Shown here: positions 1 through 64,000 of the stretch, in pieces | Layout of the letters: each line of letters begins with the position of its first letter | How positions within the stretch are numbered: position 1 is the first letter of the stretch | Assembly: GCA_009192285.1 (NCBI GenBank) | Contig: CM018604.1 | Coordinates: forward strand, 5,179,746-5,243,745 | DNA from: Morchella semilibera | Lineage: Eukaryota; Ascomycota; Pezizomycetes; Pezizales; Morchellaceae | Reading direction: 5' to 3' | DNA length: 64,000 nt | Made by a program: the position numbers and the translations under genes | The notes under the pieces: generated by a model | Told to the model about the DNA's origin: nothing | Seen by the model: only the letters and a program-made list of their open reading frames with translations | Database searches by the model: none

Positions 1-707
1 CCTACCGAGGCAACACTACGCTGGGCAGGGATAGACTCAGGTAGGCACAGAAGCGCGTCGGGTAGTCTCATACCTAGACTGTTTTGTCTTCAGGTAAACA
101 TCGTAAACAAAACGCCCAATATAAACTAAATACCCCTCTTAAAGAATCTCGAGCTCCCTATGTAGATATCTGCACACGGACAAGTAGATATCTAGTAGCT
201 ACATACATCTACGATTGCGCATTGCTTGGCAATTGGGCAATTTTTTTTCCTTTTCTCGGTCTGAATCCATTGTCAGAGCGAGAAATGCAGGTACCACGGT
301 ACCTTCCACACGCCCCGTCAAAGCTCTCTTCAGACACACATACGTAGAGAGGCACTTACTTACATACCTTGACACCCGTGGAGTATTTCCCCAGCCGATC
401 CAGCCCATCGATTTATGCCGATTTATGCCACAAAGGGGAATAAGTTGACGTACTTCGACTTCCTTTCCCATTCCATCAATCGTCCCTCTACCCACCCCCA
501 GATTACAGGAGCACCGTTGCAACGGGAACTTTCCCCAACCCCTGTATGTTCCGCCCCCTATGTCTAAGTTCCACAGCCAGAGTCCGACCACAACTTGATT
601 GAATAGCACTCATCTTTTCAACCTGTTTATCCTTCTCTTCTGCCCATCCATCCAATGTGTACAGAACTTCACCTCACAACTCCACCGGAATAATTGTATA
701 TTTCACA
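1..707. other. Intergenic, upstream of the DUF4048 gene
   Basis: I see no gene here. The short open frames begin at non-ATG codons and their translations show no domain. The last 150 bases are pyrimidine-rich and probably hold the promoter and 5' leader of the gene that starts at 708. Confidence 0.5.
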
Positions 708-2136
708 ATGGAGGATATCTCATCCATGCACGGCCTAGATATGACCCGCGGCCCTCTCTCCCCTCCCCCGACTGCCGGGCCTCGACCCATGGGTGGGGAC
801 GGGACCATAACGCCTCCAGGAGCACCTCTCAAGCGTTCTCTATCTATCCCTCAGAAACGCCTCTCACTTTCTTTCCCTATACTCCCTGCCGGCTCAAATC
901 TCTCCCCCCGTGGCGCCCCTCCCTCTCCCATATACTCGCCAAAGCACCAGCAAGATGTGGATAAACCGCTTACACCTGATGACCCAATGGCCTTTCTAAC
1001 TGCTCTTGCAGCACAGGAACGGCGAGTGTTGGAGCTGAAGGAAGAGCTGGGGAAGGCCGAGACTGAGCTTAGTCGGCTAAAGAGGCAGTGGGCGGTCCAT
1101 GAAGCAACTATGAAGCTACATGAGATCACACCAACAGAACGGCTACGACCATTAAATACGTCGATTGCGGCGGCAGAAGGTGGAATACATAGCCCAGGAC
1201 GGGAGCAGTACCAGGCAAGAGTGAGCCCGGCGACCGGGAGGAAGGTATCGAGCCAGAGACACACGAGGACCCTCAGTTTACTAGCAGGGAGTAGAGACGA
1301 TGCGCCGCCGGCACTAGTTAAACGACATACTATTGCACATTCAGCGTCGAGCCCACTATCTGATGCGGACAAGGAGAAGAGGAACAGCCAAGATGCGTTA
1401 TTAAGAACAGGGAAGCAAATGGCGGAGGACTTCAAAGAAGGTTTATGGACCTTCATTGAGGACCTCCGACAAGCAACTGTCGGCGATGAAGCGATTAGTT
1501 CGACAGTAAATAGCACTGGAATTCGTGCATCACCCAACGTCACCAGATCTACATCACCAAGAATATCAACAAGGAGCGGCTCGCCCGCCAGCAGCCTCAA
1601 AAGGGAGAAAAGGAAGGAAGAATCTCTGATCGACTTCGGAGATGACGACAATAAATCTGCTACGAACAGGATCGAGGAGGAGGAGAACCTACTACTCGAC
1701 GATCCCTCATCCGCATACTCTTCAGCTTCCAACCTGCGGTGGAGCACTGGCACTATCAACTCCGACACCTTGATGTCGTCATCGTCGCGCTCTAGCACGC
1801 CCAGAACAAGCACAAGGTTCGAATCTCTCTCCACCTCCTCACTTTCCTCTCTCCTCATCCCTTCCTCCATCCTTATACTGGCCCTCTCTCTTTCTCGGAA
1901 CATCTGGACTAAATCTCGTGCGATCCTTCTCTTGGTGCAGTTCTACAACATCAAACGCAATCTGGAATCAGGCCGTGGTGGCTACAACGCTGAAGAAGGC
2001 TACGGCATTAGTTGATAAGGTTGAAAAGACCCTTGCACCGTTACCAGCCACTGGGGCGGGGTCAACGGGATATTATGAGGGAAAGCAGGGCGAATTGAGA
2101 GCGAGATCGAAGACAGTTGGAAAGAAAAATGCATGA
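708..2136 (+). CDS. DUF4048 domain protein, 434 aa
   Basis: Two exons are predicted, 708-1816 and 1941-2136, giving 434 residues. The start is the ATG at 708; the frame is open further upstream only through non-ATG codons. The N-terminus is Pro/Ser-rich. Residues ~90-140 form a charged helix (AAQERRVLELKEELGKAE and on) that looks like a coiled coil and is typical of the fungal DUF4048 family. The middle is Ser-rich and low in complexity. The C-terminus carries the conserved block around NQAVVATTLKKATALVDKVE, which lies entirely in exon 2 and fixes its frame. The intron uses an unusual GTTCGA donor and a TGCAG acceptor; it joins TPRTST to SSTTSN in phase. Function is unknown for the family. 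No membrane segment or signal peptide is seen. The assignment rests on recalled family motifs, so the domain name is likely but not proven. Confidence 0.82.
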
Positions 2137-4193
2137 ATTTATATGCTTAGAGATTTTTGAGCCTTTTCTAGGGTTCATGCTTGAGCCTGGCGGATTTGAT
2201 TGGACTGGATCGGATCCAGTCCAAAAGGCGTATTACATGACGAATCTTCCCTTTGTTTTTAATGACTGGTGGGGGCCTCTATTGGCATTTTCTTTTTGTT
2301 CCTGGCTGTTTTTCTTTTATAATGCCCCTCGATGATGATATCCGGTAGCAGTGGATCGGGTTGCTTTTTGATTGTTTTATACCTTGGTCTGCTGGCAGTG
2401 TTTTATTCTTTTGATCTTAACAGGGAGAGCCTAAGCTTGTTGTCAGAAATTATTATACGCAATTTAGCTTCCTACATTTTTGCGAGCTTGTGGTTGGTTA
2501 TCTGTATTTTATGAATATCCCCATGATGGACAGTAGAAGAACTTGAGCTTGTTATTAAGCATTGCTTTACATATACTTCTCGGTTTTATTGCTCTGAATA
2601 TGATAGAGGGGCCAGAAACCGATGAGAGTCGGTTTAGTTTGTTACCACTCTATAGAGTAGTTGCACTATCTCGTCAGCTCTAATCATTGTTTCGTGAATC
2701 TTGTCGAAGGAATAAATCTCGAGGGGAATCACCTAGCTCAAACGGAAAATATTCCGATAGAGAAATCTTAAGATTATTGATTTCTGTATAGATACATGTA
2801 GCTAGGGGTGAGTCGTAGCTGTGTCGAATTTAAGAATAGTGACCGAGTGAGATATAGTGATTAAAATGTTCAACTGTAATCACACTTTAGTGGTATTGGT
2901 ACACTCTAAGGGAGTACTGCAGGGCGTCCCGCGGGTTCTAGAAGAGGCAGTCATCGCAGGGAGAACATACTTCATGTTTATCTTTTCGGTGTGCTTTGTC
3001 GGGGGAGGGGCGGCTGATGGCTTCGTGCTTGGATCCTTTAGCTTAGGCCAGATCGCCTGACAAGTTATGTGTCAAAAGTTTCATCTAAAGGTGAGGAGTA
3101 TTTCATTTGCCATAGCCCCCATGAACAATGAGGAGCACCCCAGGCAATGAGTATCTGTATAGACTGAGTATCTGATAGACAGAGCATCTGGAGACCACTC
3201 GATCTGTGTTCCTAGTCCCGATAGCTTCAAAGGAAAAGTCCCACGGCCAAGTTCTTAAAATACTGGTGCGTGTGGTGATAGGAAATATCCCACTGCTAGG
3301 AGAGGGGAAGTATATAGTTAACTGCTACTTCATTAGAATCATTACTAAAAGTAGGGTGGTTTGGAGTAACTCATATAGAGTATTGGGCCTTTGGCTGTAC
3401 TAACTGTAATAGGGTCCCTCTTAGAGTATCTATCTCCCTTTAAGTATCCAGGTTTTTTTAAGTCCCGAGATTGTTCCTACTCCATCCCAGGAAAAAGTAT
3501 ACTTCTAACTCTACATATTTGTACCGCGCATAGAAAAGATCGGAGCTCACCGTGGATAGCGCTGGCGCCACGACTAACATATAAGACCATTACGACAACA
3601 CCCTGCTGCCTATATGTATTCATCGATTGTAGCTTGATGGTCTCAACCTTGCCCGGGGGGGGACGGTATCACCAACACCGTCGGTTTGATTCGCCTCCAA
3701 GGCAGAGGGAGCTCTATACAATTACATGTAGGTAAGGGAAGTCGATTTAAAGTAGGTACATGTAGTTTCTACCGCCTTGCTGTTACCCTACCCTCTAAAA
3801 CATCTTTAGCTTCTACTCTTATATGGAGGCAACTTCCCCCGAGACGCAGAGAAGACTCGAGGAGGGGGCAAGTGATACAGGCCGTGCGTATAAAAGCCAC
3901 TACTTAATACGTCCGCATCTAGAATATCATATGATTCGACAGGAGTTTGGTGTTCGTAGGCTAGGGGGCTTCAAACTGGCCCTAGCCAGGGCACTGATGC
4001 TATACTGTATAAGTGGTCTGAGTCGGACGAACTCACACTGTCATATCACACCTTTTCCAACAACCCTCCAAACCTCTGAATACCCAATACACAGATGAGA
4101 AAAGTACAATAATGCTGAACATTGATATATCTATTCCTGTTTCGTTAATCAAACCTATCTGCCCGGCGGTCTAGCTATACACATCTAGACAAT
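2137..4193. other. Intergenic, between DUF4048 gene and QNS1
   Basis: The two flanking genes converge here. No coding frame with family features is seen. There are three exact TACATGTA palindromes (2793, 3723, 3757) and a loose repeat of GAGTATCTG-like units near 3145-3190. Otherwise I see nothing. Confidence 0.5.
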
Positions 4194-7047
4194 CTACTCC
4201 TTCCTCTTCTCCCTCGCTGTAAGGGCCGCCACAGTCTCTTCAATCTTCTTATACGGCCAGCTAAACGCCGGATACAAAAACGGCCTCAAATCAAAGCTAC
4301 AAGCGTATCGTCAGCAAATTCATCCACCTCTTCGCCCATTCTCAAAAGATGGAGGAACTAACCGATTATCATCCGGACTATATTGCTCAGCATGATACGA
4401 AGGCGTCAGCACCGTCTGTTTATGCCTATTGATGGCATAATAGAAAAAAAAGTTCCGCGTCTTTGTTGCGATCTGCCTAGGGCTCATATGGTCGCCCCAT
4501 TCATGAAGGAGCTTATTGAACGCGCCCCATGGACCCAGCTTATCGTTCTTACGCAAGCGGCCAAAGACGGAAAGCTCGTCGTAGGTGAAGCCCATGTCTG
4601 CCTCGTCCGACTGTACGTACTCCTTTGTAATGGGCTCTAGCTCGGCGGTGGGGACGGCAGTGAGGAAATCGTGTAGGATAGGTATCTCGAACTTGTCTCG
4701 TGCATAAGCGATAAAGAGTTTCAAGTCTGTCTTTGAGATTCCACCGATAGGGTTGATGTCGGCGCTCGAACAGTCGTATTTGGTCAGGTAGCCACGGAGA
4801 CTGCCATTTAGTCATGTTAGAGAGCAGATGTGGGGTGCTGATGATCTAGTAGACATACCATTCATCAACATTCGCACTCCCTAGGACCAGTAATCCACCT
4901 TGCTTCCCTCGTACCCAGGGCAGTAGCTGCGCAAACAAATACGCCAAGACCATCCTCAACCTTGCCTAAATATTTATTGCATCATCAGAAATCACTCGTT
5001 AAATTGACCAGTCAGTAGCGCGCCACACACCTGTATGTTCTGTAACGCCAAGTTCTCAGTTTTCGAGCCACCATGGACCTTAAAAACAGGTTTCTTGCCC
5101 GTCACAAATGCGAAGAGATCTCGCACAGAGGTCACAATTGTATCCATGTTCAGGTCAATATGGTACGCCCCAATTGCCTCTGCGAGCTCTTTGGCACGCT
5201 GGCGTGTCTCCTTGCTCGAATTTTCAGTGCCCATGAAACATGTATGGAAGATCCGGCCCGCCAGCTCCTGGGGTGTCTTAGGCACCCATGTGGAATCATC
5301 TGGTTCTCCCGTAATTCGGCGGGCATCCTTGATGACCTGTTCCGCTGCAGAGGTAAGACACGCTCCATTAGTTCTGCCTAGAATGTAACCCAAATTATAC
5401 TCTTGAAATGCAGCTTACATCCACTTTCACAGGCCTTAACGACAAGCCTGCACATAGAGTGCACGATCGTTGCAGTAGCACAGCTATCAATGCCACCACT
5501 TAGAGGTAAGAAGTATCCGCTCACCCCTCCACACCTGCGCAAGTAGTCCCATAGCCAGCAGGCCGGGCCCAGCGCGATCTCCTCCTCTGCAGTGTGGAAG
5601 TGTACATCAATGGCCTTTGTAGGCATTATGGAGAGATCCACTGTGGATCCTTCCGCAGAGATACTCATGTCCGCTTCAATACGCGGGTATGGTGTGTTCT
5701 GGATCGCCTGTTGGCCCCGCGAGGGTGCGAAGCGGTAACTGCGCACTTCCTCGAGATCCACGGTGGCAGTCACAACTTCCTGGACAGCACAGCAGGAGGT
5801 AAGAGAGGTGGGTATGCGTGGTGGTAAGGTTGCGGCTACTTACAACATCTTTGAGGGAGAATTGGGAGCCTTGCGCAACGATACGACCGTTGACACCGAT
5901 GATGGCAGATCCGTCGTAGTACAAGCGGTCACCGTCGCAGCCTTGTTGGTTTGCATAGAGGTAAATTCCACCGCACTAGAAGACACGGTGAGTTTGTTTC
6001 CGCTGGAGGCTCTGTATCACTTTACCTTTTTTGTGGCCTCAGTCATCAACTCGATCCTAGTATTCAACTTCCGCAGTTCATGATGACTTCCGCTGGAATT
6101 AGTCATGATCTCAATACCATCCAGCGACATGCCAATGTGTGGGCTTTCAATTCAATCAGTATACCACCACAAGTCAAACACCCCAAACTACCATTCTGCA
6201 ATCCAGATCACATACCTATTTGGCGTAAATAGCTCCTCACAAGTCTCCGCCGCAATGCACGTATCCAGCGTCGAGATGGCCGCATCTCCAAACGAGACCT
6301 TCCTCTGCCCTGTGATCTCCGCAACCATTCTCGGAAGGTAGTACTCCTCGACATATTTTACCCTCCCCCATCCAGTGAAGTATCTCATCTCACGGTAGTT
6401 ACCATCGTTGGCAAGGTAAAGCTTGGGGCGAATGAGGAGGATCCTCCTATTGTAGGCGATGATGCGGCAATTGTAGCGGACATTCTTGTGTCCAACAGGC
6501 CTAAAGAGACCAATGGCTCGTTAGGGCCAGCGGGTATATAGACAAGGGGCTAGCGTGGGTTGCATACATTCCAATATCGAGGAGGATATCCTGACAGTCA
6601 TCATGTGAAATGATCTTAACGAGCATCTCCCAGGAGTGAAGGTAGGTGTCGCCTTTTCACATTGACTCTAGCTTAGCAATGTAGTCCCGGGAATGAAGCA
6701 AACAAACCAGTTGAAGGTACCTTCCAGGAAATGATCAAGGCACCCATAACCGCTACACAATCCCAAAAGAATAAGTCCGACACTCCCCTACTATCCTTGA
6801 AACACTCGGCCATACGCACGTCACCTCCAGCTCCGGACCGACCCTCAACGACGCACCGGCCTTTTTGGCAATACGGATACTCTCAATAATACGCTCTGCA
6901 TTCCCCTCAAAATCGAGAGCCCACTGGTTGAGGGAGCTGCACACAGCACAGACAAAATTTTATTTATATTAGCTCTATATTTCATGAAAGAAGTAGACAT
7001 AGAAGGTCGAAAAGTTACCATGTTGCCAAGATTGCGAGATGTCCCAT
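4194..7047 (-). CDS. QNS1: Glutamine-dependent NAD(+) synthetase
   Basis: This enzyme makes NAD+ from deamido-NAD+, ATP and glutamine, the last step of NAD biosynthesis in the cytosol. Twelve exons are predicted: 7047-7019, 6936-6820, 6752-6721, 6652-6568, 6500-6216, 6143-6026, 5975-5844, 5779-5419, 5344-5031, 4965-4859, 4800-4363 and 4296-4194. They join in phase to 706 residues; the yeast enzyme has 714. The N-terminal glutaminase (nitrilase fold) shows the catalytic triad at Glu45 (GPELEV), Lys114 (RPKLYL) and Cys175 (AETCEELF). The synthetase domain has the ATP pyrophosphatase loop LSGGIDSCA and the blocks [17 protein letters not shown] and [14 protein letters not shown]. Exon 1 codes only for MGHLAILAT and exon 3 is 32 nt, so simple ORF finders miss the start. 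For intron 8 (5418-5345) I chose the CTGCAG acceptor because it restores [11 protein letters not shown]; a nearer TAG would add 11 residues. Confidence 0.96.
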
Positions 7048-9588
7048 TTTCAAAAGGTGGTGATTGTTTTTTCTGCTGCTAATCGGTCAACCGATCAATT
7101 AGTGGACAGGACAAGACAGCCTAAATGAATGACGCATGCGGGGGCAGCCCTATCGATAAGGCCGTCCGGGTAACTAACTAACTTTTCTCCCCTCTCACGC
7201 TAATGTAAATAGCGAACTCTCGGTTCAGCCACAGGATCTCACTCGGCCCGGGCCATGGTCCACCATTTCCTATTTCTGCTCAACCCAGCCACCCAGCCCA
7301 GCAAGGATATCCAAATAAATGTGCGCACACGCAGGGGCGAGGAGGAAAAGAGAATAACTAATATTTCTATCTAACGTCAGCAGCCGTCGCTAATCGGGGT
7401 CCTTGGGGGGGGTCTAACCGCTGCAGGATAGCGTACATAAGGTATATACACACATAGCACTTTAAGGTGTTCTACGTAGACAAAGTTCGAGCTCGGACTC
7501 CGGGTGATGATTAATTATGATTATGATTATGATTATGATGATTGATGATGATGTAGATGGTTACTCTGGGGTAGGTAGGGTTTGTAATAGCTATGACAAT
7601 CAAGGTCGGGAACCTGGGGGAATGAATGCACCGTCGGCCAAGCTATGTGCCCATACTCTCCATTATTTCCACCACCCAAGCGAAGCTATGATGTAGATCG
7701 CTGACTGACAATTTGTATGCCTTGGATCCTTTCGGTGTATATAGATTTTTTAGATTACTTTTCCTAATTTCCACATAATGGCTAGTAGTAACCGTATGCG
7801 TTGCACTACATGTCAGCAAATCAAACTTAAGCTACTTAACATTCACCCTCACGCGCCTGTGTCGTCTTCACGCCTTCTCACTCGTACCTATATTTGCGGC
7901 GGATATGGCGCGCACACGCACGGGCACTGTAGGTACATGTATGTACATGTAGGTACAAACCACCCGACCGAACCGACCGACCGACCGACCCGACCGACGG
8001 GCCCAAACCAGGCCCAAACCAATGTCAGCCATGAGATCTTCTGCCGCAACGCGACTGAAATTCGTACCCAGGATATTGACTGTCGTCGCCGCCCTAAACC
8101 TGATCACCTGGCCCAAGGGGGGGGGGTTGAGTATAATTGTAGGGTGGTGTAACTGCATGTATCCCTCCCTCCCTCACAATTTAAAGAGTGTGTACCTACT
8201 TACCGACTCTGCTAGGCATCATAGAGGCACAAGAAGGACAACTAGCCCTATTCACGCACCATCACCCGAGACAAAGGGGAGAAACTTTGTCTGTGCCATC
8301 CATCCCATTCCAATAATCTCATGTTCAAAGTAGGTACATACATGTAGGTTCGCCGCACACGTACATGTACCTAAGTACATAGTAAATACTTCTTTACATC
8401 TTGTACAGAGCATCCTCGCGTGAGATTATTATTGGAAGATAGAGTACAACCAACTGACAATGTCAGTGTCAGTTGCGCCAAGTTAGGTTTGCTGTTACTA
8501 CAACACGTACTAATGGTAGAGAGTTGAGAGTAAGTGCTGCCCCGTTTCGTTTCGTTTCGATTCCACCACAACCACAACCACCGCCGCCGCCGCCTCCCTT
8601 CAATCCAACTTGACCCAATCCACACGTCCGCATATTTTTCCTCCTATGTAGAACCCCCCCCCCCCCCCAACGGCCACCGACACGGCGAGACCCATCCCGT
8701 CCCTTTGGGACCTCTCGATCAAATACATATTATCCAATATACCCACCCCCCCCCTGGTCGCGGCGGTTAGCATTATATCATGTATCTATATAGAGCACTA
8801 TACCACGAAGCATATTGCAGCGGGTACCTAGCCTGCTAATTGTGCCAGAAGGGATATGTCAGGCTAAAGAAGCGATTGGCGAAAATAGGAAATAAATACC
8901 TGGGGAAATTAATTGGGTACATATGTACATGTATGTATATAGTATGAGAATGATGTATCTTGACATATCTCGACATGGGGGAGGGACCTGGGTATCGGGT
9001 TTCGCAGGAGGCCGTTAATAAATGTACTATACATGTACTTAGTTACATTGCGTACGTACTTACACTAACCAAAGAAATATTTACATGTAGCTAGTATACA
9101 TGTAAAGCGCTACTGGTGATGATTTGGGGGGGGGATGGTTAGAGTGTATATACATGTATGCTGTATATAGACTTGCTGCGGACGGCGGTTTGGGGTTATA
9201 GAGTACTAAGTTTACTATGACCAAGGGTTTACTATTTACAGGCCAACGACACGCTGATGGATAGAAATAATAGTGTACACTGCAAGAAAACCAACAGACA
9301 GAAACACAAAGGAGAAATCAGTGACCAATTGCCCCCTCCCCCCTCCCAACCCATTTGCCCAAACAAAAAAAAAAAAAAAAAAAAACTCCGTATGGTATAC
9401 CCCCCATTTGTTATTGCATGGTGACAAAGGAAAATGTTAAAAAAGCAAAGTAAAGTAAGTTCCCGTGCCCAATTCCCCCAGATCCAAAAACTCCCATGAT
9501 TAAAACTAAAAGAAAGATCAATAAATAAAAATAGAATAAAGGAAAAATCCAATAACCCCCCTTCACTACGTATACCGCCGGCCTGGCT
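7048..9588. other. Intergenic with microsatellites and palindromes
   Basis: No supported gene. The 2.5 kb hold a GATTAT/GATGAT microsatellite near 7505-7555, a CCGA tetranucleotide run near 7969-7998, a C run near 8656-8670, a CCG run near 8579-8596 and an A20 tract near 9365-9384. A dense cluster of TACATGTA palindromes is listed separately. QNS1 starts at one edge and the next gene ends at the other. Confidence 0.5.
7934..9158. repeat. Cluster of nine TACATGTA palindromes
   Basis: Exact TACATGTA copies begin at 7934, 7944, 8339, 8362, 8926, 9030, 9082, 9097 and 9151. Several sit in a longer context such as GTAGGTACATGTA or CTAGTATACATGTA. The octamer is its own reverse complement. Nothing else in this stretch looks like a tandem repeat of a longer unit, so this is a clustered short palindrome rather than a satellite. 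Its role is unknown. Confidence 0.8.
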
Positions 9589-12500
9589 TTAAAAGTAACC
9601 TCCAACATCCAACTTCATTGGTGGCGCCAACACAGGCGATAGCCCCGCCTTCCTAAAAGTCAAGCTCAAAATCTTTCCCTTCCTATCCACCGCCACCAGG
9701 CGATCACCCTCAGGCGTAAACATCATTCTACCTGCGCTTTCCGGCATCTGCTGGTTTTGTAGTTTCTCCTTTGTGATCGAGGGGGCAAATGTGGTGAGGT
9801 TCTCATCCCCCTCCACGTACGACACAGGTGCGATCCATATCGTGCCCCCTTTTGTCAAGAACGCTGCTGCGTTTCCAAGCGGCGCAATGGCGGTGGAGGT
9901 CACACGGAGACTGACTTGTCGGATGGGGCGTGACTGTGGCTTGCCGAAAGCGGTTCCAACGGGCTCGGTGAAAGAGCCATTCCACTCTCCTTCATTAGGG
10001 CTGGTCGGAAACGTACTGACGAGTATGTGCTTTGAGTCCGGGAAGAGCGCTGCAGAGGAGATCATCTCGGAACCATAGCCCTGGAGTAAAGTTAGTGTGC
10101 TAGTTTTTCGGAAAGGTGAGGGGGAGAGATATGGGGGGAAAAACCTCAGTCACTTTGAGACGCCCGCTGTTAATGAGTGTGGGCTCTTCTATCCGTGCCT
10201 TGGCGATGTTCCAGGAGTAGTAGTAGCCGTGCTTGGGGGTTGCGCAAGTGAGGGTACCGCCGTCTTTGGATATTGAGAGAACGTGCGGGGCATCACGGGG
10301 AGATCTAGGGTTGATAGGAAGGTGCACATCACGGAGCTTCTCGCAGCGCAGCCCAGAGTATGTTGGTGCATTCACGCGGAAGATGCGGACCATTCCCACG
10401 CTCTCTCCCATCAGCGACTTTGACAATCCTGCTACGAGCTTATCTGCTTCAATGGCGACGCAAGAAAACTCCCATGCCTTTATATCCTCTGTGAAGACGA
10501 CTTTGCATTCCTGATCGAGGTCATGAACTTGTACCTATTACCCATCACTAGTAAGTATTTTATATCTACAAATCTAAACAGAGGAGGAATGGAAGCAACA
10601 AACCCGCTTGCCAGTGATCGTAACCACATATTTCTCCGATGCCGCTCCGCCCTTGTAGGAGCCCCATGTGACTTTCCCCTTCCGTAGGCCCTCTGCCTCA
10701 CCGAGCTTGTACGTAAACCTCGGCTTTGTCGAGGAGGTCTCCCCTGGCTTCGGGATTGTAAAGACTTGGAACCCATGCGGGCTCATATACACCGCATATC
10801 TTGCATCTGCTGACATGAATACACTGAAACAGTTGTCCTTCGGGGCGACTTTAAAGATTTCCTCATACGGCTGCGACTCGTACTCGATCGTGTCCCAGGC
10901 TCTGATTGGGACTGTCTCCACGCCCGAGAAAATCGGCATCATCCTCGGTTCGTAGCTATTCGACCTCCCATGACCAAGCGCAGAGTTGCTGCGACTTCTC
11001 ATAAAGTCCTGCTTCTCTCTACGGACTTCAAGAGCCGACTGCGAGCGTGCGGATTCGACAATAACTGGTGGCGCATTTGGATCCACGGGCTCTGGTGCGT
11101 CCTCAGATGTGTCCAGAGGTGGTAGGGGTTTGTTGAGCTGCAAGCTGCTCAAACGTGTTGTGGGGCGGCCCATTAGGGAGCGGCGGGAGAAAATATTGCT
11201 GACGCGGTCGCCTAAGCGGCCCATGCCGGAGGCCGTACGAGACAGGGAGGGCTCGGGGTAGATGGAGAGTGGAGACTGTTGATGGGCTTCGAGTATCTGG
11301 CTGAAGTCTGTAGCAGGAGCCCTAGTGTGGAGGCTGTCGTGAGAATCCTTACGAAATTGGTATTCTTCTGAATCAGAGGACTGTTCCTCACGGCGAATGT
11401 AGACGGGCTGTGAGAGCGCGGATTTGCGGTCGTCAAATGCCTGGATGGGGAGATCAATGGATAGTCTTGAGACGTTGGCATCTTCAGGGTAGTCTTGGGG
11501 TTCTTCAAACAAGCTTTCGGTGAATAGTTGATCTAGATGGTCAAAACGGAGAGTGGCATCAAAGTTTGGGGTAATGGCTTCTTGAGGGGTGACTGGTGCG
11601 TTTGCAAGGGAGCTTCCCTGGGGCAACCTGAGTGGTTTACTCCTATGTGGAAGAATTGGAGATTCTACTGGGGAGTCGGAGTTTTGAAGCCTTGAGATCG
11701 GACTAAGAACTGAACGGGAAGTATCTGTAGGACTTAATAAGGTACATGTCTCTGTAGGACTAGGATTGGAATCGCAAGTCGGCGCGATACTGGATAAAGT
11801 TGGAGCCTGACTAGGAATGCTGCTTGGAACCGGACTCGCCGTCGTAGTAGACCTAGCATTGTCGTCCATCGGCCCCCAAGTACTACTACGCATAACCTGA
11901 TCGATGTTATTGGTATTTCGGTATGAGGGCGTAGTAGCAGATCTTGTACCGGATTGTAAGGCTTCAATACGACGCTGCATTGACTCGATGGCACCTTTGT
12001 ACAGAACATTCTTCTCTGCACATCGATCCATGGTTTCTCGTTTTTCAATCTTAAGCTCTTCAATCCGAAGGTTTCCCTCATCGCTTGCTACCGGACCACT
12101 GATAACCCCAAAATACTGATCAATTACCAAGTCCAAGTCGCGCATTACCCCAAAGTATTCGGCCTCGGTATAACCTATGGTGGCTGATATAATAATCTCA
12201 AACTGTTTCTATTTGTTAGCAACGATTGTGTGCGGCGATAAACCTGATTGTTTTGATAACTTACAGCCTTATATCTGAATGCAGGTCTATCCGAGGTTTG
12301 TATTATCTTCATTGACAGACCTTTCGCCTGCTCTACAATCTCCTCCGAGTCAGGAAATGCAGAAACAAGTTGATTTAGTAAATCCAAAAGACCCGATATC
12401 ATTAGATGAGCTTCGTGCTTTGGTAGTACTCCAGCAGGGGCGGTGATTGGCTCGCTTATTATTTCATCTTGCGAAGTGAGCGCCAACAACTCTTGTTCAG

Positions 12501-13493
12501 CCCTTTCTACGATCGACCTTGAAATATCTGCCGCTAAGATACCTGCGTATTGACATGCCCGGGTGGGGTTCCTAGACTGCGCCTGGTGTTGGAGAGAAAT
12601 CGCACCAGCGGTTCCCTCGTAAAGATGTCGCATGTCCTTGTGCCATTCCGAAGGTGGTGCTTTTATTCTGGCAAAGATATTGTCTAGGTCCTCTGGGGTC
12701 GTTTCACCATCTAATTGGTTCTTAACGTAAAAAAGAAAGATTAGGACACGAGTTAAGAAAACGACGAAAACACGAAAAAATAACTCACAATAAAGCCAGC
12801 CGCAAAAAGGAAATGTATTGTTGGCTTGTTTAAATCGTTGAAACTTGGGATATCACTCGGAAAACATCTAATAAGATCACAAGCGTAGCGAACGAGGAAC
12901 CCGATATCTCCACTATTAGGCCTTTCGTCGTCCTCTCCTGCCTCAAACCTAGCGCGGTTGTCTGCGTCTCTCTCCGATATATCCTTGAGCAGTTTTGCAT
13001 ATGTTTCGTTCTCGATCTTCTCGATCCTGACCTGATACAACAGTGACAACGCCGAAACAAGTGTGCGGAGCTGAAGTTCCCTCGACGGTGATGTGCTGTC
13101 CTTATCTTTCCGTGCCATTCTCCCAGCCATCAACTCAGCAATACGCAATACCAAACTGGTGTCAAGCAGCGTATTTGGAGGGGGTGACGAATTCAAGCCC
13201 AAATAGGTGACCTGGAGGTCGAGAATGACCTTTAAAAAGTAGACTGAATTGTAGGCGAACGATTTCTCCATCCTCTTCAACACATTCTGGACAATATAGT
13301 CGATCCCTGGCACAAGCCATAGTGTTTCCTTCGCAGTAACATATGGCTCAATAAACTCAACATCAAACCCCGCATCTTCCTTCAAAACATTATTGTCAAA
13401 AAACTCATCCCCGTCGTCGCTGGCGTACATTTCGATGGGTCGGTCAGACTCGATCAAAGGGACAGTGATCGTGAGTGTCATGGTAGTAGTCAT
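9589..13493 (-). CDS. Hypothetical protein, 1215 aa, probable C-terminal beta-propeller
   Basis: I do not recognise this family by name. Five exons are predicted (13493-12789, 12720-12265, 12208-10604, 10534-10145, 10080-9589); all four introns are phase 0 with good GT-AG signals, giving 1215 residues. Residues 1-390 are rich in helices with no obvious motif and contain an acidic start (MYASDDGDEFFD). Residues ~450-860 are Ser/Pro-rich, probably disordered, with a basic patch (SNIFSRRSLMGRP). The last ~330 residues read as short beta blades of WD40 type, for example VFMSADARYAVYMSPHGFQVFTI, KYVVTITGKRVQVHDL and ILVSTFPTSPNEGEW. I chose the ATG at 13493; a second one lies at 13481. There is no signal peptide or membrane helix. 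A scaffold or trafficking role is possible, but that is only a guess from the layout. Confidence 0.82.
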
Positions 13494-16400
13494 AGTGTTA
13501 GTCCGAGAGAGCCCATCCGGCAAACAAAGCGATTGGCAAGTTTAGTTCCTTCAAACGAATGTATAGATCAGGTTGGCAGGTTGGATGGTTTGAAAGGTGC
13601 GAAATTCCTCTAGACTGTGTGTGGGCGGGCAACCAGATGATTTAAATTATTAACCCTCCATCAATTACACCTTAGACATGCGTAGCTGTATGTATGTGCA
13701 TGTATGTACCACTGATGTAAGTGAGTGATCCACCTCTCCCCCCCCCCCCCCTCCCATCATCCTTCGCACACGCAAGGCCGGGTGTTTTTAATTGGATCAA
13801 GGGTACCACTTCTTCTGAGCCATGGACTGCAGTGGAGGGGGAGGGTAGCCCTGGGCCCTGGCCCGTCTGCGGCGGCGTGTCGAGTCCACCGGCTGAGCCC
13901 CCCTCCCCATAATAAGCCTCTCTACAACCGGACCCGATCACCGCAAAGAAAACCTTCAGAGTTGAGGAAAGCGAGAGCGGTGAAACTTTACGCTTTACCA
14001 CGCGAATACTTACTCCCGAGGTGCTATCCGGGTGTTTCCTTTTTTGTGTAGTAGTTTTAGCATTAGTTTGCTACATTTACCTACTTTTACTACAATATAC
14101 TTACGAAGTGGCCTCAAGAAAAGTACCAGAAAAAGCAACTGTAATGTCATAATATTATGCAAGAAGGAAACGGCACCAATGATAACCATTGACAGGGGAA
14201 ACAAAGAAGAACTGCCGTTGATTGCTGAGCAGGTCACCGAACGAGTCAGCTAGGTTCAGTCATCGGGTCCCCTCCTTCTCTTCTTCTCGGCGAGGCTGCA
14301 AAAATTAAGTGTGGTTGACCACTCCATAAGACGATATCCATTATGCGGGGGGCTTGGATACGGAAAGAAATATTAGATGTGATACCGACATAGATTCCTA
14401 GCAAGACGGGCGGCTAAAGATCTTCTTACGTTTCGAACCTGCGTGCCTTTGCATCGGAGCCTCAACGTTAAAATAACAATCGCCAGGTACGGTGCAGTTG
14501 GGCGTAGCTACCTCACAGGCAGGCTAGCAAAATATCGATATCTTTCCTTCAAACTTCGTTATGCCTTTTTTCCCCCGCATCAAGAAGAGAACATGATCCT
14601 AGCACCCACGTTCGTGCCTAGATACCTACATGTACAACCGCTCCTTTACCAGCAGCTCAAGCCATGGGACCTCCATATCCGCAGCGGCAAATATCTACAT
14701 ATCTACCTTCATCAGGAATTCGCTTTAACGTCAAGTGGATCTTCGTCCGTGGGCGGCCCAATTTTTTCTTTAGCGAAATTGCGACTTTGAACTGTGCCTG
14801 CCCAGGACCAGGCCACGGCAAAGATATGGATCACGAGTGATCAATTACCTTTCCACAAGGCAAGCCTTACCAGGAAGACCTCGGCGTGATCGGCCTTCCC
14901 CTCTACAGCAAATACCTGTGCGTCTAACCGGATACAAAACCTCTTCAACAACTTAGTTACCAGCACCGTAGGTATTCGCGTCGACGGGAGGGATCGGTTG
15001 TGCTCCCACGGATTTCTGAATCCTCAGAACTACTCTTAGCGCATTCCAACTGCTTGGAACGATTGAGTCTCCTTCCACACTGGGTGAAATTTGCAACAAT
15101 CTGGAAAAAATCACCAGAAACACGGCTGACAGGATAATTGCATCTTCTTCTGATTTTGTCGTGCCTACGCAACCGTCTATCGAGACACCTACATGAGCCT
15201 GACATCAATCATATTAGCAATTGCAACGTACCGAAAATAAAGATGGCTAGATACGGATGCTACTAATATCCTGAACGACCCAGCTCCTCCTCAAGCCAGA
15301 AGCAGGCAAATAACGGCCCACACTATGCGAACACCGTTTGTGCAGTACATAGATTACCCTCACTGAAGATCAGGGGCTCGATAAGATCTAAGCCATGCTC
15401 ATGGCAGACCATGATGAGCACGAGCTGCTGCTCTTGCACAATTATCAAATCACTCAATATTCTACAAGCTTATAGCCTAGGCGAGAAGTACGTGCAGTGA
15501 CATCAAGGGGGGGCGGTTCCAAATTTAACTAATTATACGCAAAGGTATTTTGGTTTTATGGTTTGTAGCGGATGAACCTCACCATCCCTGCAGGGCCGGC
15601 TGTTGACTATGGCAACCTCTAGCATGGTGATCCTGGTGGGCCATTACCCCAACGAGCTTGCAGTTGCCTGAAGAAAACAGAACGAGACGTTTGGCGTCTC
15701 CCCGCTATGCTACGAAGCGAAAATTGAAGGATACTACTTCTGGCATTATCGTAGATAAACCCACGGCGGTTTAGATAATTGAGTTGGGTATTCACACCTA
15801 TCCATTGGTAGGCCTGTTGGACAACTATTTTAGGAACGAGTGGGGCAGAGAAGTTGCGTAGAATTCCCCTCTTGACTTACTATTTGCATACGGTGCAGCA
15901 ATAAGTGTGTGGGGCTGGGTACGGACTATAATGAGATCATTAGAATCTCTATTATATCTCATCGTTTTGATATTGGTTCCAGAGGAACGGTTAGGCAATG
16001 CCAAATGGAAGCTCTACAGTGGGCCATAGCAAAACCATAGTATGTAGAAGTAAAAAAAGTAAGAAAAAGTAAAAATGAAAGACATGTGCGTTAAGTGTTC
16101 TTACTAGGTGGTGTAGTCACGGGGTGAAACAGGTTGAATCTTAAAAAAAAATCGTTAATATTAAAGATTTCATATGTCCACGATAGCTTTGTTATATATT
16201 TGTTTGGGCCCTTGACGGGCCGAAATCCGCCGGAGGTTATTCTAGAGGCGCAAGCGTTTACCTGGAACTCATAGAAAGACTGTCGGTTTGAGGATATTCT
16301 TTGCGGGAGAAAAGCTTGTCCACCAGCAAATAAATTGCGTACAAGTTAAATGATAACGATATAAAAAATACACAAAGAGTCAGATAAGTATGCCCCCAAA

Positions 16401-16684
16401 AGTTCGGATCAGTGTTGTCAAAGGAAATTAGGAAAACAGTCAAGTTCATGGAATTCAGCTTATCACGTGATCTAAGCGATGACATTGAATTGAACGACAA
16501 GCCTTGCGGCAGCTCTTTTTGTGTGATACCAGAAACTGTACTCGTAACCACCTCATCTACCCACCACAATCAGCTCCTCCACCGGCATCTACGCCAACAC
16601 CATCATCCCCGTTTCCTCATCGTTGAATATTATCTTTCAGCTTCAGGTTTTATATTTACGTACCGTGCTTCGTCTTAATCCGCG
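13494..16684. other. Intergenic, 3.2 kb between two divergent genes
   Basis: The flanking genes diverge, so both promoters lie here. A C-rich run sits near 13739-13753. One TACATGTA lies at 14627. The span 14250-16250 has no open frame with family features. An antisense frame at 16258-16569 encodes one probable membrane helix but lacks a good ATG and was not called. Confidence 0.4.
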
Positions 16685-19374
16685 ATGGCACAGACCTCGT
16701 AACTATCCCCCCCTCATTTTGGTAGCTTGTGCAGCAGAAGTTTGTCAAATGAGTTTTACCCACTGACTCTCCCCGCTATAGGACCAGTATCAACGTCAAC
16801 GACCCTGGGCTAATCACATTAGTCAATAAGTTGCAAGATGTATTTGCAACTGTAGGAGTATGTAGTTCTTCGCTCCCGCCCCTATCCACTATCTTCAGAT
16901 GTATGGGCACTTGTAACTACATGTAGGGTTGACTTGGCAATGTCATAGGTCCAAAATCCCATCGATCTACCTCAGATCGTAGTTGTAGGCTCTCAGTCGA
17001 GTGGCAAGAGTTCAGTGCTAGAAAATATCGTCGGGAGAGACTTGTAGGCTGCCGATTTACCCTCTATAAAATAACGCCCGAATTTCATACTAATATATTG
17101 AAATTCTTAGCCTTCCTCGAGGTACTGGTATTGTCACGAGAAGGCCATTGGTGAGTAGTATATGTGTTTTTATTCAGAAGAACTATATCTAACCATGTGG
17201 TAGGTATTGCAACTTATCAACCGCCCTGGTACTACAAACAGAATAAATGGCGCAAATAAGGAGGAGGATGAGATGAAGCAATCAGATGTTGGGGCAAACC
17301 TCGACGAATGGGGCGAGTTCCTTCATATCCCAGGTCAAAAGTTCTTCGACTTCAATAAGATCCGAGACGAGATCGTGCGGGAAACCGATGCGAAAACAGG
17401 AAAAAATCAGGGAATCTCACCCCAGCCCATCGGTCTCCGGATCTATTCACCGAATGTCTTAACTTTGACCCTGGTCGACCTTCCTGGATTGACTAAGGTG
17501 CCTGTCGGTGATCAGCCGAAAGATATTGAGAGACAGATCAAGGATATGGTTCTCAAGCAGATTTCTAAAACAAACTCAATCATCTTGGCGGTCACTGCTG
17601 GTAACACCGACTTGGCAAACTCCGACGGTCTTAAGCTTGCAAGAGAGGTTGATCCCGAAGGTCAGCGAACTATCGGTGTCCTTACCAAAATTGATTTGAT
17701 GGACGAGGGTACCAACGTTGTTGATATTCTTGCTGGAAGGGTTATTCCTTTGCGGTTGGGATATGTACCAGTTGTCAACCGTGGTCAGCGTGATATTGAG
17801 AACAGAAAACTCATTTCCTCGGCCTTGGAACATGAAAAGGCGTTCTTTGAGAACCATAGCGCGTATAGGAACAAGCATGCCTACTGCGGAACACCTTTTC
17901 TTGCTAGGAAGCTTAATATGGTATGGAGTATGGCCCTTAAATACTTTACAAGTGCCATGACTAACAAAACTCGAACCTTTAGATTTTGATGATGCACATC
18001 AAGCAGACTCTTCCAGATATCAAATCTCGCATTTCATCCTCTCTCTCGAAATATTCAGCTGAGCTCGCAACACTTGGAGATTCACTCCTTGGCAACAGCG
18101 CTAACATCATTCTTAACATCATCACGGAGTTTTGTAATGAATATCGGACTGTGCTTGACGGCAACAACCAGGAGCTCTCTAGCATTGAGCTTTCTGGCGG
18201 TGCACGTATTAGTTTCGTTTTCCATGAGTTGTACGCAAATGGTGTAAAGGCTGTAGATCCGTTCGACCAGGTCAAGGATATCGACATAAGAACCATTCTT
18301 TACAACTCATCTGGATCTTCTCCAGCATTATTTGTGGGAACTACTGCCTTCGAACTTATTGTAAAACAGCAGATCAAACGGCTAGAGGACCCTAGCTTGA
18401 AGTGTGTTAGCCTGGTCTACGACGAGTTGGTCAGAATATTGACGCAACTTCTTCAGAAGCAGGTTTGTGCATCCTAGTTCCAATTATAACGCGATAATGC
18501 TCACTGGGTTCGTAAACACAGCTTTTCCGGAGATACCCGGGCCTAAAGGAGAAATTCCACCAGGTCGTTATCGCGTTTTTCAAGAAAGCGATGGGTCCAA
18601 CCAATAAACTAGTCCAGGATATGGTTTCTATGGAGTCTTGCTATATCAACACTGGGCATCCCGACTTTCTCAACGGACACAGGGTAAATTACCATATCAG
18701 CTTATTACAAGAATAAGTAGTATAACTAATGGGTGTTTTAAGGCGATGGCTATTGTAAACGAGAAACATAACTCCTCCAAACCCGTACAAGTTGATCCAA
18801 AGACCGGTAAACCTCTCCCAGGGGGCGGCAGGGATTCGCCAAATCCACAAAGCCTGGACTCTGGTCCTGATAATGGCGGTTTCTTTGGCAGTTTCTTTGC
18901 AAGCAAGAACAAAAAGAAGATGGCCGCAATGGAGGCTCCACCGCCTACATTGAAGGCATCCGGGACTTTGTCTGAAAGAGAGAGTATTGAGGTTGAGGTT
19001 ATTAGTAAGTTCTTCTGACTCGCCGAAAGCATTCGAAATTGAAACTAATACATGGACAGAGCTTTTGATCAACTCATACTACAACATTGTTAGAAGGACT
19101 ATGATTGATATGGTGCCCAAAGCTATTATGCTGAATCTAGTCCAGTATGTTACAATCCACCCATCTTCTAAAAAAATCCCCAGCTTTAACATTTCTTTTG
19201 AACAGGTTGACGAAAGATGAAATGCAACGTGAGCTTTTGGAAAACCTTTACAAGTCTGATGAACTAGACAACTTGCTTAAGGAGAGCGATTACACCATTC
19301 GGAGAAGGAAGGAGTGTCAACAGATGGTCGAGTCGCTAACCAGAGCATCTGAGATCGTGAACACTGTTAGTTAA
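16685..19374 (+). CDS. VPS1: Dynamin-like GTPase Vps1
   Basis: This is a large GTPase that drives membrane fission in vacuolar protein sorting, endosome recycling and peroxisome division. Ten exons are predicted: 16685-16698, 16782-16857, 16949-17043, 17111-17150, 17204-17920, 17983-18462, 18522-18683, 18743-19004, 19060-19144 and 19206-19374. They give 699 residues; yeast Vps1 has 704. Exon 1 is only 14 nt (MAQT plus two bases). The GTPase domain shows G1 GSQSSGKSS (residues ~44-52), the G2 threonine in [11 protein letters not shown]3 DLPG and G4 TKID. The stalk follows ([20 protein letters not shown]), then a variable insert rich in Gly, Ser and Lys (residues ~530-590), then the GTPase effector domain ([23 protein letters not shown]). 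There is no PH domain, as expected for Vps1. The start [20 protein letters not shown] fits Vps1 better than Dnm1. Confidence 0.96.
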
Positions 19375-22300
19375 ATTCTGCGAGGGTGGCAGGGGGTAGG
19401 TACTTTGTGTCTGTATGTGGAAGCTGGCGATGTTTTATCTATGGAATTGTGATGTGTCGATGAATTGATAATGATTAGGGCTTTGTCTAGGTGGAGTCAG
19501 GGGTTTTTTTTGTTCTTTCACTTTGCCCAAAGATTGTAGACCGTGGAGCTTTACTCATCTGCTCGCTTCTTTTCATCTTGCGTAATATATGAAAAGAATC
19601 CCTAATGATGATACCTGTTTTTCTTACTCTCGTTGATCTATTTGATTTATATTTTTACACTACTATTATTATTGTTCTCATTTTATGCCATACAAGTAAG
19701 CTGCGTGTGTGCTCGCATGTTTAGTCGCCATATCCGCTTTCTTGTTCTTATATCAGTCTACAGCGGGCTACCGTATTTGTACGATGGGTGTTTGTGTTTC
19801 CGTAACGTGGTAGACTTTTGAACGTGTGATGCAGTATACGAATAATCAAATCTATATTAGACTCAGACCTACCGGCGTGAGAAGTACAATTTACCCTGTA
19901 AATAAAAACGCACAGCACAAATTCCTCTGCTCGTAGCCGAGCAAGCAGATCCAGATCGCCTGCGAGTGATCCCTGGTGACCCCGAATACGATATTCTCTA
20001 CCGAGCTTTGTTTCCCTACAACGGCCACGTCGAGACGTGCATATATTTTCTCCATATGGCTTGACTCACGGCTTGTGACTGTATGTAGCAATACTCCAGC
20101 GTCAGTCGCCGGTGTTGATCTCGGGGTCTTGGTGATGTCTCGGGGCCGATCCTTCCCTAGCGGAAGCGGGGGGAGGGGAGAAAAGATTGATTTGAGACTC
20201 ATAGCTCTTGGCCCCGTGGTTGGTTTTAGCATCCTGCACTTTTTTAGGTTAAATTCCTATGCTTGCTTACTTACAGCTGCCGTCAGAAGATTAAGCCTGC
20301 CGATCATCAGAAGGTACACATAGTTGCCACCCTAATGCTGCAATGTCTGGCTGCTATGCTTAGAACCCAGGAACACGACAGCAAAGTCTCCCTGGATCTG
20401 CTATAGAGAGTTCATCGCATTATATTCCACAATAAGGCTGTAATTGAGGGTTCACAGATCAAATGCAGAGGTACCGTTAGGCTAGGAGCATCGTCCGATC
20501 TCCAATAAAAGAAAAACGGTGCAGGATGGTCCACAGAATCCGTGACCTAACCTATCATTCCCCAATTCTCAGCAAAGAGTAAGATTTCTCACTCAAGCGC
20601 AAGGATGCAGGCAGACCTCAGCTGTCTTGTGTCCCAGCCTCCCGGCCATTGGCTCGCCCCTCTATTGTAACACAAGGATGCAGACTAACCCCACAACCTT
20701 AAGATGCATGCCCGTGAGATGGAGGTACATAAGGTAGAGGGTGAGCTTGCGTTGCTCTCCATCCCTGTACTATGGTAGGTTCTTTATTGCACTTTGAGGT
20801 AGGTTGATGCATGTGACACACATAAAGGTCCCTCCCCTCCCCCCCCACGCGCCTTGAGCTTAAGGGTCCAAGATGGAATGACAATAGGTAGAAGACATTT
20901 CTTCTAATCATCTTCTGGAAATGATTGCTATTGCATGATTTTACCCATGATGTAGGGAAATCGGGTAGTAGGTTTCTTATATTCTTTCGACCGGGCATCA
21001 GCACACCCGGGCTTACACCGCCGCCCCGAACCATGCCGCCCATGGTGGGCAATAAGTCGTACCCATATAATAACCTTAATTGATATCCCCTCCCACTCAA
21101 TCGCTCTCTCCCCCTCCCTCCCTCTCTCTCTCTCTCCATTCCATGGCCGCTTGACTATTGGTCTCCCCGCCCGGAACGCTATAGTCTTTTCTTTGCAGCT
21201 GCGCCTCAATCACAGCCAGCCAGCCGGTGGGATTAATCCTGTCTAGAGGGACAGCGTAGTTCCTTCCGTTTTCTTTTTTTTGTTGTTGCTGCTGCTGTTG
21301 CCGTTTTCCAAAAATAGCCAAAGCTTCTCGTATTGAGCGTGGGCCGTTTCCAACGGCCCACCACCCCCGTTTTCCTTTTTCCTTGCTTGCTGCTGCTGCT
21401 GCTGCAGCGATGGATGGGTATTCCCGTTTGTTTGCGTAATTATGCTTTTTCGTTCGCGGTTCTGAGAATTTGTTGGCCCGGGGGGGGGGGGGGGAGGTTA
21501 CGAGAATGAAGGAGCATTGAAGTTACTCCGGCCCCCTCCCCCTCCCCCTCCCCTTCCCCTCCGTATTAAGCCAGCATATCTTGGCGCATAGACGATCACT
21601 CGATATGGCGTCCAACGGGCTTCGCGGGGGGGCGGGGGGGGACATGCATCTACACTTGTAGATGACTATTACAGAGCTAGGTTTGCCTACCTATCAAAAA
21701 AGGTTGTGAGGATCCCCAATAACTCGGAGCCGGAGGGGTTTACCACGTCTGTTTCCATATACGTGGGCCGTCTCTTGCACCCCGTATTGCAATTATGAGA
21801 CCAGTCAGTCTCTTTCTACACCTATCTAGGCGGATCGGGGACCAGATAGGTTGGATATGAAAGAACCGGCTTATCTGTATCGGTCATTGTCCGCGCACCG
21901 TATCGACAGAAGGGGCCTACCTGGCTAGCTGATTGGGATAGCCTCCGAGGGAGGCAGCACCAAAGAGTGCTTTTAGGATTGGATGGAAACGTATTGGGAT
22001 GTAGGCAATCTTCGCTATAGGTCGATCGAGACGAACTATGTTCGTGTACCACCACCCCGGCCGGGGCCCTGCAAGTTCGAATCTGTTTATCGATTTAAAC
22101 ATATGAGTCCTCGCACCTGCATGCATTCTATTTCTGATGTAGGTATATACACGTAGGGAAGTATGTCTTCTCACCACTGGACCCTGACAGGTCCTCCCAG
22201 TGCCCATCGTGTACGTACTCTATTAACAACTCTTCCCCTCTGGGCAACTGGTCGCATGCTCGAATTCCCGGGAGCTAATATTCGAGAACCCCTAACCCTG

Positions 22301-22943
22301 CCAAGGTCAGCCAGTACTACTGATTGATTGATTGATAAGATTAGTACTGCTACATGTAGTCCCTAACTATCTTTATTTCCCATAGCTGCTAAAGGATTAC
22401 AGTGGCTTGACTATAGACGGGATGATTTCCCTCAGCGGCCCTAGAGCGGGGCCTAATCCAGTACAGCGGGGGGGAATGTATTAAACATAGACTAAGAACA
22501 CCCCACCATGTATCATTCCCCCTAAGCAACCAAAGACTCCCAGGCCTGTGGAGCTTTCTCCCCACGAACTGCTGCGGCGGGGCTGGTGGATATGCAGAGA
22601 CGCATTTAAATCACAGCCGGTCACTCGACCACTTACCTGGTCGCTAGCCACATGTAGCTAGCGCACCCAACGTCACATCCATCTTCAACCCAAAAGCGAA
22701 ATGGCGATGCCCTACAAAGCATACATGATGACCTGCATCTTTCCCGAGCTGAAGCTCCGGTTAGCTACCTCCCAATACCAGCCAAACGGCGCATGCACGT
22801 GATGGAAGGAAGAAAGAAAGGAAGAAAGAAAGGAGTATCCAAGTCCGCCAACACCCGCCCGGCAGCTCACATATAAGAACAATGGATACAACCCCTAGTG
22901 TCTTTTCACCATACGCATCCTACCCCCGCATCATCAACCAAAC
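19375..22943. other. Intergenic, 3.6 kb
   Basis: No supported gene. Simple repeats include TC-rich runs near 21085-21140, CTG/GCT triplets near 21289-21299 and 21387-21406, a G run near 21480-21495, CCCCCT-type runs near 21535-21560, and a GAAA/GAAG run near 22806-22833. One TACATGTA lies at 22351. A TATA-like stretch (CACATATAAG) at about 22869-22878 precedes the small gene at 22944. Confidence 0.45.
22869..22878 (+). promoter_or_regulatory. TATA-like element before the 92-aa gene
   Basis: The motif CACATATAAG lies about 65-75 bases upstream of the ATG at 22944. It is followed by a CA-rich leader and an AAAC-ATG start context. This fits a fungal core promoter, but the call is by eye and has no transcript support. 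Confidence 0.35.
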
Positions 22944-23222
22944 ATGTCTTCACCAGCGCACATGCAATCCGCATCCCAAACTGCTACTACCACCACCACT
23001 AGTACTACCAGCAACAAAAACAGCACCGAGTACATCCCAGTCGAAGCCCGATGGGAGCACAACCTCATTGCCCTCGAAGCCGAGGAGAGAGAGAGGTCGA
23101 GGGCGGCCTTGGCGCATGCGCAGCTGGGCCCGAGCCTGCGTGACATTGAGATGGCGAAGCTTAGGGTTCTGAGTGGCGATGGGAGGGTTCGATTCTTCGG
23201 GGGGTATAGGGAGCTTTCATGA
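22944..23222 (+). CDS. Hypothetical small protein, 92 aa
   Basis: A single open frame of 92 residues starts at an ATG in a good context (CCAAACATG) and is preceded by a TATA-like motif. The first ~30 residues are Ser/Thr-rich (SASQTATTTTTSTTSN). The rest is a charged segment that would form a helix (HNLIALEAEERERSRAALAHAQ) followed by SLRDIEMAKLRVLSGDGRVRFFGGY. The charged, non-repetitive C-terminal two thirds look like real protein, not translated spacer. No signal peptide or membrane segment is seen, and I do not recognise the family. It ends 120 bases from the 3' end of the convergent ligase gene. Confidence 0.55.
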   Translation: MSSPAHMQSASQTATTTTTSTTSNKNSTEYIPVEARWEHNLIALEAEERERSRAALAHAQLGPSLRDIEMAKLRVLSGDGRVRFFGGYRELS

Positions 23223-23341
23223 TATGTAGGGATAAATAGCAAGTGTAGCTGTCGGTTATCGACCTGTCGGTGATGGACCGGGGATGGATTACTACGTACA
23301 TGTAGTAATAGTTACAAGACAAGCACCTGGGTATATATATA

Positions 23342-26300
23342 TTATCTACTACCGAAAAGAAGAAAAATACATGTAGTTTGCGAAAGCCCGGGTGGTATCA
23401 AACCGCCAACACAACACTTCTCCCCCATTCCCCTAAAAATAATTACAAAAAAAAAAATCTCAAACCACACTCCAAACATGAAACAGACTCCAATCCACCT
23501 CCCACCTTCCCTCCGGCTGCGTCTTCCCGCCACCCTCCAATCATACACCTCAAACCCCACACCCTCACCGCCCTCCACCGCCGCCTTCAGCCCCCGTAGC
23601 GTCCTCTTCGTCAGGCTCGTCTTATTCGGCTCCACCAGCACCACACACCTCCTGCTCGCCGGCACCAGGGAGCATACGTCCGCCGCGTCAGTAGGGAGCG
23701 CATGCACCGCCGCAGGCCCATGCGCAGCGACTTTGACCAGCAGCTCAGAGAACTTCATGAGGTAGCACGGCACCAGGACCGTTGCATTGAGCAGCGGGGA
23801 TATCCGCGAGTGCCCATTCTTGAGGGGTTCTTCACCAGTACCCTCTGGGGACGTGGTGGTGGTGGTGGCACAGCTGGGGATTGGAGGCAGGAGGGTGTGG
23901 GAGCGGCGGGGGCGTTGGGAATTCTGTAGTTCGTGCATGAGCTGCTGCTCGATTAGTTGGTTAGCCGTGCTCTCTGGAGCCGCTATCTTTGACTGCTGCT
24001 GTTTTTCTGCGTCCTCTGCTGCGGGTAAATTTTTGATATTTCTAAGCAGATCAGTCCCATTATTAGAGTCCTCTAGCACTGCCAGACCCTCTTCTGTTGT
24101 ACATATATCTATAGGCAATTTGTCATTACCGCCCAACGATGACGAAGACCGCCTTCTTCTTCCCGCGGCGGTGCCCTCATTCACCTGCGGTGAAATCTCG
24201 CGGAGCACAGCTGGCGGCGACGTCTTTTTTCTTGCTGCTAGTTTAGGTTTATGCTTTTCCCTCAGCTTGTGGGCCTCCGCATTTTCTGCACACTGATGAT
24301 CAGCAGTCTCTAGAATCCTGCACTCTTGATCATTACCCTCTGACGGGGCTTCCCCGGGTTTATTATTATCATTACCCCTAGGCGCCTGAATTGCTGCTGT
24401 AGTAGTAAAAGTAGTAGTTACTGCTACACTCGCGCCTAGGTCAGCAGTCCCTAAATTCTTGAATTTGTGATCATTACCCTCTACGAGCAGGGGCGACGGG
24501 GCGGGCTCCCCGGCCTTCCTCCCTAACCCTTGCCCAGCCACATCCGTCTCTCCCGCCTCTTCAAGCCTCCGCCTTTTCCTCTCCGGAGCCCCCTCCACCG
24601 TCACCGCCCTCCTCAACGCCGCCACCTCCACCCCCACCCCCTTCTCCGCCGCCGACAACGCCCTCTTCACGCCCCCGCCTCTATCCTCCCCCTCCAAAAG
24701 TCTCAGCACCCACCGCCGCTCCTCCTCCGCCTCCTCGCGCTCCTCGCAGCTCAGTCCTCCCGCGGCGTGCGCCGCGTCCTGCATCTCGTCCAGCGTCAGG
24801 GCGTCGAGGTAGTGGCGGTCAAAGTGGACCTTACACACGCGCGGGTGACGGAGGACATAGTATTGTGTCGTTGTGTGTTTCTCGAAACCGCCGCCGGTGA
24901 GTTCGAAGACGAGGGGGGCGGGGAATAGGTGTGTGGGTGCGGGGAGGGAGGGGAGGGGGTCGAGCGTGAAGGGGGGGTTGGGAGCTGTGGGCTGTGCTGG
25001 TTGTTAGTGGGTGTGATTTATAGAGAGAGGGGGGTGGGCGGTGATGGTCAATGATATATATGCGGGTAAGATCAAATACATGTATATATGTGCATGTAGT
25101 TTAGGTTTAGGGTCAATGATAAATATCCCTCCATTACAGAAAGGCCCAAACACACATGGCAAATAATCAAGAATGAAATTAAAGATTTAGTATTATTATA
25201 ATGATAATACGAATCAATGAATGGCAAAATCACGACGAGTCTACTACGGAAATAAAGAGGAGAAGAGGAGGGGGATCTACTCACATCATATGGCACGGTA
25301 CTAAACGGTGCCAGCCGGTTTATCTCCTCAAGGTCATGCTTCGGCAAGCCGTAGCACACCTCAAACACCAGCTTAAACCTCGGCTTCGCGCCGGACTTCT
25401 GCACCTCCTCCTTATTCATCAAACAGCCCACATAAAAGACCGTCAGCGCCTTTGCGCCCACTACTCTTCCGTCAGCCCCTAAAATAAAGGAAAGAACCAA
25501 GGAAAACTCACCCCCAAACCTCCACCCCCTCTGCGCCTTCTCCCCCGCCCCCACAACCGCGAAATCCCCCGTATCCCCACACCCAACCATATAATCCTTC
25601 TTGAGCTTCACCCACGCCTCGCTTCCCCCGAAATGTCCATAACTCCTCCCATTCCTGTCTCCCCCGCCCGATGGCACATAGACGCCCTCCCACGGCTTCA
25701 GTACAAACCCCTCCCATCGCTTCACAACGCCCCTCGCAAACGCCCCTCGCAGCGTCTCGAGCGCGCCGCTGGCGCCAAAGTCGATGATCGTGCGCTCGGC
25801 GATCTCCAGTTTCCCGGGGACGGGGCGCGGGAGTAGGCGCGCGAGGTGCGAAAGACGGATGTGGTAGGGCTGATACAAGAGGGAGGTTCCGTCGAGGAGC
25901 AGGGCGTCGAAGAGGACAATCATGAGCTGAGAGTTTGGGGCGCGCGGGGGAGCGAGGATGTGGGTACCAGCGCGGTGGACGTGGGAACGGATGTGGTGGA
26001 AGGGGAGGATTGTGTGCGTGCTGGTGCTGTAGGCAAGGAGCTCGCCTTCGAGGATTGCGGTTGTGAAGGGGCGAGTGGTGGTGGCGAGGTTGAGGGCCGT
26101 GAGGATCGTGCTGTGGGTGGTGTGGTTAGGTTAGTGCGAGTGAGAGTGGGTGATGGGTGGGGGGCGGGGGAGGTACTCGTGCACAAGAATGCGGTCGTCG
26201 GTGGAGTTGCGGCCACTCTTTGAGAACAATGTCAGCCATGTGGTAGGGTCGGGGCGTGTCGTGTCAATGTGGATCTGAATATACTCCCCGTCGTACTTGC

Positions 26301-27333
26301 GCTCCATTGAGAATTTACGGCCCGCCGCGAGGGCCGCGGCGTGCTTGCAGCTCTAGGTGGTAGTTAGCCAGTGTTTTTTTTGTGCTAGTGCGATCATTGA
26401 CACCACTTACCCGTGCTTTCACGAACTCGGGGCGCCCGACCTTGACGCCAAGCTCGGGTTTGAGGGTCTCTTCGGCGAGGGAGCGTAGTATGCGCTCGCG
26501 CTCCCTGGATGGCGGGAAGCGCTCATGGATGCGGTATTCAGGGGCACAGATGAGCGCGCAGGCTTTATGTAGGTCTTGCTGGAACTTGAATAGGTGGGGA
26601 ACGAGGAAGTGGTATGAGGATAGCGTGTGACTCTCTTTGGAGAAACAAGCAGATTGTATCATTAGCCCTAGTCTACTACTGCTACGTCTATGGATTATAC
26701 AAGAAGAAGGCATACCGGGCATCTCCACAGGCGCCAGACACTTGAGCACCACCCTCGTAACCCACTTTGCCTGGACACTGGTGAGGCGCCGATACAGCGC
26801 CTCGAGGATGTCTGCTCTTGTACAAGTACTGCCCCCGCTGCTGCCGCTGCTGCCTCCTCCATGCCCTCGCGCAGCCCGTCGCTCGAGAAGCGACTCTTTG
26901 CCGCAACCTGGTTGAGGACTGTGTCGAGGTATTCGACGGTTATGTCCTCGTCAGGCGGGTTCTCCGCCTGCGCCATGACGCGCATGACGACGGCAGCAAA
27001 GTCGCCATCGACCTTTGACTCGCGCCAGTTCTTGAGGGCGTCGGCGCGGGAGCCGAGGAGCTGCGAGCGGATGATGATCTTTGAGAGGGCGGCTTCACGT
27101 AGGGCGTAGCTACGGTCGGGGCGCAGGTGGGGGAGGAGCAGGGAGAAGAGGGCAGACAGAGTAGCGGGATTATTGTGGAGAGTGGGATGGTGGAAGTCGA
27201 ACCAGGAGTTGATACGGGTGTGAGTTTTTTGCGTGATAGTCTTTGTGGGGAGTGGGGGGGTCTTTGTGTGTAGGGACTCGAGGGATTCGAGGAGGTCTGT
27301 GACGTGCGTGAAGGCGAAGGAGGCAGTTGCCAT
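23342..27333 (-). CDS. ATP-dependent DNA ligase, fungal LIG4-like family
   Basis: This is a nick-sealing ligase in a fungal family distinct from LIG1 and canonical LIG4. Exons read as 27333-26716, 26634-26411, 26352-26177, 26110-25285 and 24991-23342, about 1160 residues. The N-terminal DNA-binding domain covers residues 1-280. The adenylation domain has motif I KYDGE (Lys near residue 300), motif III LEGELLAY, motif IV EGFVLKPWEGVY and motif V WVKLKKDY. An OB-fold region follows (FYVGCLMNKEEV, RFKLVFEV). The tail is long, Ser/Gln-rich and poorly conserved, with a BRCT-like segment (RRCVVLVEPNKTSLTKRTL). Two oddities: within exon 1 the frame shifts near 26832-26836, at a run of five Cs on the plus strand, where one more base would restore GGSTCTRADILEALYRRL; and a 33-nt intron-like stretch lies at 25479-25511. 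The last ~50 codons look like 3' UTR, so the true stop is uncertain. Confidence 0.85.
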
Positions 27334-29337
27334 TTTGGGGTGAATTGATTGGCTGATAGAGACAGTGACTGGACTGGGGGACTGGGACAGAGTGAGCGGC
27401 GATGAGCGAGTGAGGTTTGGTGTTGATGGTATGTAGGTGACGTGGGTTTCAGGTTTTCCGTTTCGTGTAAATAAAGTAGTTACACAAGTTGCATTAATGA
27501 AGATGTAAATGTAGACACTCTAGATGCCTTAGAGTTGTTGTTTGAACGAGGGAGAGAGGAAGAGTTACATGTAATTCCTACATGTGGGGAAGGAAGGAAG
27601 AAAGAAAGAAAGAAAGAGAAAATATACCAGCTAGTCTGGTATATCTGTTCTAACCGTGTACTTAGTAAACTTCTTCCCTCTTTGGCAACTCAGACCATTG
27701 TACATTTATCCTCTTCCCCCCCGGTCCCTCTCGAATTTCCCTCTCTCCCCACCCCCGAGTTAGACCCTTCATTCTCCCCCTACCCACAAGACCTTTGGTT
27801 CCCAGTTGCTCGGTAGGTGCATTTTGATATGCCATGCCGACTAAAGCCGAAAGAGTGTATATAGAGGCCATTAAGGTTGACGTGAAACGATTCCCCTTGC
27901 ATGCATGGGGTAAGGCTGTCCCCACACCAGCCATTGGTTGGCCGTGGTGTCTGTTATATGGGATGAGGAAGAACAAGGTGAATGACTGGGGCAGAGGCAG
28001 GGGAAGTGAAATTCGGGAAACATTAAATGTTCTTCGCACGGTGCCCCTGCCATGTTGACATTGAGATACCGGACAAGGCCCAGCGGTGCGGGACTGACGT
28101 GAAATAATTGGGGCATATACTTGTATGTGTGTATACACAGTAGGGCAAGAACAGACACATACAGATAAAAATAAATACATGTAGATAAATAAAATAATAA
28201 ATAAGTAAATAAATAAGCTTATATAAGTAAATAGGGTATGTAGAAGAGAAGGTTCGAGTTGTTAGGTAAGACTTTCCCCATCCGGAAACATTGCGATAAG
28301 GCTTTATCACTATTGTTATTATTATTAACCGTGAACCCTGTCGACGGACCCGGAATACCGCCACTACATACATGTAGGTACAACACCGGCATAAGGTACT
28401 GTAAACCACAAAAGAAAATTAGGGTTATACTTTAGTTCTCACCAATACTTATTTTCCTTATGTGGAAACCACTCAAAAAAAGAAAGAAGGTTTTGACCCA
28501 AATATCTCAAGAGTTGGTTGGGATAATATGGTAAGGCACTTCCGGAGTATCTATCTGTCTGTATGGGAACTGAAAATCTGTCTATTTCTTAAGCAATACC
28601 TCACCCCCCCCCCAAAGCTGGAAGATTCTCCAATTACTGATAGGAAAGCCTGCCTACCAGTACCAAGCAGCATCTACGTACATGTAGATTTATATATGCA
28701 GTTTCTTCTAGAGTAATACCTCGTCTGTCGACATTTAACAGGGTTCACGCGTTGCCACATGTGGTGGTGGTGGTAGTAGGGATTTTATTAATAACCACAT
28801 GTGCTCTAGCGAGGATAAGCTCTGATCATGATGATTGTAACTTAGTCCTGTTTGGGGGCCTGTGGTGGAGGGAGGGGGGAAGTTTCACTGATTCACAGCA
28901 GCGCGTCATCCCGCGAAATTGAAGGTTGTGAAGTAAAGTAAAAGTAAAGTGAACGCCTAAACCCGTGGGATCTCCCCACAACTACAATACATATAACGAA
29001 AAACTATAACCTAATTCACAACCCCACCATATTCGTTTCCTTCTTCTTCTTCTCCTCTTTCCTCACAGTGTGTGGACCAGACCGTCCGTCCATCTCGTCT
29101 CACACTTCAACGTCACATCACTTCTATCGATCATTATCTAAAAAAAAGAAAGAAGAAGAAAAAGGCTGCAATATCCACAGCCTTCCATCCCGTACAGAAA
29201 TCCTATTACTTACCTGTAATTATACCCCCCCCCCTTCTTATTACCAGCATCCCCTTACTCCCCCCCCTCCCACCCCAAACGAAAATCCAAAACGAACACT
29301 CACTAACACCACCCCCAGCTCTAAATCACTACATACC
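27334..29337. other. Intergenic, divergent promoters of ligase and RGG protein
   Basis: No supported gene. A GAAA/GGAA microsatellite lies near 27590-27620, an AAATA-rich run near 28165-28215, and TACATGTA copies at 27566, 28176, 28369 and 28679. A pyrimidine-rich stretch near 29037-29067 and AAG-rich runs near 29140-29165 precede the gene at 29338 and are probably its 5' leader. Confidence 0.45.
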
Positions 29338-29997
29338 ATGTCCGCCCACGGCTGGGACTGGAATGCCACCTCCGGCCCCCCCTGCGCCTGGGAAACCGGC
29401 AAGGACGCCGAAAAGTACAACCTCACCATCACCTGGCTCGACCACACCTACCGCAGCGGGACTTCCGTCGGCGCCTCGGAGCTCGAAGCCCCCGTCCCCA
29501 TCCGCGAGCTCGAGGCCCTCGCCATCAACGACGGGGCCCCCTTCATCGCCGGGGCAGGACAGACGTTCGAGCTGATTGGGCGCGCCGAGGATACGCCCGC
29601 GATTGGCTGGGACGTCGCGCCAACGAGGTCCGAACCCGTCGATACGTTTATCTGGAAGGGCGTCAAGACGTTCACCGTCCCGGCTCTGGGCGAATGTCCG
29701 CCGCCGAGGCCCGAGGATGCGCAGCGGCAGCGGGGTGGCGGCAGCGGGAGCGGGTATAGGGGACGGGGGTACCATGGGAGAGGGAGGGGGAGGGGAAGAG
29801 GGAGAGGGAGAGGTGGTGGTGGTGGTGGTGGTGGTGGTGGGTACCAGCCGCAGCAGAACGCTGAGCCACAGCCAATGTCGCCGCAGAAGCCGCCGATGAC
29901 GGCGGAGGAGAGGAGGAGGAGGGCAGAGGCGGATCAATACGCCTGGGAGAATACTTACTCTTGGGGTGAGTCAAAGCCGCCGCCGAGGGGCTGGTAG
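29338..29997 (+). CDS. RGG-box glycine/arginine-rich protein, 219 aa
   Basis: One exon from the ATG at 29338 (context ATACCATG) gives 219 residues. The start MSAHGWDWNATSGPPCAW and the first ~125 residues are acidic to neutral and may fold (AGAGQTFELIGRAEDTPAIGWDVAP, with Trp and Thr). Residues ~135-170 form an RGG/GRG tract (GYRGRGYHGRGRGRGRGRG) followed by a poly-Gly run, the signature of RNA-binding or phase-separating proteins. The C-terminus is short and charged (MTAEERRRRAEADQYAWENTYSWG). The frame is open further upstream only without an ATG that fits. An internal GTGAGT near 29966 could act as a donor for another 3' end. I do not recognise the N-terminal family, so an RNA-linked role is inferred from composition alone. 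Confidence 0.72.
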   Translation: MSAHGWDWNATSGPPCAWETGKDAEKYNLTITWLDHTYRSGTSVGASELEAPVPIRELEALAINDGAPFIAGAGQTFELIGRAEDTPAIGWDVAPTRSEPVDTFIWKGVKTFTVPALGECPPPRPEDAQRQRGGGSGSGYRGRGYHGRGRGRGRGRGRGGGGGGGGGGYQPQQNAEPQPMSPQKPPMTAEERRRRAEADQYAWENTYSWGESKPPPRGW

Positions 29998-31881
29998 TTA
30001 GTCCTTTTCTTCTTTCTCTGCTGGTAGATACGGCAGAGAAGTATACTTCTAATCTGTCCTTTTTTTCCTCTTCTTCTTCTTTCCTTTTTCTACCAGTCTC
30101 TTGTTCTTGTTCTGTTCTGTTCTGTTCTCTTTTCTTTTTCTTTTTTTTTCTCCGGCGTTCAGGAAGGACTCGACTCAAGGCTAGCTGGCGGCGCGGATCG
30201 GACGGGGTGGGAAATTATACCTATTTTTGTTTTTTTGTTTCTCCTCTTCCGGGATAGGGACAGTAATTAGAAAAAAATCAAAAAGCACTTCTTTTTTACA
30301 CACACAGATATATATACCACTCATTCGGGGGCACATTGTAGAAGCTCATTTAATAACAACTGCACTTCCATGCAGGCGCCGAATTGACAGTAAGTAGCTA
30401 CCAGCCTTACATCACGCAGGTATGTACTCGGGGCAGGTAAATAGTACCGGACAATGCAAGTTTTGTCTCTGGGCCTTTTTTGCAGTAGTTCTCGCCTAGT
30501 ACGTGCACCCATTGGTGAACCAAAAACCTCTATTGTCCGGTACTTTTTACCTGCCCCGAGTATCTATGTATGCACATGTGGGTAGATTAGCATTCTTCAT
30601 GCCTAGTATGTAGGTGCAATAAAACAGACAATATAAATGGGTAGCTCTTCGCGTCCGATTTTGGTTGTTATTGTGAAGTATGTTTTTCAAAACAAAAAAT
30701 AAAAAACCGAGAATTCCCTATCAAAACATTGAATTGAACCGCACCCGGCCCTAGCACCCTAGCTCAGGTAACTAAACTACATAGGGACCTAACTACACCT
30801 TACCCATGTTTCAGTGCTAGCGCAGATCATGCTCTCCACCATAGCTACCCTTTCCATCATCGATGATCCAGCCCTACCCTCAGTATAGATACGAGGGAGG
30901 TCCGTAGAGTTACACCCACGGTGACAGTTACATGCACTTCCTGTGCCTTACTCCCTCGTGCTATGGGGGGGGGGGTGCGTGTGCAATCACGCCTTTTTAT
31001 TTTTTTTATTTTTCCGTCTGAAGTGCCCTCCCCGGGGTGTGGTGTGCGATCAGGGCTAGGAATCTCCGCCATGCGCATCAATCAAATCGGAAGCTTATCC
31101 CCCCAGCAGCAGCAGCAGAACGCCCCTTGCATGGGTTTGGTGGATGGTGAATGGTGGGTGGTGGGTTTTCTTTTCCCCAGTCCAGCCCCAGCCCCAGCCC
31201 ACCTATCCGTCCACTCACCTCCGTCCCAACCCCCCAGCCCCAGAAGCAGTCAGTAAATGTTACGTAGGAGTAAGTAAAGAGTAAGGTAGACTGTAGACAG
31301 GTAACCATGGCAACAGTGTCGCATCTCTAATCAAAACACGATGCGTCTTCCCGAGTGATAGTTAGAGTGCTTTCGGCGAGACCACCACACACACACGTAC
31401 CCGGGGGAGAGAGAAGAGAGAGGGGGGGGGGTGTTCGTTCGTTCCCTTCAACTCTCAACCCCAGCCCAGTCTCTACTAGTACAGTACACACACCCCAACC
31501 CAGCCCAACACAACCCCAGTCAGTCGGTGTGAACATCACTTTCACATATCAAGCGCCCTACATACCCTACCTGTGCTGTGTGTGCTCTACCTCTACTTTC
31601 TACTTTACCTACATCATACCCTACCTACCCTACCTGCAACCCTACACGGTACTGACCTCACCTACCCTACTTTATATTTCTCCCCCCAGAAAGTTCCTTC
31701 ATTTTTTTTTTGTTTGATTGAAACCCTTAGTATCATAATCAATTCATATTCACGCACAACCATCCCCCCACCACAACCACCACCAACTATCACCGATCTC
31801 AATCAATCAACCACCCCCCCCCCCTCCCCCCAACATCCGTCTGAACGGCGAAGGGACAAGAGAGGGAGAGATTGTCGGAGG
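29998..31881. other. Intergenic, 1.9 kb, with one MITE
   Basis: No supported gene. Pyrimidine-rich runs at 30059-30150 follow the RGG gene and include repeated TCTTT and GTTCT units. A MITE lies at 30425-30562. The span 31400-31880 is C- and CT-rich with repeated CCTACC units and probably belongs to the leader of the kinase gene. Confidence 0.45.
30425..30562. mobile_element. MITE-like inverted-repeat element, TA ends (type 1)
   Basis: Arms at 30425-30455 and 30532-30562 are inverted copies of 31 bp with one mismatch, beginning TACTCGGGGCAGG. The ends are TA on both sides, the target duplication used by Tc1/mariner-type DNA transposons. The 76-bp interior has no open frame. Length is 138 bp including both TAs. 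The near-perfect arms suggest a fairly recent insertion. The family name is inferred from the TA ends only. Confidence 0.65.
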
Positions 31882-34800
31882 ATGCCCGTCAACTATACAA
31901 ACACGTCTGTTGACGTGCTAGCATCCAGTTTCAAGGTGTTGGAGGAACTTGGGAGTGAGTTACACAAGTCCCCCCAAAACTCCCAGTCATCCATCCCATC
32001 AACAACAACAATTTAAAAAAGAAAAACCATAGACAGATGATAAAAGGACAAAAAAACAAAAACAAAATCTCCGTTTACTAACCGATGGGGTTTTAAATAA
32101 AACAGGCGGTAGCTTCGGTGTCGTCTACAAAGCAGTTGAGAAGGAGTCTGGCACAATCGTCGCAATCAAACATGTACGTTGTTTAAAACTTTTTTTTTTT
32201 TTTTTACAAAAACAAACCCACCATTATTTTTTTTTTGACGTGGCACACACCCACATACTTGCAACCCACACAAAATACACCACAACCACAAACTACCCCC
32301 CCCTCCTCCAAAACGAGGATTTAGCCTGCTGACGAGTATATTGTTTTTTTTTCCTTCCAGATTGATCTTGAGGAGAGCGCAGAGGACATTCGGGAGATAC
32401 AACAGGAGATCTCAGTGCTGAGTAGTTGCGCGAGCCCATTCATCACGCAGTATTATGGCAGCTTTGTTCGCGGCTACAAGTTATGGATCAGTAAGTTGTG
32501 TGTTGTTATTTTGTTGTTGATGTTGACATCATAGGCGTTGTTGGTGTTGGGTGATTTGTGGCTAGAGAGGAATAGAGCTAATAATGATTGCAGTTATGGA
32601 GTATTTGGCGGGTGGATCGTGTCTGGATTTGGTATGTAAAGCCGATGGTTCCTACTTCGAGTACTAGTAGGGATGAAAGTTGACAACTGGTAGTTGAAAC
32701 CGGGGCCGTTCTGTGAAGCACATATCGCGATCGTTATGCGAGAGCTCCTGCAAGGTCTCGTGTATCTACACAAAGAGGGAAAAATTCACCGCGATATAAA
32801 AGGTGAAATTAAATTTATATGAAAATGGAATGAAAGAAAAAATAAAATAAAAATCAATTGCTTACTTTAGGGTTTAATAGCGGCAAATATACTCCTTTCG
32901 GGGACGGGTCAGGTTAAGCTCGCCGACTTCGGCGTCTCGGCGCAGCTTAACAATATCAAATCGCAGCGCAATACTTTCGTCGGTACGCCGTTCTGGATGG
33001 CTCCGGAGGTCATCTCACAGGTCAATCCGTATTCGTTCAAAGCCGATATATGGTCGCTCGGAATCACGGCAATGGAGTTGTGTAATGGAGAGCCACCACA
33101 TTCGACAATGCACCCAATGAAAGTTCTATTCCTCATTCCAAAAGATCCTCCGCCACGCTTGGAAGGGAACCGCTGGAGTAGGGATTTCAAAGATTTCGTG
33201 GAAAGGTGTTTAGTGAAGGACCCTAACCAGAGAGCTAGTGCGAGGGAGCTTCTGAACCATAGGTTCATCAAGAACGCCGGAAGGGTCGATGAGCTGCAGA
33301 GCTTAATTTTGAGAAAAGAGGCTTGGCAGCTTAAGAGAGATGCTCGGGGTACAAGAAAAACACACCCAAAGTACTACGAAGAGACTATGTTCGTTGCCCC
33401 TAAACCCCAATCAGCCACACAATTGCTTACTTTATTGCTCATAGGAATACCCTGGGAGGCCACTCCGAAGAGAGTTGGGACTTCGACACCATCCGCACTA
33501 ATCCTCACTCAGGCACTATCCGCATCGACCACCACAGGAACGCCATGCGAGCCACTGAAACTACCCCAGAGCGTACCGTGAGCTCGGCGTTGCAGAAGCT
33601 CAACCTCAACGCCGCCCCCCAAAGCGGCGTCAGCGTCACCGAGACTCGCAAGGTCTCAGAAACTGCAGCCAAAGCCCATAATCAGAAGCGTAGGCGGTCT
33701 TCAAACGCCAAGAAACTAACTGAGAAGGCAGTATTAGAGTTGACTACCCCTACGAGGGCTAATCAGAAACCTACCAAGCAAGAGCGGCCTATGACCGCCG
33801 AAACTGATTATGGAAAGACCCCATCGACCGTTCGGCAGTTTAAGAGGGTGCCGGAGAATACGCCCAGGAACTATGAGGCGGTACAGCCCCAGGAGCAGGA
33901 ATCGAAGGCGAGGAAACAGGAGCCGAAGGCGGAGAGGCCGGAGTCGAGGGTAGAGAGGCCGGAGTCGAGGGCAGAGAGGTCGGAGTCGAGAGCAGAGAGG
34001 CCGGAGTCGAGAGCAGAGAGGTCGGAGTCGAGGGCAGAGAGGTCGGAGTCGAGGGCAGAGAGGTCGGAGTCGAGGGCAGAGAGGTCGGAGTCGAGGGCAG
34101 AGAGGTCGGAGTCAAGGGCTGAGAGGCCGGGGTCGAAGGCAGAGAGGCCGGGGTCGAGGGAAGAGAGGCATGAACCGAGGGTGGAAAGGCAGGAATTGAA
34201 GGCGGGGAGACAGAGGCCAAAGGCGGGAGGGCAGGGGTCAAAGACGGAGAGGCAGGAATTGAACATGGAGGGTGAGAAACCAGTGATGAGTATCCCAACT
34301 ACAGAAGAGGGACAGTTGGGGAGGAAGCTTTTTTCGACGGTCGTGCAGAAATCGATTATTGAGGTAGGTGTGCTTTCTTAGTGGAAGAAGACAAATTCTG
34401 ACGGCAGTAAAGGTGGAAAACAAGGCCATAAAGAATGGTAATTCGGCTACAGCGGTTGCAACATCCCGTCTGGCTGAAGCTTGGAGTCAGCTTGATGCTA
34501 TAGACCCGGAGAGTAGTTATGAGCTCTTGCGCACACTGATGGATCGTTTCCAGCAACAGCGGCCAAAGTCACAGCCGGAGCCGAAAGCTGAAAACCAGCC
34601 TATCCGACAGTTGGCAAGTTCGAGGCCATTCCAGAAATCACCGGCAGCTGAAGCAGCAGCAAAAATGATAACACCAAAGCCTTCCCTCTCTGGTGAAACA
34701 CTGACGTCAACCTCTACTCCACCTCCAGAACCGACACCCAAGGTTATTACAAGAACCAAAAGAACACCCAGCAATGCTACGAATAAAAAGAAGAAGAGAA

Positions 34801-34946
34801 GTTCAAGGCAGAGTAGTGATTTTAGCGACGCTGTTGACGATGATGATTATTTGGGTTCGACGCCAGCTGGTAATCAGCTGGCTGATGTACTCTATGGGCG
34901 CTGGGTGGAGGGGCTTAAAGGTAGATGGGGCGCCGTGGCCAAATAA
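31882..34946 (+). CDS. STE20/GCK-family kinase, Sid1/SepM-like
   Basis: This Ser/Thr kinase is close to S. pombe Sid1 and Aspergillus SepM, which act in the septation network with a Cdc14-type partner. Eight exons are predicted (31882-31954, 32106-32173, 32361-32490, 32594-32631, 32694-32802, 32881-33388, 33445-34363, 34413-34946), giving 792 residues. The kinase domain (residues ~17-270) has the glycine loop [40 protein letters not shown] and [10 protein letters not shown]; the segment [20 protein letters not shown] is typical of Sid1. The C-terminus keeps the conserved helical block LGRKLF and [20 protein letters not shown]. Between them residues ~457-583 are 18 copies of a charged heptad (ERSESRA). 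The intron at 33389-33444 uses a GTTCGT donor, chosen because it restores the SWDFDTIR motif. The intron at 34364-34412 ends in AAAG, as the nearer CAG breaks the frame. Confidence 0.92.
33889..34267 (+). repeat. Coding 21-bp minisatellite (heptapeptide repeat)
   Basis: About 18 units of 21 bp lie inside exon 7 of the kinase. The core unit reads GAGAGGTCGGAGTCGAGGGCA with a T/C swap that gives ERSESRA or ERPESRA. The central five units (about 34015-34120) are almost identical at DNA level, while both flanks are diverged. The array lengthens the linker between the kinase domain and the C-terminal helical block. It keeps both strands free of stops, which explains long antisense frames here. Confidence 0.9.
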
Positions 34947-36985
34947 CGGAATTGGCCGCCTGTTTGATTACTACACCTGCAATAAGTATGAATTAACGAT
35001 TAACGAGTATACATGCGAAACGACGCGACGCCTACATTGTTTTGGTAAATCTTTCATGTTATATTTACTCAAAAGTGCTACTTGACTTTTTTTTTTATGT
35101 GTTTGTTCACTGTCTTTTAGGATACCTCTTTCACTCTCTTTCTTTTGTCACCTTCTGGCGATAATTCTCATTTTGACATGACAGATAACGAGGAGGATGT
35201 TTGTATTGCGCATGCGCGGTCTTTTCTTTTCTTTCTTTTTGGGGCATATGAATAGGGTGATGTGAACTGATCACTTTGCGTTCTTGCATTTTCCTTATCC
35301 TGGGCGTTTATCTCTACCGATTATTTTAATGGCGTATTGTGTGCTTTTGTTATTTCCCTCTTAATCCCATGTATGGATAACCACCTGTCTTCCTAATCTC
35401 TTCCACTTTGTTTGTGGTAATATGCTTTATCGTGCTGAGTCTTAGTGCGCGTCGTGGTAATTCTGTACGTGTTTGCGGGTGCACAATGGGCCTAGTAAAT
35501 TGCAAAACTGTTGACCATTTCTGTAATATTCATTTGAAAAAGATTCCTTGTGACCTACCCCAACACTGGTTACTGGCGCAACTTCTGACAGCATCTACTG
35601 CTTAATAGCCTACATGTTACTTACTACATGTGATGCTCACGACACTAACAGGCAATTTTCAAAGTGCTTGTCATACTAAACCTTGTTTGATTCACGGCTG
35701 CTCACTCGACCTCACCCCACCATTTAAAGCGGCAAGCTTTTAAACTTAGATATGCAGACAAGTGGCTGAACCTGCTATCTGAGTTATATTCATGTATGAT
35801 ATATAATTACTTTCTACCATTTTTTTGGTCCATCTGACCTGCGGGGGATTCTTGCGATAATTCCCATTCCTGAAACAATTAGCGGAGTATGCTGACTCAT
35901 CATGGGCTAAAGTGCCCTGTTTGAGCACGGCCTCACTCAACTACGATCGATTCGCAGGTGGGCGTGCTGGAGGAGGGAATCAGTGGGAGATAACCAATTT
36001 GCAGTTATTAGACTGCTGCTGCTTCTCAACTCCACCAAACACACGAACCCCGCGCGTGGTGCTCAGGTAGGCTTACATACAATACAACAACAGCTCCTCT
36101 GAGTAGCTCCACCATTTTTGTGTTTACACTGGCGGTTGACTATTGCACATCGTATCTTTGCTGCTGTCTGGGTTCTGGGTTCTGTGTTTGTAGCAGTAGC
36201 TCTCTGTTGCTGGCGCCCCGCTCGCAATTGAGCCCTACCCTCCTGCCCCTGACTTCGTGCTCAGCAGTTCATACCTTCCTTACCTTACCCTCCAGAGAGA
36301 GATCTAATATCATACTGAAGCATACGCCCCTCTCTCTCTCCTTCCCCGGTTGGCTCATTCTATTCCCCATTTACACATCTGTTCGCCAAGTTAGTAATAA
36401 CAATAACAATAACAACAAGAGGAAGTGGAATAACCAGCAAGCATCTGTAACTGCAACAACAGTCCTTGCCCAACCCCTAACTATCATAATTCACCCTCGA
36501 GCCTCCTGCAAAAAAGCAGTAGTAGAAAAGGAAGCAGGAAGGTGATAGCGTGTTAAATCATCGAGCAAAGAGAGAGAGGGGGAAAAAAAAGGTCTCACAC
36601 TCAAACTCAACTATCCGTCATCCTGTTTGTGTCCCGCCAAAACGTCTCGTTTCTATCACCCGTTACGAATCCCCCCATCCCCGTGGTTATCCAACGACAG
36701 GCACACCCACCCAACCCACCCAACACCCCCCATCTTGAACCATCTCCAATCCACACACGTCCCCTCTTGGCAGCACAGTATCCTCCGCTTCTCCCCCCTC
36801 CTCACCATCTCTATCAGGACTTCTCCCGCTGTCTGGTTCTCACGAATTGATTGATCCGGAGCCCCACAACGCAACAGCAACCCCTCCTTTCCCTGTCGCT
36901 CCTTTGTTTGTTAAACTTCCCGGCCTTTCGAGCTTCAAAGACAGGCTTTACTACCTCTCCCGGTTGCCATTAGGTGGATTTAAAG
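34947..36985. other. Intergenic, 2 kb, upstream of RTS1
   Basis: No supported gene. The span 36120-36980 is C/T-rich with an AACAAT run near 36394-36415 and is likely the promoter and long 5' leader of RTS1. An open frame at 36120-36545 reads as low-complexity Ser/Leu and poly-Asn and was not called. Confidence 0.45.
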
Positions 36986-39493
36986 ATGAAGGGCTTTAGG
37001 CAGAGAGTGGGTGTATGTCCCCTTCCTCCACTCATTCCCCATGTTTCCCTGGATCTTGCGTTGTTCCAGGATGAATATGCGGTACGGCGTGGACAGCGGC
37101 CCATTGTTACTAACCTTCTCTTACTGTAATTTGTTTCGATATTACTTAGTTATCTCGGACCAAAGATTCGTCCAAAGCCTCATCCAAGAAGGAGAAGGGT
37201 ACTTCGCCTACCCCCGGACAGGCAGCTCCATCGTCATCATCCTCCTCAACCTCTGACAAGAAGGGTAATGGTCATGAAGGTGGGGACAAGGCTTCAAGTC
37301 ACAAGAGCAAGGATTCATCGCCATCCGCGTCTTCGATAGCGTCTACTCAGTCTGTTGGATCAGCCTCGACAGCTTCGTTGTCGAACTTACATCAACAGAT
37401 CGCAGCGAGCCCGTCAAGGCTGATCGCACCATCGGTCATTATTAGTCCGTCTTCAGCTCCTGTATGCTCGCCCCCAACCCCCCACTCACCCCACCCGCTT
37501 GGTGGTTCGGGAGCCTGGTCGCTAATCTATGCGTGACTTGGTTTTGGAAGCATATTCCCCCTCCAGGTGCTGCCGAAACCATGCCCGGTGACCTTGCGCC
37601 GCCAAAGGCTGGAGCAAAGGGCGTAGCTTTCGATAGACTTCACACAGCACCGAAAGCAGATCAGATTCCAGAGGGACTGAAGACGCCAAAGAGGCAACAC
37701 AGTTCTAGGTTCGATATCTCAGAAAAGAGAGAGCTAGAAAAATTGCCAGGATTTCATGGTAAGTTTCTACCTGGGTCTTATTGGCGCTTTATAGCTATGG
37801 CCTGTAAAGTCGGGGCATTTGTTGGGCTCGCTTTCTAACACCTGGATGTGCAGAGGTACCCCCTCAGAGGCGCCAAGAATTGTTTATGCAGAAGATTGAA
37901 CAATGCAATGTCATCTTTGATTTCAACGATGCTTCCGCAGATATGAAGTCTAAGGAGATTAAGCGTCTAGCTCTTCACGAGTTGCTCGATTATGTTGCCA
38001 ATAACCGTTCAGTCATCAACGAGCCAATGTATCCTAAAGTTGTAGAGATGTTCGCCAAGAATCTCTTCAGGCCTATCCCACCTCCGGTGAACCCCGTGGG
38101 TGATGCCTTTGACCCAGAAGAGGACGAGCCTGTTTTGGAGGTTGCATGGCCACATATTCAAGTGGTCTATGAATTCTTCTTGAGGTTCATTGAAAGCCAA
38201 GACTTCAATACAAATATTGCGAAACAGTACATTGATCATCAATTCGTTCTCCAAGTTAGTTGAGCTCCTTTACAGGCGCAATATTCATATACTGATGATA
38301 TTCCCGGCAGCTACTTGAACTTTTCGACTCTGAGGATCCCCGAGAGCGCGATTTCTTGAAAACGACACTCCACCGTATCTACGGGAAATTCCTTAATCTC
38401 CGATCTTACATTCGACGATCCATCAACAACGTCTTTTTCCAGTTTATATACGAGACAGAGCGCTTTAATGGGATTGCTGAATTGTTAGAGATTTTGGGGA
38501 GTATCATCAACGGTTTTGCATTACCGCTCAAGGAAGAGCATAAACTGTTCTTGACCAGGGTCCTCCTCCCTCTACATAAGGTTAAGAGCTTGAGTATGTA
38601 CCATCCACAGTTGGCATACTGTATAGTACAGTTTTTGGAGAAAGATGCGGCTTTGACTGAGGAGGTATGTTTCTATTGTTCCTTTTTTTATTTTCCCCTA
38701 ATACGATATGTATGAACCGTATCTGACTTGATAACGAAACAGGTCGTTCTCGGTTTGTTAAGATATTGGCCTAAGGTTAATAGTACTAAAGAGGTCATGT
38801 ACCTCAACGAAGTTGAAGACATTTTTGAAGTGATGGATCCGGCGGAGTTTGCTAAAGTTCAGGAGCCGCTCTTCCACCAACTAGCTAAGAGCGTTGCTAG
38901 CCCGCATTTCCAGGTATGTCTCTCCCTCGTTATTAAAAACACCCTGCGGTTATCTAATTAATACTAGGTCGCCGAGAGAGCCCTATACTTCTGGAATAAC
39001 GAGTACTTCTGTAACTTGGTGAGCGACAATGTCGAAGTCATTTTGCCAATTATGTTTGCACCGCTTTACGAAAACTCGAAGGGTCACTGGAACAGGTATG
39101 TCCTTGATTTCTCTAGTCAAACGGACACTTGGTTGATGGCTGTTTAGAACAATTCACGGGATGGTATACAACGCTATGAAGCTATTTATGGAGATTAACC
39201 CAACGCTCTTTGACGAATGCACGGCCGCATACGCAACCGATCAGGAAACCGCACCTCAAAGACTCGCCGACAGGGAGAACGTATGGAAAATGTTGGAAGA
39301 GAAGGCAGCTCTGAATCGGAAACCCCGACCAACAAGTGATGGTAAATCCCTATCCTTGTCGTCACAGAGCCAGCAGGTAGTAAGAGGCGGGTCGCCAATG
39401 CAGATCACAGATGATAGTACCGGAGAAAGCCAGAGACAAATGGGCGCATTGAACATTCAGGATGAAGGCGCGAAGGTGGTAGGTGTCGCATAG
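36986..39493 (+). CDS. RTS1: PP2A regulatory subunit B' (B56 family)
   Basis: This subunit targets protein phosphatase 2A in mitosis, septation and stress responses. Eight exons are predicted: 36986-37012, 37150-37461, 37551-37758, 37854-38254, 38311-38664, 38743-38913, 38968-39095 and 39148-39493, giving 648 residues. Exon 1 codes only for MKGFRQRVG. Residues ~10-113 are Ser/Lys-rich and disordered. The B56 HEAT-like domain follows ([111 protein letters not shown]). For intron 2 (37462-37550) I used a GGAAG acceptor because it gives [11 protein letters not shown], the usual fungal text, while the nearby CTCCAG would break the frame. The C-terminal ~80 residues are variable. It is a full-length copy. 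Confidence 0.95.
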
Positions 39494-41820
39494 AGCCTTC
39501 ATTCTACTAGAGAAAGCAAAACGAAAGATTTCCGGCGTTGGGAATTGTTGCTGTTAAAGTAAATGAAATGTCGGCATCACAAGTTATTTTATTTTTCCTG
39601 TTTTGTGCTCTTGGCAACTCATCTTTTATACTACTTTCTTGGCATGTTGTTTCTGTTGAAGTTACACTTATTTTCTTCTACTATTTCCTTGCTGCTTCCC
39701 TTTTCGCTTCTTGATTGATTGACGTGCAAGCGGCGTACTTTCCTTCTGACTTGTCATGGTTAATATCAAAAGAAATGACGTCAGGTGCACGACTCCCATC
39801 GTCAGCATACTCGTTCTAGGCCATACCCTCGAAGCGATAGTGGTGGATTACTCGAGGCCTCAACTTTCACCTAGAAATATAGGCGGCGTTCGTCCCCATC
39901 ACTGTGGTTTCCGGGTAGTGGCTGGGATTTGCGATTTATACATGCGTGATGAGTGTTACTATTTCTTGCTATTTCTTTATTTCTTTCGCGTTTTACAATT
40001 TGTTTCATAGGTTGGCTGGGCTTGCTTTATTTTTGTTGTGTGACGATAGGGAAAGCTGGAGGCCAATGCCCAGAGGTATGGGGTGGGCGGTGGCGGGGGG
40101 GTAGAGGGCAGGGGGGGAAAATTCATAAGGAGGCGGAAATGAACAGCACAAATTGAGATTTCAAAAAAGCTAGACAACAAAAAATCAAAATGCGCTGGTT
40201 CAGTCGCTAAATGTTATTATGGCTTATATGGGCGGGGTGGGCCGGGGCAGGGTAAGATGGTGGCGGAGGTGGTTTTTCCCTTCTATTTTTTTATCTTTTT
40301 TTCTATTCTCTTGTTCAGAAATAGACTCGGGGGACGGGTGAAGTCGTATTGTTTGTTTCTTATGTTTGCCTCTTTTCGTGAAGAGAAAGATTGGGTGTGA
40401 AACGTGAAGGGGTTTACATATCGGACTTTTGATCATTACCTTTGCTTGGCGCCGGCCAGCACTTGTAATGATCTTCAGGACAGGTTCTTGTCTTGATCTT
40501 GAGGGCAGTGTTTACCAACTACATAAGATCTAATCCTTATAGTTACATGTGTATGCGCTCTACAGTATGAGCGCAGCGATGTACTTAAAAATAATCCTAG
40601 TGGGGTATGTATGGGGGAAAAAAGTATTTTACCAGGGCTATCATTCAAGAAGGTCTCTGCCTAGAATAACTTCTACGCTGCGCATCCCCGGTGCATGTGT
40701 AACTGTCAATGCACTGTGATATACATCTACGTAGGGAACCTTGGTGAAGGTGTAGGGCCATAACATGTTGGTACCCGTGTACCCCCCCCCCACTCTTCTC
40801 TCCCCCCCTTCCACTCACATTCATAGCTACATATATACATAGGCACATCATGGTAATTAGGTTTGGGCACAAGAATAAGTGTGAATTATGTGGGGTATGT
40901 ACCCCTATATGTTGTTAATCAGACATCATGTATGCCGTGGAAGACATCCCAGCTTTCTATGTGGCACTTCGTAGGACAGGTAAAGTTTCTGGATTATATA
41001 AGGGTTTAATTGGCACTGGTTCGCGGTTTTTACGTCCACATACGTTGTGTGGGGGAAGAGGGTAAAAGACCAAGTGAATATAGATCCCGGAAATGAGCCC
41101 AAATTAAACATGACTACTGATTCACTGTAAGAACTAATTGGGGAAGAGCCGTCGGGTAGAAACATTGGTCACCCTAGTTGGTTCATATAGATATAATGAT
41201 ATTGCATACATGTAATAATGGTATTAGCACTAATACTTTAGGGCGCTTATAAGCAGTCCTTTTCTGGAGGGCTGCGCCAGAGCGTGAGACCTGTGTCATG
41301 GCTTAAAAATGGCCGAGTTGCTAGTCAAGTTCTATATGAACACCACACCAGAATAGCCATATATATGGCCAATTACCAAACTGGTAGTTCGCACTTATTG
41401 AATAACCCACACTGTGGTGTTATAGACTACAGATACATATAAACTTTACTCCCAATATATCTGTTCTGTTCCGTATATAAAGCTTTCTAGTTCACGAATA
41501 GGACAGCCTACCGGCGGAAGAACATGAGCGCTCCACTCACGAACTGCGAGACACCACTAGAGGGGCGGGGTATATATATCAGTTAAGTACACCCGCCTTT
41601 GCCCTTGAATTAACATATATTCCCACTTATCCCTTGGGCGTACGTTAATCATCTACATGTAGTTCGGTTTATAGCCGGCCCCGCTATACCAAGAGGACCA
41701 CCAAAGCCCAAACCGCTATACCTTGCCCATTTAGATCTTTTTCCGGACCTGGTGTTTACCTATAAACTATAGACCCAGCTGCAGCCCATATACACAAATC
41801 CTGCTAAGATAATCCATGAG

Positions 41821-41923
41821 TACAGCGGTAGGTAATAAGTGATGGAACATAGTGATGCCTGTTTTGGTAAAACGCCACCAACATTTGGTCAGGGCGTTCC
41901 ATCACTTATTACCAGTCGCTGTA
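41821..41923. mobile_element. MITE-like inverted-repeat element, TA ends (type 2)
   Basis: Arms of 28 bp at 41821-41848 and 41896-41923 are inverted copies beginning TACAGCG and sharing GGTAATAAGTGATGGAAC, with three adjacent mismatches between these two blocks. Both ends are TA. The interior is 47 bp with no coding frame. Total length is 103 bp. The TA-CAG start is like Tc1/mariner or pogo-type DNA transposons; the superfamily is inferred. Confidence 0.65.
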
Positions 41924-42186
41924 CAAGCAACTTATATAAGCTTTTAACTCGAGAAGAGAAGTAAACCCGAGCCATAAATAATCTACGGCATTATCTGCAG
42001 AGTACCCAACCCTTCTCCCAACATTTTCTCGATTTGTGCTGAATTCCGCACCATATTTCATTTTATAGAGCGGCTAGATACGGTAATAAGTTTTTTTTTT
42101 TAGCTTGTAGGTAGAATTTTCTACAGCTATCTTCAAAAGATCCATCGATATATATTCCAATCATTTAATGAATCAATCAATCAATA

Positions 42187-42257
42187 TGTGATTTAATGGT
42201 ATAGCTGCCCTTTCGTTACAAAGCATGAGGTTAAGGGTTCGAATCCGGCATCCCTCA
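42187..42257 (+). other. Degenerate tRNA-like sequence
   Basis: The stretch has a D-arm-like block (GATTTAATGGTATAGC), an anticodon-arm-like hairpin (CTTTCGTTACAAAG) and a perfect B-box (GGTTCGAATCC) in the right order. The acceptor stem does not pair and the T stem has only two good pairs. It is therefore not a working tRNA. It may be a decayed tRNA or the head of a tRNA-derived SINE. Confidence 0.35.
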
Positions 42258-42537
42258 TGCCCTTACTAAGTTCGGAAGTTTCCCCCAGCTCAGTCATGCA
42301 GATGGTACAGCAGTAATTCTTGACCGCCTCTATAACATAATCACTGCACATGAGCATAGGATTATTCCTGTTGATGTTTTTAATCATATAATATCACTCT
42401 TTAAGATTTTTCTCTGGCATTCTGATTGGCGCCACCAAGCGTAGTGGGGGCGCCTTTTCACGCTTAAAACATAACAAAAACAGGTTATGAGAGCTCTTGG
42501 GGTTTTGGGCCCCTGAGCTCTTAGGCTAGCGAGGTTA

Positions 42538-42899
42538 AGGGCCTGTTCGGACAGTCTGATGATCGCGATTATTGGCGGTGGTCTGACGGATTATAGAGTT
42601 TTGGATTAATGTAGTGGGTAGAGGTGTTCGGGGGAATGAATAATCTATATTCTCTAACTTCTGCTTATTCAAACAATCTGCCAAGAAAATAATTAGCTGG
42701 AGAGGTGATTATATAATTATTTCTCTCTCCCTTCTTCTCTTCAACGACATCGAGCTTCTCAAATCGCAGCATTACGATGTACTGATATATATGAGATTAT
42801 ACTCAGGTTCTGCTTATTTGAATTACTTCACCCACTCATTGATAATCAGCACTTTGAAACAATCGATCAATATAATCCATGCCGCTCCGAACGGGCCCT
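42538..42899. mobile_element. Inverted-repeat element, AGGGCC ends (type 3)
   Basis: The ends AGGGCCTGTTCGGA (42538-42551) and its inverted partner (42886-42899) match at 13 of 14 positions. The 334-bp interior is AT-rich and non-coding. Such ends with an AT-rich core resemble MITEs of the hAT or Harbinger type. I do not see a clear target-site duplication, so the borders and class are uncertain. Confidence 0.4.
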
Positions 42900-44700
42900 G
42901 AGTGTTACATGTAAATAGACGAAGTCCCATGGGTCTAACGTGTTCGGTCATAGAACGAAGAAAATGGGGCATCCCGTCTGCTCTGCCCAACCCAAGCTTC
43001 GTATCGCCCAGTTAGTACTGCAGTGGGAGACCATGTGGGAATCCTGGGTACCGAACTCGCGCCTTCTTTTTGACGATTTATTATCCACAGTTATTAGAGT
43101 TATTAGTGGTTGCAAAGCCACAAAATTAACACCGCCTAGAGTACAAGGGTCTAGCGGAAATCATTCTGAAATCTGCTTGTGTAGGTATATGCAGGATGAT
43201 AGGTATGCAGTATATTCATTTACGACCCCAAATAGTTGGCTGGCCAATTGCAAGGTCACCAAGCACCGCGTCTCCTGCTACATACCTCATACATGTAGTC
43301 ATTTCCAGTTCCAGATGTCAGAATGTTGAAACCCTAACCCATAGTCCAACCATTTTGCCTCTCAGAATACTATGATGAAGCTCGAGCTAAACAAATTCTA
43401 TTGAGACCCGGAATATTCTCTGGGACTAAAACCAACCCCTACATGCCCCACTAGCTGCCACCAAGAAGTACAACTATAACTATTACCCCCAAGTCGACCG
43501 GCTGCAGGAGGATTTGCCCAAGGGCGGTGTTCTTGCTCCGGAATCATTGGCACAAGTTACCCCTCGCCGCTTTTTATATCCCACACCCCGATTCTACTGC
43601 AGGCCGTATCGCATCGAAAGATCAGGCAATGACAGGCAACGCCCAGGCTGGCGGCTTCCGGAAGGGCTATGCCCCTACCCGAGACCCCGTGCCGAAATAG
43701 TAGAGCTATTACTCGCCCCATAGGTCATGGCCCAAGGGGGTCTATTTGTGATGCATGGGTTGGGGTTGGATACATACATGTAGTATATATGGAAAGCAAA
43801 CCTTTCTGATCGAAAGTAGACCCTATATGTAAAGCTACCATCGAAATGTTTGCAATATAGCGGCACCTATAGTATAGGAGTTGGAATAGTGAGTAAGCAT
43901 TGTCCGGAGGAGGAGAGAGGGTGAAGGGTTGTTGTTGCTCGAGGGTTAGGTCTAGTACCAACCACCGCCTCCACCCTCCAACGGTCTAAACTGATACAAA
44001 CGGTGTGGTACCGGTTTGTGTGGCGGTTGGCGTAATGTTTGTTTGTGTACGGTACTATATATATAGGGCCTTCTTCAATTCGGGATCGGCAATTCGCAGC
44101 TAGGAACCAATTGTTACAATCTACCATCTGCATCTGCTGCCACCGTCCCGTTGGGATTGGATTAACATGCCATCTGCATCTGCTACCGCAGCCGCCGCCG
44201 CCGCCGGGACCGATAGGGCCCGGCCCTATCCCCAGCCTGTGAGGATCACGCCCCTTCTGTGTAGCAAGGGGTTCCCCGACAAGCCCAAGACTATCGCAGG
44301 CGCATTAATGGCCAACCTATACGCATCCCGCCCCGAAACCCCGACTCCCAAGGTCTCGAGTGGCGCTGACCACCTCGACATACAGTGCCTATAACCGCCT
44401 TGTTGCGGCAACAAACGCTACCCGCCACGCATCACGCTCCGCCTATGCCAACCCGGGCTACGGGTTCCTAAAGCTGGCGGGGGGTATTTTTGGGGACGCC
44501 GCACCCATTGGCTTTAGGGTGGCACGGGGAGATGGACTGTCTAACTAGGGAGCAGTGGGGTGAGTTGGGAGATGTTTTATAGCCTCGGTTGGGATGATTC
44601 GGTTTCATTGGAGCAATGCAGGTATGCCTACGGGAAGGCATTTGGTTTTGTTTTTTTTTGTTCCTTGAATCGAGTGATGAGTTATGAGCCGCATCTGGCG

Positions 44701-44815
44701 CCCAAGCCGCGCCCAAATCCTCGCTCCTAGACCGATATCTCGTTGTCAGCAGCCCAAGCCGTACCAAAATCAACCAAAACCCTCGCTCCTAGACCGGCAC
44801 CTCGTGCTTAGCAGC
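44701..44815. repeat. Imperfect tandem direct repeat, 53 and 63 bp
   Basis: Two neighbouring copies begin CCCAAGCCG at 44701 and 44753 and share the blocks CTCGCTCCTAGACCG and CAGC at their ends. The second copy has about 10 extra bases. There is no coding frame over it. It looks like an old local duplication. Confidence 0.6.
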
Positions 44816-47047
44816 TCGGAGCTCAGAAAGACGCATTGTTGAACCTCTACCCCACCTACACAACCCACAGATACCCATCGATCCGAATTCATCCCTGCCA
44901 AACCCAAAGCGCCATTATCAACAGAAGACCAGGAAATAACAGGTCCCGGATCCATAAACACAACCCGCACCCCCCCCCCCCCCCAAGAGCATAATGCCCT
45001 CGCGCAGGAACACTAACGCACCAATGCTGAACAACGATCATCCCTAGAAACCTGCGATACTGGGTTAGGGTTCCTCTCCCATGGGGCCTGGACCTATACG
45101 CCAACCCACGGCTGAGAGCTTCGGGTATGGGCACGTGTATGCATACCCCCTGAATCCAGCATTACTAAATTCTATCTTACCGCACGCAGGCCTGAAGGGA
45201 GGGTGTGAGGGGGGGTGTTGAGGCCTGGCGCGGCCCCCCCCGATTGAACCCTTAGTAGGGAATTAGTAAAAGAAAAATGTCGCTGGCAGAAGGTAAGGTG
45301 GGCGATATGCCAGGTGTTTGTTGACTGCGATATGTGGTAATGGCAGTCTAGCTGTTGGACATTGTAGCCTGAGGCTAACAAGGCCAGGATCAGCATGGGT
45401 GAGTGAGATTTCATGAGTGAGAATATGACGGGGATACGATCATTGATACAACATGGGGGCATAAGCATAAAGGAAACCATGCAGTGCATAACAACCTTGC
45501 AGTACCCCAGCACTGGAAAATATCTCACGGATTTTTAGAAACACATATTTAGCCCTTTCAGACACCATTAAATAGGTGATGTCGTATAGACTGCCCTCGA
45601 GCTCTAACCAGTGCAGCTAGGATGGGCTAGCTATAGCGCCTCCGGGGGACCAGCTTGAGCCATCAATATATCCAACGGGATAGATCAGAATACCGACCTA
45701 CTGGCGATAGCCAACTCAAAATAATCCCTACCATAATAACAACACATCAGCCCCCGTTACTATTTGCCATAGGATCATGGGAGGAGATCTAGAGAAGTAC
45801 ACAACTCATGAAGAAAACCTAGTGCATGGCCGCATTTATCAGCCACTAGCTAGTCCCCATGGCCAATACCCATCACTCTACAACACCAGGATGCGAATCA
45901 CAAACTGACAGCTCCGATTAGCTACTCGACCCTCTTTTCTTTTCAATAGGATGACCCGGCCGTGTTTGGTGAGTTGTCTACCCTCAGGAATATGTTTATA
46001 TCTGCCGCATGAATACATGTATCGATATTCCATGCACCCGTTTGCCACGTCGACCAGCCCATGACCGAGGAACAGGAAGGCCGAGAAGCATCCAGGACCA
46101 GTAATATAATGCTGGAGTAGACTATACTAGTGTCATGGCAGCCAAAGACCTTGTCTGCGATAAAACGGCCCCCACGCACGCGCAATTATGCGCCAAACTA
46201 GCTGGTCGACGGCACCCTATACATAACTATATGCAAGCTATGCTCTGGGAGTACCCGGCCCAAGTAAATAGTTTTAAAGGTTTCCTGCCTACCATCCAGC
46301 AACCAATTTCAATTCCCAGGCCTATCAATCAGCCAGTCGTTTGTTTCTGCAGTCAGTTTCAAGCCCTGGTTTAATTACCCCTATTTCCCAAATCCCACCA
46401 ACCCAACCGCCCACCGTCCCCGCCCCCCCCCTGGCAGCTAGGTATCTAGATTCTGATAAACGATAAGCCCCCACTGGCCCGATCTATATCTACACCACCT
46501 ATCTGGTATCTCCTCCGATAAGATTGATTGCGATTAACCGTGCAGCGCCGATGCAGATGAGATCTCAACAGACCAGAATAGCTAGCGCCCGCACTGCGCC
46601 CATGCATACATGCATCTACTAGATTCTAGTCCGGTCGGGATAGGATAACTGTTAACCCCTGGCGACTTTTATATTAGTTTGGAATTAGGCCCCAGGCAGT
46701 ATGAATTCGCTAGCTATGTGGACCGTTGAGATCGTGGGGCCCATATGTAGATATAATATCTCATGTTCAGGGCTGAGCTTTCTCTTGGGATTATTTATTG
46801 GCTACCACCATGGTGCGTGGAGATTTGCCTCCAAATACCCAGCTAGCCAGCGCTTTCACGAAATCAATAGTAGCCAGCCATTCTGGTAGTGTCTGGCGCT
46901 TGAAGCATTTATCCACGATTTAAATTGTTCTTTACACAGTCCGATAGGACAGGGCGCGCGCCACATGTGCGCCATTACCAGCCGGCCTGAAACGGCCAAA
47001 ATACACTACATATACCTACCTTTTCTGCTCTACGCATGGCCGGTCTC

Positions 47048-50045
47048 TCAATTATTCGACCGCCACTTTAGTCTTGAGTACCCCAGTATCCACTTAAACG
47101 CATCCCCGCGCTCCAGCATATCGCCCAGCCTCACCCTCTCACCATCCACAAAGGTCATCTCCAGCCCTTCAAGTGTCAGCAGCCTGCCCACGGGATCCGA
47201 GCTCTTCACCTGTATCGAGTGATAAGTCATGATGCATGGGTGTAGGGTTGGCGGGAGTGACATGCATACCTTCTTGATCTCGACGAGCTCCAGCCATACG
47301 CGTGACCAGATCGTACGGTGCTTGCGGAGACTCTCGAAGCGTAGGCCGGACGGGTGAAGGACGAGATGCCCGAGGCTGTGCCCGCAGCGGCACTTGAAAC
47401 TCGCAAAGGAGTGCACATAGGTGGCCGCCGGGCGCGGCAGCGTCTGGTCGGCGAGCGCGAGGACAGCGGCAGCGGAGCACTGCGGGGTGGGGGTGTCAGG
47501 CCTACTTCCAGGTCCGTCTGCGGTAGCAACGGCTGGAGCGATCGTTGTGCCTCTACCATTGCTGTTGCTGCTGCTGGTGTTAATACCATCTGCACATGCT
47601 GGTGCGCCAGTTACCTGCTGCCCCCGCTCCACCACTTCACCCGGGTCCCCGACCAACACCTTCTCCACATCCCTCGCCGTGATCTTCTCGCGGTTCTTCT
47701 CCGCTTCCGCGCTGAGCTCCTGGAACGCCCACTCGGCATGCGTAGGGATATTCCAGAAGAGCCAGCGGACGGGTGACACGACGAGACGGTACTTAGGGTA
47801 CCTGCTCGCTATCGGGAACCACGCAAAGAAGGCGATCCCGAGGCCGAGGTATGTGGCCTTGAGGCAGAACTCGGGCGACGCGAGAAGGCCGAATAGGAAG
47901 GCACTCGTGAGGAGGGCGAGTGTGAACGAGGTGTGAGCTGGGGCGCGCCATTCGTAGAAGCTATAGGTGGAAGGCGGGGCGTGCGTGGACGTGTGGTTAG
48001 TTTTAAATAACACTGAGGGAGCAGAGAATGTTTTTTTTTTTCTATTATTTTATAGCAGCGCTGTATTTTTTGCGTTTCTTTCTGGTAGGCCTTACTCTGC
48101 AGAAGGGCTGAAACTACAAAGTGAAGTGAATTGAGGAGAGGAAAGGGGGGGGATTGGTGAGCTGTGCTTACTTCTCCATTATTTCGAGTAGATCCGCAAG
48201 GTCACCCAGCTGAACCTGCGCCCACGGCCCAATCGTGTCGGCCAACGGGAGTAGCCATTCCTGCGGCCCCTTGTGTACGATAACGTCCCCAAGATCGTAG
48301 GCCTTTCTGTCTGTGTCTCGAACTCTCTGGAGAGCCGTCCGGAGGTCCTCAATCTCCGTCTCTGGGTAAAAGTATTTCCTCAGTGTGTAGTAGATAACAC
48401 AGAACCACTATGCATCTCCAACAAAAACAAAACACCCACTCATGAAGTTGTTAGAGAGCTGCTTTTGAACTTGAACGTACGAAAAAAAAAATGCAGGCAG
48501 GCAGTTACTGTTTTGTAACTTTTATTTGTTTTTGCACAGCAGGCAGATTATTTGTGTATTTACCAGGAATGTTATGAGGTATGAATAGTGCCATAGAACC
48601 AGGTAGAGACAGAGCCAGCGGAACGTCTCGTGTGGATTCTCCCACCGATACACACGGAAGACGTGGAGTAGCCATTCTTGCCAGGGCGCCGTCGAGACGA
48701 AAAGTCTCTCGATACTAGATCGCGCCTTTTCTAGGCTCAGGGACTTTGGCTCACGGTAATCGATAGATTGGGCCGTGTAATCTTGGGTTGCGTACAGAAG
48801 ATACTATAATAGTAGTGACCCAAACGTTGAGAACCCAGTTTGGAACGAGAATTTACAAAACGACACGTCTTTCTTTCTTTCCCAATGAATTGTAGCTACG
48901 CGTATGAGGGAATTGAGGGTCGCGCTGGAACGGAATAACAATAACGAAATAGATGTAGAACTTTGAAGGGAACGTACTTGTCCGAGCCACTTGATATAAT
49001 CTATTCTCTCATCGCCATTATCAAATTCTATTATTGGATTCCCGGCCTCGTCCCTGACGATGAAGTCGGCTTTGCACGGTTTCTCGATGATCCTCTGTTT
49101 GGTCGGCGCGACAGTGACATTAGTCACATGCTGGTCAATAATCCAGTTCACCTGCATGTTCCTGCGCTGCTTGACAAGCTCGTTAATCTTCCTTTCGGCG
49201 TCCTCTACGTGCTCCCTACACCCGTCCCGCAGGGCCCCATTGCGCTCATCGTGAGCCTCGACAAACTCGACCTCCGCTTCTTGCGGAATATACGGATCGT
49301 TCAGGGTTGACAGTGCCCCCGCAACAACGCGGGCTAGGGACGCTTTCAAGGCTGTGCGAGGATGCGCTATCTTGGAGGATAAGGAGCGCTGATGTGGGGA
49401 AACCGCTTTGTCTGATTTCGAGCTACTACCTTTAGAGTCGTCCTCCTCAACCTCTCGGTTGACGTCTCTGTCTAGACAATCACCCTCTTCTTCACGTCTC
49501 AATCCGAGTCCCCCCGCGAAGGTGGCGGCGGCGGGAGATTGAGATTGAGATTGAGATTGAGGTCTAGCGCTATCCCTGTGTCGCAGCGCGTTTACGGCGT
49601 TCCCCTTTAGAGCTTCCAGTTGCTCTCGTTTCCCCCCAGCACCAGCACTTGCCCTACTGCCAGCTGGAATTGTTTGGTTAAGGCTTGAATTGGAGTAGGA
49701 GTAGTGATGGTGGGGGTGGTGGTGGCTCTGGTTGGATCGTTCCGTCGAAGCCCTCGTGGGGTCCTCTCCCTCTCCACCTTCGGAGTGCTGCCGCTGCCAG
49801 TTACACTGCCTTCTAGTTCCTCCGGGACCGCCGTCGTTCGCTAATGGGACTATAATTGAGGTTTCTCCCTCTTCTGCTGGGGTTAAAGTCAATGATCTGG
49901 TGTTAGTGCCGGTGCCAGTGGGAATGACAAATTCGCTTCTTCTAAGACTAAGGCTTCTGTGATTATTACCTGTATCCTCGTCGACCGTAATAATATCGCT
50001 GTTCTCACCGTGCCCGTCGCCGTCGATGTTAACCTCCGGCCCCAT
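47048..50045 (-). CDS. DUF3292 family membrane protein with GRAM-like end, 798 aa
   Basis: Five exons are predicted (50045-48978, 48803-48564, 48407-48172, 47960-47270, 47209-47048), giving 798 residues. Residues 1-210 are disordered with His, Asn and Ser-Gln runs; a GAGATT microsatellite encodes the SQSQSQSQ stretch. Residues ~240-356 match the family core (ALSTLNDPYIPQEAEVEF, VNWIIDQHVTNVTVAPTK, IDYIKWLGQ). Hydrophobic segments lie at ~415-446 (FRWLCLYLVLWHYSYLITF) and ~526-567 (FTLALLTSAFLFGLLASP, YLGLGIAFFAWFPIA). Residues ~695-798 resemble a GRAM/PH-like lipid-binding fold (HSLGHLVLHPSGLRFESL, VWLELVEIKKVKS). The last intron (47269-47210) is 60 nt and stop-free, so a single open frame runs through it. 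Function is unknown; a membrane-contact or lipid role is a guess from the layout. Confidence 0.87.
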
Positions 50046-52891
50046 ACGATCGATTATACCGAGCCAGCGCCTCGGTTCTGGCTAATGAATCAATCAATCA
50101 AATCAATTGATCAATCTGCCTGCGAGCGAGCGAGTCCGTTCTTCGGGGTCTCTCTCTCCCTCTCACCTCCTTCCTCCTTCTCCTCTTCCTCAGGACCGAC
50201 CGATAGGTCGTAGAACCCCGGGGTAGTGTGCTGCACCACCGGATATCTGGTGGTCTGTATTAATCGACACGAATATATTTCTGCACGATACAGTGTCCGT
50301 TAAATCTTGTTCTTTTTTTTTTGTTTCTAATCAACCCTCGCTCGCTACTGGGAAGGGAGGGGTAAAAAAAGCTTTCTTGGAGGTCGTGGGAAAAGTAGGA
50401 AAGGATGAGCACCACGATACCTAGTACCTAGATCAGTACTCTAATTCAATTCTACCAAGTCGCTGAACGTACCCAGAAATCTGCGTTTTTGCCTAATTTT
50501 TAATTTAATGACCTTGTGAATAGTGACGTCGCGCACATCACACCGTCTGTTCCCCCGACCCTAATCCCCATCATCCGTCCACCCATGATCCATCCCAGCC
50601 ATCCCAGCCATCCCAGCAGAGAGGGCCTGGAGCCACCACAACCACCAGTCGATCTGCACGCACGAGTGACGAGTGACGGCAGATTGACGCCATGCTGGTG
50701 GCGATTAGAGTAGAGTTGCTAAAGAGTGGCTATGAAGTGATATTGACCTTCCGGGTTAACCTGTGGCTTTTGCTTCAGACTGCTTTGGCCAGTCTCGTCC
50801 CCCTGCGGGTCCCAATTGAATTGTCCTTCCACCCTGGCCAATGTCCGGGCCTTTACGCGTGAGAGCCGAGATTCCCATCTTCAGCTTAGTTGCCCTAGTT
50901 AGGTTTATTATCCCTTCGCTGCACAACACACGATCGCACTCGTTGTCAAATGCGTACTTGAATCGCCACAGCGAGCGATACGCGCGGTTTATAGATGTGG
51001 AGATTTGATACTTTAGAAATCTCTGAAATTTGGTAGTCTAGTGAGAATCAAATGTAAGGGTTCAAATTTTAGACAGATTAGACAGGACAAGACAGCCCTC
51101 TATGGTCAAGGGATATATCATCGATTATATGCGCCGAATGATCAAGGCAGGTACCCACGCGTAGAAAAAGTAGGTACGGCCGCGGCCGCGCCCACCCACA
51201 TGTTTATCGAAGATTTAGCGCAACGTTACACAAACCGGATTGGGAGGCATGGTTCCTGGCCCACAACAACAATTCTGAATCAGGATCATTGACAACCGTC
51301 TGTAAAAAAACCAGCGAATAGGGTAGATGTAGCCAATGGGTGAACACGTAGGTACACTACACGCCTTATTGCTATTAGCAGGATGAAATCTGTAACGATT
51401 TTGTACCCGGATAGAGCGATAAACCTAGGGAGCCCCTTCCTCTTCTTCTATTCACGCCCAAAGTCATGAGGTGAACACCCCTAGTCAATTGGGCGAAATA
51501 TGTATTTCTACCTACCTGGTTGAACCAGGAAGGAAAAATTTCACCCTTATGCTTTCGATCTCGCATGCTGTCTCGTTCGTTGTACTTCTAAGGGAGAGAG
51601 AGAAGGGAAAGGTAAAAAAAAAAAAAGTCTGAGACCCTGGATCAAGTTCTCAACCGCCATTGATTGATGGGTGATCTTTCCGGTCCAACTTTCGCAGCGA
51701 ACCAGAATTAAGCAGGAGGCTGAAATTATTTTTTTGTTTCCCTTCCCTTATTTTTCCCTTTCCCCCCCCCCCCACAACTCGCCAATCGCTAAGCTGCCAG
51801 TGGGTAGAAATCATTCACCCGGAGAAACAGCTGATTAAGGGATAGGTTCGTGGCTTGATCAGTGGGATTTGCTAAATCGGTAGGGATCTACTAGTGTTGC
51901 GTAAGAGAGATGTGTGCTTGTGTTGAGACATCTGCATGAACCACCACGTTCACTATCACCGCCACTTCAAAGGCCGATGCGATTGTTATGGGTATGGCTC
52001 ACTTTACTTTACAAGTTAGAGTAGGCATAGAAAGTAAGTTGCTGCCGGTACCCAACCAACGACGTCGTATAATGCTGGTGCCACTTTCCGCGGGTGGGAA
52101 CCTTTTTGTGTCTTCTTAGTAGGGTACTAGGTACGTAGAGTACATACACAGGAAAGCAAAAGCGAGGGGGTTGGTTGGATGGGCTGGGCTGGCTGGTCTG
52201 TGTCCCTCCAGACAGTGATAATAGGTAGACGAATTTCAAAAAAACCCTCTACTTGACAACAAACATGGGGTGGTAATTTGTCGATGAATGTGCACACCGT
52301 AAAGGCAGGTTTATTTTCTCGTTCGCTGGGTTTCTCTTAGAAGCAAGATTAATTGATTGATTCACCTATGAGGTACGGGAAATACAAGAGTTTTGGACAA
52401 GACAGACAATAATTATTCTAGCTTCAGCTTTTTTTTTTCTTTTCTCATGCCTTGCTTGGCCTGTCTGTTCCGCGTTTTCCTTTTTTTTTGATTATCCTGC
52501 CTTTTGAGTAGTTGTGGGTCTTACGTGTTTGCACTCTTCCCTATCAGGGTATCGGGACAGTTCCCAAGTTTTTTTTTTTTTTTTTTTTTCGTCCAGCCAA
52601 CTTCCCGTGTTGTTGTTCCACTCTGGACAGCATCCGCTCAAGGGCATGCGCACCGACAGGGGACTAGGTAGTAGTAGTAGCCATTGTACCTTCTCCGTCA
52701 TACCTATCGTTAGTATACTATGTATTGGGTACATGTTGGCACCCTCTGATCACAGGCCTACATATAATTGCACCTCCCTCCCTCTTCTTGTCACTTCTTC
52801 AGCCAGCTCAATCATCACCAGGTCGCTCCAACATCATCACCCCCCATACTCTCAATTCCTCAAAAATTAACGACACTTTAACGATATCAAT
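50046..52891. other. Intergenic, 2.8 kb, divergent promoters
   Basis: The DUF3292 gene and the GPI-protein gene diverge from here. No gene is supported. There is a three-copy CATCCCAGC repeat near 50591-50618, an A12 tract near 51614, a C11 tract near 51764, and a T22 tract near 52568-52589. A TATA-like motif (ACATATAATTGC) sits near 52760, about 130 bases upstream of the ATG at 52892. Confidence 0.45.
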
Positions 52892-53851
52892 ATGAAGAAC
52901 TCAATCATTCTCCTTGCCGTCGGAATTGTCTCTAGGGCTATGGCCCAGGACCAGTGTGCTGGATGTGACAACATCGAGAGCTACAACAGTGTCCTCACTC
53001 CCTGCTCTCAGAGTTGGTATGGTGCTATTGGAGCGTAAGTTTACCATTTAAGCTTCACTCAACCATATATCATATCAATTCATGTTGCTAATGGTTACGA
53101 TTCTAATAGATGTATGGTGGCTCCTTGCAACCGTCAATATGCTGACCCTTACGCTCGCTGCAACCCTCCTGCAGTTGATACTCAGTCTTCGGCTACTAGC
53201 GAAGCTTCCTCTGCCGTTGGGGGTGTTGCTACCGTGACCACCACCATGGCTGATGGAACAGTAACTACCTTCACTGGTGTCGCTCCTGTTGCTTCTACCA
53301 CCGCTTCTGCTGGTGAGAGTGCTTCCAGCGTTCTTGAAAGTGCTTCTGCCTCTGCTTCAAGCGCGCTCGAGAGTGCCTCTGCTTCAGTTTCCAGCGAGCT
53401 CGCTTCTGCATCTGCCTCTGCCTCCAGTGCTCTTGAAAGTGCCTCTTCAACCATTGCCGGTGCTATCTCTTCTGCTTCCAGCAGCGTCGCCAGCGAGCTC
53501 GCCTCTGTAACCGATATCAGCACTGTTACTCCCGGCCAGGCCTACCAGTACACCACCACTGGAACTGATGGTTCATTGCTCACCGTCAGCACCACTGCTC
53601 CTTCCGAGTCGACCACCACAATCACCACCACTGGAACTGACGGTAGCTCAACCACCCTTACCTCTACCTCCACCTCATCTGCTAGCTCATCTTCCTCTGT
53701 CACTACCCGCACCCGCTCTACTACCACCACCGAGTCTGCTACTCCTTCGGCCACTGCCGCTGGTAGTGCTAATGCTGCCAACATGAACGGTGCCCCCATG
53801 ATGGTTCTCTCTGGTGTTGTTGCCGTCATCGGTTCTTTGTTCTTCTTGTAA
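52892..53851 (+). CDS. GPI-anchored six-cysteine Ser/Thr-rich cell-surface protein
   Basis: Two exons (52892-53034, 53110-53851) give 294 residues. A signal peptide is clear (MKNSIILLAVGIVSRAMA, then QDQC). The mature start is a six-Cys module with spacing C-x2-C-x12-C-x10-C-x4-C-x10-C (CAGC to CNPP). Then comes ~200 residues of Ser/Thr/Ala with imperfect repeats of LESASASASS type and twice TTTGTDGS. The end has a hydrophobic tail (MMVLSGVVAVIGSLFFL) after Asn/Gly residues, as in GPI-anchored wall proteins. Heavy O-glycosylation and a wall or plasma-membrane location are expected. The intron is phase 2 and falls inside the Cys module. The protein at 57657-58385 is a paralog with the same Cys order and the same intron position and phase. 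Codon use is even and strong (many GCC, ACC, TCT), which suggests high expression. Confidence 0.88.
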
Positions 53852-55762
53852 GGGTTATAATGACTTTGGGTGATGGGAGCAAGGTTTACGATGGAAACGT
53901 AGTTAATGTCTCTTTTGTTTTTGTCCTAATCATGAGCGAATATCCGATATCAGTAATGTAAGCTTGAGAACAATACAAATTAATGAATAAAAAAATAATA
54001 CGCTGTTGATCATTGACATGTCCCCCCCTCTCTCTGTGACAAGTGAATGCACGCCTAATTGGTTACCACACCAGAATCCTGAAACCCAGGCATTCCTACT
54101 CCAAAAATCAAGGAAATGGAGATGTCTATGCAGGCCACGTGTAATGCTTGTTTTCCTCGGCCGAATTCAATTTAATCCTGCAACTGCATTGCATAACCAG
54201 ACCAAACATCCTTCCCTACCCCCCAGGCGACGATCGATTCCAGAAGGATAACCCCAGCAATCGATCATGTTTCTCTACATATGACGAAATATCTCGTCAC
54301 AAGTTAACAAAACTTATAGACAGTGTGGCGAGGCAGCACCGTCATCGGCCGAGATCCCGTCGGCCATCCGACAAGCGGGCATCGTTCCATCCATTCCGCC
54401 CACTCCATCCAGTCCAACGCATCCAATTCATCCAAATGCAAGCAAGCCATCTATCCAATCAAACCCTGTTTATTCTAATCTATGCACCGCTACTTTACTC
54501 TGGGCTGCCTTGCTTCGCTGCTCGCTTAAAGGAGGATCCCTGTTCCGCGCGCTGGTTGGTTAGTCTGGCCGCATTCGTCATGCGAGTGATACGGTGTGAC
54601 GGCACAGCTGTCGTTGTCGTATGATCGACGCGGTAATTGGGGCAGCCACCGGACGGGAGTGGAGGTTGTAACGTCGGGTGGCGGGCTGGGCGGGGTGGGG
54701 TGGGGTGGGGTCGGTGGGGTGTTTTGTGTGTGTGTGTGTGGGGTTGGTTTAGTCAGGTGGGTGGATTGGTGGGTTAGGGGTGCTTTTGGGGAAGTGGGGC
54801 AGTTTGACTCGGGGCCCAGATGGAGTGGTCTTTTTTGCACTCTTTCATTCACTCCTAGGGCGACGCTTTCTTAGGTGGTCATACATGTACATAGGTACAT
54901 GTCATGTACCCTAGACCATAAGTTACAAAGAAGACGTGGAGCGCGGCGATCGGGTGGACTTCCTTCGGAGCTACGGTGTGGTGGCTATAGATAGTAGTCG
55001 AGACCTTGACGTGATGCAGGAACCCGATTGATTCGTTTCGGCGCACTGGGTGGGTGTGGTAGCCAATCATAGTAGGGAGGGGGGGGGGGGGTTGAGGGGT
55101 TGGTCAAATCAAAGTTTTGTTGTGTGTGGGCAAAATCTAGGTGGTTAGGCAAACCAAGTTTTGGCTTGGGATCAGACAGGGCAGATGATTCTGGTTCAGA
55201 GCGTAAAGAGGAGGGTTGGGGGTGACGTTGGTGCTGAATTGAAGCTTCCTTGGCCGTGGTCTCAGTTTGTGAATACATAGGATCTGCCATGCATGAGTCT
55301 GATCCTCCTCCTCCTCCTCCTCCTCCTCCTCAGTTGTGGTGAATCCCTGTAGAATATATGCAGAGCAAGCAAAACACAGCCCCCCTAGTGTAGAAGCATA
55401 CGTACTCAACTGATAGCCCGCAAAAATCATCCCTAAATCGAATCATTGACACTCGCCCACCAGCCCTTCAGCACCAGATATCACTCGTTACCCGTACACA
55501 CCCAAACCAAAACTGGTTAGCCCCTCTACCCCACCACCACCCTCCTTCCCCGGAGAACGGGCGGGGCGGCGTCGTTCCTTGGAAACTTCCCTGCAACCAA
55601 GCCCAACGTTGACCTTATCTGCTCTATGTACGTCTGCATGAGCGAAGCATCTGTGGTTCTAGAAGTCTATTTAGACACCCCACACGCTTACACTTTCCCC
55701 ATATTCGAGAGACTCTCGGGAGGGTCGGCTAGCTGGCTGGTCTATGTACTGGTACATAGAAG

Positions 55763-55850
55763 TACTTTGGGTGCAGGGGTAAGTGAGAAGACACCACTCT
55801 GCCAAGGTTGCGTGAAGGGTGTCTCCTCACTTACCCCTACACCCGAAGTA
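55763..55850. mobile_element. Foldback MITE-like element, TA ends (type 4)
   Basis: Arms 55763-55795 and 55818-55850 are inverted copies of about 33 bp with three mismatches, sharing the core GGGGTAAGTGAG. The element starts TACTTTGGG and ends CGAAGTA, so both ends are TA. The loop is only 22 bp, making the whole 88 bp one long hairpin. A separate near-palindrome CTATGTAC-TG-GTACATAG abuts the left side at 55742-55759. Confidence 0.55.
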
Positions 55851-55860
55851 CATCTAATGT

Positions 55861-55910
55861 AGATTTAGGTTTAGTCTTAAGGTTTAGAGTTTAGAATTTA
55901 GGTTTGGGTT
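55861..55910 (+). repeat. Degenerate TTTAGG-like tract
   Basis: Units such as TTTAGGTTTAG, AAGGTTTAGAG and TTTAGGTTTGGGTTAG follow each other directly after the foldback element. They resemble a decayed telomere-type TTAGGG array, though no perfect tandem run is present. Confidence 0.4.
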
Positions 55911-55917
55911 AGCCAGT

Positions 55918-55947
55918 CCATGCCCATGCCCATGCCCATGCCCATGC
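55918..55947 (+). repeat. CCATGC hexanucleotide microsatellite
   Basis: About five tandem copies of CCATGC in non-coding DNA. Confidence 0.8.
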
Positions 55948-57656
55948 TCTGCTTAGTACTCTTGAATACTCTACAGTGTGCGAAGCCCTCAGTTTGAGGC
56001 CAGGGATCATGCATATGGTAGTAGGGTTGAAACGGTAGATGTGAGTTGGCTGATTCTACTGAGCGCTGGGTGCAAGTAGGTATTTGATGCGTGGTAGGTC
56101 TTGTAATTGGCGGTCGTCTGGTCATGTTTGCAGGAATAGACACGCACGTGGGTGTTGTCAATTCTCTCTCGGGGCTCTGCCCGTTCGTGGAGCGCGGTGG
56201 AGAGGCATGCCTATCACCAGGAATATTCCCGAAGCACACGAGCACCAATTAACGTATATACGTTGTAGTGGATCTCATCAATATTGTAATTAATGGCTGG
56301 CTACCAATGGACGGACTGCTACCCGCAACCGTTCAACCCCAATCGCTGAACTCAAGGGTATCCTGTTTCTGCATACCTTGTAGGGTGGGGCATCGGCGCT
56401 TGACTGGCCGTATCTACCCTTTCTATGCTTGCTTTGGCGAGTGCAAGGGTCTTGCACCGCTGACCGTTCGAATTTCTATATGGATATCCCGAGTCGGGCT
56501 GTCCGAGCCCAATCGATGGTATATATCTCTACTTCTATTAATCGGAGCGCAGGAAGGGGGTGTTGGTATTGGAGGAGGGACGAGGAAACAAGGCAGGCGG
56601 ATCGATGTATCTCATGGCCAGCACGGGCACTGTCGAATCACTAGCAAAGCTAGAGCGCAAAAGATAACAATAAATATCAATTGACCCGTGATAGCCACCG
56701 GTCACAGCTGTCGGCTTCGACCTGAACCGATCCTCATTTCCCACAAAAAAGCAGCCTCTACTAGTATAGATTATGATCATATATCTAGAGCGACTGCTCT
56801 CGGCAACCGCTTTATCGTGTCCCAAATGGAGCGTTTCCCTATCTACTAATTACACGCAGAGCACTTATTGGGACCAATAATAATGGCTTGGCAACTCCAT
56901 AGCTAGCGGCAAATAAGCGCCGTCTCTGTGCCACATCCTTTTACTACACGATATTCGACTGCCAAGTTTGCCAAATGGTTGCACAAGCGGGTATTGACGG
57001 ACACTGGGTGTTGACAGACAGGGGCTTTTTGGCCAATAAGAGAATAAACTAGGCCTGGCTGTTTCTCTTTGGTGGGATCCGTCAATACCCAGTATCCATC
57101 ATCACCCCGTGAACGACAGGTCAACTGTGGAAGCTGTATTCTACTCATTCTACTTCCTTTAATATCTGCCCTGGGATAGAGATTTAGTATAGTCTAAGTT
57201 ACATAACTTACTCTATAATTTAATCAGCTTTGGGTTCCTCTGTAATAGTTAATATGGCTCTTAGATGTATTTATCTCCTTCCTCTACGCAGCACCAATCC
57301 CCACTACTGCCGAGCCAAGAAGTAGGTAGGCCTCACGCCCAAGAAATTAGACGAAGCTGCATAAAACACGTACATGTACCTACATACATACCCATCGTCA
57401 AGCTGACTGACATCTGTACCTCTCAACGTCCACACCATCAGTCCCTCTCATTGGCCCAAAATGGCGAGCATCAATGGTTACATGCAGAATTTAAGTTTCT
57501 GTGGCCCATGATTCTATTTATACTCTCGGACCTCCTCCCCCCCTCCACCCCAAACTACACAAGTATATGTAGCCCTCACCCACACCACACACTCCAGCAT
57601 AACGAACACCACTACTACTACCGGCCAGCATACGCTAATAATCATATTTCACAATA

Positions 57657-58385
57657 ATGAAGAACAACATTCTAAATGCACTTCCCTGCATTCTTATTCT
57701 CTGCACAACCATATACGCACAGGACACCAGCCCGTGCGCCCAGTGCCGCTTCATAGGAAACGACGAGGTGCTCGTCTCGTGCTCGCAGTACTGGCGCGAA
57801 ATCGTTGATCGGTATGTACACATACATCTGTGGGGGGGTGGAGGTGAAGGGGAAGGGGAACAATCAGTCCGTTCACTAATATCAGAGATTGTCTGTAGCT
57901 GCTCCTCAACCTCTGAGTGCAGTAGTTACAGCATCAGCAGCGGCCTCATAGATTCGTGTACCAACACACCACTCCCGCTCCCTCCAGGAACGGGAACGTC
58001 GACTATTACAGCAATATTTGAGAGTTCCACGACGGCCCCGGCGGCGACGACAAGGACGACGACGGCCTCAGGGTCAGGGTCAGGGTCAGGGTCAAGGTCA
58101 AGGTCTGCATCCTCTACCGCATCCTCTACCGCATCGGCTTCTTCGCCCTCACCTTCGACCACCCAGTCGCAGACAGTTAGTTCCGCGAGTGGAAGGACGT
58201 CGACTACTACTAACACCCTTTCGGGAGCGACCGAGTCGCCAACTGTGACCACGAGAGCGTCCACTTCGACCAACACAACCGCGCCCGCAGGAACATTCTC
58301 GCAGGGTGTGAATGTGGCGGCTGTGAATGTGCCCGGGTGGGTTGAGGGAGTTGTTCTTGTGGCAGGGTGGGCCCTTGTTTTGTAA
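57657..58385 (+). CDS. GPI-anchored six-cysteine protein, paralog of 52892-53851
   Basis: Two exons (57657-57811, 57899-58385) give 213 residues. The intron of 87 nt (57812-57898) is stop-free and in frame, so the unspliced frame stays open, but splicing joins WREIVDR to CSSTSEC and restores the Cys module. A signal peptide (MKNNILNALPCILILCTTIYA) is followed by C-x2-C-x11-C-x10-C-x5-C-x12-C. The middle is Ser/Thr-rich and includes a GGGTCA repeat that codes for GSGSGSGS. The C-terminus is hydrophobic (VEGVVLVAGWALVL), consistent with GPI attachment. It shares signal start (MKN), Cys order and phase-2 intron position with the gene at 52892, so the two arose by local duplication. It is a likely cell-wall protein of unknown role. 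Confidence 0.82.
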   Translation: MKNNILNALPCILILCTTIYAQDTSPCAQCRFIGNDEVLVSCSQYWREIVDRYVHIHLWGGGGEGEGEQSVRSLISEIVCSCSSTSECSSYSISSGLIDSCTNTPLPLPPGTGTSTITAIFESSTTAPAATTRTTTASGSGSGSGSRSRSASSTASSTASASSPSPSTTQSQTVSSASGRTSTTTNTLSGATESPTVTTRASTSTNTTAPAGTFSQGVNVAAVNVPGWVEGVVLVAGWALVL

Positions 58386-58654
58386 GGGAATGATTTTATA
58401 TGTAAATATTTATGCTCATGCTTGCAAACACGTGGTTTATTTGTTTGTTGGAGACCGCATCAATGAAAAATAGCGTTTTTCTTTTCTTTTAAAAAACAAA
58501 ATAAAATACAATTTCCTCTTAAATACTATAGTCTGAAAAGGACCGTTGGGCGCGGTTGTTGGTAGCAGATACTGCTGGCTAAGAGGGGGTGGTGTTAGCG
58601 GGCGTCTTTAGAAATGCTCACAGGGTTCTCGCTTACCCGGTTTGTATCAGTTCC

Positions 58655-59185
58655 TCATGGTTTCTCTATCTTCAGCTCGTTCGCTGTCTCGAGGAACTTG
58701 CTCATAAAAGTCTTATCAGAGGCAAGGTTTGCGGGTTTGCTCTTGATACCCCCTTTCAACCCGGCTTCACGAAATTTGATTGTGCAACAAATCGTATCCG
58801 TGAGCTGCAGCGTCCTCACCTCGACAACCTCGAGCCCGCGTTTCTCTAGCAAACTCCTTATACATGACTGGAACTGATTCTTATATGCAGACAGTATGTA
58901 CGGGACTGGAGGACTCCAAATGCATAAAGTTTCTGTAGGGTCCAATGCCCATTTAGGAGGGTCGGCCGATGCAAATTTAGAAGGATTGAGGCGAATATCC
59001 TGAACTTTCGCCAGCTCGATCTTTAGGTCATTCATCAGTTTCTTTCCCGCCTTGATAAGCCACTCGCGAGCTGCTTCGTCCAAGTCAGGGTAGGGCTGGT
59101 AGTTGATGAAGGTGATAGCCTGAGCGAATGCAAGGCCGAACTGGGTCATGTCGAGGGGTTCTAGCTCTTTGGTAGACATGTTCAT
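58655..59185 (-). CDS. Orphan protein A, 176 aa (tandem paralog)
   Basis: A single exon of 531 nt codes for 176 residues from the ATG at 59185. I do not recognise the family. It starts MNMSTKELEPLDMTQFG and contains FAQAITFINY, a helical segment EWLIKAGKKLMNDLKIELAKV, a Trp/Pro block (PPKWALDP, IWSPPVPYIL) and a beta-like block LTDTICCTIKF near the end. No signal peptide or membrane helix is seen, so it is probably cytosolic or nuclear. The gene at 60211-60741 is of the same length, same strand and about one quarter identical over its whole length, with the matching blocks in the same order. It is convergent with the GPI-protein gene that ends at 58385. Confidence 0.78.
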   Translation of the reverse strand: MNMSTKELEPLDMTQFGLAFAQAITFINYQPYPDLDEAAREWLIKAGKKLMNDLKIELAKVQDIRLNPSKFASADPPKWALDPTETLCIWSPPVPYILSAYKNQFQSCIRSLLEKRGLEVVEVRTLQLTDTICCTIKFREAGLKGGIKSKPANLASDKTFMSKFLETANELKIEKP

Positions 59186-60210
59186 AATGGATCGAGGGCA
59201 GTTTGTCGGTGCTGAGGCCTTGGATGGGGAGGGGGAGGTGTGTATGGTATGTATTTATAATTGTATGGGCTCTACAAATGTCACGTGTTTTAAGGCAACC
59301 AATGTGCGGAATTCGGAAATATAGGGCGCAGAAAATACCTACATGTAGATCCCGGGCCAGCTTCGATCACTAGAATATAAGTATATTGTTGGGATTAATA
59401 TTGCGAGCCGAGGAAACTATATCCTCTCTGTAATAATTGTGGCAAGGTCTACTTAGGCGTTCAGTAAAAGGTCGTGAGAAATTGCCCCGTTGCAACTATT
59501 ATATTATGTCATTACTGCATTTGTGCCAAGGCAATTACTGTTATATAAAAGGGCAGCTAAATTCCCTCCTGTATTAGAAGAGGACATTAAGAATTACTTC
59601 CGCTATAATAGTCAACATTTCGGGCATATATAGGGCTAGATATACCGAGTGATAACTGTGACTGATTTATTAATCATATCCTATCACTCGATGAATGAGT
59701 CTTCAGATATCAGGTCTTATTTATTTATCTATCTATTTATAGTACTTCAGATACTAGATAGAGGTGCTTCGACTTCTTTTAAGAGATATAGAAATAATTT
59801 TTACCGAGACGCAGGGAGAGAAAAAGTCCCTCCTAACCTGTATGCAAATATAGGCCTAAATTGCTAATACAACGCTAGTGACTAAAGAAATTTGACAAGA
59901 GACCACACAGTACGTTCTAGCTAGTTAAGAGTCAATTCGGATGTATTACTGGTTGTCTATTCCCGTACCAGCACTCGTAGACTCAACGACATAGAACCAC
60001 AGAGGAAGAACTATCGATGATCATTTAGAAAGAGAGAAGAAGAGATATGTTTGCTACAGAAACCGTCAACAAAAGGCAGAAAACTTTGATATACTCCATT
60101 CCTCGTAGAATTATACCTCGGGGCTGTTGGGCTACCTGGACCGGACTGTTAGTCAAAGCCTGGACTTGAGGACCTTGAGAATGCTGACCTTAAATTGATC
60201 TTAGTTTTAT
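59186..60210. other. Intergenic between the two orphan paralogs
   Basis: AT-rich spacer of 1 kb with no supported gene. One TACATGTA lies at 59340. The short frame at 59649-59867 has low complexity and was not called. Confidence 0.45.
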
Positions 60211-60741
60211 CTAAATCAAGCCCTTGACAGTGCCAAAAAGTTTCTTCTGAAAATCCTCGTCAAAAATGTTTTCTCCGGCGCCCATATTTGCATATCTTCC
60301 TTCCTGTCCCGCCGCAGGGAAATATATTGTGCAAATGATAGTATTATGATCATATCTTACACAGCGTCCAAATCCACAAGTACTCAAGAAGGTTTCCAGG
60401 AAATCCACAATCTGCTTGTTGTATCGGTATGCTACTATGGGTGGGTATACTAAGATATCTATACCCTGGGAGAGGTTGGTTACCCAGACGGGGGCTGTCA
60501 GATCTCCTTGACCGATTTTTTGGTTGAGGTTCTCTAGTTCCGCCTTTAGTCGTTTTGTTATTGTCGTGACGGCATTAATGAGCCACGTTTGGGTTTCCTC
60601 TTCTATTTCTCGGCGCTTGAGGTAGTTTATATAATTGATTGCTTCAGAGAATAGAAGGCCGATTGAAGATAAATCGGGGATATCCGACTCTGTACTCTCG
60701 GGTTTGATGGGGGTGATCCGGCTGGGAAGAGATTCTGGCAT
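60211..60741 (-). CDS. Orphan protein B, 176 aa (tandem paralog)
   Basis: A single exon of 531 nt codes for 176 residues from the ATG at 60741; the frame upstream has only a TTG. Key blocks are GLLFSEAINYINY, WLINAVTTITKRLKAELENL, ILVYPPIVAYRYNKQ, HNTIICTIYFPAAG and DEDFQKKLFGTVKGL. They align in order with protein A (GLAFAQAITFINY, WLIKAGKKLMNDLKIEL, IWSPPVPYILSAYKNQ, TDTICCTIKFREAG, DKTFMSKFLETANEL). No known domain, signal peptide or membrane segment is seen. Preserved length and ordered conservation despite large divergence suggest both copies have been under selection. Confidence 0.78.
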   Translation of the reverse strand: MPESLPSRITPIKPESTESDIPDLSSIGLLFSEAINYINYLKRREIEEETQTWLINAVTTITKRLKAELENLNQKIGQGDLTAPVWVTNLSQGIDILVYPPIVAYRYNKQIVDFLETFLSTCGFGRCVRYDHNTIICTIYFPAAGQEGRYANMGAGENIFDEDFQKKLFGTVKGLI

Positions 60742-61175
60742 GGCTGGTAGACGCAAAGGTTTCGAAGCTTTAGTGTTTGTTGAGGGCTCGAGCGCAAGAA
60801 GGGTTGAGGTGGAGAGGCTTTATCTCCCGAGCTGCCGCCTTGATTACTAACTCTATAGGTCTCTACCTACCGCCATAACCGCTATAACTATTAGCAGATA
60901 TGATCTACACCATTCAACCAATCGTTAAAATTTGCTTCCTCAGCATTTTACTGGCAGGGATAACTAGAGTAGGTACAGTTACATGTGCCTACATGTATCT
61001 GTACGCATAGCAACGGCCAAGGGAATTATGAGATAGGAAAGGTTTTTAATCATGCATGCCCACTCGAGAAACAAGAATAGATCTCAAATCTTCGTAAATT
61101 GATATTTCCAAACCGATCAAACGCTCCAAAAGCCCGCTCAAGCATTAACCAAATCTTAAAGCATGTAATTAAACT
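60742..61175. other. Intergenic, short
   Basis: Holds one TACATGTA (60990) and the promoter of orphan B. No gene is seen. Confidence 0.5.
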
Positions 61176-62148
61176 TTATCCTCCGCCGTTCTCCGACGGA
61201 CTCACCTTCACGACCAACCTCTCTGTTATTCCCTTGAACACCTCACACAACCTACTCTCACCATACCTCTGTACTAACCCACCCTTACCCTCCCAGCTCC
61301 CCTGGCTCTCAATCATCATATTGAACGCCGGGTCAATGGGCACCTTACCCAAAAACTCAACCCCAAACTCCTCTGCCATGACTAAGCCTCCGCCAGACGA
61401 GAACACATTTGTGCACTCGCTGCAGTGCGGACACACAAAGCCACTCATATTCTCAACCACACCAAGGACGCTTATCCCAACCTTCTTACAAAAGTTAAGT
61501 TCCTTACGCACATCAGCTGTCGAGATTGCCTGGGGCGTCGTAACAATCACTGCACCGTCTGGGTTAACGTTGCGCAGCTGCTCAGCCAGCGATATATGCT
61601 CGTCGGAGGTCCCTAAACCACATCTGGTTAGCCCCACACACACCCGCAATGGAACCAGAAAGCGGCCAACCCACCCGGCGGCGTATCAATCAACAAGTAC
61701 TCTACATCCTCCCAGAGCACATCCGTAACAAACTGCCTAACCATTGCAGTCTTTTTCGGGCCTCTCCAAACCACACTGTCACCACGGTCTTTCAACAAGA
61801 ACCCCAGACTCATAAGCTGGATCCTTGTATCCTTCTGCCCCTCTTCCCGCTCTCCAACTCGCACAGGAACCCACCCGCCAGGCGCCTGCCGGATCTTTTC
61901 ATCCTCAACATTGAACATCCGTGGGATATTGGGGCCTGTAAGGTCTACGTCTAGCACGCCGACCTTTTTGCCAGCGCGCGCAAGGGAGAGGGCGAGTTGG
62001 ACTGTGACCGAAGATTTGCCGACACCACCTTTGCCAGAGAGAACCTAGGTACGTGCACAATCATTAATAAAGGCGCTATCTATAGCTGGAGCTCAGGGAG
62101 GTCTAAAGGGTGTATTACGAGGATGACGTGGGGGATTGTTTCCAGCAT
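61176..62148 (-). CDS. CFD1: Cytosolic Fe-S cluster assembly factor Cfd1 (NUBP2)
   Basis: Cfd1 pairs with Nbp35 to form the scaffold on which cytosolic and nuclear Fe-S clusters are built. Three exons (62148-62119, 62044-61675, 61612-61176) give 278 residues; the yeast protein has 293. Exon 1 is 30 nt and codes for [10 protein letters not shown], which joins to [13 protein letters not shown], the deviant Walker A. Next come [36 protein letters not shown] (Walker B and switch region), and [15 protein letters not shown], whose CPHC motif binds the bridging cluster. The absence of an N-terminal ferredoxin-like Cys cluster separates it from Nbp35. A two-unit TTAGGG motif lies about 215 bases upstream. 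Confidence 0.94.
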
Positions 62149-62893
62149 TTTTATGGGGGTCTGGGCTCTATGTTCCAGGGAATTTTGGTAAGATAGATGT
62201 GCAATTAAGGGGTATTATTTTGGGTATCGTGGGCTGCAACGGTTCTTCTAAGCTGCTTAGAAATACTGCGCCGGTACAGGTAAGTATATATCTCTGTTCA
62301 AGAGTGCCGCCAACCCCACTAATGGCGTCATTGAGCCTGGTAGAGCCTCAAGCTATATCGACAGCCCTAACCCTAATCAGATGAGATCTCTAATTAGACC
62401 TTGGAAAGCACTTTAAGGGCGAGGACACTGGCCGGGAGTTTTCTCAAGTCACCACTGCCGCAAAAATAGTACACAAAAAAAATGTCTGCATTAAGTGTAA
62501 ACAATTACATACGTTGAGGTATGTATCGATCCTAGTACATCTATCCTATCATCTCTCTTGAGCACTCAGAAGTAAGAAATCCATACAAACAGAAAAGAAC
62601 AAGCAAGGAACATAAGAAAAATAATATAAAAAAATAAAGCAGAAATAAATTGCGGACCAGATTCCTAAACTGCCTGTTGAACGCCAGTATCGATCCCCCA
62701 GCTCTACCTGATCTCTTCGCATATCTGGGGATAAGCAAGCCAGGGAGAATGGGAGTAAAGAAAGGAACCAAACTAGAACAATTGATGGGAAAGTTTTTCT
62801 CACCGAACGCTTTCAAAAGCCAGAAAAAGAACAAAAATGGAAGGGGCAGATAACCCAGCAAAGAAAGGAGAAGAAGCAGGAATGTTCCTCCAA
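62149..62893. other. Intergenic between CFD1 and EMG1
   Basis: Contains the CFD1 promoter with a TTAGGGTTAGGG motif on the minus strand (62364-62375). An AT-rich stretch near 62570-62660 may be part of the 3' region of EMG1. No gene is supported. Confidence 0.45.
62364..62375 (-). promoter_or_regulatory. Telo-box-like motif upstream of CFD1
   Basis: Two perfect TTAGGG units on the coding strand of CFD1, 216-227 bases before its ATG. In yeasts, Tbf1-type proteins bind such motifs in promoters of growth genes. The link here is inferred from position only. Confidence 0.35.
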
Positions 62894-63881
62894 TTACTGG
62901 ATATTCCAGCAGTCCTCCGCTGCATGACAGAACTTACTGCAAGCTACACTCGCTGAGAGCGAGTAGTTACTTACACCAATCTTTTCATCCACCCAACCGT
63001 CTGCGAAATCATCCTTCCCCTTCGCCATGGCTCCTACAACTACACAAATGCTCTCCTCTTCACCCAATCCACTAATATACTCCCTCACGTTCATAACCGG
63101 AGCCTCCCACGACAGGGTGACCTTCCGGCAGTTAGGAGGGAGATACTGTGAGACAGGATTCTTGATCACCTTAAGTAGCTTCTCCGACGAGGCTGTAGTA
63201 CGGATCGAAAGCTTGTGGAGAAGCTGCACCATGAGACCAGCAAAACGCTTGAAGGTACGCGGGATGCGTACGGAGGGGTTAACCTCAATAAGGACACCTT
63301 TAGAGGATTGGATGTAGACTTGGAGCTTGCCGGCCTTGTTGATAGGAGAGTCGAGGAGGGTTAGGAGACACTTGTTGGAAGTGCTCGTTAGCTTGGGAAG
63401 CAAAGTACACATGGTAGAGAGGGTTGAGCCGCTCGCCAGTAACAGAAGTTAAGCAACAGTAGTTATTGGTCCACTGCCTATTTATACATGAAACCGCAAG
63501 ACTCATTGAGTCGCAAGGATTTATGCATATAGGGAACGAAAGAGCGAAGCAATTCATCTAGTCATTCAAGAGGGGTAAAGGACAAACCTGGTGAAGAATA
63601 TCGGGGCGGGCATCACTAATGTCCCGTCCCATTTTCTTGAGAACACCAATATGGTCGTCTGAGTTGAGAAGAACATACTTCTCGCCGCCATTGGCACCCC
63701 CAGTAGAAATCTTGTGGGTTTCTAGACATGCTTGGGCAAGGACAACGATGAGCCTTTTGGTGCTCTTATCATCGGAAGCAATTGGCACTGCCTGCTCGGC
63801 CGTCAATGTAGGCAACGTAGGCAACGACGGGAGCGATTGAGTCCTTGGACGCTTCTTAACTGGGGAGCCGGGGGTAGCCAT
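62894..63881 (-). CDS. EMG1: 18S rRNA pseudouridine N1-methyltransferase Emg1/Nep1
   Basis: Emg1 is a SPOUT-fold methyltransferase that N1-methylates the hypermodified pseudouridine of 18S rRNA and is needed for small-subunit assembly in the nucleolus. Two exons (63881-63588, 63370-62894) give 256 residues; yeast Emg1 has 252. The start is the ATG at 63881; the frame upstream begins at TTG only. The first ~35 residues are basic and Pro-rich ([10 protein letters not shown]). The core follows: [110 protein letters not shown]. Two GTAAGT strings near the 3' end lie in conserved coding text, so I did not call introns there. Confidence 0.95.
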
Positions 63882-64000
63882 CTTGTTGTTGTTGTTGTGG
63901 TTTGACAAGATTTTGCGGGTGGGACGAATATGATGTGGGGTAGTGTAGTAGTGTAGTGTAGTGTTAGTATGAAGTAGGTTGTTAGTTGGGGTTGTGTGAA
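63882..64000. other. EMG1 upstream region, window end
   Basis: Holds the promoter side of EMG1 and a GTAGT microsatellite near 63940-63965. No further gene starts before the window ends. Confidence 0.5.

Follow-up and report, generated by a model that had tools for sequence, protein, structure and literature searches.

A palindromic octamer in about 20-fold excess across the genome of Morchella semilibera and its possible role at the centre of a symmetric protein-binding site

The palindromic octamer TACATGTA is about 20 times commoner than chance throughout the genome of Morchella semilibera, mostly outside genes. The whole-genome count gave 22,206 copies in 56.76 Mb, where about 1,000 were expected, and the reversed word gave 3,723, a number that is itself elevated because the reversed word overlaps the motif. 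An excess of this size for one octamer over a whole eukaryotic genome far exceeds ordinary motif enrichment. Here we add a symmetric flank, new in this analysis, that extends TACATGTA to ANNTACATGTANNT. From the sequence, we tentatively favor a reading in which TACATGTA would be the core of a symmetric site, ANNTACATGTANNT (often TANNTACATGTANNTA), for a putative sequence-specific DNA-binding protein acting as a symmetric dimer.

Copy number and excess over chance

The window, that is, the whole 64,000-nucleotide stretch that was analysed, contains 32 exact copies of TACATGTA (Table 1). The initial annotation had listed all 32 correctly, with none missed and none false, and the over-representation that it claimed holds genome-wide and goes beyond composition. 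The runner-up palindromic 8-mer in the window, ATATATAT, has only 9 copies.

Table 1 Copies of TACATGTA in the window and one transposon-derived element
Feature	Position	Strand	Basis
Copy 1	2793..2800	.	exact match
Copy 2	3723..3730	.	exact match
Copy 3	3757..3764	.	exact match
Copy 4, start 10 bp ahead of copy 5	7934..7941	.	exact match
Copy 5	7944..7951	.	exact match
Copy 6	8339..8346	.	exact match
Copy 7	8362..8369	.	exact match
Copy 8	8926..8933	.	exact match
Copy 9	9030..9037	.	exact match
Copy 10	9082..9089	.	exact match
Copy 11	9097..9104	.	exact match
Copy 12	9151..9158	.	exact match
Copy 13	14627..14634	.	exact match
Copy 14, intron per initial annotation, unconfirmed by gene model	16918..16925	.	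exact match, HMM
Copy 15	22351..22358	.	exact match
Copy 16	23297..23304	.	exact match
Copy 17, within open frame 23342-24838, outside predicted coding	23368..23375	.	exact match, HMM
Copy 18, predicted intron of DNA ligase gene	25077..25084	.	exact match, HMM
Copy 19	27566..27573	.	exact match
Copy 20	28176..28183	.	exact match
Copy 21	28369..28376	.	exact match
Copy 22	28679..28686	.	exact match
Copy 23	41207..41214	.	exact match
Copy 24	41654..41661	.	exact match
Copy 25	42906..42913	.	exact match
Copy 26	43290..43297	.	exact match
Copy 27	43775..43782	.	exact match
Copy 28	46014..46021	.	exact match
Copy 29	54882..54889	.	exact match
Copy 30	57371..57378	.	exact match
Copy 31	59340..59347	.	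exact match
Copy 32	60990..60997	.	exact match
99-bp MITE, CA..TG ends between two TA, copy of 109-bp Tc1-type family	41823..41921	+	element of the scar comparison, outside the motif

The probability that the excess is an artefact of AT-rich or simple-sequence DNA is close to negligible. Its one point of support is the order-6 Markov model of the window, which predicts 26.6 copies (orders 4 and 5 give 5.5 and 15.5), whereas orders 0-3 give just 0.8 to 1.6. The high-order models are circular because the words on which they were trained are largely TACATGTA itself: in the non-coding DNA of the sample, 208 of the 240 two-strand copies of TACATGT fall within it. The initial annotation had proposed that a higher-order background predicting about 30 copies would reduce the signal to composition; the orders 5 and 6 that it named were run on the window but, being circular, do not lead to that conclusion. 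The other TAxxyyTA palindromes are also much less common; TATATATA comes second, with 82 copies vs 210 in the sample including L009 and L012. Together with the genome count, the low-order models and this comparison rule out composition as the cause. Nor is TACATGTA a piece of a longer repeat, as the bases more than 5 bp away from the core show no clear preference. One region of 1.3 kb that contains nine copies has as its sole match elsewhere a 103-bp stretch containing none of them.

After deduplication, the sample covers 237 kb with 98 copies, 25.2% of it coding. In an allelic comparison, the sampled stretches C9/C10 and C12/C13 are near-identical, with zero mismatches and with gaps only in the second pair. 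L009 and L012 were removed from the counts of coding overlap, gene distance, clustering, near-misses, flanks (196) and partial footprints, and were retained in the TAxxyyTA comparison, the TACATGT and flank profile, the test of flank independence (105 copies), the upstream and downstream profile and the inverted-repeat pairs.

Flanking bases and one-mismatch words

The flank signal is an A three bases and a T four bases outside the core. In the deduplicated sample (n = 196 flanks), A occupies position -3 in 64% and T position -4 in 50%, compared with only 32% and 27% around 12 other TAxxyyTA palindromes. Among the other TA-bounded words listed with at least 50 readings, A at -3 does not exceed 0.38. 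Genome-wide, TANNTACATGTANNTA has 3,317 copies vs 251 for its reverse. The signature is alike for every base at -1, and the left and right flanks vary independently, both being present in 15 of 105 copies where 14.4 were expected. The flank is present on both sides of the octamer, and the unit is therefore ANNTACATGTANNT; such a symmetric, additive preference around a core is what a general protein-binding site displays. The initial annotation had described many copies as flanked in the forms CTACATGTAG or GTACATGTAC. Both occur, in 2,029 (9.1%) and 1,486 (6.7%) of the 22,206 copies, where 6.25% would be found if flanking bases were equally common; as the main flank feature, they give way to the stronger A-3/T-4 signal.

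Words that differ from TACATGTA at one position total 38,153 genome-wide vs 41,979 for the reversed control. In the sample they number 143 vs 78 expected, and the surplus lies mostly in three transition types, the only ones clearly raised among the 24 words (transitions 76 vs 26, transversions 67 vs 52). The central change TACGTGTA has 915+807 copies genome-wide vs 1,178+1,178 for the reversed words, roughly 1.6 times the number expected when scaled from the sample. TGCATGTA (18 vs 5.2 in the sample) and CACATGTA (15 vs 6.0) are raised more than TACGTGTA and keep the flank. The commonest near-miss, TATATGTA (38 vs 11.5 in the sample), is without the A-3 signature (0.33), which counts against a protein-recognition site. 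Transition-rich near-misses match neutral decay equally well.

Position relative to genes and clustering

TACATGTA is nearly absent from coding DNA. According to approximate gene models, only 1 of the 98 sample copies is coding. None of the 32 window copies falls in coding segments of a simple, likewise approximate HMM gene model, in agreement with the earlier claim that no well-supported exon holds one. The same model places the copy at 25077 in an intron, as had been claimed, and this is the sole such window copy; the intron proposed for 16918 is not confirmed. The copy at 23368, previously assigned to a doubtful ligase tail, does lie inside an open frame but outside predicted coding sequence.

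The copies are also fewer near genes. Based on approximate gene models and 88 of the 98 sample copies, 14 were found in the 45.8 kb within 400 bp of coding sequence and 74 in the 111.1 kb beyond (p 0.005). This depletion and the crude distance profiles do not support a proximal promoter site. Upstream, a crude profile with small counts is highest between 0.5 and 1.5 kb from starts (15 copies in 15.1 kb), with 3 copies in the 16.0 kb lying 1.5 to 3 kb away; downstream, an equally crude one is steady at about 0.8 copies per kb past 0.5 kb, and only 6 copies were found in the first 400 bp downstream of predicted stop codons (18.8 kb). The crude density is highest between convergent genes (35 copies in 41.1 kb), with 6 copies in 22.7 kb between tandem and 8 in 13.9 kb between divergent pairs, a count that took in 49 of the 98 sample copies. 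Finally, the copies are clustered. Ten neighbor gaps in the sample are 50 bp or shorter, against a mean of 3.26 and a maximum of 9 over 500 shuffles, and on contig 1 there are 12 such gaps vs 2.3 among the first 100 copies.

Possible origins and readers of the octamer

TA-inserting elements with CA..TG ends, when cut with a 2-nt stagger, leave TA-CA-TG-TA, and each TACATGTA could be such a scar of an excised Tc1/mariner transposon, piling up where selection is weak. We consider this rather unlikely overall, although several observations fit. The genome has 69 DDE_3 matches and a MITE family. Among 11 transposase loci scanned, L021, L023 and L067 were without clear terminal repeats, and L026 was excluded as a duplicate of L025. 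Of 45 elements examined, one duplicate was removed, as were four lacking a TA on each side. The remaining 40 comprise 8 long elements and 32 members of a single MITE family, which were recovered through their similarity to one copy; all 40 have CA..TG ends and TA on both sides, so that the octamer is indeed TA plus two terminal bases per end plus TA. Their targets favor A at -3 (49 of 80 flanks), as the motif flanks do; in the 8 long elements, A is at -3 in 13 and T at -4 in 9 of 16 flanks. An A at this position resembles the Tc1/mariner target preference. The mostly transitional near-misses and the count of TACGTGTA also suit scars, and PMC3520976 cites the same eight letters as a footprint that Tc1 rarely leaves in C. 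elegans.

However, filled sites and motif copies disagree at -1, where G is found in 80 of 80 element flanks vs 42 of 196 motif flanks: the 40 elements sit only in G-TA..TA-C, and the predicted scar GTACATGTAC is just about 1.5 times the independent-flank expectation genome-wide (3 of 98 vs 4.5 in the sample). Imprecise footprints do not accompany the main one, as TACAGTA (27 vs 21) and TACATA (199 vs 119) are both without the flank signature. Motif copies also far exceed the donors seen in the sample, where only five inverted-repeat pairs have CA..TG ends (two pairs of motif copies, two MITE and one candidate, L006). An origin as scars is thus mostly rejected for the Tc1-like elements and the MITE family in the sample. 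L006 (6588-7480), kept outside the 40-element flank count, has CA..TG ends and C-TA and TA-G flanks, in which position -3 is A and position +3 is T. Its flanks resemble many motif flanks and are unlike those of the tested elements, and scars could therefore stem from other families; a second full-length copy of L006 was sought and none was found. A second MITE family, with GACG..CGTC ends, cannot yield TACATGTA, and insertion of Tc1-type elements into existing copies (8 of 40 vs 26 of 273 WGTACW sites, p 0.03) is too weak an effect. If the copies are scars after all, the genome is a record of tens of thousands of transposon excisions.

Among the three options first raised for the octamer, a binding site or structural element fits best, and a small-repeat scar is mostly contradicted for the sampled elements. 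The preferred protein-recognition reading builds on the octamer excess, the independent symmetric flanks, the clustering, the near-absence from coding DNA, the 400-bp depletion and the uneven near-miss enrichment; the occurrence of the octamer as a promoter motif in Phytophthora also speaks for it. The putative protein would read the core plus the flanks as a dimer, and it would more likely have an architectural role (phasing or opening intergenic chromatin, a boundary, replication or meiosis) than act at proximal promoters, although a distal regulatory role is also conceivable. The depletion within 400 bp is odd for a usual promoter site and counts against the reading, and the uneven upstream profile, with its peak at 0.5-1.5 kb, counts against an architectural role. 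If TACATGTA is read by a protein, an abundant DNA-binding protein would so far have escaped recognition, for which TANNTACATGTANNTA is a ready bait and the TACGTGTA core a matched control.

It is also conceivable, if improbable, that biased gene conversion, repair or an enzyme spreads or protects TACATGTA, with no need for every copy to be useful, by a process perhaps analogous to the one considered for HIP1 and the uptake sequences of bacteria. The 20-fold excess of one word, its wide intergenic scatter and its over-abundance in a distant eukaryote, as the Phytophthora passages describe, resemble highly iterated palindromes; no enzyme or mechanism was seen, and the flank preference requires a reader anyway. 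TACATGTA is nearly absent from coding DNA, which HIP1 is not known to be. Less probable still is a signal at the RNA level, UACAUGUA, the same on both strands, which may end stray intergenic transcription. It contains UGUA, which serves as a half-site for PUF proteins and in polyadenylation, and the scarcity near genes and high density between convergent ones agree with it, but a DNA palindrome with symmetric flanks is unnecessary for RNA and copies shortly after stop codons are few.

With 22,206 copies, TACATGTA is an octameric palindrome of very high genome-wide frequency, as is HIP1 of cyanobacteria (PMC4390886); HIP1 is another word, bacterial and linked to DNA methyltransferases. The MoIsw2 paper (PMC11481914) has a palindromic motif, with no letters in the passages to set beside TACATGTA. 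The literature matches listed, a part of those containing the word, include no fungal description of TACATGTA, in line with the earlier remark, which knew of no described role in fungi. The octamer is also the preferred Irx (TALE homeodomain) site as cited in PMC3520976. Among seven candidates scored in the genome, one matched Homeobox_KN, with WFINARRR (Ile at homeodomain position 50). We take this to be the MEIS/TGIF type, not WFANARRR; an Irx-type binder is unlikely, as Ala at position 50 is absent from the sole match.

The identical octamer occurs in oomycetes, in passages on Phytophthora motif-1 or M93 (PMC3520976, PMC3597505), as a promoter motif and proposed homodimer site upstream of 12,070 genes in three Phytophthora species. 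In P. infestans, 13.9% of non-induced genes have it within 500 nt of the start, which we estimate at about 18 times chance at even base composition. The Phytophthora work dealt with promoters and linked the octamer to expression in hyphae and at infection stages, whereas in M. semilibera copies are fewer near genes; the symmetric TANN flank present here has no mention in those passages. With the octamer in excess in Phytophthora promoters too, the choice between site and scar can be tested across kingdoms, and its outcome bears on how the published motif is read. It is doubtful, yet conceivable, that this is a eukaryotic iterated palindrome on a genome scale, with ANNTACATGTANNT, whose core the fungus and oomycetes share, kept in intergenic DNA in tens of thousands of copies by a putative DNA-binding protein that is ancient and structures the genome. 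The consensus unit ANNTACATGTANNT would then be a 14-bp symmetric site.

Abundance and genomic distribution of the octamer

The palindromic octamer TACATGTA is best read as a dispersed symmetric recognition site for a putative protein. The initial annotation had listed 32 positions in the window, which spans 5179746-5243745 of contig C2, and exactly 32 copies are found at those same coordinates. The excess that it noted is right and bigger than the window alone could reveal: the 56.76-Mb genome, assembled in 23 contigs, contains 22,206 copies, ~23-fold more than the ~960 expected when the order-0 window expectation of 1.09 is scaled to the genome. The reversed form ATGTACAT occurs 3,723 times, a count raised by overlapping copies. 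Sampled stretches of contigs C9/C10 and C12/C13 are 99.7-100% identical, and C21/C22 are likewise joined by paired hits; some contigs thus seem to be present twice in the assembly, which slightly inflates whole-genome counts.

In a sample made up of the window and loci L001-L020, 257 kb with 105 copies (237 kb with 98 copies without two duplicate loci), the octamer was the most extreme 8-mer, homopolymers left out (210 two-strand counts vs 10.5). Non-coding sample DNA has 194 occurrences, whereas a motif-masked order-2 model predicts 6.5. Composition thus does not explain the excess. Other words enriched in the motif-masked sample were the palindrome GCTCGAGC (26 vs 3.3, two-strand) and ATCACTCG (36 vs 4.5) with CCGAGTGA (21 vs 3.5), the last two of which may come from repeats.

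The gene models are approximate; they were made with a three-periodic Markov HMM of a simple kind, trained for this analysis on motif-masked sequence. Predicted coding DNA holds only 1 of the 98 sample copies, although it makes up 25.2% of the sample (p 1.4e-11). By distance to the nearest coding segment, a count that 88 of the 98 copies entered, the 45.8 kb lying no more than 400 bp away have 14 copies and the 111.1 kb farther off have 74 (p 0.005), with no clear fall from there out to 5 kb. The crude profile upstream of predicted starts differs: the zone at 0.5-1.5 kb (15.1 kb of DNA) has 15 copies and the zone at 1.5-3 kb (16.0 kb) has 3, so the octamer may have a distal regulatory role. 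Downstream of predicted stops, an equally crude profile averages ~0.8 copies per kb past 0.5 kb. Four repeat-rich loci (L003, L005, L016 and L018) hold 2 copies in 40 kb. Copies also cluster, with 10 gaps of <=50 bp vs 3.26 in shuffles, and six gaps of 6-14 bp separate members of the first 100 copies on contig 1. Dynamin, DNA ligase and kinase genes agree with a fungal origin, as does a partial 5.8S-like sequence that looks fungal in type.

Flanks of the octamer

Counting outward from the core, 63% of the flanks of the 105 sample copies have A at -3 and 50% have T at -4; A is weakly favoured at -5, and little preference is seen farther out. Genome-wide, TANNTACATGTANNTA occurs 3,317 times vs 251 for its reversed form. 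The two flanks are independent: TA is on one side in 41 and on the other in 37 of the 105 copies, which predicts 14.4 copies with TA on both, and there are 15. The preference is similar with any base at -1. A-3 and T-4 stand at ~0.3 around single TA dinucleotides and around 12 other palindromes of the form TAxxyyTA, and A-3 reaches at most 0.38 among the other TA-bounded words listed with >=50 readings. The flank therefore belongs to the octamer core, a pattern that a protein contact surface, possibly that of a bound dimer, would give.

Transposons and excision scars

The main rival is that the octamers are TA-CA-TG-TA footprints left by excised Tc1-type elements with CA..TG ends. As TACATGTA equals the Tc1 footprint cited in PMC3520976, donor elements were sought. 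The genome has 69 DDE_3 transposase matches; clear terminal repeats were seen at 8 of the 11 such loci scanned, one of which has an intact frame of 361 aa with matches to DDE_3 and HTH_Tnp_Tc3_2. A 109-bp MITE family, for which 40 out of 126 candidate places genome-wide were scored, has terminal repeats resembling those of two long elements (L024/L025).

Mobile-element and other features in the window and sample loci
Feature	Location	Length	Characters	Remarks
MITE	window 41823-41921	99 bp	CA..TG ends between two TA	member of 109-bp Tc1-type family
Candidate element	L006 6588-7480	893 bp	19-nt CA..TG inverted repeats, C-TA..TA-G flanks	holds second MITE
Second MITE family	L006 7124-7289	~165 bp	GACG..CGTC ends between TA	~40 places scored genome-wide
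Inverted-repeat element	window 30425-30562	MITE size	ends TACTCGGGG..CCCCGAGTA	
Inverted-repeat element	window 55753-55861	MITE size		
5.8S rRNA-like fragment	L020 1501-1672		degenerate, partial	scores under family cut-off

We kept 40 of the 45 elements examined (32 MITE copies and 8 long), and all 40 have the CA..TG ends that scars would require. However, G occupies -1 in 80 of 80 flanks, all 32 MITE copies lying in G-TA..TA-C, and the scar that these elements predict, GTACATGTAC, accounts for only 1,486 of the 22,206 octamers. This is ~1.5x the independent-flank expectation, so scars may make up a minority of the copies, and the others did not come from the sampled MITE and Tc1-type families. 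A-3 is common to octamer and element flanks, in keeping with excision, but the partial footprints examined lack the flank signature. The L006 candidate, with its CA..TG ends and C-TA/TA-G flanks, speaks for scars; every listed frame in it is <90 aa, and no second full-length copy was found.

Near-misses bear on the same question. One-mismatch words are modestly raised in the sample (143 vs 78 expected); genome-wide they number 38,153 vs 41,979 for a reversed control that overlaps the motif and is not clean. The surplus is mostly three transitions, TATATGTA (38 vs 11.5), TGCATGTA (18 vs 5.2) and CACATGTA (15 vs 6.0), and this richness in transitions speaks for scars. CACATGTA and TGCATGTA carry the octamer-type flank (A-3 0.57 and 0.56); TATATGTA is without it (0.33). 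Neutral decay should, however, raise the central transition TACGTGTA about as much as TGCATGTA (~3-fold in the sample), whereas it reaches ~1.6x the scaled sample expectation and, at 915+807 genome-wide, falls under the reversed control (1,178+1,178). The excess is explained neither by composition nor by the transposons tested. The TA of an octamer is the insertion site of 8 of the 40 elements (L027, L030, L035, L037, L043, L052, L059 and L068), ~2x the rate at WGTACW sites (26/273; p 0.03).

Counterparts and a candidate binder

The octamer turns up again in Phytophthora, which the scar reading can also claim. PMC3597505 lists TACATGTA as M93, which occurs 4,150 times in promoters of P. infestans; 19.3% of induced and 13.9% of non-induced genes have it no farther than 500 nt from the start. 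Chance would give ~0.8%, assuming even composition, so the excess is general in that species too. The closest analogue in form is HIP1 of cyanobacteria (PMC4390886).

For a protein reading the octamer, PMC3520976 offers a suggestion: Homeobox_KN proteins would bind the motif in Phytophthora, since Irx homeodomains prefer TACATGTA. Homeobox_KN has one match among seven candidates in this genome. Beside it, probably across an intron, an exon-like stretch reads WFINARRR. This stretch we take to mark the type that reads TGACA.
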